This document shows positions 1 to 64,000 of a DNA stretch of 64,000 nucleotides, piece by piece (position 1 is the stretch's first letter; every line of letters starts with the position of its first letter). Source of the DNA: Tetradesmus obliquus (lineage: Eukaryota; Chlorophyta; Chlorophyceae; Sphaeropleales; Scenedesmaceae). The stretch is taken from assembly GCA_030272155.1 (NCBI GenBank), contig CP126198.1, positions 4,464,001 to 4,528,000 on the forward strand, written 5' to 3'. The position numbers and the translations under genes are program-made. Under the pieces are notes generated by a model, which worked only from the letters and a program-made list of their open reading frames with translations, was not told the origin of the DNA and did not search any database.

Positions 1-1687
1 CGAGTGCGTGTGCCAGCGCTTGCGGAGGTATGTTTCCCGGGGTGTCGCCTTTGTGGAGTTATTCTTACCCTTTGTGCCTGGTATAACGGTGCTGTTTGGT
101 GGAAGCGGGCGGGAGGGGTGGGGCCTTGCTGCTGCACGTTATGGTAGATAGTGTGTTGGGGAAAAGCCGGGCATCCAGGCAGACGAGCGGCACAGGCTGT
201 GCTAGCATGGCGGGCACAGATGCCACATGTGGCGTCCGTGCTATGCTGCTGCTTGCTTGAGTGCGTATGCCTGCGGTTGTGGATTTATTCTTCCCGGGGT
301 GTCCGCCGTTGTGGAGTTAGTTTTACCCTTTGTGCCTGGTATAACGGTGCTGTTTGGTGGAAGCGGATGGGAGGGGTGGGGGCCTTGCTGCTGTGTTGTG
401 CAGCAATGTTACACAAACCGCCTCCGCAGGTCTCCGTGCGCAGTGGTCGTTGTAGTAGACTGTGTTGGTGTTAGGGGCTGCGGTAGTCAGCACACAGCTC
501 CGACCAACACTTCGGTCAAACGCTTACAGGCAATAGCGAACTCTCTGTCAGCAGCTGCATGCAGGCGGTGACGCTCATGCACGTTGTACGTACGTACTGT
601 CGAGTGGTTTCAAACCACGTCGCATTATAAGCAAGTCGCCCTGTCCTGCACTTGCCAGGTCATTGCCAATGGGATGGGCCATAGCACCATGCATTGTGTG
701 GTGTGTGCTGTTTGTCCACATCAGCATGCACGGTCAGCGATGTGGGTGGTTACGATTGCCCAACCAATGACGGAAGGACTGGGTACAAGTGCGCTAATCC
801 TCATAAGCGGAGCATCGGCTCGCTGGGCTTGTGCCTGAGGGAGGTTTCAATCCTCAAAGTATTGTATAGTATTGGATGATGACGATGCGGGTGCATAGCG
901 CTTGCAGGGGGGTTGCCATCCTCAACACATCATTGTATTGTATTGGATGATGATGCTGGTGCACAGTGCTTGGTTGCTTGCACTGCCGGCAGGTGCAGTG
1001 CACGCGCAGCGCCATGTAGGCTGTGATGGTGGTGCCACAGTAAGACGTTGAAACCACAGCGTTGGCATGCACCAGGCAAAGGGCGCCTGATGGCCCGCTC
1101 CGCACGCATATGCATGCACTACATATGGCTATCCAGGGGAGGATCTGTCAGGTCAAGAGTGCTTGTGATGGTTGTTGAGGGTGTAAGTCTAAGAATGCTT
1201 GTTACATTTGGTGTCAAGCAAAGACATCTGCAAAGTGCAATGCAAGGCCACCACCAGAGGATGGTTGTTGCGTGGTTGTCGCTGTGTGATCAGCCGGAGG
1301 GATTACGCCCCCGCCCCTCTTTGTGACAGGACATCTACCTTTGCGGCAGAACGACAAGAGTACGATGTCAAGTGCATTGATGTCATTGCTACCTGTGCAA
1401 GCTACGTTCATCAGCATGGTGTGAGCTCGATCTATCCAAGGTTAACCTTGGATTGGTCACCAGCAGACAAACGATCACCCCGGGGGTGTTGCAGCCAAAT
1501 TATGCTCTTTTTCCACAAGAAAATAACATTTCTTGGAGAAATACTTCATCAAACGCCGTGCTCAATACGCAAGTTTAGGATCGTGTTCCCTGTCGCAGTG
1601 CGCCTTCACGCTGAGCTTGACGCAACAGCATCGGCCCTGCTCCGCGATAGTCTGTGTTTTTGAGCCACGAACCATGCAGAATTCTCA
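1..1687. other. Gene-poor 5' flank with tandem repeats
   Basis: I see no convincing coding exon here. The stretch holds a direct repeat (about 3-140 and 259-397), a second short duplication at about 840-960 (each copy contains GTATTGGATGATGA), and a TGTAA motif at 1182-1186 in a segment that recurs after the next gene. It may be the 3' flank of a gene lying before the window plus the promoter of the glycosyltransferase gene at 1688. Confidence 0.4.
3..397. repeat. Two-copy direct repeat, period about 256 bp
   Basis: Positions about 3-140 and 259-397 share long near-identical blocks, including TTTGTGCCTGGTATAACGG and GCTGTTTGGTGGAAGCGG. The copies differ by scattered substitutions and small indels, so this is an aged duplication and not an assembly echo. 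Function unknown. Confidence 0.8.
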
Positions 1688-3406
1688 ATGTTGAACAGCC
1701 ACGAGAAGCCTGCCCAGCGCAGCATCTTATTAGGCCCACTTGGTGCAGTGCTTGTTGGTGCTGTGCTGCTGGTATTCGTTGTGCTACAGGAGATAGGTTT
1801 GCTGCAGCAGGCGCTACAGCCCCTACAAGTCAGAACGGCAGCAGATCAAGCCCCTTGGCTCCCTCCTACACAACCATTAGCCAGAATCAAAGCAGCTCTA
1901 GGCAGGGCAGCAGCACATCCAGGCTGCAACAGTAGCAGCAGGCCTGAAGGCGCTGCAGCTGCAGTTGCTGCTGCAGCTGGCGCTAGCAGCTTCAGCAAAC
2001 CCGGCAGCATAGGCTCCTGCAGCCACAGCACAACCTCCAGCTTCCCTTTTGTAGGAAATGACATCTTCTTCGATTACGCCCACCAGATTTTCAGCCCTGG
2101 CAGCAGCTTAAATCTGACAGGGCCCAGCATACTGTTTTTACATCCCCCAGATGTGCCTGCCTTTGCAGCTGTGGTGGGCCAGCTGCAGCACAGAGTGGTG
2201 CTGGTTTCAAATTCAAATCATGACGAGTGCCTGCCTTGGGCACATGGAGATAATGCTGGCAGCTGGCGGCCTCATGTGGATGCCATCCTCAACAGTAGCA
2301 TGGTGGTGTCATGGTGGGTGCTTTTGAGGGGCCATGCGGCATATGTCAAGACATCTGTCACAATGCAATGCGCTTAGCAGGTGTAAGCGTTTGCTAGCCG
2401 GCCGCCTCATGCCAGCCCCATGCCAGCAATAGCTGTGTGTGCCGCAGCCGCGGTGTCATCTGCCGTCCAGCAGCTTGCCAACTGCAGCGGCTGCAAGGTT
2501 TGAACGTCGTGTGAGCTTTTACAACATGCAGCTATAGCACTGTGCCTGCGGGACACGCCACGCACCCTGCATCCCCGTACATCGGCTCTGCACTGCATTG
2601 TTGGTGCTGATATGCCCGTATGAAGCTGCAGACTTGCAAGATACCAGCTCCTTCTCTGTCTGCACCTGCCTGCATGCAGGTGGGGCCCCAATGTGGTTAT
2701 GGCCCATCCCAAGCTCAAACACCTCCCCTTAGGACCCAAGTGGAACTGGAGGATACCAGCACACCATGCAGAGGACGAAAACAAGGACAAACTGTTAACA
2801 GTGTTCAGCAAGTGGGTGCGGGACCCAGCAGCCAACTTCAAAGTGCCAAAGGCAAACCTGCTGTTTGTAAAGATGACTGAAGGGTCATCTGACAATGCAG
2901 TGTGGGGTCCTAGCAGGGGTAAGCGGCGCAAGCCAGTAGCAGCAGCCAAGGCACTATTCAAAAAAGCTTCTGAGCCTCAGCAAAATGTCACTTTGTTGCA
3001 GCCGTCGCAGCGAGCGTGTGCAGCTGCAGCTGGATCTGGGGAATTTGAGCATGTGTGGCGAGTGGAGGAGTACTTGCAAACAATGCGGCAGTACAAGTTT
3101 GTGCTGTCGCCTGTTGGGAATGGTGTTGACACACATCGGACATGGGAAGCTTTGCTTGCAGGAAGCACTCCCATTGTTGAGTCATCTGTGCGTGACAGCA
3201 TGTATGAGGATCTGCCAGTGCTGATAGTCAAGTCGTGGAATGATCTTAGCTTGCCGCTGCTGCAGGGTGCTTATGCCAATTTGACTGCTGCTGGCAGGAG
3301 GTACCGGTGGGAGAAGCTATTTGCACCATACTATCTGCAGCAGCTGACAGTGGACCTGCTGCAGAGCTACATGTCTGACTCACGACCACGCGTTTCAACC
3401 GATTGA
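1688..3406 (+). CDS. Exostosin/GT47-like glycosyltransferase, type II membrane protein
   Basis: Two exons, 1688-2313 and 2680-3406, joined by a phase-2 intron (GTGGGT...CATGCAG), give 450 residues. An N-terminal hydrophobic segment (about residues 13-33) after a short polar start is a typical Golgi signal anchor, followed by an Ala/Ser/Gln-rich stem. The diagnostic part is about residues 346-378: YKFVLSPVGNG followed by DTHRTWEALLAGSTPIV, the nucleotide-sugar-binding signature of exostosin/GT47 and related enzymes (basic His-Arg, then acidic Glu, then a Gly-Ser-x-Pro-Ile-Val turn). By family, it should transfer a sugar from a nucleotide donor to a glycoprotein or cell-wall glycan in the Golgi; donor and acceptor cannot be told. 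The start is the first ATG directly before the anchor. A TGTAA polyadenylation motif lies 170 bases after the stop. No splice-junction echoes are seen here. Confidence 0.78.
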
Positions 3407-3575
3407 GCAGTTGTTGTCTGCATCACCATGATGGCATTCCTTTCTTGTTGTTGGTGCTGGTTACACAACGGCACGCAGGGAGCAAAAAATGCCCATCTGT
3501 ATGCATGCATGCAGCTGTGGTTGAGTCACCCGCTTTAGTGCAAATTCTGTCTTGGCATAATGCTCACCCTTACGG

Positions 3576-3580
3576 TGTAA
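3576..3580 (+). promoter_or_regulatory. TGTAA polyadenylation motif (GT47-like gene)
   Basis: TGTAA is the usual poly(A) signal in chlorophyte algae. It stands about 170 bases past the stop of the glycosyltransferase, a reasonable 3' UTR length. Confidence 0.5.
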
Positions 3581-5140
3581 GCATAAGAAGCTTGTTACAG
3601 TTGGTGCCAGCGAACGTTGGCATCCGTCTTATATGATCAGATTAATTGTACTTGCTGCCTCAGAGGGCGTCTGCACTGTGTACATCAGCACTCAAAAGCC
3701 CACACTGTGGTGCAAGCAATCGCCACAAGCGTCGCTTGACCAACTGCCTAGTCTGCATGCTGCAACAAAGCCGCGGATGAAACAAGTCCGCCAACAGTAC
3801 GGCATAGCAAGGATGCTCTGCTGCATGGGCGCAGAACAACACGCTCACACAGGCGCCGCATGCGCACACCCATTCCCATGCAACATCATGCTGCACCCTC
3901 CAGAAGCACCACTGGTGGGGCGCAGCTACCGCACATGACACACCTCTGACAATCTGATCTTGAAAAAAACCCGTCCCGCGACAACCCGCAACTGCTCTCG
4001 CAAGGCATGTCACCGTGATGCCGGCTGTAAGTTGGGTGGCGACGCCGCATGCCGCAGGCACAACAGCCTCCCTGACGCCTGCTGTGGCTAAACCCCGACA
4101 AAACCCTGACAAACAAAACCCTGAAAATCAGCACATGCAAACCCTGGCGCTGGCACAGGGATGCTGATAACAGCAGATGCTACATACGTCAAGTGGCAGG
4201 ATATCGTAGTCTGTGGTGGCTGGTTTGCGTATCTTGTGATACTATTGCTTAGTAAGCAGCTGTTACTGTAACACATTGATTCAATGAAGCAAGTCAAAGC
4301 AAAACATCTTGCATACTTGTTGACTGCCAGCTGGCTGCAGCTGGATTCTCCCCACCCCATGTCTTTCACTTGCGCAAAAACAAACAGCACAGCACATGTA
4401 CACGGTCCAATGCCTCAAGGCAACCAGACCTCCTTTCTCGCCCACTCTACCAAAAAGTGGGTTTCCCAGACCGTGCAACCACCTAAAAAGAAAGCACCAT
4501 CCCATAACAGCAGCAGTTTTGGAGCACAATCTACTGCAGCGGGCGCGCGGCTCACCTGCGCCAGCTACTAGCATACAAACCCCAGGTACCAGCCTATAGC
4601 TATCTTGGAGTCTTGAGTTGCGCTGACGCAGACTAGGCATGGCTGCCGCGTGACGCACAGCAGTGACGCCGGACAACCCAAGCACAAGAAGCAGATGCGG
4701 TTGCGCTTGAGACTGCGCAGCTGTAGGAGTGAACATGATGCATGCGGTTGCTGATTCAATCTATTGTGCAGCTTGGTGTTGCTGTCACTGCCTTGGCACA
4801 CAGTCCAGTGTAGCCGTCGGCTGAGCTGGTCATGGATTCAGTAAACAGGCTTCAGCTGACCCCTTTTTAGACAAAACTTTTTGCGTTCCGCCGCCAGTTC
4901 CCGCCCAAGAGATAAGCCCGCTGGCTCAGCTGGTCATGAAAACTGGCTTCTCCTTACCACTGCTTAGACTAACGTCTTGTGTTTCACCTCCTTCTCTCTG
5001 CCCAAGTGATAAAATGAAACGAATGTTGCAGTATCGACGCACCAGAATCGGCACATCAGCTTGTGTTCTGCTGTCACTCCTGCCCCAAGAGTTGTTGATG
5101 AAGCAGATCTGGCACTGCCGCCGCAGCACGCGCACCAGGT
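3581..5140. other. Intergenic, no gene recognised
   Basis: Open frames on both strands are short, rich in Cys/His/Ser and lack matched splice sites or domain motifs. A small ACCCTGACAAAC-type repetition occurs near 4090-4130. The right end is the 3' flank of the reverse-strand gene at 5141. Confidence 0.4.
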
Positions 5141-6363
5141 TCAGCTGTAGTTTGGCGTGTCGATGCGCTTGCTGCGTGCAGAAGCGGCCTTCATCTGCGG
5201 CGCAGGCATGCCCTCAGGTGTCTGTGGCTCCTCTGCGGAAGCATCGCCGATGAAAAAGGCGCATCCATACAGCAGGAGGTCCACTGTGTTTGATGTGGTG
5301 CTCATTGCCTGCTGCGGCTGTCCTTGCCAGCCCAATGTTGTTGTGATGATGGCCTGCAGTTGGAGCAAAGCAAGCATGCAGGTTACATAAGTATAACATA
5401 CACCATGTAAGCCGCATGTGGGAGTGAACATACGAGAACTGAGGAGCTGGCGAGCTTATGACCAGCCTCGTATTTCACAGCATTGTATAACCTAACAAGC
5501 GACTCCGCCAACACCGGCAGCCCTGCCTAGCTAGCTACATGGCTGTCGCGCGTGGCTGCATATTGCATGCCATGCCATGAAGGTGATCGGGCATATACGT
5601 TTGATTTGTTCAGGGTGCCTTCCCAGGTGCACCGCTGCTGCAGTCCCAACTTGAGCAAGCCACTGCAAACACAGACGCCTACTTCTGGGATGCAGCATGC
5701 CATATCATATCAACGTGTAGCATGTACATTGTCTAGTTGCTGCTACTGTTGCATCATGCAGCACAGCCTCACCTTTGGCGTTTTGCCGCACATTGACCTC
5801 GGCAGATGCCTGAAGTATGCCACATAGCTCACGTCCCTGCTGTCCTGCAGCAGCTGCTGGCCGTCCTGCAAGAAGGCTGGCTGCTGCAGCTGTATCTGAT
5901 GCTGCTGCTGCTGCGGCTCTTCCTGCAGCAAGGCTGCAACTGCTGGCTGAGCCTGCAGCTGCTGCTGCAGCTGTATCTGCTGCTGCTGCTGCTGCTGTGA
6001 CTGGCCATGCACTGGCGCTTCTAGCTGCTGCTGGTCCAGCTCCACTCTGCATGGCTGCAGCACTATCTGCTGCCTGCTGCCTTTTTCGCCTGCTACATCT
6101 GCCTGGAACGACACAGCAGCGCTTGCAGGAACTTTTGAACTGCTGCTGCGTGTGAACCTGACTGTGAAAGGCAGCTTGATGAGGTTGTCTGTTGGCTCAG
6201 GGCAGGGGCCCTGTTGTGCTGCAGCGCCTGCTGGTAGCACTGGTATGAGCAGACGGTTTGACTTAACGCTGATGGCCGAGCTCCAAGCAGCAGCATTTGC
6301 ACCCAGCATCTGCCGCAGCTGCCTGCTGCTGCAGCACTGGAAGCTGCTGCTGGCAGCTAGCAT
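5141..6363 (-). CDS. Hypothetical Gln-rich protein, two exons
   Basis: Exons 6363-5773 and 5353-5141 are joined by a phase-0 intron with a strong AAG|GTGAGG donor and an AACTGCAG acceptor, giving 267 residues. The N-terminal half is structured-looking (ISVKSNRLLIPVLP, then DNLIKLPFTVRFTR), the middle is a long Gln/Leu tract encoded by CAG repeats, and the C-terminal part after DVSYVAYFRHLPR continues with a mixed segment including DLLLYGCAFFIGD. An in-frame stop lies just upstream of the ATG, supporting the start, although an upstream non-coding exon cannot be excluded. I do not recognise the family. Frame-preserving splice sites and non-repetitive sequence in both exons are the reasons to believe it is a gene. 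Confidence 0.55.
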
Positions 6364-8515
6364 AACTGATTACCAAAAGCAAACAGCAAGCAGCAGCGTT
6401 GTCAAAACATGGAAACGTGCAGATGTGGATGTTAGCAAAGAATGACACGGACATAATACGCTTCTGGTGGCAACGTCGCTCGACACACCAGTCAACCCAC
6501 AGCACTCACCCAGCACGGCAAATTTGCATTTGTGCGACCAACTCCTACTCCTGTTACTGCACATTTCAGTTTATGCTACGGAAGCGATAGATTGTTGGCG
6601 TTTGCACAGCTGTGCTGTTCAAACAGTCGATAGTGTACCGCATGAGTTCAACCCCTACACCTTGACATTGAGACCATATGCAGCAAAGCAACAGTATGTA
6701 TTTTCGTAGTCGGCATTGGAGTTCAGGTTCGCTGGCACTGCCAGGCAGAACCTCGTCTTTGACATCTTGAACGCCACACCGCGGCCACGCACGCGGCCCG
6801 CTGTACCGTAACAACCATTTGCTTCGCTCAGGCCTGTGGCCGCTGGTGATGCAGATATACTGCAAAGTCATTTAAACGAAGAATATCAGCAGTTGTACTT
6901 GCGGTTTCTGGGCCAGCGGACTGACTGCACCCCAAAACACACACGTGGCGCACACACTGCTAGTGTTGCGCGGGAATGCAGTGCAGGAGCATGCCACATG
7001 GATTGCCTGACTTTTGAGATGGTGCTTCAGGCTGAGCGGCTGTACGTGTTCACCTTGCAGCCTGCTGATTGGGTGGGTGACACCGCCACCCGCCTGGCGG
7101 ATGGCCATTGCTGCTTGGGGTTTACAGTTGCTGCGCCGAGCTCCGTGACACTCATCATCATCATGTTACCCATCAAGCCATAAGCTCCGTGACACTGACA
7201 GTGTAGACACTTACTTTCTCACCTTGTTAAATAGTCTTGCAGAATTCTTTTATCTGGTACTCAACTTTATGCGGTGGCTCGCTTGCAGCTCCTTGCTCAT
7301 CTCATCATCATCAGCTCCTTGCTCATCTGTCCAATACAGATTCAGCAGCTCCGAGCCAAGGCAAATGTACTGTCTTACACTGCCAAGCAAGCTTGCAAGT
7401 TCTAACATTTGATACACAACTTGATGCGGTAGCTCAACAACAGCACCATCCTCATTGTCCGATGCAGCGTCAGCAGCAGCTCCAGGCAAACAGGCAGCTG
7501 CTTCATGTCAGCTGCAGAACAACCAGTGATACAGGTCACCGGGTTGTTGCTGCAGCTGTAGATGCACACATCAGCCTGCTGCACAGCCAAAAGAACACCG
7601 CAACAGCCGCACGCCTCGAACAACGCTACGCAACTTGCTGCTCTTCAGCTTGGCATGAACCGCAACAATGACGAGCAACATACTCAGCATGTGCATGTGC
7701 ATGCACGGTTCTTGGCAGCGCTGTCATGGGGTTCTGCTGGTGCCGAGCACTACATGCAATCAATCGATGCAGCACAACGCACCATACAGCTTGCATTGCA
7801 TGTGCGCAGCACAGTGCAGATGCTGCAAAAGTACAGAGTGCAGGCAAGCCGACAATTCAGCAGAAGCTGTACGCTGCAGCAACAAGCACCACAGTCTCTG
7901 CACACATTCACGCGCAGCGTCCGGACAACCACGAAACATGCACAACAAACAGCACTATTCACCAAGCAGCAGGGCAAGAGAGGGCGCGCACAGATGCACG
8001 CGCGCAGCGCGGCAGCATGCATTGCTCAAAAGATCCCAGGTCAGCGACGCAGCCAACCGCTACAATCCACGCGAAACAATGATGTTTTGCAAGATGAGCC
8101 CCATGTGCAATCGATCAAGCAAGTACACCATGACAGCGCTGAGCAACCAAGCAGCAGCACGTGTCCTGCAGCACGCTGGGCAGACCAGCAACGCACCTGC
8201 CCGCCAACCCACCAACATGGCTGCAACACCCACAAGTACACAAACCTGCATAACTATCAAATATGTACCTGCATATGTGATCCAAAAACAACCCCTCTGT
8301 CAAGGTCCGATTGTGCACCAAGCAAAACCTGCGCTGCTTCCAGCAACCTTTAGGTGCATCAGGCGCAGCGCATGCAGCTGTCAGCGAGCAGCTGCGCATG
8401 CCAATGCACTGCTTAGGTCGCACATGACTTGCACGAAAACCAGCTGCAGAACTGCCAACACCCGCTGCACCGCAGCATCCGGCCCCCAACCACCCACAAA
8501 TCTCAGCACACCCCC
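6364..8515. other. Intergenic / probable caprin 3' UTR
   Basis: The nearest TGTAA on the reverse strand downstream of the caprin-like gene is at 7379-7375, so much of 7380-8515 may be its long 3' UTR. Around 7250-7490 the reverse strand shows a short coding-like stretch (VVELPHQVVYQMLELASLLG followed by GTAAGA) whose terminal part is duplicated, plus isolated coding-like words near 6720-6800. I could not join these into a gene. A CATCATCATGTTACCCATCAAGCCAT element occurs at about 7152-7182 and recurs elsewhere. Confidence 0.35.
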
Positions 8516-9788
8516 TCAGCTCGCAGCCATCGGCCCGTTTGCCACGCCAGGCATCCGTCCCGGGCCCCCACGCCCCGGCCCGCCAAACCCACCCCTAGGG
8601 GGGCCACCGCCACCCCTCGGACCCCCATAGCCGCCCCTGCTGCTGCTGCTGCCACCCCAGTTGCCACCCTCCCCTCCAGCCCTCGGCCCTCCATAGCCGC
8701 TGCCGCCGCCCTGTGGCGGCCCCTGGCCCTGTCCCTGCGGGCCGGGGCCTCCCCGGGACACACCCTGAGAGGGTCCCTGTCCCTGGCCCTGTGGTCCGTC
8801 CCGCTGTGGGCCGCCCATTGGGCCGCCGCCGCCACCGCCGGGCCGGCCGCTGCTGCCTGGGCCGTCCCTGCTGCTGTTGTTGCCGGAGAAGCCGCCGCCC
8901 CTGGCGCCACCTGGAGGGTCCCTGTAGCGGCCCCTGCGAAGAATGACAAAAGCAGAAGAGAAAGCAGAAATGACAGGTAACACAGATGCAGTGCATGAGG
9001 AAGGTGTGGTGAGGAGAAACAGCACAGCAGAAGGCAAAGGAGGGTTGCTGCGAACTGAAGCCTGCCTGGCTGCCACCACCTTTGCAGGAACGGGGTAAGG
9101 TTAAGCACACGTCGGGCAGGATATATACTGCTGCAAAAGGTGTGTCCCCAAAATGATGTCCGTCGATTGCACACCAACGCAAACGCTGCCAGCCAGTTGC
9201 CAGACAGCTTGACGCACTGCAGGTGCTGACATTGTCACACAGCAAAACCACGCGCACTGTCCTGCACACAACACCTGCTGCCTGCTTGCAGTTGTAGCAA
9301 AGCACAGAAGAACACACAACCATATAGGATGTACTAATAGGTTGCGTGCATGCAACTGATTGTACTGTTGTTTTCTGAACAAACCCAGCACCTCACCTGC
9401 CGCTGGTTGTTGGCACAGCAATGTACTGCCGAGCCTGCTGGGACTGCCCAGGAGCACCGCCAGCTGCAGCACCACCTGCTGCTGCTGCTGCTGGGGCACC
9501 CGGCGCCCCACTGCCTGCTGCTGCAGGGGCAGGAGCCCGCTGCTGCTGCACATACTGCGCTGCTGCTGCTGCTGCTGCTGCTGCTGCAGGCCCCGCTGCT
9601 GCTGGCGCGTTGCGCTGCTGGTACACGCCCTGCTGCTGCTGCGGTGGCTGCTGTGCTGCTGGCGCTGCTGCTGCTGGTGCAGGTGCCGCTGCTGGCGCTG
9701 CTGCTGCTGGCGCGTTGCGGTAGCTGCTGTGTGGCTGCTGGTAGTAGCTGCTGGGCTGCTGCTGCGGGGCCGGGTAGCCGGGAGCAGG

Positions 9789-9821
<33 letters not shown>

Positions 9822-11149
9822 AGGGGGCGCAGCTGGTGCCTGCTGCTGCTGCTGCTGCATGGGTGGCGTGCCTGGCTTGCTGGGCTCTGGTGCTGCTGCT
9901 GCTGCTGCTGGTGAGGCATGGCGCATGAAGAGTGACTGCTCCAGGTCACTGACAGTCAGCGGCACGCCAGCTGCAGCGGCAGCAGTACAAACGCACACAG
10001 GAACAAAAGCAGCAGAGTCATGGGCAGAGCATTAGCGCTCCAATCTATCAAGAGCCTTGCACATGTGGCCTTGTTGTTGCTGCTAGCATCAATGCGCTGG
10101 GCAGGACAGGGCTATGCAAACATTGTCAAGCCACAATTCAAGCACGGCAGCACAACATAGGAGCACAGGCCTTGTTGTTGCTGCTAGCATCAATGCGCTG
10201 GGCAGGACAGGGCTATGCAAACATTGTCAAGCCGCAATTCAAGCACAGCAGCACACTCACCAGGCTTGGGCCCACCTGCTGCTGCTGCTGCTGCAGGCGC
10301 TGGCACAGCCGCCGGCGGCTGCCCTGCAGGCGCGCCTCCTGCTGCTGCTGCTGGCGGCGGCACTGCAGCAGGGTGTGGGGGCCCCCGTGGCTGCTGCTGG
10401 CCAGCTGCTGCTGCAGGGGGTGGTCCTGGAGGCACCACCTGCCCCGCTGCTGCTGCTGCAGGTGGCGGCACAGCCACAGCAGCAGGCGGCACTCCTGCTG
10501 CTGCTGCTGCAGGCGGCGCCAGGTGCATTGGGTGCGGCGGCGGCGGGTGCCCGTGCGGCCCTGCTGCTGCTGCTGCAGGCCCTGGCGCTGCTGCTGCTGC
10601 TGCTGGGGGTGCCATGTGGGGGTGTGGTGGGTGGCCATGTGCCATGTGAGGTGGTGGGGCCAGTGGCATGGCTGGCATCAGTGCAATCTCTGGAGTGAGG
10701 CCCATGAACTTGGACGCCAGCAGGGCAGTGAGGTTCTTGCGCACCAGGCCGACTGAGGAAGGAGACGCAGCAGCAGCAGCAGCAGCAGCAGCAGCGGCAG
10801 CGGCGGGGCAACAAGGGTGAGTGCAATCTCTGGGGTGAGGCCCTTGAATTTGGAGGCCAGCAGTGCAGTGAGGTTCTTGCGCACCAGGACGACTGGGGAA
10901 GGAGATGCAGCAGCAGCAGCAGCGGCGGCAGCGGCGGGGCAAAAAGGGTAAGTTCTAGCTCTGGAGTGAGGCCCATGAACTTGGAGGCCAGCAGCGCAGT
11001 GAGGTTCTTGCGCACCAGGACGACCGGAAAAAGGCAGCAGCAGCAGCAGCAGCGGCGGTGGCAGGGCAAAAAACGTCAGTGCAATCTCAGGGGTGAGGGC
11101 CATGAACTTGGAGGCCAGCAGGGCAGTGAGGTTCTTGCGCATCAGGCCG

Positions 11150-11181
<32 letters not shown>

Positions 11182-13443
11182 GGTGGTGGAGCATGAACGG
11201 TGAGTGCTGCGCAGAGGGGGCAATGGCGATCCACGACAGGCGCTTAGGCACCACCTGCTGCTGCATTTGCTAACGCTTGCAAGTCTGCTAACTGCTGTGC
11301 TGCTGCCATCTGCTGCTGCAGCTGGAAATGCATTGCACCACTGCTGATGCTGCTCCTGATGCTGCTGCTGCTGCCAGCCTCAAGCCTCACCGGTGAGCCC
11401 AGGCACCTCCTTGACCTCCTCAGCATCCTCAGCCTGAAGGTACGCCTGCAGCAGCAGCAGCAGCAGCAGTAGAAGCAGCGGCAGCGTAGAGCCATTGAGA
11501 TGGCTTGAATAGCGCTCACTGCAACACTCCGTAGCTGTCCCGCACGCAGCGGTTTCTTTTCAAACAGCTGTTTCACGCAGAACGCAACGTAGCACAAGCA
11601 GCGGCCACAACGCTTGAAATACATACATGCCTTCATTCACATACGCAAACGTCACAGCACGACCGCCAGCAAGACGCCCTGCTATCTGGTTGCAGCAGCA
11701 CAGCAGCAGCAGCAGCGCACCTGTGCTGCCGCCATGGCGCTGGCGACGCCCTGGCTGTGTGAAAAAAAGCTGTTCATACGCACAAAAGCATGGCAGCACA
11801 ATCACAGCCACGCCACTGCACATACCTGCGCCTACCTACACAAATGTCACAGTACTACTGGCAAGCAGCACTGCTTTCTAGTTGCAGCAGCAGCAGCGCA
11901 CCTGTGCCGCCGCCATGGCGCTGGCCACGCCCTGGCTGTGGTTCATGCGGGAGCCATAGGGCCGCGCCATCAGCAGCCGCCCCGCAGCCGCCAAGCCCAG
12001 CAGGTCCTGCTCGCTCAGCTGCAAAGGTTGGTGCAAAGACAAGGTGTAGCACAAGGTGGTGCCACGAGGCATGCGGCAAAGCGTGCAGCAGCAGCAGAGA
12101 AGGCAGCAGAAGAGGGCAGCAGAGCAGGAGTAGTAGTCAGGATGGCATCTAAGGGTGCACAGCGAAGGACGGACAGATCAATAATGCGTGCAATTCGAGG
12201 ATGCTGCTGCTGGCGGCTGTGCTGGGGTATGTGGCCTGCATTGTTGTTGATGTTGCTGCTGCTGTCACAGTCACAGTATTGAAAGGTCTTGATTGCAGCC
12301 GCCGCCTCACCTCAGGAGCCACGGTTGCGCATGCGCTGCGCTCCACGTGGGTGTAGTAGCCCTTCTCAGGGTCAAACAGCTGCGCTTGCAGGAAGGTTTG
12401 CAGGAAAAGATTGCAGGAGGTGTGTGCGGCGCAGCGCCACAGGTCGGCAGTGAAATAGAAAGCCAGCAACAGCATTTTTGCAAAAGGGCCAGCTGCTGAC
12501 AAACGGGAGGCTCATGTCATGCGTGATCTGGCAGTTACAAGTAGATTTTGCTGACACAGCCGCCTGAGCAGCAGCATCTTGTCATGCTCCCATGCATTGC
12601 TTGAGAGGCTCTGGATCGTCTAATCTGCTGCAACAACCTACACTGCAATGCAAATGCATCTGCATGGGCGATCGAGCCACGTGTAAGCCATGAGTGCCGC
12701 TGTAAGTGCTGCGCTGTCACCAGTGCAACTGCGGCCGCTGCTGCAGTGTACTGCTGCCCGATCAGAACACCAAAGACTCACAGGATCATGCATGCTGCTG
12801 CTATCTCAACCCTTGCAGGAAAGCAAAACATCTCAGCCGAGCTGCTGGCAGGCATGCGCTGCAACCGCCCAGATCGCCGCACTGTACTGCCTCTGCCAAC
12901 CTCTTGCAGGACAGCAAACATGGCTCGCACCTGCGCAAAGTACAGCAGCTGCAGCAGCTTCTCCACCACTGGCTTGTGATCCGGCTTTTCGGGCTCCTTG
13001 GGCTCCGTGACTGTGGCCTTGTCGTGCTTCTCCTCCGCCTCTGCCACCTTGTCTGCTGCCTTTGCTGCCTCAGCAGCAGCTGCCTCCATGGCCTCCTTGG
13101 CGTGGCGCTCTGCCTCCTGCTGCTTGACCTCCGCCATGGCCTTCTCGTAGCCGTGCTGCTCGTGCACCGTGGCCTCATCAGCCAGCGCCTGGCACAGCAG
13201 CGTGGAGAGCTTCTCCAGCTCGTCTATGACCGCCTGCAGGCCGGGCTTGCCCGCCAGCAGCGCGCGCTGCTCCTCATTGATCTCCTTGCCGGTGGCAGCA
13301 GCAGCTTCCACGTCCTCAATCTTCCGCAGCTTCTTGTTGGCAGCGCGCAGGCGCTTCTTGAGCACTATCAGCACGGGCCCGTCCACCTCCGGAGCGGGCT
13401 CGGGAGCAGCAGCTGCTGCAGCGTTTTTCTTTTTGCCGGCCAT
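8516..13443 (-). CDS. Caprin-like RNA-binding protein with C-terminal RGG region
   Basis: Seven exons: 13443-12931, 12379-12311, 12018-11902, 11445-11391, 10752-10261, 9970-9397 and 8933-8516. Phases agree at every junction, giving 745 residues. The N-terminus has a basic coiled-coil segment (KKRLRAANKKLRKIEDVE, then GKEINEEQRALL) like the homology region 1 coiled coil of animal caprin-1. LSEQDLLGL in exon 3 resembles the caprin dimerisation region. Exons 5 and 6 are Ala/Pro/Gln-rich low complexity with one conserved island (LTVSDLEQSLFMRH). Exon 7 is Gly-rich with repeated RGG/GGPRGG boxes, as in caprin-1. By family it should be a cytoplasmic mRNP or stress-granule protein. Introns carry partial copies of exon 3 (donor side) and exon 5 (acceptor side). 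The caprin call rests on domain order and recalled similarity. Confidence 0.72.
10752..11150 (-). repeat. Three acceptor-side echo copies of caprin exon 5
   Basis: The 5' part of exon 5 (encoding GLVRKNLTALLASKF) starts at 10752, with upstream partial copies starting at 10892, 11023 and 11150. Spacing is 127-140 bp, separated by CTG tracts. Only the 10752 copy continues into the rest of the exon. The 10892 copy keeps a CCCAG acceptor, while the 11023 and 11150 copies have lost the AG. The unit length is not a multiple of three, so the copies cannot be read through in one frame. Confidence 0.85.
11721..11750 (-). repeat. Partial duplicate of caprin exon 3, possible 30-nt micro-exon
   Basis: The last 30 bases of exon 3 (encoding GVASAMAAAQ) are repeated in the following intron with the same GTGCGC donor. 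The segment is preceded by a T-rich tract and CAG, so it could be spliced in phase 0 as a ten-residue micro-exon. It may equally be an unused donor-side fragment. Confidence 0.6.
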
Positions 13444-14191
13444 GGTTACGATCAGGCTTGGCAGGGCATGCGGCCGGAGCGAAAACACTTCCCGAAGAAC
13501 TCTAGAATGATGGTCTCCGCTATCAAGTCCCGACAGGCTTGATCAGGCCGCACTACGATACAAACTTACTTGTCGTCGATGCAAATGACACTCTACGTGG
13601 TGAGCATGCTGCGCGGGCACAGGGCAGTAGTTGTCATAACGTGACTGTTCCCTCCCTTTTCAGTGTCCCCAGTCTGCCCCGTTTTCCAGATTGTAATGCC
13701 CCAAACTAAATCTGCGACTGTCTCTATGTGTTAATGTTGGCTACAGGCTAGCAGATACGCCCTTACGTCGTTGAAAAGCTGCTGGAGCACAGGTCAGGGG
13801 TAGGTGGGGCCTTGCAGTCATTGACTGACATTTCCACGCAGAAGGGGCACTCGCTGCTGCAGGAACCCTGCTTGAATCCTTGGATGAGACAAGCCGCGGA
13901 CTGGTTTATTATGCTACTGCTATAGTTGAAGGGTATTGCATCGCAATAGCAGGATGGCTGCCCTGCGCTGCTTCTCCAGAAGCAGGTGCAGCAGCTGTTG
14001 AGCAAGACACGCCACGATCCTCTCGACGCAAACATATTTACATATCACCCACATCAAGGCCGCTGCCAGACCAAACTGTTTCAGGTAAAAGGACGAAGTG
14101 TACAGTCAGGATGTACTAGTACCTGTGCAACAGCTGGCTAGTACACTGTACTGCAGTGGCACTGCACTGCTTGAAGAAGCAGGTGCAGCAG

Positions 14192-14192
14192 C

Positions 14193-14226
<34 letters not shown>
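14192..14226. repeat. (CAT)n microsatellite, about 11 units
   Basis: Uninterrupted ATC/CAT repetition followed by GTTACTCATCAAGCCAT. The same tail follows shorter CAT runs near 7152 and, more loosely, near 33460, so it belongs to a dispersed element. Confidence 0.85.
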
Positions 14227-17200
14227 GTTACTCATCAAGCCATAGCATCAACGCCATCGGCCCCGTGCAGCAGCTGTTGAGCAGGTTATGTCATGATCCT
14301 CAGGACACACCAAGAGATACTTGACAACCCAACATCAGGGTTGCTGTGGTGACGTTTTGCCTCAGCATGTGCCAGTCATAACACTGGGTTGAACAGTCAG
14401 CAACTGCACAGCCTGTGAAACCTCCATGATTGGCCAATCATTGCTCTGCATCTCAGGCTGCCAGCAAGCACCTGGTGGCATGCCGCCAAGTTGATGGTGT
14501 GCACCGGGCGCTGCGGCCAGCATGCTTCCATTTTGCAATCGCTCCGGCAGCACTTAAAATTCAACTTGCTGACACCCCAACCATGGAATGTGTGCGCTGT
14601 CAGCAGGACCATTCTCATCCTGCAGGGGTCTGACCATAACACCGCACCGTCAACTTGGCTGCCAAAGCCAGTTGAAGCCCCTTCATCACAATTAGCAACC
14701 ACTGTCATGTGTTTTGTACCAGTCAGAAAAAGAGGGTGCCTGCTAAGTCCTCGCAGTCTGCTGAATCAAGCCCATGCATTGCACATTTGATTCAGCAAGG
14801 GCTACACAACTAAAGGCTGCCGAAAGCAGTGCTGGATCCGCAGCCTCATCACACACAAGAGATGCAGCGTTTGAAGAACACACACTCAAAGTTACGACGT
14901 GCCTGCGCATCAGTCGCAGGGATGTTCAAAACAGTACTAATCACGTGCAGCTGCAATGTTTGTTGGACACACTACGCCAATCGGCTGCTGCACAGGAGCA
15001 CATGTCCCCACCTGCTAAACTCCAAGCTCGCTGATCCTGTTTTGTTAGAATTGATTCTGAAGCCTGTGAGATCAATCGAGCAGCTGATCAACAGAAGGAG
15101 CTCCAAGCCTCACCAAACACACTGCAAGGTGAGGCGCGGTTCTGGTGACATTGAACCCCAACTGTAAGAGCAGGGGAGCTGATCAAGCAGGGGCCAGCTG
15201 CGAACACTGCAGCTGACTGGCGCCAATGTAAAAGGACAAACTTATGCTGCCCCCTGATCCCAAAGAACCAAGGTACACGCATAGTCACGCACCAATGTGT
15301 GTAAACAGTGATGCAATGGCGCTGCAGTGACACGTCCACTGCAGTTTGAAAACCTGGGCATTGGGCAGACACACATGTGCTACAAAGCCTGCAATGCTAC
15401 ACAATATCCTGCGATCCCGCCCTGTGGCATGAATCAGTGTCACAAATCGTCTCAGGTGGTATGATACCACCTGAAATCGCACAGTTTACCACATCCCAAA
15501 CGGTTTTGTTGTCGGTTTAAATACCCCGGAAGCAGCAGAGTCTAGCACCACTGACAACCCTGTTCCTGCGCTCGGCCCTGAACCCCCCAGAACTGCCAGC
15601 CGCTGATGATCTGCAACTTGCATGTATGGACAACTGCCGTCCCAGCACATGCACGCAATGCTTTTACCTAAACCAAGCCCCCTGTATGCAATTCTACGTG
15701 TCAACTGTTGCCCGGCCGCGTGCAAGCAGCACAAAAAGCACGCCTGGGCACGCCTCTGACAGACATACACACACCTCTCCGCAGCCTCACTGACAACACT
15801 CTGTCACAGTCCCATCCTGCAAGCGCTCTCAAGGCAAGGCTTCCTACACAGCAGCAGTAGAATCTGATCAACAGTGTCCGCAACAATCAAAAGGTTGGCA
15901 GACGCGGGCTGCGGCTGATCCTTGTGACAAGTTGAAACAAAGATGTAACGATGTCCTGGATGACTGCAGCAGCACCGCAAGCAAGCAGTTCAGCCCACAC
16001 ACACAGTTGTAGAGGGTTTGACCCAATTCGCTGGAGACTGTTGCAGCACCACGCACAGCCAAATGATGCTTCAAAGCTCACAGCAGCACGCACTCACATG
16101 CACACACACAGATCTACACACGCCTCTGTCCACAACGCTACTGCTTATGTTTGCCCCACAGCATATGCACAAGCACACGCATGGTGACACTGTACACAGC
16201 CGCACTCAACACAAACAGACACCTCATCAACACACACCGGGCAACACATGTGCACACCCTACACTACACACATGCACACACCTGTCGGACACGCAATGCA
16301 CCCTCTGCCTGACATACAGTGGAGCACATTTTGCAGGTGCTGTGAAGCAACAAATCAGCTGCAGGCACCTACACATAACCTGGAAGCAGCCAACCCTACT
16401 AGAGCAGTATTTGCACGCACACCGTTGACCAACCGCACTCAAGCGCACATCACATCACACAAGACACACACTATGTTGCGGCTCGCTGCCACACCCTTCT
16501 CAACACCCCTAGCCCTTACCCAATGCTCCCAACTCATAACAACTGATGCAGTATGGCTGATAATGCAGACTGTGTGCCCTGTGGCATAGTGCTGCTTGCA
16601 GGAAACCTGCCCTGGGCAGGAAGCCCACCAGGTAGCCCTCAAAGCAGCACCCTTTCCTGCAAGGCTTGCAGGAAACACCCCAGCACAAATCCACACCAAA
16701 ACAGCACACCGAGCCCTGAGCACCAGTCGTGGTTGACTCTGTCCTGTCCTGTCCTGCAGCATGGCTCTGTGATGCTTGCAGGAGACGCCTGCAAGCACAC
16801 CAAACCACGCCATCCCCTAGAGACCAGTCAAACAGCAGGACCTATGCGCTCCCTGTGCACAGCAATGCCGCATGATTGACAAAGCATAGAATGCTGCGTG
16901 ATATGTGCAGCGCAGCGTGCCGCATGCTTTGATAAAGCAGTCAAATGCTGCTCGATGCATGCAGCACAGCATGCCGCAGCAGCACCTCAGAGGTAGATGG
17001 CCGGGAGGGTGTTGAAAGGCATGGACGCCTAAACCTAGCAATGCAGAAGACCTTCGAGAAAGCAGAGCTGTAGCCTGAGCAGCAGGTACAGCACCACAGC
17101 TGCACCGCTGTTGACACCTTGCGTGAAGTGATCTCGGCGCAACAGCAATGCCGATGACAGGTGCAAGATATTCGTGGAACAGCCACACTCCAACTGCCAA

Positions 17201-17640
17201 AGCTGGTAGCGCAGATGCATCGCGGTAGAGGGGTGAATTGACCCCTGCTGTCACGTAAAAGCACGCATAGCAGCACGCACACACTGTCCCAAATTGGCTG
17301 AAGCGCCTGCAGCAGCCTGCAGCGCACACACATGCAAAACTGGCGAAGCACCCAACTGTGCAATATGCACAGCATGCAGCGGATTGTTTGCACACACAAA
17401 AGGCAGCATGTACAAGCAAGAATCGTTCGTGACGGTGGTGCTTTGCTGCAGACACCAACACAGGCGTATGCGGGGTGATAGTAGGACATTCCTTGCCTGA
17501 AGTGTAGCGCCAATCACCATCTGTGACAATGCTGGTGTAATCATGATGCGATCTGCACCAATGTCTGCACGAATGTCTCCACTGCACACAACACAGCCCG
17601 CCTAACAACTGTTTAACGCAGGATGCAAACAATCCACCTG

Positions 17641-17645
17641 TTACA
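17641..17645 (-). promoter_or_regulatory. TGTAA polyadenylation motif (reverse strand)
   Basis: Reverse-strand TGTAA about 580 bases past the stop at 18228. It is the nearest candidate poly(A) signal I found for the predicted myristoylated protein gene, which would give a long 3' UTR that includes the 18011-18250 repeat. Confidence 0.35.
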
Positions 17646-18010
17646 AGTGGAGGGTTGCTCAATGAGGGACTTCTGCAACATGACAGCTGAGCTGTCACAC
17701 ACTTGATCGACTGCTCAATCAACCGCTAAACCCAACCCCTCAAACCGCCAGGAAGTCTGAAAGCACCACTGGCTGTGGACTGAGCAGCTGTAATTGAACG
17801 AGACCACTCCTCAGCCGTGCCAACAAGCAATTGTTCATGCGCACTCATCTGCTGCCATGCCAGACACGACTATGCCACATCCCCTGATACTATTCATGCC
17901 AGCACAATGCCACTGTGGAGTCTGATGTAGCAAGTCTGTAACTGCAGGGAACCAGAGCTACTATGACAGCCAGTAACAAGCCAAGCGTCCCAACTCAACT
18001 TGAAGCCAAG

Positions 18011-18250
18011 CATTGCAGCAACCCTTCAAGATGCAACAAGCACTGCCAGGGCTGTCGCAAGGCCACATAGTAAGCCAGCCAGACCGCCTCGCTCGAAGCG
18101 TCAAGCGTTGCAGCACGCCTTTAGGATGCAACAAGCTCTGCTAGGCCTGTCGTCAGGCCCCTAATAAGCCAGCCATACCGCCAGGCATACCGCGCCACTC
18201 TAAGGGTCAAAGCGCTGCAGCACGCCTTCAAGATGCAGCAATTTCTGCCA
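18011..18250. repeat. Tandem repeat of about 100 bp, 2.4 copies
   Basis: Copies begin near 18011, 18107 and 18212. Each has a GCAGCACGCCTTCAAGATGCA-like core, and the first two also share TAAGCCAGCCA. They are diverged. The third copy overlaps the C-terminal codons of the gene ending at 18228, so the duplication crosses a coding/UTR boundary. Confidence 0.75.
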
Positions 18251-19723
18251 GCTTTCCCATGGGTGCCAAATACCAGCCCCCACTGTGCACCTGCACATGC
18301 GCACACGCAGCCACATGCTGCTGCTGCTGCTGCTGCTGCCGCTGCTTGTGGTGCTGCTGGTGTGCTGAGTGGTGGTGGTTGTGGCGCCGCTGCTGCAACA
18401 TGTGCAGGTGGTGCAGCGGGCGTAGATCTGCATCTACGTTACTTGCTCTGTTAGTAACAAGTGACAGATCCTGCTGCGCCAGTCGGGCGCCTTTGGCATC
18501 GGCAGCTGTAAGGGCTGCAGATGACAGCGGCAGTACAATTGTACCGCCTGCAGTACGATGTGCAGCTGGAAACCGCACTGCCCTGCTGCCAGGAAGTACA
18601 GATGTGTGCTGCAGTACCTCCTCAACTGCTCGCCTGCTGCTCTTGCTGCTGCGCGCGTGGCGGCTGCCGCCGCTGCCGCTGCTGCTGTTGCTGCTGCCGC
18701 TGCTGGTTCGCCGCAGCGCGGCTGAGGAGCTGCTGCTGCTCCTGTTAGCAGTGCTTGCAGCAGCTGCTGATGCAGCAGCAAGTGCTGCTGTTGCTGATGC
18801 TGCGCGGGCCAGCACTTGGTGCGGGTGTGGGACAGCAGCTGCTTGCAGGAGGTTGTTGGGCTCAGAGGGAACACTCAACCCTGCTGACCGTGTGCGCCGC
18901 ATGCTGCTGCTGCTGCTGGTGACTGATTGGTGCTGGCGGCTCCCAAGGGGTGGCACAGTCACTGCAAAGGTGGAACGAGTGACAGGCATGACAGACAGAT
19001 TAGAGGGCAAGCAGCCGAGGGACAGGGCAGCACAGCTGAGGGACAGGGCAGCACAGCTTTGCATGTAATGGTGCTTGATGCTATTGTGTGCACGAAGAAA
19101 CTTGCTTGGTGTATGATTTTGGGGGTGATGCAAGGATACTGGCATACTGGTTATGCCCAGCACACAGATGTCTGCTGCAGGAAGAGCTGCCAAGCTGGCC
19201 CTCACCTGCTAGCGCGTTGACAATGCTGCTGGGCTCAGTCGGCTCATCGTCTCCACTGTCATACAGAGGGCTTGCCGGAGGCGATGTGTCGAATGCTGCG
19301 TTACGATGCTGGCCGTAGCCATACCTGCGGATGCAGCAGGCAGAGCAACAGCAACAAGGATCAGTGGTGCAGGTCGATCAGGATCTTGCACGAGCGCAAT
19401 TGCTGACAACCAGTTATCAGCGGTGATAAAAGCATTATGTCGCGAGCTATAAAGATGGATGGCTGCGTGTGCAGAGCTGGAGCACGACGGTTAAAGTGCA
19501 CGTGCTGCACATGACTCTGCGCACACAGCCACATGTGCAGCCGAACACAACGCATTGACATGCAATAGCATCACTTTCAAAGACGCAACGCTCACCAGCC
19601 CGTTTGCATAGCCCTGTACACATATTCCGCCTCTACCCTATGGATGCTCAAGGCATCTAAGGCCTTCAGCTTGTCGAATGCTAAGCATTCGGGCGTTTGT
19701 TGCTTTGAGCAGAGTGCACCCAT
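18228..19723 (-). CDS. Low-complexity protein with predicted N-myristoylation signal
   Basis: Three exons, 19723-19596, 19324-19206 and 18961-18228, with phase 2 and phase 1 junctions that fit exactly, give 326 residues. The start MGALCSKQQ is a textbook N-myristoylation context (Gly2, Ser6, Lys7) with Cys5 available for palmitoylation, so the protein is probably held on the cytosolic face of a membrane. Residues about 15-42 (FDKLKALDALSIHRVEAEYVYRAM from residue 16) look like a conserved helical head. An acidic Pro-rich stretch follows (SPLYDSGDDEPTEPSS). The rest is Ser/Ala/Arg/His/Gln-rich and probably disordered, with a His/Gln tract near the end. Family not recognised. The ATG is chosen because the myristoylation context begins there; an upstream exon with a TAG acceptor is possible but weak. 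Confidence 0.62.
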
Positions 19724-22700
19724 GACCAGATGCCTGAGTGCTGGACTGCTGATGGGGAACGCCTACTTCTGCTGTCGCACTGTCTGCAGACAATAAAGCA
19801 GCTCAACGTAGCGTATATCGTGTAACAGTGCAGGATCAATGGTAGCAGGCTGCAAAGGGGATACAGACCGCTGATATAGGCCGCCTCTGAACTGGTGTGC
19901 AGCCTTTGGGAAGTTGCACTGTGAGAACGTACGAACTCGTGTTTGGTGTTATGCTGTTGTTGCCTCTCAGTGTTGTGTTGGCACGCATGTGGGGACATGT
20001 GAACTTTGTCCACGTGCAGTTATGTTACTCGCCGTGGTGGGCGGGGTGCGGGAGCCTCCTGATGTGCTATGCAGGGCTTGACGCGCAATTGCACAACCTT
20101 CTAGTAGTGTCAGTATGTTGCGACGAGTTGTGTTCCTCTGCACGTGCTGTCCAGATGTACCGCTGCTGTACAAGGTGCAGTGTGGTGTCACCGAGGCTGC
20201 TGTGGCTGGTGTTAGACAGCGCGCTGTGTTTGCTGCTGTGAGCACTGTTTGAAGTTGCAGGAGCACACTTTGCAGCATGCAACGTAATGCTTTTAGACTC
20301 ACATGTGAGATGGGGCCCCCGCCACCATGCTGAACGTCTCAGCACAAGTTCTGCTCTGCTTCTCCTGTTACTAGCATGGTGGCTGCTGCAGCCCTAACAA
20401 CAGCGTACCAATGGCCTCCTGCAAGCATTCAGTGCACAACATAAACTCTATATCTACATCAGCCCACAAGCCCCAAGCCAGTTTCCAGATCATCAATTTG
20501 TTACCCACAGGTTCGGCCCACGTGGTGCACCTTCCAATGCATGCATGTCCAGGCAGCGCTGGCAAGAGCGCCCTGGCAGCACAAAGAACTGTTGCGCTGG
20601 TAAGAGCGCCCAGGCAACAAAAAGAACAAGAACAATGAAGCGCCTGCAGCAGGCCGCACGGAGGCCGGGTGCAACGTACAGCCCTTTCAGTGAATATATG
20701 CGTGCATCCCAACATAATTAAAGAGTAAACCTTGAAAGATAAGACCACCTTGCAGAGTGCTGCAACCTGCAACCTTGAACTCTGCACTTGCAACAGCATG
20801 CTGCGGCAGCACTGAAGCTCACCCTGCAACATCACAAGCAGCTGGTTTATGCAGTAGTACTGCTGCTAGCCCCAGGCAGCTGATCGAACCTCAGACAACA
20901 GCAGACAACATGAGCACGTGCAGCAGGACGATCACAGTGTCACCTGCAGCATCCCATACGCACACCACGGCAGCAATGCATTGTTTAACCCCAGAGCACT
21001 GCAGCAAGCAGTACTTCAAATCAGGCGCCGCTACTGAACTCTCTTGTGGAGAGGCTCAGCACAGCGCCATGCATCGCCGCTGCTGTAGCATATACACACT
21101 GCGGCAGACAATACGCATCTGAACCCCAATGGCGCTGTAACAAGCAATACGAGCCACATTCTCACCAATCAGACCCTGCTATTGAACATCAATGGTAAAT
21201 TCAGCACAGCGCCATGCATCGCCGCTGCTGAGCTTTCAAGCCAGCCCAGCATGCCAGACAGCGAAACCGCAACAAAGGTATCAGCCAAAGCCGCAACCGT
21301 TTCATGTAGTGACGACGAGTAGCTGAGGTGGGGGTAGCGTATGTGTGAGTACATCAGGAACTTCCTTGGATGCTTATGTGTGGTGCGCAGCATACACAGA
21401 TGACCTGCAGGGGCCCTGCAGCAGTGCAAATAGACAAGTACTTTGCACAATTGCTGTCCAACATGAGCCACATCCTAGGTGCAAAGGCTTTGGAATAAAA
21501 GCAGCACCAGCGCCTGGCACCTCAAAGCACACAAGGACTCGCATTTGGGCAATGCTGCTAACATGCAAGCTGCACTAACAACTGTGTGCCTGCAACAGCT
21601 GGTGCAGCCACGTGCAGTCAACGCAGCGCGAGAGAAGGTTGACCAAACAGCACGTACAATGCCTGCGATGTTCACGGGCTTGCTAAGCAGTCCTGATAAT
21701 TTTGACAGCCCGTATCCTTGCCAGCACTCGGGCCAAATTCTCCACGTAAAACCATAAGCAACAAGAGCCAGATGCTCTGCTATCCAACAAGGCAAACACG
21801 TTTGTCCAAGGCAGCTGCCGCCAGCTCATCAAGTGCTGCACACCATGCTGAACCCTCACATACAACGCAGAAGCCAGTGCTACACCAAACACACCGCCAA
21901 TGGCAAGTAGCAGCAGTGAGCAGCGGACGCAGCACGTTGCTGATCGCTGGACTCAACTTGCCGCCTGGCAGCACCTGTTACTAAAAAGCGGCTGACAGTG
22001 CGGCAAACGCAGAGCAGGGCCCGGGTGCAATGAGAGACAACAGACAACACAAAAGCAGCCACACCGGCAGCAGCTGGTGCAGCACCAATTGCATTGCGCT
22101 GTAAGTGCTGGGTAGCCGTCACACAGCAGAGTTCACAGCAGGCCAACCAGCAAAGGATGATACACGACCTTCGGCCATTGCCGTCATGACAATACTACCA
22201 GGCGGCTCCTGTGCTGCGCTGTACATGTACCATACAACTGCTACCGTCTCTGACCTTGCTGACACAGGTATTGCCCTGGTGCTCCCGTGGCGCGACACCG
22301 GCAAACAAGAGCCCTAGGAACCAAGACAAAGCAACATCAAACTGCATACAAACACATGCCGGCAGAATTAGATACTCCGCCAAGCGCCGGAAGGTTGCGG
22401 GGTTACTAGCAGTACTGCCTGCATCCTCATCAGCTGCCGTAGCCACAAACACTTTCAAAGCCAAAAGGGCCAAGCTCTCCGTGCAGTGCATGCAACCTGA
22501 ACTCCTGCCATAGCAATCACTGGTGATATTTTCTGCCTGCAGCCATCATCTCATGAGGTGTATGCTGCAAATTCTGTAGCTGCTGATGCTCTGCATGCAA
22601 CAGCAAACCCAAGACATGCTCATATGTGACAGTACATGCAGCTGACGCTGCCCGTATGCAGCGACACCTCAACACGGGGCCAACACAGCAGGAGCTGCAT

Positions 22701-23707
22701 CAACCCGCCGATACCTATGCCAGACAACAACGCAACAGCAGCTGCATCAGCAAACAACATGGATGTGTTTCAACCTGTGAGTCTGTCCGATCGCAGGGCT
22801 CCAAGGCTGCTGATTTTCCTGCAACGGCAATCTTCTACTGTAGCTGCTGATGCGCTTGGCAACAGCACACCCAAGGCATGTCTGCTGTCTGTTTCAGCAG
22901 ACACGTAGCAGTGCAGCTGCAAAGCTGCCACAGTGATGAGATTGACAGTGGCTGACTCAACACAGATACATCTGGAGCAGTGCTGTGGGACTGGGCAAGG
23001 CACGCGGCAGAACAAGGGCGCATATCATCCAGTGTATGATAATCCATGCACACAAGCTGTAGCTCATACAATACAGCAACGATGGATACGCAAATGGTAG
23101 CCCGGCAACAGCGCAGCGACGCGCAAACAAGCAGTAAAGGGTGGAGGTTGATTGCCTGGACAGAAACACACTCATGGCACACACAAAGCGCAGCGCAGGG
23201 CCCCTGGGGGTGTTGTGGATGCGCTTCAATACCGATCAATGCAGCAGCCGCAAGACAGTATATGAGGCCAGCGCAGAGAGCCGACAGCCAACACGCCTGT
23301 GAACTGGCAAGCACCCAGATATAACGCAACGGAAAAGTAAAGGAAGATGGCAGGATGAATGATGCCGCAGTTGCTGATGATGTGTGCTGCTGCCGCCGCC
23401 ACATATGGATGGACACCACCAGGTGCCTGGAGTGTTGCTCCAGCCATAGATATCCACACCAAGAGATCTCACATGCTGGACCCATACCCTGGTGTACTGC
23501 AGAACTCCAGCAGTGTGACAACTGCAGTTTGAAGCTCCATGCAGCACATTGATTGCCAAACGCACACAAGACCAGCATAGCGACAGGTTATTGCTGGAGA
23601 CACTCGATCAGCAGCAAGTGCCAGCAGCAGCCCTTGCAATTGCGGGGCAATATATATAACGGCACCAGGCCAGACAGAACAAGCCAGTGCGAGGAGCTGC
23701 ACAGAAC

Positions 23708-23744
<37 letters not shown>

Positions 23745-25465
23745 GCGCAGATCTTTGGCAGGCACAGCACCCTCCAGGTGACATGGGTGACGCAGCGCTT
23801 TGCATACCAATCCGCTCTGCCACATGCTCGTTTGAAACATCAAACTACCGCACAAATCAATCAGCCGCAGTGCTGGGCATGCAACCCCAAGCCACACAGA
23901 ACCCCAAACCCTTTCCCCCAAAACAAAACCCCTTCAATCCGCTGCTCAGCGTACCGGCAGGCGCAGACAGATTGTGCTGCACGCTGCAAAGCGGTATATG
24001 TTATGTTATGGCCAGCCAACAGATCGAGCCTCGATAATGCTCTGCCAGCATATTGCTGGACAAGAAAGAACCACAACTAATGAACATGCGTATCAAGCCA
24101 GCATGAGAGTGATTCTATTCCTCCTCTGCAGCCACGTTCGCATGGTTGCCGCCGGCACACGGGACGCAGCACGGTCGACAGACGCAAAAGATCCCCGCAC
24201 GCTTTCTCAACATGGACATGGTTGAACTGCATCTGGCATGACGCATCACAACAGCATGAACATATGCTCTCTGCGCAGCGCATACCAACAACCTTTTCCC
24301 GCATGATGTGCCAGCACAGCATGAACATATATCCTCTATCTATATCCTCTCGCTGCACAGCACACTTCCACAACCTTCCCAAAGCATGCGCCGCCGCTGC
24401 GCCGCAGCCAGCACTGCAGCAGCAATTCACACTGATCTGCATGCGCAGCAGCTCTGCAGTGCTGCAGGTCAGCGGCATGCGCTGCACAGCAACAGCACAA
24501 CTGTACAACAACGAACCCAGAAATGTTGCAGTCTCGTTGCGCAGATAGCTAAGCAAGCGCCTGTGCCCCAGACCAGCAGCCAACACCCAAGAAGGAGATC
24601 ACACAGTCACACAAAGTATTCAAGATTGTCAGAGATCACGCCCAGATGTACCAAGCAGAGCAACTGAAGATCTGAAGACCACAAAGACAGCAAAACCTCC
24701 TCCTCTTTGCAAATGCCGTACCCCCTCTGCCCGCGCCAGCAAAGCACACACAACCCATCAACTCTTGCACCCCAGCAAAGCACATCTAACCCCACAACAC
24801 TCGAGGCTCCCACCGCACCACAGCGTAGCCACACCACCCACTGCAGCATGTGCAGGAGGCAAAGCAAACGTGCTCAATCCACCCCCAACAGATGCGGCTC
24901 CTTGCAACCCAAACTATCCATCACAGCTAGCACACGCACGGCCGAAAGACCCCTCTAGAAACCCAAACCCCAACGCAAACAAGCCCAGGGCGCCTGCTGC
25001 AGCATGTGCACCAGCTCCTTCCAAGTCTCCAGTTGCATGGGCAGCATTGTTGACTGCAGCAGCCATCACTGCAGCAAGCTCAACTGAGCAGTTGCCGAGG
25101 CAGCACTTTGTGACTGCATGTGCCGCAGGCTCTGCTGCAGCTGATGCTGCAGAATTGTTCACTGCAGCAGTCTCCCCTGCATCCCTTTCACTGCACAGCA
25201 GCCTCCACTACACCAGCCTCCACTCACTGCAGCATGTGCATCAGCTCCTCCTGCAGGTCTGACTGCATGCGCTGCAGGTACCTTTGCTGCATTACGTGCA
25301 GCACTGTTTACTGCAGCAAAGCTGGCACTGCAGCAGCCTCCACTGCACCAGTTCTCTTTGCAGCATGTGCATCAGCTCCTCCTGCAGGTCTGACTGCACG
25401 TGCTGCAGCTTCTGCTGCAGCGTGTGCAGCACAGTTCACTGCAGCAGCCTTCACTACACCATTCC
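19724..25465. other. Long gene-poor intergenic region
   Basis: No supported exons. Features: a CAG tract at about 23709-23744, diverged duplicate segments (about 22580-22640 and 22845-22900), a roughly 85-bp direct repeat at 24250-24390 (sharing CAGCATGAACATAT), and at the right end the echo copies of the 3' end of the gene at 25466. Open frames here are Cys/Trp-rich antisense-type readings with no domain. Confidence 0.4.
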
Positions 25466-25520
25466 TCACTGCAGCATGTGCATCAGCTCCTCCTGCAGGT
25501 CTGACTGCATGCGCTGCAGC
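24990..25520. repeat. Downstream echo copies of a gene's 3' coding end
   Basis: The last coding bases of the 753-residue gene (about 25472-25520, encoding RMQSDLQEELMHMLQ) recur at about 25362-25410 and 25231-25280, and in a diverged form near 24996-25030. Each copy keeps the AGCATGTGCATCAGCTCCT word on the + strand, or a variant of it. Spacing is 110-240 bp. They all lie beyond the stop codon, in the 3' flank. Confidence 0.85.
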
Positions 25521-25835
25521 GCAGCCAGCTGCTGCAGCTTCTGCTCTGTTGCTGCACGCACCGCATGCTTCTGCCTCGCCAGCTCCAATGCAGGCAGGCC
25601 GCCGCCGCTGCTGCAGCACTCCCCACCAGACCACGAGCCCACCACCAGCCTCTGCTGACCCGCCCTGCTGCTGCCAAAGTTGCCGCCGCTGCTGCTGCGG
25701 CAGCGGTGCAGCGGCAGATCTGTTCCTGTTGAGGCGGCGGCTGGTGGGGCAAAGTCTTGCATGCTGTTGCCTAGGGCTAGCTGGAAGGAGCTTGGCACAA
25801 TAAAGCCAGCAGAGCCGAGAGATGAGCCCAGCACA

Positions 25836-25871
<36 letters not shown>

Positions 25872-27727
25872 AGATCTGGCGCCGAGTACAGCTGCTGCTG
25901 CTGCTGCTGTGGTTGGTAGTCAAGGTGCTGCAGCTGCTCAGGAAGGCTGCTCATCCTGGCGAGATCCGGCAGCAAGTCGGCACACCGCGTGTTTGTGATT
26001 GCTGCTGCCATGTACGCAGGCGCTGCTGCTGCTGCTGCTGCTGCTGCAGGCAGCGGCGATGCAGGCGGCAGCGGTGACATTGCTGCTGCAGATACTGCCG
26101 GCAGTTGCAGCCCCTGCACTGATGCCTTAGCTGCCAAAACATCCTCTTTCAGCTTCAGCAGCTGCTCGAGCTGTGCATTGATGGCATGCACTGTCTGCAG
26201 CTCTTGGCTGCCGCCGCTGCTGCTGCGCACCAGCGGCTGCAGCGCGCTGCTGCTGCTGCTGCTTCCGATCTGGCTGTGCAGCTGCTGCTCAAGTGCAGAT
26301 GGCCACAGCAGAGGCGGCTCAGTAATGGTGCTCCTGCGCTGAAGCCACACCTGCTGCTGCTGCTGCTGCTGCGGCTGACCTGTCATGCCCAGACTGCTGC
26401 TAGGCATCAATCCTGCTGGTGCACATGTGCCGCCAGGGGAGCTGCATTCCGTAAGGTACACATTCGCATCAGCGTCAGCAGCACCGCCTGCGATGCTTCC
26501 TGCAAGCATCTGATGCATCTGCTGGTGCAGCAGCAGCTGCTGCTGCTGGTAGCTGCTGCCGAACATCTGGTCAGAGGGTGCCTCCAGCTGCTGCTGCGCA
26601 TACCAGAAGCCTTGGTTGTCGTTGCTCAGTGATGTTGACTGCTGAGGCTGGCTGAGCAGCATCTGGCCACATCCCCTGCTGGATTGCCTTGATACTGCTG
26701 CTGCTGCTGCTGCTGCTGCAGGCAGGGGCTGTGGCTGTGGCAGTGGGGAAGAGGCTGGCCACTGGCCACGCTGCATGCTGCTGCTGCTGCTGCTGTTGCG
26801 GCCATTGAAGCTGTGTGAACTGCTGCCGCCGCCAGCAAGCGCAGAGAGCGCCCGCGACGGCTGCACCTGCTGCTGCTGCTCGAATGCTTTCAAGTGGGGC
26901 CAATGCGCTGGAGCAGCACTCACTGAGGAGCCGAGCAGGCCTTGCATTGAGACCTCGCTGTAGCTACTGCCCGGCAGCTGAGCGAGGCTCCTGTTCAGCT
27001 CCGCGGCGGCCGTGAAGCTGTTTCCTGCAAGCGCGTGGCTGTTTCCTGCAAGCGTGTTGTACCCGCCCGGCAGGCTCGCAGGGCCGAATGCCAGATCGTC
27101 GCTGCAGGCACCCGGGCTTGCCCCCAAACCCCCATCTGACAGCTCTGAAAACCCTGAAATGCCGCCAGGCAGGCACAGGTTGTCTTCCAGATCATCATCC
27201 AGGGCCCCTCCAAGTGCTGCTGCTGCTGCTGCTGCCGCTGCATACTGCACAGCCACTGGGTGCGCCAGGGGTGCAGAGTGGTGGTGTGTGAGGTAGGGGT
27301 TCTCTGGCACGGTGAGGATAAGGCTGTTGCAGTTGCTGCTGCTGCTGGTGCCTGTGCCATGCCTCGGGGGAGTTGCACCTGCCCTTGATGACTGTGGCAC
27401 AGCAATGCTGCTGCTGAAGCTGCAGCTGCAACAGCTGCTGCTGTTGTCTGCTGGGCCTCCAAACGGCTGCTGCTGCTGCGTGCATGGCCACGGCAGGCTA
27501 CTGCCACTGCCACTGTATGAGCGGCGCATGCCCTGCTGCTGCAGCTGCAGCTGGGTGGCAGTGATTGCTGCTTGCGGCCGCTGCGGTACCCTGCTGCTGC
27601 CTGCTGCTGGGCGGGGCATGAACACGCCGGTTCCCCTGTGGGGCTTCACAGCAGCAGAGGCTGTGTCACAGCTGGAAACCTCGCTGCCTCCACTATCGTT
27701 GGCTGCGTGGGGCATGCTTGCTGTCAT
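25466..27727 (-). CDS. 753-residue Gln/Ser/Ala-rich protein, unknown function
   Basis: A single uninterrupted reading frame of 753 codons, exceptional for this window and starting at an ATG (MTASMPHAAN). Most of it is disordered-looking: Gln tracts from CAG repeats, Ser runs and Ala runs. Islands of ordinary sequence are TGVFMPRP near residue 34, an acidic Gly/Ser segment (DDDLEDNLCLPGGISGFSEL), a helical coiled-coil-like stretch in the second half (VHAINAQLEQLLKLKEDVLAA), and a C-terminal coiled coil (ARQKHAVRAATEQKLQQLA onward). Two coiled coils embedded in low complexity suggest a scaffold or regulatory RNP/transcription protein, but this is inference and I do not recognise a family. The coding 3' end has been duplicated several times into the downstream flank. 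Confidence 0.7.
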
Positions 27728-29946
27728 ATGCTGGGCTGGGCTGGTGTAGAGCTGTCACCAAGGTGGGTGGTCAGCCTGGACAGACAGCCCTGTTATTTGC
27801 GGGGTAAAAGACAAGCGCAGCATGAAAAAACGTCGTGTTGCTCAGGACAAGGCATGGCGTGCGCAGCCTGAAGCAATCTGGCAACGACTCTGCGCCTAGA
27901 AGGCACGTGGCCTTTGCACCTCACGGCAGGCCAAAGAGTGCGAAGAGCGCAGATCTGTGCTGTTAAGGTTATCAAAGCACATTAGTTGTTGTTGTGGGCC
28001 TTACTGCTAGCTCTTGGATGCACTTCACAAGTGTACGCGTTCACTGCAATCTACACTACTACGCTGATGTGGCTGATGGTTCCTTTACCCTACAGTCGGC
28101 TGAAAGTAGATGACACCCTCAGATTCAACATCTCGCTGACTGGTTTGTGTGCATCTGCCCCTTCGGCGAAAGCATACCTGTGCTGTTTTCTACTGGAGTT
28201 GCCTTCGTACAGCTGTTCGCAGTTTATTCGAGGTGTAAGGTATCTCAAGAATTGTTCGACCACACTTGCAGCTTCGCACTAAAGCAGTCAGATGCTGATG
28301 GGTAGGGTTTGGATGCGGCGCTTCTGTTCGCTAGAGCCAGTCTTGCTTAATTGAAAGAAAAACAGTAAAGTCTGTGTTCATCGTAGTCTGCTGGCCAAAT
28401 GAAGCTACCCTCCCATTGTGAGAGACTTTTTGCGCACTAGAATGGGACCACCCATGAACGAACGGGCACAAGTCAACCATCACATGCACGTGGGTGAGCA
28501 CAACTACAGCCATAATAGAAAGTGGTGCCTTAATCATCGCTATTTTGATCGTCGTCACACCCGTAGCTCTCAATAGGTGACAGCCCTAGGGTTGTCAGCG
28601 AGCTGTTCAGGCTGACATCGCGCCCGTAACTGGCTTGCCATTGCTAGGCAACCCGCGTAGACGTTGAATCTTGAACAAAGTTTCAGCATATCTGACCGAA
28701 TGCTTTGGTCATGCCCGGTAGCTGCTTTGATCGTTGTCTACTACAACAGCAGCATGAGGTTCACCCGAACTTCTTTAATCAAGGCATCCTGTGCTGCAGG
28801 GGAGCAACACGTCTGTCATCGTGTATATCTGCAGCTTACATACATCCCTTGCAGCTATGCCCGAGCTGCAGCTCGCAACTGCTGTGTAAGCAGCAGGTGG
28901 GCAGACCGTGACGGTCGTCTGCAGACCAGCTGGCACTGAAACTGAGTTGCCAATGCCGCTGCAGAATTCCAACCAACACGCTCGTAGTACTCCTGCTGAA
29001 CATGTTTACTATGTTTGAATGGCTCCAAGTGCAGGCTGAACCCATATGTCAAGCATGACAGGCATGGCACCTTGCCTGTGTTGCGGCGACCACCTTCCCT
29101 TTCCCACTGTTGTTGCCCCAGCGTAAATTTTCAAACCGCGAAGCATCCTGCTGATCTGTGGTGTTGTTGAGCTATTTTGTTTGCTGTTTTGTTTGCTGGT
29201 CCAGTTTAGAGACCGTAGCTGGTGTCAGGCCCAGCTGGAGGGCCATCAGCAGATAAAATCAGCAGCAGCTGGTTGCGCAAAGCAACGCAGCAGCTGGTTG
29301 CGCTGCAGGCCTAGGCAGCAATGCAGCAGCCAAACTGGCCAACAAGGACATTCACATTTGGACTCTTGCTTCTGCATGCACGCTGTGCCTGCAAGCTGCT
29401 ATGTTACGGGCGTCACAAGCCTCGGGCAAGGTACCGAACCATGTACCTCAACCCTACCCCTCACCAATAGAGAGGCAATAATAGTCGTAGTTTCCGCTCC
29501 GTACGGGGCGCGGTTGCCGATGCCGATGACAAGGTATGGCTTACAAGAAGACTATTATTATTGTTATTATTACCTCAACCTTGAACTGAATGCAGTGCTG
29601 CCAACTTTTGCCACACCTGGTTGGAGTGCCTGCAGCACAATGGCACAACACACGAAGCCTACAATGCACCACAACAGCAGCAAATCTTGCTTTGCTGCTG
29701 TTCTAAGTATGACACAGCCTACACTAAACATGCACGTTGTACCACGCCTTCCTGCCTGCAGCTGCATCCTCCGCCGCTCGTTTCTGCCCCCACATAGCAA
29801 GTTCTCCCACCCGCCCCCACACAGTTCGCTGCTGCAGCACGCTGTTGCTACGGTACACTGCATCAGCCGTGTACCCTGCAACTTTAACATTTAACGAGCA
29901 CTTCAAATTGCTGTGCTTGCAACCACACCATGCAGCAGCAGGCCAT
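27728..29946. other. Intergenic, no gene recognised
   Basis: Contains the promoter side of the reverse-strand 753-residue gene and, near 29541-29545, a reverse-strand TGTAA that suits the gene at 29947. Short frames around 27986-28282 and 29181-29894 have no domain or splice support. An AT-rich ATTATTATTGTTATTATTAC run lies near 29550. Confidence 0.4.
29541..29545 (-). promoter_or_regulatory. TGTAA polyadenylation motif (reverse strand)
   Basis: Reverse-strand TGTAA about 400 bases beyond the stop of the secreted Ala-rich protein; candidate poly(A) signal. Confidence 0.4.
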
Positions 29947-30777
29947 CTACTGTGCTGGCCTCATCGCTGCCAACTTGCCCATTAGGTCACCAACCGACTT
30001 GACAAAGTTCAGCATCGATGCCAGGTCAGCAGGCTTGTCGGAAGGCAGCAGCCGGCCCATCGACTTCACCACGTTCAGCACCGCGGTCGGCAGATCCGGC
30101 GCGCCGGCATCTGACTGGCTCGCCGCGCCCGGGCCGGGAAGAATCTTGCCCACGGACTGCACGAACTCCATCACGTTCGCGATGTCGACGCGAGCTGGCG
30201 AACCGTCGGCGCCCTCCCGCGGCATCAACTTGCCGAGGCCCTTCATAACTGTCAGCAGCTGCGTGGCATTCACCTGCCCCAGCACCTGCAGAGGGTTCTG
30301 GGCGCCCGCTGAACCGCCGGCGGCCGCTGAACCGCCGCTGATCGCCTTTGCTGCGTCGTTGATCTTCTGCAGCATGCCCAGCAGCTGCGCAGGGTTGGGG
30401 CCAAAGGACTTTGCTGCTGCATCATCCTGGCCAGCATTCAGCTGCGGCAGCTGCGGCAGCTTCAGCAGACCGGCCAGCCCATGCAGCAGGTCATTCACCG
30501 GTGCTGCTGCTGCTGCTGCAGGTGCTGCTGCGGCAGCATCGGGTGCAGCTGAGGGGTTGCTGGCAGCAGCAGGGGCTGGGGCTGCCACAGGGATTGCAGG
30601 GAGCTGCACGCTGATTGCTGCGTCAGGCTTTTGCAGGCCTGCAACAGTGCCGTTGAGGTTGAGGCCGCCATTCTCAAGCTTTGCAGCCTGTGCGGCGGCG
30701 GCTGAGGAGGCGGCTGCAAGGAGAAGTTGAGAGACAAGCAGACAGATGTTGTCGTCATGCTGGGAGGGATGGCGCAT
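29947..30777 (-). CDS. Secreted/lumenal Ala-rich protein, unknown function
   Basis: Single-exon frame of 276 residues. After a short polar start it has a hydrophobic segment (ICLLVSQLLLAAASSAAAA) that looks like a signal peptide with cleavage after the Ala run. The mature part has an Ala/Pro-rich linker followed by a series of similar amphipathic segments: LLHGLAGLLKLPQLPQL, then a set resembling each other (NATQLLTVMKGLGKLMP, VMEFVQSVGKILPG, VLNVVKSMGRLLPS, MLNFVKSVGDLMGKL). This is an internal repeat of about 35-45 residues with the pattern LxxVVKSxGxLLP. GC-rich codon use is typical of coding DNA. The repeat suggests a helical extracellular or cell-wall protein; no family is recognised. 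Confidence 0.7.
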   Translation of the reverse strand: MRHPSQHDDNICLLVSQLLLAAASSAAAAQAAKLENGGLNLNGTVAGLQKPDAAISVQLPAIPVAAPAPAAASNPSAAPDAAAAAPAAAAAAPVNDLLHGLAGLLKLPQLPQLNAGQDDAAAKSFGPNPAQLLGMLQKINDAAKAISGGSAAAGGSAGAQNPLQVLGQVNATQLLTVMKGLGKLMPREGADGSPARVDIANVMEFVQSVGKILPGPGAASQSDAGAPDLPTAVLNVVKSMGRLLPSDKPADLASMLNFVKSVGDLMGKLAAMRPAQ

Positions 30778-31042
30778 CTTGTATAAAAAACAAATCTACA
30801 CATCCTCCGAGTCCTCGCGGACCGCAGTGGATGCGAAATTGCACATTCCAGCAAAGCTGAGCCAGAAGACCTCTCGTTCTAAATCTCCTTGTGCGCATGT
30901 GGGAAAGATTGCAGACATGGATATGTGTTGTGTAGAGTGGTGTGCTGGCAAAAGAGACGTGGCAGCGCAGATTATATGAAAGGGACAAGGCTTGACATAC
31001 GTTGCACTGCTGCTGCTTGCACTGCGGCTGCTACCCTCCCTG

Positions 31043-32641
31043 CTACAACGAGGCATGTTCAAACGAAGCATCTGCAGAGTCTGGATAGCAAACTTATCAA
31101 TTACAGCAAGTGAGCCACCCGGGCTGTGCTTTTGTATACATATGCTATACATATGTACATATATGCTTACCTGCGTGGCAGGGTGATGCCGGGCATGCCG
31201 ACAACGGGTTGACCGGCACGCTGGCGCTCAGCTGCTTGTACTGCTTGCTGCTGCCGGCGGCGGCAACACTGATCATGGACAGCCGCACAGTACCTGCATT
31301 AAATAGGCACACAGCAGGAACCGGCACGTGGTCAGTATGGAGTTCTGGTCACTGCAGGTCGTCTGCATGCTCTAGTTGACAGGGAAATTGGCATGTGGTC
31401 AGTGTGCCAATTTTGTTAGTGGCCGATGTACATCAGATGCGTGTGCTTAACAGTTCAACATGATTTAGGCGTGTGTGCTTCTGCTTGGTGGTAGCTCACT
31501 GTGCGGAGTGGCACTGGGTTGACTGCCTAGCTGCCAGTTGCTGTTTCCACATGCAGCATTGCAATGACCACAATGCTACTACATGGCACCATCGCGTGCC
31601 ATACAGTACATGCGTATGCCATATGCCATATGGTATATGCATATGCCATATGCCATATGCCACATGCCACATGCCATATAGTATATGCGTATGCCATACG
31701 CCATATGGTATGCAGCACCACCCACCTGAGGCATCGCAGGGCAGCGTCAGCTCAGTCTCTCCAACCTGCACTGGTCCTGGGCTCACTGCACGGTTGGGGC
31801 TGCAGCAGCAGTGAAGAAGCAATGAGAGTGAGAGAATGCATCAATAGGTAAGTAGCAGGCCAGCATCAGCAGACAACGGACATGCAATGCCTTGCAGTCA
31901 GAAAAAGAAAACTGTTGCGGTGTCTCACCATGCGGTGGTTGCGCCGCCGAATGTGCCCTGGCACTTTGCGAGCTCGCGCTGCACTTGTACCTAATTCATG
32001 TGTTTGTGTGTATGTGCACAGCTGCAATAGAACACAAAACTGTTGCAGTGTCTCACCATGCTGTGGTGGCGCCGCCGAACGTGCCTTGGCTGGTGGTCAT
32101 GAGGAACTGGCGAGCCTCTGGGAAGGCCGCCTGCAGCAGATGCACGCACACGCAGCAGCAACGGTCAGCGCACGCATGTGTTTAGCTTGAAGCATCACCT
32201 GGAGAGCCAGACTGCAACACTTGGAGGGATATCAGCGGAGCTATTTGTGGTGGTGCCGCAGGTCTAAGCAATGCGCATAACTCAGTGCAGGTCAAATACA
32301 GTCATTTTCACACCATACACCTGGACAGCCTGCGTGATGCGCTACCCTTGCTGTGAAGTACATGCGCAAGTTGAGATTAGCTGGCGGCGCATGCTTGGTG
32401 TGTGCAATTGCTGCTGTGGTGTTCCTGCCAGCCTGCAACGCATCGCACCGAGATCTTGTGCAGGGAGCCTGGACACATCTTGACCACACTGCTGCCCAGC
32501 CTCTTCATGGTCAGCACAGTCTGCCTGCACGTGGCAAGTGTTTAAAGTGTCAAATTTGAGTTGCTTTGCTGTTGCTGCGCCGGGCTGCCAGCTCTGCTGC
32601 ATGTGCAGCACCCTGGCGTCTGGCATGTACAGCATTCGCTG

Positions 32642-32677
<36 letters not shown>

Positions 32678-32975
32678 CTTTTGCAGCTGATGATTTTACT
32701 GGCTGCACGCGGCTGCGAGCCACGTCTGCTGCTATGTTGCTCGTCGAAATATTTTGCTGCTGACTGCGGCTATCGCTGCCCTGCCGATCACAGCCGTCTG
32801 CCGTACTGCTGCGCCCAGCATGTACTGCTCACTCGTCAGCCGCGGGCGCCTCGTGTGGGCCATAGCCGTTTGCTGGAATCGCAGCGCAGTCTTGTGAGAT
32901 GCCCGCCCAGATGAGTGGGTATGCTGAGACGCTTGCCGCGCAAAGCAGCAGGATTACCGCAACTGCGGAACGCAT
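31043..32975 (-). CDS. Small secreted Cys-containing protein, six exons
   Basis: Exons 32975-32833, 32524-32449, 32130-32057, 31799-31726, 31293-31171 and 31071-31043 all join in frame, giving 172 residues. MRSAVAVILLLCAASVSA is a clean signal peptide. The mature protein has six cysteines and the words NGYGPHEAP, TVLTMKRLGSSVVKM, EARQFLMTTSQGTFGG and ACPNRAVSPG. The order Cys / Pro-x-His-rich start / beta-strand-like TVxxM / FLMxTSxGxF / CPNR is loosely reminiscent of Reeler-type extracellular domains, but I would not assign the family. The last exon is short and rests on a CTCTGCAG acceptor that gives a stop after eight further residues; the gene could end differently. Intron 3 holds a donor-side copy of exon 3, and intron 4 holds a palindromic ATATGCC repeat. 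Confidence 0.65.
31600..31720. repeat. Palindromic CCATATG/GCATATGC repeat in an intron
   Basis: About 120 bp built of self-complementary words (CCATATG, GTATGCC, GCATATGCC) in two direct copies (about 31609-31650 and 31681-31715). It can fold into several alternative hairpins. It lies within the intron between exons 4 and 5 of the secreted-protein gene. Confidence 0.8.
31923..31970 (-). repeat. Donor-side echo of exon 3 of the secreted-protein gene
   Basis: The end of exon 3 (encoding QGTFGGATTA and the GTGAGACAC donor) is repeated about 130 bp downstream in the transcript, within intron 3. The upstream part of the copied exon is missing. Confidence 0.8.
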
Positions 32976-34360
32976 GGTGTGCTTTGTGCGTGTATGTGCT
33001 ATTGCTGTTGATTCAATAACTTTGCATTTGTTTCAAAAATTCTTTTGTCGGATGGAGTCGTGCAGGCATGCGTTGCTCTTCGCATAGGTGCCCGCCCGCT
33101 CTTGTGTCAGTGCCCATGGTGAGTGACGGGGCGGTACGTCCTGTCTGACGCATGACACGCAGCGGAAATGTCCGCTGAATAAATACCTGTCTTGATTATA
33201 GTTGAATCAAGCGCATGAAGACAGCAAAAGGGCGAGGTTTGACGCTGTAGCTGTACAAGAGCTGCACAAGGTGGGTTGCAGCGCACTTGCATTTCCGAGA
33301 TGATGTGTTCCACCAGCAATGCTGAAGCAGACGCTAGTCGATCAAGGCTCACAAAAAGAAACAGCAACGCGCTTGCTGGAGAATCAGCGGCAAACCTCTG
33401 CCTGCCAGGCCTACAGCCACACGCCAAGTCGGGGTATGCATGCCCAGCATCCACAGACCATCATCATCATCATGTTAACCATCAATGTTACCCACTGCAA
33501 AGACCAGGTGTCTCAGACCATGTGTGCATCTCGTCGTGCCTCATATGTTGCCAGGACCCCGCATGCAACTAGCGTCTCTCAAATAACACGTCCACCACTG
33601 CATGCCCCTGCACTGCAAGCATGCATTATGCAGAATGGTCAAGGTAGCTGCGGGGCCCATACAACCCATTCTGCAGGCCACCCCACCACCAAATGTCTGG
33701 AAGCCAACTTCCAACGTTGCTCATTCTCCAGGCCTCAAAGCTCAAATCAAATGCAGCGTCTACTCAATGAACATACACTGTGACAGTTGTGCTGCGGAAT
33801 TCTAATCAAGAAGAAGGCTCACAGGCAAGCTACGCCGCTCGCATGAAAGTGTATGCGCCCTGGACATGCCTTTCCCTCAATGCAAATATGGACTAATCAT
33901 TCCAATGCTGCTCATGAGCAATGTACTGCTACTGCATTGCATTGAAATTTGGTAACAGTACCTACAAACCAGTGTACCTGGTTTGTTGCAACCTGCCCAG
34001 GCAGCGCAGGTCAAATATACACAGGACACATGCGTACCAAAGAGCACCATACAACATTCAACTAACAAATGAAGCAACGTGACAGCAAGCCCTGCATCAC
34101 ACCACAGCATGGGCAGGTGCAGCAAGCAGGCATTTTAATTGCCTGAAATATAACCCGCTTGTGCAGGCGCATCAAACAGTGATGGTTTTGAATGCCACAC
34201 AACATATGTTGTGGCATTTGGGTGGCACTCATGGCCAATCATTCACAAGGACTGCTGTGCGTTGCTGACCCAGGCTAACCAATCAGGTGAACTACAGACA
34301 TCACAACACGGTCCAGCAGTTGACATCAAATCACGGGATGCAACTCGGAAGGCAGCCACA

Positions 34361-34404
<44 letters not shown>

Positions 34405-35095
34405 ACTGCTACCAATCAATCAATCAAGTACACGTTTCTCTAGCAAGAGGTCAACCCAGAGGAGGGAGCCACTCCCAAACCACCTTGGGTGATTCCTGAT
34501 CAGTGCTGCTGCTGCTGCTGCCATGCATACTGTGTGCAACCTGCCAAAGGGTACCATACTGTAGCCAATACACATGTATCAATCTCTGCCAGGTCCCACC
34601 ACAACCAGACAAAACAGCAGCGAAATAAGTTGCCACCTCATGCAGCAGGCCGCTGCAACATGCAACTTGCAGAACTGCTGAAGTAACATGACACAGTACA
34701 CTAATCAGACCAAAACTGCATAGATGCATTGTGCGTGTCGATTGTGCGTGAGCGCACGGTCCGGCGCCTGCAGCAGGAGCGCCACAGTGCTGTACTGCCG
34801 AACTGATAACTCATCACAGACCAGAGTGCAGATGCATGTACATACGCAAGCAAATCAACTGTGCTCCTGCTGCTGTAGTTGGGTGAGATGATGATGACAG
34901 TGAGCTACTGCTGGTTAGCTGCAGCAATGAAGGTGTATGTATGGCAGCACCTGCACAGCTAGAATAATAGCCACCTGCAGCAGCAGCAACTGCTGCTGTT
35001 CGCTGCTACTAGCGCAACGACACACCAACCTCGCAGCTACATCTGCAGCCAGGTGCGCTCCGCAGCCGCAGTGTAAGACGATTTAAGTAATGGCC
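32976..35095. other. Intergenic, no gene recognised
   Basis: Contains a CAT-run element at about 33460-33500 related to those near 7152 and 14192, and a CTG run at 34362-34403. No exon with domain content was found on either strand. The left end is the promoter side of the secreted-protein gene and the right end the 3' flank of the gene at 35096. Confidence 0.4.
34362..34403. repeat. (CTG)14 microsatellite
   Basis: Fourteen uninterrupted CTG units on the + strand, not near a recognised exon. Confidence 0.9.
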
Positions 35096-36625
35096 TCAGA
35101 CCTGCTGCTGCCTGCTGGCCCAATGCACCATCGCCAGCACGATAGCACTGGTATCCAATGTAGATGACACACTGCCTATATATCCCACCCAGCCATTGCT
35201 GCCAATCGGTGCAAAGGCCACGGCTGCCTCTGACAAATCTTCTACTGGTACTGCAGGGTGCACCGGTGATTGGATTAACGAGCGCTTGGTGGGGCAGTAG
35301 CAGCGATGCTCGGGGTGCACGTGCTGCAGCAGCACTGCCTTTGAATTGTAGCGCGACGGCAGCGGCAAGCTGCTGCTGCTGCTGCTGCTGCTGCTGAAGC
35401 GTGAGCTGACTGCTGCTGTGGGGTAGAAGTCTGACCTGCACAGGGTGCAATCAGTGCCAGCAGCAGCAAGCAGCTGTCAGTGACAAGTGGGAGGTAGCCT
35501 GCTAGTACGTTGCTTAGCCGTCACTATGCAGCGTCCTGAGTGATAAGCAGCTGGAAGGTTGCTTCCACAGTCCAGCTGAGCAGCAGAGCTGCCACTGCTA
35601 ACAGTGTGCTGGCACGTTGAGTCCTGCGCAAAGCATCCTGCCATGATTGTCGCCTTTGATACAGAAACCAAGTCGCATCTGCTGCATCTGCAGCGCTGCA
35701 AAGAACGTGCTGGCCGGCAACTTACATCCAGCAGCACATATCAACCATTAAAACCACACTGTACGTCCTGTTACATGCTTCAGTCGGCACGCACCGTCAA
35801 TATGCACAATCAACATGCACAGCCTGCCACACCTGTAGTAGGAGCCATGGCGCCACACCAGCCCCATTGCTTTGAGAGAGGGGTGAATACCTGTGGCTCC
35901 TGGCACCACCATCTCAGACGCCAAGAGCTACGAAAGGGTGGGTACAAGGTCCCAGGCCAGAAACTAAATAGAGTGAGCACCATAAAACATGATTTGAAGC
36001 GCACCTGTAGTAGGAGCCGTGGCGCCACATCAGCCCCATTGCCTTGAAGGCAGCGTCCACATCAGCGCTGCAGGTCTGGCTGGCAAAGCAGGCCGCGTAG
36101 ATCACAGTGCCACCTGCAGCAGCAGCAGCAGCAGCGGCAGCAGCAGCAGCAGCAGCAGCAAAAGCAGCCACCTTATGTAAAAGATAAAGCATCAGCGATT
36201 CAGCTGCATGGTAGGGCATGGGACTGCAGCGCTGCTGCACCCCAAACAGCTACAGTGACAACAGCAGCAGGCTGTTGCTCTGCTTGCAGTGCACGCAGCA
36301 GAAAGCTTCCTGCTTGTTCACCTCGTTGCAGGAAGGGTTTGGTGACCACTGCTGCCATCTTATCGTTTGCAATTGCAACCCGCACTTGTGGATCCTCCAA
36401 AGCTGCTCTAGCTTCCTTTTTAGTAGTGATGAGCTTCACTGTGCAGTGATCATCTAAAGTATGCAGTAGCTGGCCGTGCACGCCCTTTAGCAGTTGTTCG
36501 CTGCAGTCTTCGAGAGACAGAAACAGCACGATCGGTTTGCTGCCGGGCATGCTGCTGCAGCTGCTGCCTTTCGACTGTCTGCTTACTGCTGCTGCAGCAG
36601 CTGGTGCTGCTGATTGCAGCTGCAT
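35096..36625 (-). CDS. Conserved protein of unknown function (Rossmann-like fold suspected)
   Basis: Exons 36625-36322, 36113-36005 and 35435-35096 join in phases 1 and 2 and give 250 residues. The N-terminal part has a beta-strand/loop start (KPIVLFLSLEDCSEQLL) and a second strand-helix (CTVKLITTKKEARAALEDP). It runs through PFLQRGGTVIYAACFAS and MGLMWRHGSYYRSDFY to a C-terminal part with VHPAVPVEDLSEAAVAFA and GWVGYIGSVSSTLDTSAIVL. This order recalls an uncharacterised fungal/algal family whose C-terminus carries a GYxGDVN-like motif; here it reads GYIGSVS. I recall the family only vaguely, so no reaction is proposed. A Ser run in exon 3 comes from a CAG tract. The frame opens upstream at a GTG; the ATG at 36625 is the first methionine. 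Confidence 0.6.
35833..35905 (-). repeat. Donor-side echo of exon 2 of the 35096-36625 gene
   Basis: The end of exon 2 (AMGLMWRHGSYY, ending 36005) is repeated about 170 bp downstream as AMGLVWRHGSYY with a GTGTGG donor ending at 35833. The copy is truncated at its 5' side and lies in the following intron; splicing it in would shift the frame. Confidence 0.82.
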
Positions 36626-37078
36626 ATGAGGCAGCACAGCTGCAAGTTGTTTAAAACTAGCAGTGAAATTGCACAGCTACGGCCGCGCGTGCTTGGAAAA
36701 AGAGGCTGGCTGATGGTGCCTGTCCCGGAAGGTAGCAGCGAAGCAACAGTAGGCTGTACTTCAATCTTTAAGATGACACAGTTCACACGTTCTACCACAA
36801 ATAAGCAAACAACAGTAGTCGAACAGCAATCTGGTGTGCGACATGAGGAAAGTTAACTTCGGGCTTTGCGCGAGGTGGTAGAACCAGTGAGCCCATTCAC
36901 ATGCAAGGTAAATTCCAGCAGTGCGTTGGTGTTTCTTCGCACAGACAGGGCAAGAACGTGCAACATTGACCCACCCATCACCCTAGTTGCCTGTCGCCCA
37001 CCATTCAATTGCGTGCCACTGGCAGCCCTGCATCGCTGCCTTTGATATCCAGACGTCTACATTTCAAAAGTCGTCTCA
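36626..37078. promoter_or_regulatory. Divergent promoter region
   Basis: About 450 bp between two divergently transcribed genes (35096-36625 reverse, 37079 forward). No TATA box or other core element stands out. Treated as a shared promoter by position only. Confidence 0.4.
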
Positions 37079-40000
37079 ATGGCATCCTCAACACCAGCCC
37101 CTGCTGCACTGCAGCAGCCTCTGGCACACGACACACCAGCGGTCGCACCCGCACCAGATGCAGCCCTCACGCCTGTTGAAGTTGCACCTCGCCCTGCACC
37201 TATCTACAAGCCGACTCCCGTCGCTGCTAAGAAGGCGCCAGCCGCCAAGCAGGCCAAGTCCGGCCCCAATGTAGGCCTGATTGCTGGTGCGGCAGTAGCA
37301 GCGGTCACCGTGATTGCAGCAGGCGTGGGAGTGATGATGTCAGGCAAGAAAGCAGCACCCGAGCCGGCCAAGAAAGCATCCAGCAGGTCAGCAGCAGCTG
37401 CAAGGCCAGCTGCAAAGGCAGGCAGCGCCAAGGCACCAACCAGGTGGGGACCCTGATTTTACAGCAATTGCAGTGCATCGAGTCAACTCCTTAACACAGC
37501 TGCTTGGACTATCTGCAGCAGACGTCTTGAACGCGGTCTGAAACCTGCAGCTGCGCCAATGGGGCATATGTTTTGGGCGAAAATTGGCAGCTATTGCTGT
37601 CAGGTTGCGTCAGGCTGTCAGGCTAGCTGGCGGCTGCTGCTGCAGCAGCTGCATGAGCCACAAATAGCACCCATTCCCTGCACAATCAGCTCTAGCATAT
37701 CCTGGTAAACAGCTTTCAACATGCAGATGCTGCACACGGCCCTGGCAATAGCCACCTGACTTTGAGCATGACCACCTGCTGCTCACCCCTCAACTGTACC
37801 GCCATGTACTGCTTCTTGCACTTCGCCCTTTGTACTGCTCCCGCTTGCAGGACCAGCAGCAGCGGTGGTGGCGCAGCCAAGGCAGCCGGCACCCACAGCA
37901 GCAGCACAGCCCGCAGGAGCAGCTCAGGCACTGGCAGCAGCAGCAGGCCTGCATCACGCAGCTCCTCAACTGGTGGCGCAGCAAGCAGGAGGGCAGCAGC
38001 AGCAGCAACACCTGCAGCAGCAGCAGCAGCAGCAGCTCCTGCCGCCACAGACGCAGCACCAGCGCCTGTGGCTAAGCCCAAGGCAGCAGCCGCGCCAGCA
38101 GCACCAGCAGCGAAGCCTGCAGCACCGAAACCCGCTGCTGCACCTGTGGCTGAGGCTGCTGCAGCGCCAGTTGCAAACGGCGTGCCAGCTGCAGCTGCAG
38201 CTATGCCTGCCTCTGTAGCAGCAGCAGCCCCAGCAGCAGCAGCCCCAGCAGCAGCAGCACCTGCAGTAGTAGAGCCTGTTGCTGCAGCACCACCAGCAGC
38301 TCCAGCAGCACAGGAGGTTGCTGCACCACCAGCAGCAGCAGCAGCAGCACCAGTAGCAGCAGCAGCAGAGCCTGAGGCAGCAGCCCCAGCAGCAGCAGCA
38401 GCAGAGGTGGCTGATGAGCCTGCAGCACCTGTCACTCCTGCACCTGCAGCAGCAGCAGCAGCTCCTGCAGCAGAAGCCACACCTGCACCAGCAGCAGCAC
38501 AGGAGCCAGCATCATCAGCAGTAGAGGAGCCAGTAGCTGCTCAGGACGCAGCACCAGCAGCAGCAGAGGAGCCAGCAGCAGCAGCAGTTGAAGAGCCAGC
38601 TGCAGTGCCGGAGGCAGCAGCAGCAGCTGAAGCAGCAGCACCTGCTGCAGAGGAGGCAGCGGCAGCAGCTGCTGACGATGCCGAGGGAGCAGCAGCAGAG
38701 GAGGCAGATGGCGAGGTGAGTTTGAGCTTGCAGGAAGCAGCTGGCATCATGCTGGCGAAGAGCAACAACTGCCCCGTGGTTGGAAAGGCTGATGCATCTA
38801 ATTGCTCAACTCCAGCATGCTTACAAGCATTCACTTTGACTGTGCCTGCTTGCAGGACGGCAAGGGTCTGATAGAGCTGGCAGAGAGCCTGCCTGTAGCG
38901 GCCGAGGCATCTACCTGCCCTAACACACTTCTGCTGCGTCATGCTTCATCTGTTTGCAGGATGGCGAGGGCCTGATCGAGCTGGCAGAGGGCGAGACGCT
39001 GCCAGTGGTTGACGAGGCAGGCAACACGCTGGGCACGCTGCACCTGCTGACAAGCCATGATGCGCTGCTGTATGTCTGCCGTTCTATCTGCTTGCAGGAT
39101 GCAGAGTTGATCATGCTAGCCAAGAGCAAGAGCCTGCCAGTGGTTGGAATGGCTTATGATTCTTCTAATCCAGCATACTGACAAGCATTTATTCTGATTG
39201 TGCTTGCTTGCAGGACGGCGAACGGCTGATTGAGCTGGCTGAAGGGGAGACCCTGCATGTGGTCGATGGGTTGGGCATCTGTACTATGTTTTATCAACAT
39301 GCTTGCACTGCTCATCTGCTTGCAGGACGGCGAGGGACTGATTGATCTGGCAGAGGGCGAGACGCTGCCAGTGGTGGACGAGGCAGGCAATGCTGCGTTG
39401 AATCTCAATATCATTTTGCCTGATTTGCTTGCAGGATGGCGAGGGCCTGATTGAGCTGGCAGAGGGTGAGACGCTGCCAGTGGTGGACGAGGCAGGCAAA
39501 ACGCTGGGCACGCTGCACCTGCTGACAAGCCATGATGCGCTGCTGTATGTCTTCATATTGACCAGCTTGCTTGCAGGACGGCGAGGGCTTGATTGAGCTG
39601 GCAGAGGGCGAGACGCCGCCTGTAGCGGCCAAGACATCTACCTGCCCTAACACATTGCTGCTTCGATACGCTTCATCTGCTTGCAGGATGGCGAGGGCCT
39701 GATTGAGCTGGCTGAGGGCGAGACGCTGAACGTGGTCGATGAGGCATCTTCTGCTTCACCCTCTCCAGCATGCTAACATGCTTCTGATTTGCTTTCGCGT
39801 GCTTGCAGGATGGCGAGGGCCTGATTGAGCTGGCAGAGGGTGAGACGCTGCCAGTGGTGGACGAGGCAGGCAACACGCTGGGCACGCTGCACCTGCTGAC
39901 AAGCCATGATGCACTGCTGTGTTTTCTTGTGTTGACCAACTTGCTTGCAGGATGCAGCGGGCATCATGCTGGCCAAGAGCAAAAACCTGCCTGTGGTTGG

Positions 40001-42557
40001 AAAGGAGAAATCTTGTACTCTAGCATACTTACACGCATTTGATTCGACTGTGTTTGCTTGCAGGATGGCGAGGGCCTGATTGAGCTGGCAGAGGGTGAGA
40101 CGCTGCCTGTGGTTGACGAGGCAGGCAACACGCTGGGCACGCTGCACCTGCTGACGCACCGTGATGCGCTGCAATATGTCTTCTTGTTAACTAGCTTGCA
40201 GGATGCAGCGGGCCTCATGCAGGCGAAGAGCAAGAGCCTGCCAGTGGTGAAAAGCATATGGTGCTTGTACTATAGCACCTCACACACATATTGCTTGCCT
40301 GCTTGCAGGACGGCGAGGGCTTGATTGAGCTGGCAGAGGGCGAGACGCTGCCAGTGGTTGATGAGGCAGGCAACACGCTGGGCACACTGCACATGCTGAC
40401 AAGCCATGATGCACTTGTGTGTTTTTCTTGTTGACCAACTTGCTTGCAGGACGGCGAGGGTCTGATTGAGCTGGCCGAGGGCGAGACGCTGCCTGTGGTC
40501 GACGAGGCAGGCAACACGCTGGGCATGCTGCACCTGCTGACAAGCCATTGTGCACTGCAATATGTCTTCTTGTCCATCTGCTTGCAGGATGCACAGTTCA
40601 TCATGCTGGCTAGGAGCAAGTGCCTGCCAGTGGTTAGGAAGGCTGATGATTCTTGTAATCTAGCATGCTGACAAGCATTTATTCTGACTGTGCTTGCTTG
40701 CAGGAGGGCGAGGGCCTGATAGAGCTGGCAGAGGGCGGGACGCTGCCATGGGTGGATGAGGCAGGCAACACCGCTGGGCACGCTGCACCTGCTGACACAC
40801 CATCATGCACTGCTGTGTTTCCTTGTTGACTAGCTTGCAGGATACAGCCGGCCTCATGCTGGCCTAAAGCAAGAGCCTGCCAGTGGGAGGAAAGGCTGAT
40901 GATTCTTCTAATCCAGCATATTGACAACAACATAATCTGATTGTGCTTGCTTGCAGGATGGCGAGGGCCTGATTGAGCTGGCAGAGGGCGAGACGCTGCC
41001 CGTTGTTGATGAGGCAGGCAACACGCTGGGCACGCTGCACGCAGACGGCCGCGTGCTGGACGATGCGGGCCAGGAAATTGGCATGCTGGATGATGATGGC
41101 AACGTGGTGCTGTTTGAGCAGCAGGCAGCTGAGGGTGCGCGTTTGAATGATGTTACTTTTATGTTATTTCTTTGTGGGGTGCTGGTTGCCGTGTGCTGGA
41201 CGATGCGGGCCAGGAAATCGGCATGCTGGACGACGATGGCATCGTGGTGCTGTTTGAGCAGCAGGCAGCTGAGGGTGCGCGTTTGAATGATGTTACTTTT
41301 GTGTTACTTTTTAGTGTGGGCGCTGGTTGTTGTGTGCTGGATGATGCGGGCCAGGAGATCGGCATGCTGGACGATGATGGCAACGTGGTGCTGTTTGAGC
41401 AGCAGGCGGCTGAGGGTGAGGATTTTAATGATGTTACTTTTGTGTAAATTTCATTGTGGGGTGCTGGTTGCCGTGTGCTGGACGATTCGGGCCAAGACAT
41501 CGGCATGTTGGATGATGATGGCAACGTGGTGCTGTTTGAGCAGCAGGCGGCTGAGGGTGCGCATTTGAATGCTGTTGCTTTGTGTTACTTTTCCAAGTCA
41601 AGGGTCGGGGGGCACGTGTTAGGGGAGCATCATTTTTTCGCCTCTCATTGCGTGCAACCCTCTCCAGGACCGCTGCTGCAATCTAGTCGTCCATCGCACT
41701 CATTTGTATCCTCATTTCAACTGTGTATCCGCAGCTGAGCCCTGCCGAGGAGGAGGCTGAGTAGCCGACGCACTGTTTCAGGCACCCTCACCACAGACTA
41801 TGTTTGTCCACCTGTCTGCTACTATGTACGCAGAGCCCCAGCTGAGCCCTTCTGAGGAGGAGGCTGAGCCGCTGTTGCGCCTCCCACAACTGCTGCTTCC
41901 ACCTTTCTCATGCTGTTATCTGTGATCCTCATATTTTGTACGCAGAGCTGCAGCTGAGCCCTGCCGAGGAGGAGGCTGAGCAGCTGATGCGCCTTGCATC
42001 AGTGCTGCTCTTGACTTTCCCGGAATTTTTTTGTTTCTAATCTGCTTGTATATGCACTTGTATATGCGCAGAGCCGCAGCTGAGCCCTGCCGAGGAGGAG
42101 GCTGAGCAGCTGATGCGCCAGGCTGCTGTGGCATGGAACGTGCAGCACAACAAGGACGCGGCAGAGAAGTTCCAGCGCAAGGCGATGGAGGCAGTCACAG
42201 CCAAGGTGCGGCATGTTGTGAGCTTAATAGGTCCAGTGCAGCGTTGATTGTTGAGTTTGGCTGAACGCAGGTCTGTGTGGGTCTTGGCACCAGCTGAAGA
42301 CAGTGTAAGCACAAAGAGTCAAACATGCTTGGTCTTTGTGATGTCCAGACGGGTGGTCTAGCACGAGGGCAGACTTGCTTGCAGCATCGTGCGCTGCCGC
42401 CGCTGCTGCTGCTGCTGCTGCTCCTGTTGCATGGCATTTCTATAACGCACCAAGTGTCACACTGTTGCTGCTGCTGCCGCAGCCTGGGCTTGCGCGGCCG
42501 GAGATCATTGCGGGGACGTGGCCAGCAGCCTGGCTCATGATGCTCATGATGCTGAAC

Positions 42558-42588
<31 letters not shown>

Positions 42589-45500
42589 AGCCCGGGCTTG
42601 CTCGGCCGGAGATCATTGCAGAGGTGGCCAGCAGCCTGGCTGACATGCTGTACGCCAGCGACAAGCTGGTGGACGCAAAGGGAGCGCTGCAGGTGGGGCA
42701 GGTAGCAGCGTTAGTAACATGTTACAAATGTGTTCGAAATGTCAACTTGCCCAGCAGCTGTACGCCAGTGACAAGCTGGTGGACGCAAAGGAAGCGCTGC
42801 AGGTAAGGCAGGTGGCAGCGCTAGTAACGTGCTACACATGTGTTTGAAACGTCGATTTGCCCAGCAGCTGTATGCCAGTGACAAGCTGGTGGACGCCACA
42901 GGCGCGCTGCAGGTGAGCGCAGCAGCTTTTGCAGTGCTGCACAGCTAGCTGTGGTGTGGCAGCATTAAAGGGTTAAAACAATGTAGCGCTTGCTTTTGTC
43001 TGCAGCGGCTTTTGCTGATACACGGGCTGATGATACATGGGCCGCAGAGCACGCTGCTGGGGCAGGTGGTGTCAAAGCTGGCGTGTGAGCTGCAGTGCAA
43101 CACCTCAAAACTGGCAGGCTACTCACATGCATCGCCTATCATGTCATTCCGCTCATCCTCAGGTTGCGCTGGACGCTGCTGAGGCCGGCGGGCAGCACGC
43201 GCTGTACATCAAGCTGTCCAACAACATCTCACATGTATCCTCTGCATTGTGCTTGATCTTAATTGCAGGTTGCGCTGGATGCTGCGGAGGCCGGCGGGCA
43301 GCACTCGCTGTACATCAAGCTGTCCAACAACATCTCACATGTATCCTCTGCATTGTGCTTTATCTTAATTGCAGGTTGCGCTGGATGCTGCGGAGGCTGA
43401 CGGGCAGCACGCGCTGTACATCAAGCTGTCCAACAACATCTCACATGTATCCTCTGCATTGTGCTTGATCTTAATTGCAGGTTGCGCTGGATGCTGCGGA
43501 GGCTGACGGGCAGCACGCGCTGTACATCAAGCTGTCCAACAACATCTCACATGTATCCCCTGCATTGTGCTTCATCTGGGTTGCAGGTTGCGCTGGACGC
43601 TGCTGAGGCCGGCGGGCAGCACTCGCTGTACATCAAGCTGTCCAACAACATCTCACATGTATCCTCTGCATTGTGCTTGATCTTAATTGCAGGTTGCGCT
43701 GGATGCTGCGGAGGCCGGCGGGCAGCACTCGCTGTACATCAAGCTGTCCAACAACATCTCACATGTATCCTCTGCATTGTGCTTTATCTTAATTGCAGGT
43801 TGCGCTGGATGCTGCGGAGGCTGACGGGCAGCACGCGCTGTACATCAAGCTGTCCAACAACATCTCACATGTATCCTCTGCATTGTGCTTGATCTTAATT
43901 GCAGGTTGCGCTGGATGCTGCGGAGGCTGACGGGCAGCACGCGCTGTACATCAAGCTGTCCAACAACATCTCACATGTATCCCCTGCATTGTGCTTCATC
44001 TGGGTTGCAGGTTGCGCTGGACGCTGCTGAGGCCGGCGGGCAGCACTCGCTGTACATCAAGCTGTCCAACAACATCTCACATGTATCCTCTGCATTGTGC
44101 TTGATCTTAATTGCAGGTTGCGCTGGATGCTGCGGAGGCCGGCGGGCAGCACTCGCTGTACATCAAGCTGTCCAACAACATCTCACATGTATCCTCTGCA
44201 TTGTGCTTTATCTTAATTGCAGGTTGCGCTGGATGCTGCGGAGGCTGACGGGCAGCACGCGCTGTACATCAAGCTGTCCAACAACATCTCACATGTATCC
44301 TCTGCATTGTGCTTGATCTTAATTGCAGGTTGCGCTGGATGCTGCGGAGGCCGGCGGGCAGCACTCGCTGTACATCAAGCTGTCCAACAACATCTCACAT
44401 GTATCCTCTGCATTGTGCTTTATCTTAATTGCAGGTTGCGCTGGATGCTGCGGAGGCTGACGGGCAGCACGCGCTGTACATCAAGCTGTCCAACAACATC
44501 TCACATGTATCCTCTGCATTGTGCTTTATCTTAATTGCAGGTTGCGCTGGATGCTGCGGAGGCTGACGGGCAGCACGCGCTGTACATCAAGCTGTCCAAC
44601 AACATCTCACATGTATCCTCTGCATTGTGCTTTATCTTGGTTGCAGGTTGCGCTGGGCGCTGCTGAGGCCGGCGGGCAGCACGCGCTGTACATCAAGCTG
44701 TCCAACAATCTCTCATGTATCCCCTGCATTGTGCTTTATCTTGGTTGCAGGTTGCGCTGGACGCTGCTGAGGCCGGCGGGCAGCACGCGCTGTACATCAA
44801 GCTGTCCAACAACATGGGTGCAGTGCTGCGCAAGCAGGAGCTGCACGAGGAGGTGCGGCAGCAGCAGATGATAGCTCGTGCTGATGCAGCTCCCCTGGTT
44901 GTTACCGTTAGCAAACAATTGCTGTACATGTTGAACGACCAGGATTTTTGTATACACAGGGGTTTCCTTACCCTGGTCATAGTGTCGTTGCTGCAGCTGG
45001 GTCACCGGCTTGCCTGCACCTCATCGTCTGTCGCGCCCACATTTCAAACGCTGTTACTTTGTTACTTTTCCTGCAGGGCAAGCAGCTGCACCAGAAGGCC
45101 ATGGACATGGCCCTGCAGCACTTTGGTGTGGCACACGCCTCCCACTGGCTGTCCATCTGTCGCACCACTATTCAAAAGCTGTTACTTGTGTTACATTTGC
45201 AGGGCAAGCAGCTGCACCAGAAGGCCATGGACGTGGCCCTGCAGCACTTTGGCGTGGCACACACCTCTTACTGGCTGGCCAGCTGTCGCACCACTATTCA
45301 AAAGCTGTTACTTGTGTTGCTTTTGCAGGGCAAGCAGCTGCACCAGAAGGCCATGGACGTGGCCCTGCAGCACTTTGGCGTAGCACACGCCACCACAACA
45401 CTGGCACGTGGTAACCTCGTGGATGCTCTTGACCAGCTGGGTGACCGTGATGCTGCAAGGGAGCTGCTGAATGGCAGCATCGAGTCAATCAAGAAGGTGA

Positions 45501-48219
45501 GACTGTTATATAACAGTGCAACAGTATCACATTTTGTGCTCATCCTTTGCACAAGCCAAAGGGCTTGCACCTCTCACCGTCCTGATCATTCTCAAGTGTA
45601 TGCAGTGATGTTGCTATCCAGTTTTACACCGCATTCTTGCCCAGCTGTTACCAACCACTGTCATGACACTGTAATTCAACTGTTATTTTCAGGTTGCTGA
45701 TGACAAGGAGGCCGAGGAGGTGGCCAAGGGCCTCAAGCCGGGCAGTGAGGAGGCGGCGGCAGCAGCAGCAGCAGCAGCCAAGCAGGCCAGCAGCCCTGAG
45801 ATGGCTGCCATGCTGGCGATTGACAGCACGCGCGCACACACCGCCAGCATCCGCGTGCAGGTGCGTAATCTGAGCGTGTTTGATTGTTTAAGGTTTGAAG
45901 TGCGTGAAAGTGGTGGGATTCGTATGCTTCTTGCTTGTGGAGTGCAGATGGCTGCTGAGGCTGTGCTTGTATGCATGTACTGCCGTTGCTGGCACTTTAA
46001 AAGGTTGCTTGCTGCTCGCTTCCACCAAAGTGAAACCATCCACTTTTGTATGCTCTCTGCAGATTGAGCTGGCGCGTCTTGAGATGAAGGCCAAGGCCTT
46101 TGACCGCGCCGTGGAGGTGCTGCAGGGCGCACACGCCCTGGCCGTGGACAAGTTTGGGGAGGAGACGCCCGAGGCCTGTGAGTACATACATTCCACCCGT
46201 AAAGCTTCACTTATCACCACTGAACTCATTGGCATCAGCGCACACCAACATGCCCACTAGCAAATAGTAGTGGACCCTGGCCATGGACAAGTTTCGGGAG
46301 GGGACCCCCGAGGCCTGTGAGTGAATCCAGCTGAAAACTCATACCATGACTCTGTTGGCATCAGTGCTGCAAATGTGCAGCTGCCGCCTTGCGCCTGCAT
46401 GACTAATGCAATTCATGTTCCAGCTGCAGCGTCCACCATGGCTGCGCTGGCCACCTGCCACCGCCAGGCGGGCAAACCAACACGCCTCTGTGGCGCTATC
46501 CTGCCGTCCACCCTGCTTACATCATGTTTGCAATTAACTGCTCTATGCTGCAGCCTCCGCCATGGCTGCGCTGGCCACCTGCCACCGCCAGGCGGGCAAC
46601 CCACCAAGCCTCTTTGCCTTACTCTCCTGCACCTCTGACTGCTTGATGTCTGCTGCCTGTTGTTCCTCTGCATCATGTCCACCTTGCTGCAGCCTCTGCC
46701 ATGGCTGCGCTGGCCACCTGCCACCGCCAGGCGGGCAACCTGGAGACGTCTGCCTGACTGTCCTGCGCCTCTGATTACCTGCTGTCTGCCGCATTTTTTG
46801 CCTCTGCACCTATATTACATTGCAGCCTCTGCCATGGCTGCGCTGGCCACCTGCCACCGCCAGGCGGGCAAGCAGGAGACCTCTTTCTTGGTATCCTGCC
46901 TCTCACCCTTTGGCTGCTGCCAGTGTGTCTGCCTAAATGCTGTCTGCAATGTCACCTGCACCTTATTTTTGAATGCAGCCTCCGCAATGGCCGCGCTGGC
47001 CACCTGCCACCGCCAGGCGGGCAACCTGGAGACGTCCGCCTCCCTGTTTGAGCAGCTGTACAGCATCAACGAGCGCCAGAGCGAGGGCCCAGTGAACCAG
47101 AGCGGCGTGATGCTGGCACGCACCCTGGCTGACGTGCTGGGAGAGGCAGAGCGGTGAGTCGGGGTTTTGAATGGGTTGGGGTTTCGGGAGTTTGGGGTGG
47201 AGCACAGCAGGCTGGCACGGCGTGCTGGCGATGCTGGGACGGAAGTTGGCTGACGGCCAGCAGAGACGGAGCGGTGAGCGCCAGCCTTTGAACAGGGGTG
47301 TTTCTGTACGGTATCAACGAGCGCCAGAGCGAGGGCCCCGTCAACCAGAGCGGCGTGATGCTGGCACGCACCCTGGCTGACGTGCTGGGAGAGGCAGAGC
47401 GGTGAGTGTGACTTACAAATCATCAGCTCTAAACTTGTAGCAAGCAGGCGGGAACTGTTTATGCTGTCGCACACGCTAGCTGATATGCTGGTTGAAGCTG
47501 AAGGATGAGTATCTCAGCATTCAATTAGCGAGTTTCGTGTGCAACGCTTCAGTTGTGAGCGAGGGCCCGGTCAACCAGAGCGGCGTGATGCTGGCACGCA
47601 CCCTGGCTGACGTGCTGGGAGAGGCAGAGCGGTGAGTTTTGCCGTTCTGCGTTGTTTTGCATGCTTTCCTGCAGCGGTTGTGGCATGCATCGGTTCTTGT
47701 GGGTAGTGATGCTGACTCACACAAGCTAGCTTCAGCTGTCTTGGATCAGAGGAATGCTTGACTCTGGGCCCCACTTCGTCAGCCTGCTGAACAAATAACA
47801 AACTTAGCATGATTGCTGCTGCTGCTGCTGCGCAGGTGGGGTGACGCGCTTGTGTGGGCTGAGAAGGCGCTGAGCCTGATGCAGCAGATGGCAGGAGTCA
47901 AGGTGCACCCTGCACTTGAGCCCTTCTTTGCCCTGGTGATTGAGCTGAAGAACAAGACAGGTACGCTTTATCTTGTTACATTGTTGTTACTTGTTATGCT
48001 ACATGTTGCATTTTGTTGTGACAATACATTACATGCTCCGCTCAAACGAGGAGTGGGAACCCCAGTCAGGAGCCAACGAGAGGCCCATAGGGGGATTATT
48101 CCCAAGAGCTTGATGCAGCAGATGGCAGGGGTGAAGGTGCACCACGCGCTGGAGCCTTTCTATGCCCAAGCATCATGTGACCACAGCGCAGCATCAAAAC
48201 CAAGCTCGTTCGACCATCC

Positions 48220-48254
<35 letters not shown>

Positions 48255-48346
48255 TATTTGTTTGGAATAAAAACAGGTGATGAGGCGGGTGCTGAGGAGC
48301 TGCGCAAGCAGCTGCTGAAGGGCAAGCTGCAGATGGCTGACACCTC

Positions 48347-48380
<34 letters not shown>

Positions 48381-48402
48381 CTGTTCACTGACACCTCCGT
48401 TG

Positions 48403-48454
<52 letters not shown>

Positions 48455-48640
48455 TATACAACAGGTGACGAGGCGGGTGCTGAGGAGCTGCGCAAGCAGC
48501 TGCTGAAGGGCAAGCTGCAGATGGCTGGGCAGAGCCAGCGCGCAGGCGCAGCAGCAGGCAGGCCACCTACAGGGCAGCAGGCGGGCAAGCAGGCCGGAGG
48601 CAAGGCGGCAGGCAACAAGCGCAGCACCAAGCGCAAGTGA
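37079..48640 (+). CDS. Membrane-anchored Ala-rich protein with DUF3659-like module and C-terminal TPRs
   Basis: Thirteen exons: 37079-37443, 37851-38715, 40957-41134, 42072-42205, 42591-42692, 43006-43065, 44751-44852, 45329-45496, 45693-45860, 46063-46177, 46979-47153, 47836-47960, 48465-48640. All phases agree, giving 910 residues. Residues about 63-85 (GLIAGAAVAAVTVIAAGVGVM) are a membrane span, followed by an Ala/Pro/Glu-rich linker to about 410. Residues 411-469 hold repeated D-G/L-G units (VLDDAGQEIGMLDDDGNVV) like fungal DUF3659. From about 480 the sequence is helical with TPR pairs of the kinesin-light-chain type (VDALDQLGDRDAARELL; AALATCHRQAGNLETSASLF; GDALVWAEKALSLM), then a Lys-rich tail. 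It probably scaffolds partners at a membrane. Its introns are packed with partial exon copies. Exon 6's donor is the least certain. Confidence 0.72.
38734..40950 (+). repeat. Array of about 18 acceptor-side copies of the DUF3659-like exon
   Basis: Between exon 2 and exon 3 of the TPR gene, the first part of exon 3 with its CTTGCAG acceptor recurs. Copies of the DGEGLIELAEGETLPVV type begin near 38856, 38959, 39214, 39328, 39436, 39579, 39688, 39811, 40066, 40310, 40451 and 40706. More diverged DAAGLMLAKSKSLPVV copies lie near 38734, 39100, 39952, 40202, 40590 and 40843. None continues into the second half of the exon or has a clear donor; only the copy at 40957 does. The first decoy acceptor is 18 bases after the exon 2 donor. 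Confidence 0.85.
41180..41570 (+). repeat. Three donor-side copies of the DUF3659-like exon
   Basis: After exon 3 (ending 41134) its second half (VLDDAGQEIGMLDDDG...) plus the GAGG|GTGCGC/GTGAGG donor is repeated near 41190-41276, 41330-41412 and 41478-41556. Each copy ends with a GATGTTACTTTTRTGTTA-like intron segment or a decayed form of it. None has the first half of the exon. Confidence 0.88.
41730..41990 (+). repeat. Three acceptor-side copies of TPR-gene exon 4
   Basis: LSPAEEEAE-encoding fragments with CGCAG acceptors near 41735, 41831 and 41947 precede the full exon at 42072. The last fragment extends further into the exon (QLMR) than the first two. Confidence 0.85.
42480..42915 (+). 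repeat. Echo copies flanking TPR-gene exon 5 on both sides
   Basis: One acceptor-side fragment upstream (about 42480-42538, GLxRPEI...) and two donor-side fragments downstream (about 42757-42802 and 42867-42912, LYASDKLVDA...ALQ with GTAAGG and GTGAGC donors) surround the complete exon at 42591-42692. Confidence 0.85.
43163..44750 (+). repeat. Fifteen acceptor-side copies of TPR-gene exon 7 in a 106-bp array
   Basis: GTTGCGCTGGA-type exon starts recur at 43163, 43269, 43375, 43481 and so on every 106 bp to 44647, before the complete exon at 44751. Each unit carries an intact TTGCAG acceptor, about 64 bases of exon (VALDAAEAGGQHALYIKLSNN) and a short intron piece (CATTGTGCTTTATC). Variants within units recur every four units, giving a 424-bp higher-order period from about 43375 to 44320. 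Confidence 0.92.
45077..45300 (+). repeat. Two acceptor-side copies of TPR-gene exon 8
   Basis: GKQLHQKAMDVALQHFGVAH-encoding fragments with CTGCAG/TTGCAG acceptors start at about 45078 and 45203, before the full exon at 45329. Spacing is about 126 bp. Confidence 0.9.
46258..46978 (+). repeat. Donor-side copy of exon 10 and four acceptor-side copies of exon 11
   Basis: A fragment of exon 10's end with GTGAGTGAA donor lies at about 46276-46320. It is followed by four copies of exon 11's start (AMAALATCHRQAG) near 46426, 46553, 46691 and 46825, each after a GCAG acceptor or its remnant. The complete exon begins at 46979. Confidence 0.9.
47225..47640 (+). repeat. Donor-side copies of TPR-gene exon 11
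   Basis: Fragments of exon 11's end (SEGPVNQSGVMLARTLADVL..., then GCGGTGAG) recur near 47310-47402 and 47557-47633, with a more diverged one near 47230-47276. Each keeps the GTGAG donor. Confidence 0.88.
48405..48452. repeat. (CTG)16 run just before a splice acceptor
   Basis: Sixteen CTG units end 12 bases before the acceptor of the last TPR-gene exon (48465). Two shorter CTG runs lie at about 48221-48252 and 48350-48379 around a truncated acceptor-side copy of the same exon beginning at about 48277. Confidence 0.88.
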
Positions 48641-49463
48641 AGCTTGCAAGGCTAAGCCTGAGCGTGATTGGTTGGTTGGTTGATGTCGGTGCGTTGGTGA
48701 GGGCTGGTGATGGTAGCGGCATGCACTTGTGGTGCCGTACATGCGGTGTGGTCATGTTGCTGGATGGGGACGTTTGTCTGCTGACGGTGTGAAGCAGCAG
48801 CAGCAGCAGCGCAGCAGCAGCAGCAGCAGCAGCATATATACAGGGCCTGGGTTGGGGCGGGTTCTGGTGGCGAGGTGTGCTGGGGACTGAGGCCACTAGC
48901 TTGTCCTGGCATTTCTTTTTACCTTTGGAGTTGTGTGTATTTGCCTTTCTGTGTGCTTGATGATCAAGCTCATTGGTTTTGCAAGAGCAGGCAAGGATGT
49001 CATATCCTGGGGCAACGTGATGGCACCTGGTGCAACGTGATTCCTACAGCTGTTGGGACCTGTTTGAGTTGGTGCATGCGCAGGTGTACAGCACTGTTGT
49101 GGGAGCTTTTGCTGTTGACCAGCACAGGTGGAGAAATGCACCGGCGATGGTCCGCAAGAGCAGCGGCAGAGGCGTGTCCACTAGCACAGTCAACACGGGC
49201 ACATGTGACAGCTGTTGGCCAACATATCAGAGCAGTGCTCTGCCGCAGGCTCTGCCAACGCTTATTTTGAAATGGTTGACTGCAGAGAAGCGCATTTGCT
49301 TCGTGGTACCACACCGTTGTTCCTTTCAGTAGCAGTGTTCTGGGCTGCTGTCAAGATGGTGTGTGCAGCAGGAGGTGGTACTCGTGCTGGCACCATATGC
49401 TTGATGCCAGCACACGACGTAGCGTCTCGCAGATGTCCATATATTTCCATGTCAGGCTTACAG

Positions 49464-49468
49464 TGTAA
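49464..49468 (+). promoter_or_regulatory. TGTAA polyadenylation motif (TPR gene)
   Basis: About 820 bases after the stop at 48640; the nearest + strand TGTAA that I found. The convergent SLX9 gene has its own reverse-strand motif at 49927-49923. Confidence 0.4.
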
Positions 49469-49922
49469 CTTGTTAGTAGCACATACCCCACAGAACTTCT
49501 GAAGTCATTGAATGAGATGATAGTTGGGCCTGGGCCGTTCAGCACTTTACAGAGAGGAGAGTTACACGTAGGTCCTGGCACCATCTTGCATGGTGTGAGC
49601 CCCAACAGGGTGCAAGCATCGCCTGAACCCAGAACCTGAAGGTTTGAGAGTGGACACCATAGAACAAGATGTACAGTCTTGCTGGCCAAATCCTTCATGT
49701 TGAGCAATGCAGCTGTCCTTGTCAACATGACAGCCACCACCATGCACCGCACAGATGGGTGGTGGTGGCTGTAATCGGCACCAAATGCATGCACGTTCAT
49801 AGCAAAATCTGTGCACTGAGTGAGGCATGCTGCTTGACGCTGCTCAGGGCAGCATCACTTCTGCTGCACACGGCTTGCAAAACAAGACTGCCGCGCCAGA
49901 CATGCACGCCGAATGCACATTG

Positions 49923-49927
49923 TTACA
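49923..49927 (-). promoter_or_regulatory. TGTAA polyadenylation motif (SLX9)
   Basis: Reverse-strand TGTAA about 255 bases past the SLX9 stop. Confidence 0.5.
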
Positions 49928-50181
49928 AGCTGAACTCTGCTGTGGTCTGCAAGCATGACACAACTGCTGTGGGAGCACAGATGCCATCTGTCAGTGCAGC
50001 GCACTGTTGAAGCCACCGCCTGCTGCGTGCGCAAACGGACTCTTCGGTGCGTGCCAAACGATTGTGCAGCAGTCAATCTGGTACATTCCTCGCTGCCTAC
50101 GCACTGATGTGCATCGCACCACTCGACAGCCCTGCTGCTGACACTCCAGCTGCCGCTGCTGCTGCTGCTGCTAGCAATAGG

Positions 50182-50778
50182 CTACGGCTGCATGTCTGCC
50201 ACGCCTCCGCCACCACTCTTGCTGCTTTTCTTCTTCTTCTTAGCCCCCTGCTGCCCTTGCCGCTGCTTCGGCGGCTGCGGCGCCGCAGGCATAGTGGCAT
50301 TCAGGTGGTTGGTAATCGCCTGGATGGGGTCTGCCTTATACATCGGGTGCTGCATCACCTGCTGCAGCCGCTGCATCTCAGTAATTCCAACTGCTAGCCG
50401 AGCCTTGGAGCGCTTTATGCTGCTTTTTGTGCCCTTTCCAGAGCGCTGATGCTGCTGCTGTTGCTGCCCCTGCTGCTGGTTGTCATTTTCCTGCAAGCCA
50501 GCAAGCTGCTCCAGCTCTCCTGCAAGTGACCGTAGGTCTGGCAGTGCACTTTTGGCCTTCCCTCGCTTCTTTTTTACGCCTTTTTTGGCGTGTAGCGCGG
50601 CTGAGGCGCTGCTTTGGGCGACTTTCTCGAAGAATTTGACTTTCCTGGTTATCTTCTTCTGCAGGTGCTGCGGAGGCTTGGGCCCTGCTGCTGCATCTGC
50701 ATCTGCTGCGCTGCTGCTGCCGCCTGCTGCCTGTAGGGCCTTGTATCTGTGCGCGCCTCCGACTTTCTTTTTGACCAT
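50182..50778 (-). CDS. SLX9: SLX9-family ribosome biogenesis protein
   Basis: Single exon, 198 residues, starting MVKKKVGG. The family pattern is complete: a basic N-terminus with KKITRKVKFFEKV, a Lys-rich stretch (AKKGVKKKRGKAK), LPDLRSLAGELEQL, a Gln-rich linker, then the conserved SIKRSKARLAVGITEMQRLQ block ending MQHPMYKADPIQAITNHL, and a Lys/Ser/Gly-rich nuclear-localisation-like tail. SLX9 (FAM207A in animals) is a nucleolar factor that helps 18S rRNA maturation and export of small-subunit precursors. Length is close to the usual 180-230 residues; the Gln linker from CAG repeats is a local addition. The reverse-strand TGTAA 255 bases downstream suits its 3' end. Confidence 0.85.
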   Translation of the reverse strand: MVKKKVGGAHRYKALQAAGGSSSAADADAAAGPKPPQHLQKKITRKVKFFEKVAQSSASAALHAKKGVKKKRGKAKSALPDLRSLAGELEQLAGLQENDNQQQGQQQQQHQRSGKGTKSSIKRSKARLAVGITEMQRLQQVMQHPMYKADPIQAITNHLNATMPAAPQPPKQRQGQQGAKKKKKSSKSGGGGVADMQP

Positions 50779-51719
50779 GGCTGCAGCTGATGAGCTGAAA
50801 GATGATTGCTGCTGCTGGAGAGGCTGCTGCTGCTACTGCTGCTGCTCGTTGGGTGAGGGCAGCCCGCTGTAATGCTGCGAACACACTTCACAAGTTGCAG
50901 GAACTCTAGCTATAGGTGGTTGGGGACTGAAATATAAGTGCTGAACACCTTGATGTCGGAGCAAAGCAATCGCAGCACGAGAACAGAAGGAGTCCACGGA
51001 CGGCTGTTGCACATTTACTAGCTTCTTGAATACGCATAACATCAGGCTCGAACGCTTTCAAATGCAGTTCTTCTGCTTGGCGCGCCTTCTGCAGCAAAGA
51101 TGCGGCTTAGGGCTTGACATGACAGCCACTGTCACTTGGCACAATGCCAGCTGCTCTAAGCAGCGGCAGAAGACATGTCGCTCGGTGTCGCTGCATTGAC
51201 CAGCAACACTTCCTAGCGCATGGCACGTGGCCCAGGGAGCCTGTGCATACGCAGCAGCCGCTTCACACCTGTCAGGACCAAGCAATGGCTGCAGCAGTGA
51301 TTGCGTGTTACCCAGAGGTGGCCACAGCCAGAGCTAGCTGGCTGAACCTGCTGGGCCAGGCTGGCTGCCGCTGGCCCCACAACAACCACGTGTGCACATA
51401 AAACGGCGTCAACATTCTGACTGTTCGCCGTGTTTCAAACACTAAGTTAGCACCCAAGGCGCACACAGTAGGTGCAGCCAGGGCCAGGAATGTGCACTGG
51501 GCCTGCATGCGTGTGTAGGTGCCACACCCTGGTCTGACCTGTCATGCTTTCGTCTGATTGCTGAGCATGATCTTACAAAACTGCTGGAACCCTGCCGTGT
51601 ACTTAAGGCGGGCGACTTCATATCATATGATCCGCATCACGCCTCCTCATCTGAAGATGCGCTGCTCGATGCCAGCAGTCAACTAATTGAAAACTGTCCT
51701 ACAGCAGACCTGCTCCTCT
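50779..51719. other. Intergenic between SLX9 and the kelch gene
   Basis: SLX9 promoter side plus the 3' flank of the kelch gene. Reverse-strand coding-like words (ARQAEELHLKAFEPDVMRIQ near 51000-51090) are not connected to splice sites I trust. A reverse-strand TGTAA lies at 51577-51573. Confidence 0.45.
51573..51577 (-). promoter_or_regulatory. TGTAA polyadenylation motif (kelch gene)
   Basis: Reverse-strand TGTAA about 145 bases after the kelch gene stop at 51720. Confidence 0.55.
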
Positions 51720-54046
51720 TCAATCCTCCTCATCAGAAGATGCATCCTCCCATTCGCTGTCGTCGCTGCCTGCAGCACCCGCCTTTGCTGCTGCTGCTTT
51801 GAAGACCTCCTCCCCGACCGTGTTCTCTTTGACCAGCTGCCAGCCATCAAGTTTGACCAGGTCAAGGCTCCACATGTCATCTAATGTTATTTCTGACTCC
51901 CCGACTTCCACCACGCCGCCCAGCAGCCACAGCGTGTTGCCGGCAACAGCAACCTGCAAGCTCACAGATCCAATGGTGGCGCTGACGAGTGAACGACTCA
52001 TGATGAAGATATGTTTGAGGCAAGCAGCCGGCAGGCGGTTGTGCATGCTGGCAGGAAGGCAGGCAGGTGTAAGAGGTGACAGGCGTCTGAGCCAACATGC
52101 AGGCTATAAATGGGCAACAGCATCCTGCAAGCCAGCGGGCAGTATAAACGGTGGGTCAGCATATGGCCAGTTGGCAGGCAGGCAGGCAGGCAGCCGCAGA
52201 TCACAGATGTCCAGTCCCGTTTGCAGGACTGTCATTGGCGGCAGCGCGCACCTCAAGGCTGATGTGTGCGCAAGGCTTGGGCATGTTCAAACTGCAGCTG
52301 CCAGCAGCACATCTGTCAATGAAGTGTGTTGCTGACAGCATTTCAATGTATACTGTTGACATTTTCATCATCAGCCGCAGCGCGCACCTGGGGGCTGATG
52401 CGTGCGCGCGGCTTGGGCATGTTTTTTGCGCTCATGTCCAGGCCGTAGGCTGCAAACTTACAACCGAGATACACCACAATTTCAAGCCATTTCATGATCA
52501 AAATTGATTGAATGTGCAGAACCTATGTCTGTAACAGCAGCCGCAGCGCGCACCTGGGGGCTGATGCGTGCGCGCGGCTTGGGCATGTTCTTTGCGCTCA
52601 TGTCCAGGCCGTAGGCAGCCGGGCTGTACAGGATCTCGCTGACCACGCCGCCCAGCTGGTACAGCTTGTACGCCTTGCGCACCACGTAGCCCCTGCACAC
52701 AGAAGGAGAAGAAGGGTTGTATTCTTAAGTAAAGGAATAGAAGAAGTTTCAAGAACACTGCCAAGTGTCAGCAGTGTTCCACTGGTACAGCTTGTAGGCC
52801 TTGCGCACCACGTAGCCCCTGCGTTGGCATCAAACCATTTGGAATCCGGATCATTTGTTTATTGAGTGTCAGCAGGTGCAGCAAGGTATCAGCTTTCTTC
52901 AGCTGGTACGGTTTGTACGCCTTGCGCACCATGTAGGCCCTGCAGGCAACACATCGCCATGGCTGGATTGGCAACATGCTGCCAACACTGATGATGATGC
53001 AAAGCTCTGACTCAACAGATTGCAGCTGCTGACATGGGCATGCTGCATTTTCCTTGCCTACACACCAGAGCAGCAGCAGCTCCTGCATGTGGTTGCATGC
53101 ATCTCTGCCTGCATCCCACTGCGTGAATGTGCATCACCAAGCCCTTTCTCACCTGACCCTAGACTGGATGGGCACTGCAGCCCTGTAGATGGCAGAGTTC
53201 TTGTCCTGGCCAGCATCCATCAGAGCTGCCAAACCTCTGATGCAAATGGCCGCAGCTGCTATCACGGCTGTGCTGCACATTTTCAGCGGCAGCAGCTCCT
53301 GCATGTGGTTGCATGCAACTCTGCCTGCATCCCACCGCGTGAGTGTCCATTACCAAGCTCTTTCTCACCTGAAGCGAGACTGGATGCGCACCGCAGCCCG
53401 GTAGATAGCTGAGTTCTTGTCCTGGCCAGCATCCATCAGCGCTGCCATCTCCCGGCTGACATCGCCGCTGCTGCCGGCGCCGCCAGCTGGTTTGCTACTG
53501 CTGCTGCTACTGGCCGCTGCTGCTTGCTGCTGCTGTTGTTGGCTACCTGTGTCTGCTGCTGCTGCTGGTGGTTGGCCGTCTGCTGCTGCTGCTGCTGCAT
53601 CTTGCTGCTGCTTGTAGTCTTTTGGCGGCCGTAGCTGCGCAGCAAACCAGCGCCTGCAGTGCAGCAGACCGCAAGCGCAGGAAACAGTGCAAAACGGGCA
53701 TGTGAGAGCTGTACACCAATGCAATTATGAATAAACGCCTGTGCACATCTCGACCTGACCTGCCTTGCTCAACCCTGCTCCAACTCTTTCTCAAAACCCT
53801 GTGTAGTTCCGTTACACACCTATATTTGAGGCTGAAGGTGCAGAGGTCATTGTGGAAGTCATAGCTGAAGGCGAGCAGGCCGCATCAAAAATAACAAACA
53901 TAACAACAAAATAACAAAACAACTAAACATCTGAGGCCGCACCTGTTGTTGAAGTTGAAGGTGTAGAGGTCGTTGTGGAACTCGCTGCTGAGGTCCTCGC
54001 CGCGCTTTGTCTCGTTGTCACTCACGCCGCCAAACAGGAACGCCCT

Positions 54047-54114
<68 letters not shown>

Positions 54115-54686
54115 CAGCAGCCAAACCTTGCACTTTTCTTGAACTGCCCTCCTACCAACCTGGCAGCAAACAACCGTCAGCCGTAACCTTGGCAACACCA
54201 CCAACATCAGAGCACCTGGCTTTGTTGAGCACCACTGCACAGGAGTAGGTGACAGCACTTCAAATTTTGTTTTGAACAGTGTCAGCTCGCTCCCTCAGCG
54301 CACCTGGCCTTGTGCGGCACCATTGCAACGGAGCACACTAGCGCAACTAGCACTCCCTTTCAGCAACGTTCAGCCACAGAAACCAGCCCAGGCCACGCAC
54401 CTGGCTTTGTGTGGCACCATGGCGAAGGAGCAGCGGGGGCCTGGCGCCATGCCCACCTTCTTGATGCGCTCCCACTGCAGCAGCAGGGCAGCAGCAGCAC
54501 AGGTTTGAAAGTAACGTTATAACAATATTTTAAATTGCAAGTATAAAGAGCGCAGCTGGCATGCTGCGGGCACCATGCCCACTTTCCCGACACCAAAGTT
54601 GGCCTGCCAGGGCACATAAAAGCGGGTTACAAACCGGCGGTCAAACACGGATGCCAGCATGGTGCTACAATCATGTGCTGCAGACA

Positions 54687-54717
<31 letters not shown>

Positions 54718-54869
54718 AGCTGTGGTGGCTCACTGTGTGGCTCTTGAGGTCCAGCGCCCACATGTCATCATGTGCCTTGCCACACCACGCTTGGCACGTC
54801 AAGACAAGGAAAAGCAGGCTACAAACCTGTGGCAGTACACATACCGACGCCTGGTGGTCCCAATCATCG

Positions 54870-54908
<39 letters not shown>

Positions 54909-57313
54909 TTGTGGCCACTCACTGTGTGGCTCTTGAGGTCCAGCGCCCACATGTCATCATGTGCCTTGCCGTGCTCCAGGTCCTCGTCCTCGTCATCCTT
55001 GTCCTGCATGACGCAATGCAGCAAAAGAGTGAGGCGTGCGCCTTGCCGTGCTCCAGGTCCTCGTCCTCGTCATCCTTGTCCTGCATGACGTGACGCAGCA
55101 AAAGACTGAGACACTTGGTGCTGTGACACCAGCAAAAGTTGATACACATGCCTTGCCATGCTCCAGGTCATTGTCCTTGTCATTCTCGTCCTGCGTGACG
55201 CGATGCAGCAAGACACATCGAGACGACCGCGCCTGCTGTCTGACACAGACATACCAGCCATCCAAGCAGCAGCTCAAACCACGCCGCAGCAGATCAGGAA
55301 ACGTACACATAATCCTATGGACATTGCTGAAAATCATTGTGGCAGCGCACCTTGACGTAGCCGCCGTACATGTACAGCACATCCCCAGCCACCATCATCT
55401 GGCAGCCGACAAATAAAGTAACAGATATAACAAATAAAATAGCACAACAATATCCAAAGTACAATAGCTGCCCACCTTGACGTAGCCGCCGTACATGTAC
55501 AGCACATCCCCGCCCACCATCATCTGGCAGCAAACTCTATCTAAAGTCTTCTGCCTGATCTAAACAATGATAACATCCCACCTTGACGTAGCCGCCGTAC
55601 ATGTACAGGGTGTCGCCAGCCACCATCATCTGGCAGCCGACAAATAAAATGACAAAGCAAAACCCAAGGATAACAGCCCACCTTGACATAGCCGCCGTAC
55701 ATGTACAGCACATCCCCAGCCACCATCATCTGGCAGCCGCTGCGCGCAGCAGGCCAGGGGTGCTGCCCCGGGCTGCCCAGTGGGGTCCAGGCCAGCTCAG
55801 ACAGGTCCAGCTGCCACAGATCGTTGTAGTACCTGCAAAGGTAACCACATGCAGTACATTCAGCAGTTTCTTTTGCATGATCCACTGCATAAGTTGCACG
55901 AGCTTGGCGCAAGCCGCCCAGGTGTGCTGCCCCGGGCTGCCCAGCGGGAGCCAGGCTAGCTCCGACAAGTCCAGCGCCCACAGGTCGTTGTAGTACCCGC
56001 ATAACATGTTACAGTGTTGATCTCGACACATCGGACAATCAAAAATTTGTCACGTTATCTCGGGCTTTAGTCAGTGGGGTCGAGGCCAGCGCAGATAGAT
56101 CCAGGGCCCACAGGTCGTTGTAGTACCTGGAGAAGAATCACATGCAGTACGAGTACATAAGAAGCTTCATTAGATACGGCAACATGCAAGAAGACGGCTT
56201 CGAGCGTGTTGCATGTTACACTGGGTAGCTTGCAGAACCCTACAAGCGCTGCAGCAGAAACCTGCCCTGAGGTCAACACAATCCTGCCGCCACAAATCCC
56301 AGAGCATGCCGCCAAACACCCACAACTGCAGGCGTCACTCACTTCACGTCGCGCCCGTTGTCATAGAACCCTCCAAACAGCAGTGCGCGCCCCTTGTGCA
56401 CCGCAATCCTGTGCCCGCTGCGTGCTGAGGGCCCGCCCTTGAGTGGCAGCTGGTCCCACTCGTTGGTGGACAGGTCCAGCCGCCACAAATCGCTGCAGCA
56501 ACAGAAATGTAACAAGTACAGCTAATGTGTGGCTTCAGTTTCAGCAGCAAGTGGGTTTGTGAGGCGCCCCTTGAGTGGCAGCTGGTCCCACTCGTTGGTG
56601 GACAGGTCCAGCCGCCACAAATCGCTGCAGCAGACAGTAATCAGCACACGCAGGAGAACCAACTATTTCTTCATGGTCGTGCTAGTGGCATCAACCCAAG
56701 GCGAGCGATTGTCTTTACGTTACATTTGCAGATATTGCTGGAGACAGGAGACACCTGCCACATGTCAAAAGCTAGCACAGGCGGGCATGTCACTGTGCCT
56801 ACTGGCAACAAGAAGCATCCAACACCGCAATGACATCATAACAATGTAACATTGTTACAACAACGCAATGTAACACGGCAGGGGCCCTCCTCACCGGAAG
56901 TGCATCAAGCGCTCCTGGTTGGGTGAGCTGAACTCTTCGCCCCACACGTACATGAAGCTCTTGTATATGAATGCATGATTTTAACAGCCAAAGTAACACA
57001 TAAAGTAACAAAATAAACATCAAAATAACAGTACACAAAGACTTCTCACCGGAAGTGCATGAAGCGCTCCTGGTTGGGTGAGCTGAACTCGCCGCCCCAC
57101 ACATACATGAAGCTCTTGTGGATGAATGATTGGCAATTGTAACAATCAACATAACACATAAAGTAACAGGATAACATCAAAATAACAGTACACAAAGCCT
57201 GCTCACCGGAAGTGCATGAAGCGTTCCTGGTTGGGCGAGCTGAACTCCCCGCCCCACACGTACATGAAGCTCTTGTGGATGAAGGCCTGGTGCGCACAGC
57301 GCGGGCCCGGCCT

Positions 57314-57384
<71 letters not shown>

Positions 57385-57528
57385 GGCGGCAGCATCACCA
57401 CCCACCCCTCGGTCACCACCATGCTCTGCAGCAATCAAGCAACCAAATAAAAGCTGCAATTCCACCGTCCCTGCGCTCCACACGAGCAGCAGCAGTGGCA
57501 CCATCGTTGGCAGCAGCAGCACGATCGC

Positions 57529-57563
<35 letters not shown>

Positions 57564-57778
57564 CCACCACCTACCCCTTGGTCTCCACTTGGCTCCAGCG
57601 CTGCTTGTCAGTGCTGAACTTGTACAAGTTCTTGTACGCGTAGACCTTGTCCTGTACATGATCCTTGTACCCACAAAGGGCAGCAACAGCAGCAACCAAT
57701 CTGCTGGCCCCGGATTCAGCACCCGCAGCCCCAACAGCACTATCAACACCTTGAAAGCCGTAGCAACACCACCACCAC

Positions 57779-57811
<33 letters not shown>

Positions 57812-59166
57812 CCCGCTCACCCCTTGGTCACCACTTGGCTCCAGCGCTGCTTGTCTGTGCTGAACTTGTACAGGTCCTTGTACACGTAGACCTTGTCCTT
57901 CATGTGGTCGCTGAACTCGCCGCCAAACATGACGATGTCCGTGCCACGCTGCAGCAGCAGCAGCAGCAGCAGGAGCAGCAGCAGCAGCAGCAGGAGCAGG
58001 AGCAGCAGCAGCATGCCAATGACACGTCTGAAATGAGGCTTTCAATTGCGCGCAGCCCTGCTTCAAGAGGCTGCTGTCACTGCTGCACGTAACTGCTGTA
58101 TGGTGCAGTTTCTCCCTGGAAGCTGCTGCTGCTGCATTCCCCGCTGCTGATTTGTGATGCTGCAACTTACGATTCAACATATAATGCGACACTAAAACCA
58201 ACAGTCGCACCTAGCCAATCAGGCGGCTGGCTCAGCAATCTATCAACTAACCAACCTGTGTCACGTAGGGCACGAAGGATGCGTTGACACGCGCTGAGGG
58301 CGGCTCGCAGTCGTTGATGACCTGCACAACACAGCAGCAGCAGAGCAGCAGCAGCAATACTATCTGGATGGGTTGTCCTGATCCCCTGCCAGCGCCTTAT
58401 CCGTGCAACCTCCAAACCCATGCCCCCACCCACGCACTGCATTGTCACCGCCTTCAGCTGCCGCTCCTCCATTGGGACTGTTTCTACATTATATGACCAA
58501 CCCTACGGCATAACACAGAACACGCCGCCATCAGTGCTGAATGCAGCCTCCATCCTGCCACAGCGCACCTGCCCTGCCTTCAGCTGCTTCTTCTCAAGTG
58601 CACACTTGGCCAGCAGCGCATCAAAAGCGCAGAGCACACCTGCCACCACAACGCCAACAGCATGTGCAAACCAACTCGCTACTGCACAACCCACCTGCCC
58701 TGCTTTCAGCTGCTTCTCCTCAAGTGCATACTTGGCCAGCAGCGCGTCGAAGTCGTCTTCGTCCCCTGCAAGCGCTTTATGTCACCCCCTTTCCCAAAAC
58801 AAACCCCAAAACCTCTGCCCACCTGCCCTGCTTTCAGCTGCTTCTCTTCCAGTGAAAATTTGGCCAGCAGCGCGTCAATGTCATCCTCGTCCCTGCAAGC
58901 GCTTTATGCCATCCCCGCTTCCCAGCACAACCCTACAACCTCTGCCCACCTGCACTGCCTTCAGCTGCTTCTCCTCAAGTGCAAACTTGGCCAGCAGCGC
59001 ATCAATGTCGTCCTCATCCCCTGCCAGTGCTTTATCTGTTCTGCGCTGCGACTTGAGCTCATTGGCTTTTGTTTTGCGCTCTGTCTTTTCAGCGCCCTTG
59101 CCGGCACCTGCTGCTGGGCCATCCTTCTTCTCCTTGGCTTTCTTCTTCTTGTCGCGGCCTGAGCCC

Positions 59167-59168
<2 letters not shown>
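51720..59168 (-). CDS. KLHDC4: Kelch-domain protein of the KLHDC4/KEL3 type with an IQ motif
   Basis: Twelve exons: 59168-58950, 58321-58256, 57948-57821, 57311-57207, 56492-56343, 55832-55682, 55003-54923, 54474-54401, 54044-53943, 53653-53369, 52692-52554, 51953-51720. Every phase matches, giving 577 residues. The N-terminus is Lys-rich (GRDKKKKAKEKK) followed by DIDALLAKFALEEKQLKAV, as in KLHDC4. Kelch blades follow: TDIVMFGGEFSD with DLYKFSTDKQRWSQV; RCAHQAFIHKSFMYVWGGEF; RSGHRIAVHKGRALLFGGF; YNDLWALDL/ARSGCQMMV...LYMYGGYVK; RCSFAMVPHKARAFLFGGV; and a last VAVAGNTLWLLGGV...DDMWSLDL, then an acidic tail. A perfect IQ motif (IQSRFRGYVVR, residues 449-459) lies before the last blade after a Gln/Ser-rich insert. 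By homology this is a beta-propeller interaction scaffold; its partner is unknown. Nearly every intron holds partial exon copies. Confidence 0.88.
52240..52540 (-). repeat. Two donor-side copies of kelch exon 11
   Basis: MPKPRARISPQ-encoding fragments with GTGCGCGCT donors at about 52427-52384 and 52283-52246, downstream of the full exon's end at 52554. Confidence 0.88.
52760..52945 (-). repeat. Two acceptor-side copies of kelch exon 11
   Basis: Fragments encoding GYVVRKAYK-LYQ with CAG acceptors at about 52938 and 52819, before the complete exon starting at 52692. Confidence 0.88.
53150..53220 (-). repeat. Donor-side copy of kelch exon 10
   Basis: DAGQDKNSAIYRAAV-like end of exon 10 with GTGAGAAAG donor, repeated in the following intron about 215 bp beyond the real donor at 53369. 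Confidence 0.87.
53825..53885 (-). repeat. Diverged donor-side copy of kelch exon 9
   Basis: FHNDLYTFNFNNR end of exon 9 recurs as FHNDLCTFSLKYR with a GTGTGT donor, about 110 bp downstream of the real exon end at 53943. Confidence 0.8.
54048..54113. repeat. (CAG)22 run = (CTG)22 before kelch exon 9 acceptor
   Basis: Read in the transcript direction, 22 CTG units run directly into the CTGCAG acceptor of exon 9 (exon starts 54044). Pure repeat without interruption. Confidence 0.92.
54205..54330 (-). repeat. Two donor-side copies of kelch exon 8
   Basis: MVPHKAR-type exon ends with GTGCGC and GTGCTC donors at about 54330-54302 and 54245-54218, beyond the real end at 54401. Confidence 0.85.
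54730..54790 (-). repeat. Donor-side copy of kelch exon 7
   Basis: HDDMWALDLKSHT end with GTGAGC donor, about 185 bp downstream of the real exon end at 54923. Each is followed by a CAG tract in the transcript direction. Confidence 0.88.
55030..55195 (-). repeat. Two acceptor-side copies of kelch exon 7
   Basis: DKDDEDEDLEHGKA start fragments at about 55084-55040 and 55193-55150 (the latter DENDKDNDLEHGKA), before the full exon at 55003. The nearer copy keeps a CATGCAG acceptor; the farther one reads CACGCAG. Confidence 0.88.
55355..55640 (-). repeat. Three donor-side copies of kelch exon 6
   Basis: CQMMVAGDVLYMYGGYVK ends with GTGGGA, GTGGGC and GTGCGC donors near 55635-55585, 55526-55476 and 55402-55352. 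Spacing is 109-124 bp, all downstream of the real end at 55682. Confidence 0.92.
55900..56132 (-). repeat. Two acceptor-side copies of kelch exon 6
   Basis: YYNDLWALDLSxLAWxPLGSPGQH start fragments at about 56131 and 55998, before the complete exon at 55832. The 56131 copy has a CCAGG-type acceptor; the other reads GCGGG, with no AG. Confidence 0.87.
56565..56632 (-). repeat. Acceptor-side copy of kelch exon 5
   Basis: RDLWRLDLSTNEWDQLPLKG start fragment with an intact CTGCAG acceptor, about 135 bp before the full exon at 56492. Nearly identical to the exon. Confidence 0.92.
56893..57125 (-). repeat. Two donor-side copies of kelch exon 4
   Basis: HKSFMYVWGGEFSSPNQERF ends with GTGAGA and GTGAGG donors near 57125-57053 and 56960-56898, following the real end at 57207. 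The intron piece repeated with them contains TAACACATAAAGTAAC. Confidence 0.92.
57315..57381. repeat. (CAG)22 run = (CTG)22 before kelch exon 4 acceptor
   Basis: In the transcript direction, 22 CTG units lead straight into the CTGCAG acceptor of exon 4 (exon starts 57311). Confidence 0.92.
57575..57665 (-). repeat. Donor-side copy of kelch exon 3
   Basis: KVYAYKNLYKFSTDKQRWSQ end with GTAGGT donor, about 240 bp beyond the real exon end at 57821. Confidence 0.9.
58550..58895 (-). repeat. Three donor-side copies of kelch exon 1
   Basis: DDIDALLAKFSLEEKQLKAGQ-type ends with GTGGGC, GTGGGT and GTGCGC donors near 58890-58825, 58765-58695 and 58625-58568, all within intron 1. The copied exon start (ATG side) is absent from all of them. 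Confidence 0.9.

Positions 59169-59169
<1 letters not shown>

Positions 59170-59214
<45 letters not shown>
59170..59214. repeat. (CTG)15 = (CAG)15 in kelch 5' UTR
   Basis: Fifteen CAG units, in the transcript direction, end one base before the ATG of the kelch gene. Confidence 0.9.
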
Positions 59215-59215
<1 letters not shown>

Positions 59216-60182
59216 GTGTGCTGAGGTGTGGTCAGTGAGTGCTAAAAGAGGGCGATGGGGCCTCAAGTGCTCAGTGTGCTGTTGCTGCTGCTACTGTTGC
59301 CAAGCTGCTGCTGCTGCTGCTGCTGAGCTGGCTGATATGGTAGATGGACCGAGCGCCGTTACAGCACAAAAAAAGACAGTAGTTGGTTAGTTGGTCAAAC
59401 TGTTAGCCTGACGACAAGGACCTGCCCGATCATTTCTGCGAATAGCGAGACATGCGTGGCAGCCTCCCTGCAGACAGCCCTAGGACGGTGCTGCAACCGA
59501 GTCAATGCCTACGAATCATGTGTAGTTACGATGGCAATAATAACTCGAAACTTACCTGAGCGTTTCGAAAGCGGCTGTAGCAGCACACCCAGCCCCTGCT
59601 GTCAACTACAGCACACTTTCCTGCAGGTTTACACGAGATGCACTTTCAACGAACCTGTCAGCCTCAGCAGGTGCAAATGGTTTGAGTCTATCGAATGTTT
59701 CAAGCGGTCAACGGGAACCAGCTGCACCGTGCTGCTGTCAAGCTGACTTGGCATTGACAACATAACCTTCAGTATTACACAGTACCCGAACAGTGCCAGT
59801 GCCAGTGCACTGGGATGCCCGAACCCAATCCGAACACACTGACGGTTCGGATACTGAGGAATATGGTTTTGGTAGGTTTTGGAGCACTTTGCGCCGCGCA
59901 GCGGAGCTCAATAAATCTCAATAAGTTTAAAAACATTTCCCCGTATTTTTGGAGCCATTTTTAGTGCTGTATGACGCCTGTTGGGCCTGCAGTCACCCCT
60001 CCGGTGAAGCGCCAGTGACAGCGTGGATCACTAACATAACGAGCCCAGGACCGTAGCGGTTTGTCAAAACAACGTTGAACGTAACGTATCTGCAATTTGG
60101 CTTGGACCTATCAAGTTGAGCAGCACCACGAGTTCGTTGTGAGCTTGATGTTAAGGCCTGTCTGTGTGCCCAACCAAGTGCC
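59215..60182. promoter_or_regulatory. Divergent promoter region between kelch and recombinase genes
   Basis: About 970 bp separating divergent start codons. It is visibly more AT-rich around 59830-59960 (AATAAATCTCAATAAGTTTAAAAAC) than its surroundings and contains a CAGTGCCAGTGCCAGTGCACTG repetition near 59800. No defined core elements. Confidence 0.4.
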
Positions 60183-63100
60183 ATGCGACTCCCAAGCTCA
60201 CGAACAAAGAAAGCCAGCCAAAAGCTTCGAGATTCTCAGTCGCATAAGACTAGCACTGCAACTGCCAGCGATGATGCATCATCAGAGTTACACCAGCAGC
60301 AGGCAGCTGAGGCCAGCTGCGGGGCTGCAGCGGTCGCGAGCAAGCCCAAGAGAAAACGAGGACGCCCTCAGAAGAAACAGCAGCAGGCGGAACAAGCTGA
60401 TGAGGAGCCAGAGGAGCTGGAGGAGCAGGCAGCAGCAGTAGCAGCAGCAACAGTCCTTCTGGCTAACCTGGATGGGTGAGCCTGCGTGTGTTCATGTGAC
60501 CCTCTAATGCAGATTTCAAATGTGTTCTGGCGCTGCATACACTTAGCATAGCAGCACCTCCTGAAGGGAAAACTTCAGGCACAGCTGAGCACAGCGGAAT
60601 GTGTGTCACTTGATTTGAAGTGTCTCAGGATCCACTGTGGCTGTCTGCACTGGCCTGTCGTGCTGCAGGGACTACACAGAAGAGGAGAACCTCAGGTTTG
60701 CTGACATGGCCAAGGGCTCCACGAAGGACAGCACCAACAACCTGTATGCTCCATACCAGAAGCTGTACAATGTGAGCAACCACAGGACGTTTGAACACAT
60801 GCCAAGTCAGCAGGGCAGCTGGCAGTGATGCATGAGCAGCAACGTGTTGAAATAACAGTGCATGCATCAAAATCTGCAACAGTGAAGCAGCAGCTGCAAC
60901 TTTCTGGTATGTGGCTGCAGCAACGGCTGCTGTGTCTTTCATGGCAAGTGTTTTGGCACGTGTCCATGACGATTGTTTTGGTGTGCATGCAGGACTTCTG
61001 CGAGAGCCACGGCATTGCTGCTCAGGTCACAAGCAAGAAGGACATCCCCAAGCTGACGCGCTGGTATGAGCTGTTCTGCGAGGGCAAAGCGGTGAGTAAT
61101 CCTCAGTGCCTGCACTGTGGATATCCACAGTGCAGGCACTGAAGTTCTGGTAGCTTCTGAGAAACACACGCGCAACACAGTTGCATGGGCTGGTGACCTT
61201 CAGCATGCATGAGTAGCCAGAGGCTTCGTGCTCATAATTTGCATTACAAGTGTGCAGCAGTGCACATGCAGTACACAGTTGCGGCAAACCAGAAGTACTG
61301 TTGTACATTGGTAACAGAAAGATGTGTAACTTGAGGAGTGACGTGTTGATGCGGCTGTTCCACAATAAGGTGCTTCTGCAGTGATATGAAATGCCAGAAT
61401 TTTACAAACAGTACATGTGACAACACCGCATGTTTTGCTGCACTGGACTGTACTTGCTCTTTGCCACCAGGGTGGAAAGCCTGGTCAACGCAACAGCGAG
61501 ACGAAGCGCCTGGCCCCGCAGACAGCCATGGTGGTGCACTCTGCACTCAAGCGGCTGGTGGAGGAGTACTGCATCAAGGCTAGGGCAGAGGCAGTTGACC
61601 TGCTGACAGACCTGCGCTACCGCATTGTGTACAAGAAGTACACAAAGGGCCGCTGGCTGGCGCGCGTGCACAACACACACATGACCTTCAAGCGCGACGA
61701 CCACATCAGGGTCATGATGGAGCTGTATGCCAAGGGTGACGCAGAGTCCATCAAGACGCGGCTGCTGTTCGCGCTGTGCGTCAGCTGTGTAGCCAGGGGA
61801 GACGAGGTCAGGGAGCTGACCTGGTCACAGCTGTACTGGCAGCTGAGCGCAGTCATTGGTGAGTCGGCACAACCCGGTTGCTGGTATTGCTGCTGCTGCT
61901 GCTGCTGCTGCTGCCGCCGCAGCCACTGTTGCCATGTTGCAGATGGCATTGACCGGGCCGTACTATCAGCTCTACAGTGCATAAAGCCAAGACACGCCAA
62001 TAGCACCACTGAAACAGAAGTGATATTGTGTGTTGCCCGTGCAGGCCCCATGGCATGCTGTGTGTTCAGCTTCATGCTGGGAGAGCGCAAGGTGCACCAG
62101 AACACGCCAGACATCCAGGCCTTCATCCGCGGCAGGTATGGATGGCCTGCAGCCACTCCTCAGCAGTGTGTCACATGGAATTTGCTGCAGCAACATCTGC
62201 AGTGAAGCAGATCTGCAGTGTAGCAATATCTGCAGTGAAGCGTGTGTGGTGCTGGATCTTTGCATTGCGTGTAACGCTTGCCTTACTCACTGCAACCACA
62301 ATCTGACTCGCACGCACAACCAGATTCAAACACAATACGTGCAATCCTGCAAACCATGTGTATATTGTGTTGTGTTTTCCATGCTGCTCCACACTTGCAA
62401 CGCATGACCTCAGCGTGCCGGAGGCCTGCCCTCTGGATGCACTGGGCCAGCTGCTGCACCTGGAGTTCAAGGTGAACGGCGCCCAAATGCCCGCACCAGG
62501 CATAGAGGCCTGGAACCAGCTGTACATCTTCACAGGACGCAACGCAGGTGGGGAGCAGCAACAGTAACGTTTACACAGCTGAAGCTTGCGTGTGCTGCTC
62601 GTCATGTTTCCGAATGGTGCCGCACACTGACAGATTCTTTGTGTCCTCTCACTGAGCTTTGAATCTGCGAGGAATGAGGAAGCTTAATTCATAGACACAA
62701 CCCAGCACAGTAGACACAAGCAAGCAATTAACAAGACTGAATGCTGCTTCTGGACTGCTGCCGCAGGCACGCCCATCAGCTACTCACAGCACAAGACCCG
62801 CATTGACGCCGCACTGGAGGCCGGCAACGTGGCCAGGGGCAAGAAGTCCACTCACATCGCCCGCGACCGCGGCGCAGAGCTGATGAACGAGATGGGCTGC
62901 CCTTTGGAGGACATCCAGCGGGCTGGTGGCTGGAAGCAGGACCCTTGCGGCTCAAGCTACATTGTGCCTGCGCACGGTCCCAGGTCGCTGCTGGCGTTGG
63001 CCATGTGGTTGGTAGACGGGGGCCACATGAACCAGGCTTTCTACGCTGACCACTTCGCGCTGGCAGTGGTGACAGACCTGGTGCAGCACATGGCGCCGTG

Positions 63101-64000
63101 GCTGCCGGATGTGCTAGCAGCAGCAGAGGCTGGCCGTGACGCTGCTGCTGCTGGTGACAAGAGCAAAGACGCAGTAGCTGCCTGCCTGCCCGCTGTTCAA
63201 GTGATGTTCAGGGCGATCGTGGCTGCTATCCAGAATGCGGTTGTGCTCGCAGACAACAACCCAGACAACATCTTCATCAAGGACCTGAGCAGCCACCCCA
63301 AGTTTGAGTGAGTGCAAATGTCAGCAGGGTGTAGTCACGAGTTGTCAGCAAGCTGTTGTCGCACGGTACATGTACTGAAGCAAGTTGCAAAGCGGAGGGA
63401 ATGTGTTGCAAACGTAATTGGCCCTGCACAGCAGGAAAGTATATTTCACTATGATTTTAGTGCCCCTGGACATCACTTCCTGCATGTTGTTGCTGCTGCT
63501 TGTTGGTGTGCAGGAACTTCAAGATGGGGTTCCTTGCCTCACAGGCAACAGGTGCATTCCGCCAGGACCGGCCACAGCCCCTGCACCACCAGCTCAGGCA
63601 GATGCAGGCGCAGATGTCGAGCATGCAGCAGGCGCTCCGGTTTCAGCAGCAGCAGCAGCAGCAGGGTGCTGGCCGCAGCACTGCAGCAGGCTTTGACCAG
63701 TTCAGTTCCGGGGCTGCAGCTGGCTTTGGTGCTGCAGGCAGCGCTGCTGCAGACTGGCAGCAGCAGCAGCAGCAGCGGGGTGGCTGTACACCTGAGCAAG
63801 TCAGTGGCTTCAGCCCGGCACAGGCTGCTGCAGCAGCAGCAGCAGCATCAGATATGCAAGGGCAGCCAGCAGCCACTTTGTTCTTCACACCAGGGGGGAG
63901 CCAGCGATCAGCCGCAGAGCTGCAGCAGCAGGGCCAGGGCTACACACCCAGCGGCTGGCATTTTCGGGGGGCCTGGGTGAGCCAGCAGGAGCCTTTTGTG
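60183..64000 (+). CDS. Crypton/Ndc10-like tyrosine recombinase with AT-hook (3' end beyond window)
   Basis: Exons 60183-60475, 60669-60771, 60993-61091, 61471-61858, 62045-62135, 62414-62547, 62767-63307 and 63514 to the window end; all junctions are in frame. The N-terminus carries an AT-hook (KPKRKRGRPQKK) for minor-groove binding. Residues about 100-200 look like a helical core-binding domain (LYAPYQKLYNDFCESHG). The catalytic-type region has VARGDEVRELTW (Arg274), KKSTHIARDRG (His399-x-x-Arg402), RAGGWKQ (Trp425) and SSYIVP (Tyr434), the R...HxxR...W...Y order of tyrosine recombinases; the RGDE and GGW words recall the Crypton/GCR1/Ndc10 branch. It may cut and rejoin DNA or be a domesticated DNA-binding relative. 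The last exon is Gln/Ala-rich. Introns carry a CTG tract and a 40-nt palindrome but no exon echoes. Confidence 0.72.
61103..61142. repeat. Perfect 40-nt palindrome in recombinase intron 3
   Basis: Twenty-base arms are exactly self-complementary, with no spacer, around GGATATCC (centre 61122/61123). It starts 11 bases after the GTGAGTAAT donor of exon 3. Confidence 0.95.

Follow-up and report, generated by a model that had tools for sequence, protein, structure and literature searches.

How do introns come to hold truncated copies of the exons beside them, with a splice site still attached, and which of the resulting sites does the gene use? This question is raised by a stretch of 64,000 nucleotides from the green alga Tetradesmus obliquus (in the following the window) and in particular by its interval 37079-59168, which contains two complete gene models with 24 exons and 22 introns, both in frame and with GT-AG borders throughout. 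The first is a TPR gene on the plus strand (37079-48640) with 12 exons (1-4: 37079-37443, 37851-38715, 40957-41134, 42072-42205; 5-8: 42591-42692, 44751-44852, 45329-45496, 45693-45860; 9-12: 46063-46177, 46979-47153, 47836-47960, 48465-48640). The T. obliquus protein P0121 agrees with this model across exons 3-12, residues 400-860 being 99% identical and the remainder having been compared by eye. The second is a KLHDC4-like Kelch gene on the minus strand (51720-59168), also with 12 exons (1-4: 58950-59168, 58256-58321, 57821-57948, 57207-57311; 5-8: 56343-56492, 55682-55832, 54923-55003, 54401-54474; 9-12: 53943-54044, 53369-53653, 52554-52692, 51720-51953), whose product is 93% identical to P0001, the deposited T. 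obliquus Kelch protein (BLASTP). Across exons 1-9 the protein order matches the related sequence P0005, which, judging from its name, is presumably a transcript-assembly entry. Between both genes lies an intronless SLX9-like ORF (50182-50832, minus strand; PF15341, E 2.7e-15) in which no copies were seen. The interval holds two intron-bearing genes, and the at least five that the initial annotation had counted are not confirmed there.

In order to locate the copies, each exon with 70-nt flanks was aligned against the neighbouring introns. In the TPR gene (plus strand) this exon-versus-intron alignment gave acceptor-edge copies for exon 3 (twelve, 38782-40788), exon 5 (one, 42462-42511), exon 7 (two, 45028-45265), exon 10 (four, 46425-46883) and exon 12 (one, 48221-48339), and donor-edge copies for exon 3 (three, 41188-41590), exon 5 (two, 42757-42922), exon 9 (one, 46275-46322) and exon 10 (two, 47304-47637). 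Exon 4 has two acceptor-edge copies and a third beginning 2 bases within the exon (41729-41993), exon 6 has fifteen with a period of 106 bp (43160-44708), and exon 11 provides an exception, an interior copy without either edge (48106-48167). In the Kelch gene (minus strand) donor-edge copies were aligned for exon 1 (three, 58563-58907), exon 3 (one, 57515-57653), exon 4 (two, 56886-57126), exon 6 (three, 55343-55608), exon 7 (one, 54668-54781), exon 9 (one, 53817-53868) and exon 11 (two, 52238-52453), together with one of exon 10 that has a well-conserved intron flank (53084-53259). Acceptor-edge copies belong to exon 7 (two, 55074-55211), exon 11 (two, 52782-52944), exon 6 (two, 55907-56150, the AG being broken in one) and exon 5, where a single copy shares 57 identical exon bases and has an unalignable outer flank (56568-56641).

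Altogether the search yielded 77 matches in the window, 66 of them partial copies with one exon edge, from 17 of the 24 exons. All 44 acceptor-edge copies lie upstream and all 22 donor-edge copies downstream of the complete exon, none of the 66 is on the wrong side and none is a whole-exon copy with both edges; splice dinucleotides are unbroken in 64. The other 11 matches have neither edge (9 without any exon base, 2 with at least 20 exon bases). As a control every intron was shuffled ten times, and just one best match overall reached the threshold. The roughly 80 fragments first estimated are therefore 66 at our threshold, the higher figure being plausible if short ones recognised by eye are counted.

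The initial annotation had also proposed scoring the sides of edge copies beyond this locus, and both of our wider searches bear out the order. A sample of 260 kb drawn from 13 contigs contains 112 edge copies, of which 109 follow it (54 donor-edge and 55 acceptor-edge copies), and a search of the whole genome for six Pfam families placed 23 of 24 copies on the outer side. The phrase 'without exception' accordingly holds for the edge copies of the window and fails in the sample with its three exceptions. Edge copies occur in 15 of the 29 predicted sample genes, so that many genes outside the interval are affected as well; they were found in 12 of 13 samples, as were tandem pairs, and in five of the six gene families. 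The pattern of exon-edge copies is confirmed, exceeds chance by a wide margin and is not confined to this locus. This recurrence, together with the difference of about 9% between the exon parts of neighbouring copies, also makes it extremely improbable that the arrays are an assembly artefact from repeat handling, even if long arrays of a near-identical 106-bp unit are error-prone to assemble.

The order itself follows from the geometry of duplication, provided that the inner site is spliced, and is not independent evidence. Similarly, the statement that complete exon duplications are almost absent is correct as an observation (in the sample, 2 of 128 relations have both splice sites), and mostly what the unit size predicts, since a randomly placed unit would include a whole exon in 2.1% and one edge in 17% of cases; with 2 of 114 in the sample, whole-exon copies are still below their random share (p = 0.0004).

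The length of the unit has its mode at 120-130 bp in both window and sample, and 80% of 161 successive spacings (window and sample, the 15-copy array taken as one) fall at 90-165, which makes the 100-180 bp first given nearly right. Within the unit the splice site is central, with a median exon part of 53-57 and a rest of 63-73 (KS p = 0.001 and 5e-5). Of 135 neighbouring copy pairs, 99 have an intron part that aligns over at least 60%, 28 align partly and 8 hardly, and among 78 pairs the ratio of homology to spacing is at least 0.9 in 43, between 0.6 and 0.9 in 22 and below 0.6 in 13. This is head-to-tail tandem duplication that covers the whole unit including its intron part, in agreement with the earlier proposal of one exonic and one intronic breakpoint. 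When alignment was strict, outermost copies had a flank matching that of another copy in 27 of 74 cases, compared to 68 of 101 for inner copies. Such unalignable outermost flanks had suggested a second route of birth, in which a new spacer is inserted along with a new splice site, and we rejected it as neither of the two spacers searched occurs elsewhere in the genome and the whole unit is common to most neighbours. For the same zero matches beyond their own array, it is hardly conceivable that spacer and exon end form an introner-like mobile element bearing a splice site, for which only the unalignable outer flank of some young copies would speak. A candidate for a motif shared by spacers, TGTTACTT, was found 18 times in sense and never in antisense orientation in predicted introns, some of these occurrences being within arrays.

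According to the gene models, to P0121 and to the related P0005 it appears to be the inner sites that are used. P0001, by contrast, includes retained intron 7 sequence and a further copy of the start of exon 8. PMC9225289 describes for human data and minigenes that exon definition picks the upstream donor and the downstream acceptor and favours the sites nearest across the exon, and the suggestion that exon definition leaves the fragments unspliced fits the inner sites of P0121 and P0005, less so the copy-like piece in P0001. For Volvox and Chlamydomonas with their short introns, intron definition has been proposed (PMC4378016). That the copies serve as alternative exons, arisen by tandem exon duplication and spliced into some transcripts, could be read from this piece and from the gene finder, which labels many copies as exons. 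Copies with both splice sites are absent from the window, P0121 and P0005 pass over the fragments, and the reading frame appears not to matter: distances to the real site leave remainders 0, 1 and 2 in 56, 47 and 57 cases (without the 15-copy array) and hence show no in-frame excess, of 160 cases examined, 118 would run into a stop if the decoy were used, and among changes private to decoys nonsense is about as frequent as neutrality predicts (8 of 232) and the frame is broken by 17 of 20 gaps, the gaps all coming from the sample. Frames and stops are thus at chance, and there is no avoidance of nonsense or frameshift changes, which renders alternative exons very improbable, even with the slight synonymous excess that remains (decoy-private changes by codon position 69/66/100, a lean to the third position with p = 0.011). 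Frame and codon statistics are compatible with near-neutral decay.

Divergence points in the same direction. Since constraint acts on one exon copy of each pair and not on the other, a neutral decoy compared with the real site should give a ratio of 2, and for 44 pairs whose unit aligns as a whole (the intron part over at least 60%) we obtained a divergence of 0.091 for the exon part against 0.172 for the intron part, a ratio of 1.9. Near-neutral decay thus fits the claim that the fragments are inert. An early sign of strong selection on decoys, namely an exon identity of ~0.83-0.92 at any flank identity and an abrupt step where the splice motif lies, came from ungapped or strict global alignment that mixed in non-adjacent copies and indel shifts; it mostly vanished under gapped local alignment restricted to neighbouring copies, and the step is partly expected from the constraint on the real exon and its motif.

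Part of the signal persists, and decoys retain splice features slightly better than neutral. Between decoys the exon part diverges by 0.084 and the intron part by 0.174, with the exon better preserved in 49 of 55 pairs, the neutral prediction for the ratio of these divergences being 1 to 2. Splice dinucleotides are unbroken in 161 of 175 copies against 83% expected at such divergence (p = 0.0006), a figure to be read with the caveat that the search favours junction-crossing copies. Decoy acceptors resemble real ones in pyrimidine share (0.64 and 0.67, other intronic YAG 0.49) and in their AG-free run (37.4 nt and 36.3, random intronic positions 12.5); this run exceeds that after 15% neutral replacement in four of four flank classes (one-sided p 0.007, 0.077, 0.38 and 0.018) and, among the 30 decoys whose flank is least similar, measures 42.5 versus 34.5 (p = 0.007). 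Four-gamete incompatibility, seen in 24 of 99 informative site pairs within the exon-derived block, suggests exchange between copies. These features would be expected if decoys were functional and selected, as splicing enhancers, as reserve sites that would become the real site once recombination between exon-derived blocks contracts the array, or as regulated non-productive sites. Nevertheless we regard selected decoys as unlikely: the lineage divergence is small (~0.09) and therefore most splice features should persist anyway, four gametes are also obtainable by recurrent mutation, and neither the near-neutral ratio nor the tolerated nonsense and frameshift changes indicate a function.

Why the units meet exon edges so often is a separate matter. 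Among 56 sample arrays (unit 84-166) a raw count finds 24 overlapping a predicted exon edge, 23 that are copies from edge arrays, 1 from another exon copy and 8 unassigned. As exon-derived parts ease the detection of arrays this overstates the enrichment, which we took instead from a masked test using only non-coding sequence for detection: 16 of 30 arrays span an edge against 18% expected (p = 1.3e-5), and 14 of 30 are purely non-coding against 82% expected from sequence space. The initial annotation held that only junction-spanning duplications persist, which leaves the under-representation of wholly non-coding ones unexplained, as these should be tolerated at least equally. The duplications may be born preferentially at junctions, such as where nucleosomes or R-loops have their borders, with a fixed breakpoint distance on each side, a possibility which we rate as less likely than not and which the edge excess of the masked test, the central splice site and the equal effect on donor and acceptor edges (54 versus 55) would support. 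The 14 non-edge arrays of equal size speak against it, several 'non-coding' arrays resemble edges of missed exons by eye, and selection after the event could equally centre the unit. Moreover, the sample exons come from our own gene finder. Self-trained on window and sample it drifted and was replaced by a masked version, trained in round one on window genes and in later rounds on the sample; this called 17 of the 24 known exons exactly, which is not a fully independent test as window splice sites stayed in the splice matrices, and overcalled with 64 exons in the interval.

Taken together, tandem duplication with a narrow unit, splicing at the inner sites and near-neutral decay of the outer copies is probably the best explanation. 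A process with a unit of ~95-165 bp would repeatedly duplicate short stretches of the genome in tandem. Where the unit straddles an edge, with one breakpoint ~55 bp inside the exon and the other ~65-70 bp into the intron, duplication would leave on the outer side a shortened exon end whose splice site is complete, adjoining the intact exon with a copy of the site of its own, an arrangement visible in the DNA itself. The inner sites, closest across the exon, would be spliced, presumably through exon definition, leaving the mRNA unchanged and the intron longer by one unit, with which gene models and related proteins agree. The outer copies would then decay close to neutrally, further rounds would lengthen the array, and units that alter the coding sequence would be purged by selection. 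This explanation does not account for the excess of edge-spanning over non-coding duplications or the position of the splice site near the middle of the unit, and counted against it are the preservation of exon parts between decoys, the third-position lean, the dinucleotides, the AG-free run, the outermost flanks, the 36 of 135 pairs with a partly or hardly aligned intron part, the piece in P0001 and the intron definition proposed for Volvox and Chlamydomonas. Preferential birth at junctions is compatible with it, since it leaves the cause of the bias open. A bolder reading, which we consider rather doubtful, is a mutational process aimed at exon-intron junctions with a fixed window of ~125 bp (~55 exon, 65-70 intron) and equal for donors and acceptors, so that the architecture of splicing would determine where introns grow and spare sites would partly be maintained reserves.

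The pattern illustrates a concrete way for introns to lengthen without transposons, across numerous genes of a single genome. Up to 16 nearly identical splice sites follow one another, and the neighbour of the complete exon alone appears to be used; the arrays are thus a large set of natural experiments that make exon versus intron definition in green algae directly testable. They are also a warning for annotation, as many fragments were labelled exons by the gene finder and a copy seems to have entered at least one deposited protein.

Among known systems, the AGGT model, in which tandem genomic duplication of an exonic AGGT-bearing piece makes a new intron, is similar in that a short intragenic tandem duplication stays silent since splicing removes the extra copy (PMC3443670, PMC4974935). 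The alga differs, as its unit lies across the edge of an exon already present and makes an old intron longer, with the spare site outside: no exonic unit of the AGGT type was found, all 66 edge copies in the window deriving from units across an existing exon-intron edge. Small duplications via break repair (PMC8355091; Schiml 2016 on adjacent single-strand breaks) are likewise head-to-tail and without a mobile element and would be a plausible generator. In the literature searched we found no genome where the mode lies at 125 bp with splice junctions at the centre, and dispersed copies as for introners were absent for the two spacers searched in the whole genome. Intronic minisatellites (VNTR) behave similarly to the 15-copy 106-bp array, whereas the unit of the alga bears an exon edge together with a splice site, and its arrays are mostly short and diverged. 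Tandemly duplicated exons that are spliced in a mutually exclusive manner also repeat exon sequence within a gene, there as whole exons with both sites, whereas the copies of the alga hold one edge. In stwintrons (PMC8469720) an outer intron has its donor, branch point or acceptor interrupted by an internal one. On the splicing side there is the proximity rule of exon definition, by which sites of equal strength compete and the pair closest across the exon wins; according to PMC9225289 this was shown in human cells, whereas in the alga it is natural duplications that suggest it.

By reading both strands we obtained complete models for two genes, a KLHDC4-like Kelch gene on the minus strand (window 51720–59168) and a TPR gene on the plus strand (37079–48640), which each consist of 12 exons in a frame open throughout, have GT-AG introns only and are separated by an intronless SLX9-like ORF. 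Alignment of each exon plus 70 nt of flank to its neighbouring introns yielded 77 matches in the window: 44 with the acceptor edge, all upstream of the exon, 22 with the donor edge, all downstream, and 11 without either edge (2 of these have at least 20 exon bases). In this comparison of exons and neighbouring introns of the two genes no edge copy lay on the wrong side and none contained both edges. At least one edge copy was found for 17 of the 24 exons, and dinucleotide shuffling of each flanking intron, repeated ten times, gave a single best match at the threshold. The initial annotation had described this side rule as free of exceptions, which holds for all 66 edge copies in the window and fails in a wider sample of the genome, where 3 edge copies lie on the wrong side.

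In the TPR exon 3 array (38715–40900) two unit types, DGEGLIELAEGETLPVV and DAAGIMLAKSKNLPVVGK, are interleaved, the second being perhaps an old diverged copy. Across 323 introns from the window genes and the sample, TGTTACTT is present 18 times in sense orientation, partly inside arrays, and not once in antisense; it might represent a splicing or RNA-binding motif. Long CTG/CAG runs at 57314–57394, 54047–54121 and 48348–48453 adjoin acceptors of both genes, e.g. those of Kelch exons 4 and 9. ORFs at 61390–63311 resemble what we take to be a tyrosine-recombinase-like protein and perhaps belong to a mobile element.

The sample comprises 260 kb at fixed positions of 13 contigs, and its exons were predicted by a gene finder that had been trained on this genome and that recovered 17 of the 24 known exons exactly but called 64 exons in the interval 37079–59168. 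Among the 29 predicted genes of 420 or more coding bases 15 show edge copies, as do 12 of the 13 samples. The 128 copy relations include 55 acceptor-edge copies upstream, 54 donor-edge copies downstream and the 3 exceptions, the remainder being 2 whole exons, 12 interior and 2 flank-only relations. Six Pfam families searched in the alga's own genome, with only the best candidates scored, gave at least 396 matches, whose overlapping neighbours form 30 relations: 17 of acceptor type on the upstream side; 6 of donor type, 1 of acceptor type and 4 interior ones on the downstream side; and 2 that are short and nearly whole. Among the matches listed, relations occur in chaperonin, HSP70, kinesin, MCM and a tRNA synthetase class, and none in the proteasome family. 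Beyond the window the side bias is kept in 109 of 112 sample edge copies and in 23 of 24 edge-type copies of the Pfam families. In sample S08 (L023–L024) edge copies were found for g18 only and not for its neighbour g19; we take these genes to be two transporter-like paralogs, which could date the arrays. The only one of the 13 samples without tandem pairs, S04 (L015–L016), carries a predicted gene (g10) with what is presumably a hAT transposase dimerisation region.

An offset spectrum revealed 139 primary arrays (35 in the interval, 10 elsewhere in the window and 94 in the sample), whose unit size peaks sharply at 100–150 bp; 1 array lies at 50–80 bp, and 11 of the sample arrays have units under 50 bp. 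When 161 copies from window and sample were measured for successive spacing, 80% of the values lay at 90–165 bp and 2% below 90 bp, and a second group lies at about twice the unit. The exon part of the unit has a median of 57 bp for acceptors (n = 73) and 53 bp for donors (n = 58), the rest measuring 63 and 73 bp, so that the splice site sits near the middle and its position is non-uniform (KS p = 0.001 and 5e-5, respectively). Units of 100–155 bp placed at random in the sample would span a single edge in 17% of cases and a whole exon in 2.1%; 3.1% would lie inside an exon and 77.7% in non-coding sequence only. Of the observed sample arrays with units of this size 47/56 are tied to exon edges, detection being aided by the exon-derived parts; once exons and the copies derived from them had been masked, 16 edge arrays stood against 14 others, with 18% edge arrays expected (p = 1.3e-5). 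Several of these 14 resemble, by eye, edges of exons missed by the gene finder and two overlap short-unit minisatellites; the edge bias of the duplications is probably real, its magnitude uncertain. Whole-exon copies (2/114) are below the expected 11% (p = 0.0004).

A tandem duplication across an acceptor would give the order tail-P-tail-P-rest of exon. Splicing at the inner site would leave the first P outside, and splicing at the outer one would bring tail sequence into the mRNA; the outside position of the copies would thus follow from this geometry together with use of the inner site. Under exon definition, as seen in human data and minigenes, the sites lying nearest to each other across the exon are preferred, and under intron definition those nearest across the intron (PMC9225289); Volvox and Chlamydomonas are thought to use intron definition because of their short introns (PMC4378016). 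Judged from their sequence, the arrays seem to behave as under exon definition. Published figures for T. obliquus are 108 Mb, 57% GC, a mean intron of 462 bp and 7.8 introns per gene (PMC5966456); the assembly used here has 104.66 Mb in 17 contigs, the window being 4464001–4528000 of contig C8.

Gapped local alignment was applied to neighbouring copies separated by no more than 170 bp, a comparison to which a 15-copy array of acceptor-edge copies of TPR exon 6 contributes 3 pairs. Alignment covered 60% or more of the intron part in 44 of 59 pairs of a real site and a decoy (an intronic copy of an exon edge with its splice site) and in 55 of 76 decoy–decoy pairs. In pairs aligned to this extent the real–decoy divergence is 0.091 in the exon and 0.172 in the intron part, corresponding to the 1:2 predicted for a neutral decoy beside a constrained exon, and the decoy–decoy divergence is 0.084 and 0.174, slightly exceeding the neutral range of 1:1 to 1:2. 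Cruder copy comparisons had pointed to selection on decoys; they exaggerated the contrast and were withdrawn as evidence after the gapped alignment.

With the 15-copy array left out, decoy-to-real-site distances modulo 3 show remainders of 56/47/57, and extension from the decoy would run into a stop in 118/160 cases and be open and in frame in 17/160. Decoy-private changes (69/66/100 by codon position, p = 0.011) include 89 synonymous, 135 replacement and 8 nonsense changes, the neutral shares being about 0.27, 0.70 and 0.03, and 17 of 20 decoy gaps are not divisible by three. By frame remainders, stops, nonsense share and frame-breaking gaps, decoys are thus not coding exons; mutation bias or exchange with the real exon could account for the surplus of synonymous changes. 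Decoy acceptors match real ones in pyrimidine content and AG-free run, and the splice dinucleotides are intact in 64/66 window and 97/109 sample copies, i.e. 92% against 83% expected at the measured divergence (p = 0.0006), an excess partly favoured by ascertainment. The AG-free run exceeds that simulated at 15% neutral replacement, clearly so in two of four flank classes. The youth of the decoys explains most of this retention, though perhaps not all, and there may be weak constraint, e.g. from recombination between copies turning a decoy into a real site. In the exon-derived block 24 of 99 informative site pairs fail the four-gamete test.

The best match of the Kelch protein is T. obliquus A0A383WDZ9 (P0001; BLASTP identity 93% across the full query and 99% within the alignment). 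P0001 includes sequence retained from intron 7 and an additional exon 8 start, WERVKK ahead of WERIKK, which is absent at the corresponding place in the window. Either copies may be gained and lost between strains or P0001 contains an annotation error, and likely its extra pieces are such an error or a strain difference tied to exon-edge copies; the case also suggests that copies can leak into deposited proteins. The related protein P0005 (label GHRQ01030000.1, 92% identical) follows Kelch exons 1–9 in order and then continues with apparent intron 9 sequence. The TPR protein is best matched by T. obliquus OEZ85_014298 (P0121; 99% over residues 400–860, the part searched), which by eye matches exons 3–12 and includes no copy. 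From these protein matches and the published genome figures the source is taken to be T. obliquus or a very close relative.

Searches of an open-access library gave no recognisable description of the exon-edge copy pattern, which is weak evidence with most subscription papers outside this scope, and the portion of a comparative Sphaeropleales paper covered by a term search mentions neither introns nor tandem repeats (PMC12571836). Related processes already described are the gain of introns when AGGT-bearing exon pieces are duplicated in tandem (PMC3443670) and the formation of small tandem duplications at breaks (PMC8355091). The 15-copy array (43160–44815, 106-bp unit) has a higher-order pattern in which variants return every 424 bp, i.e. 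every 4 units, as is likewise seen in recently amplified satellites.
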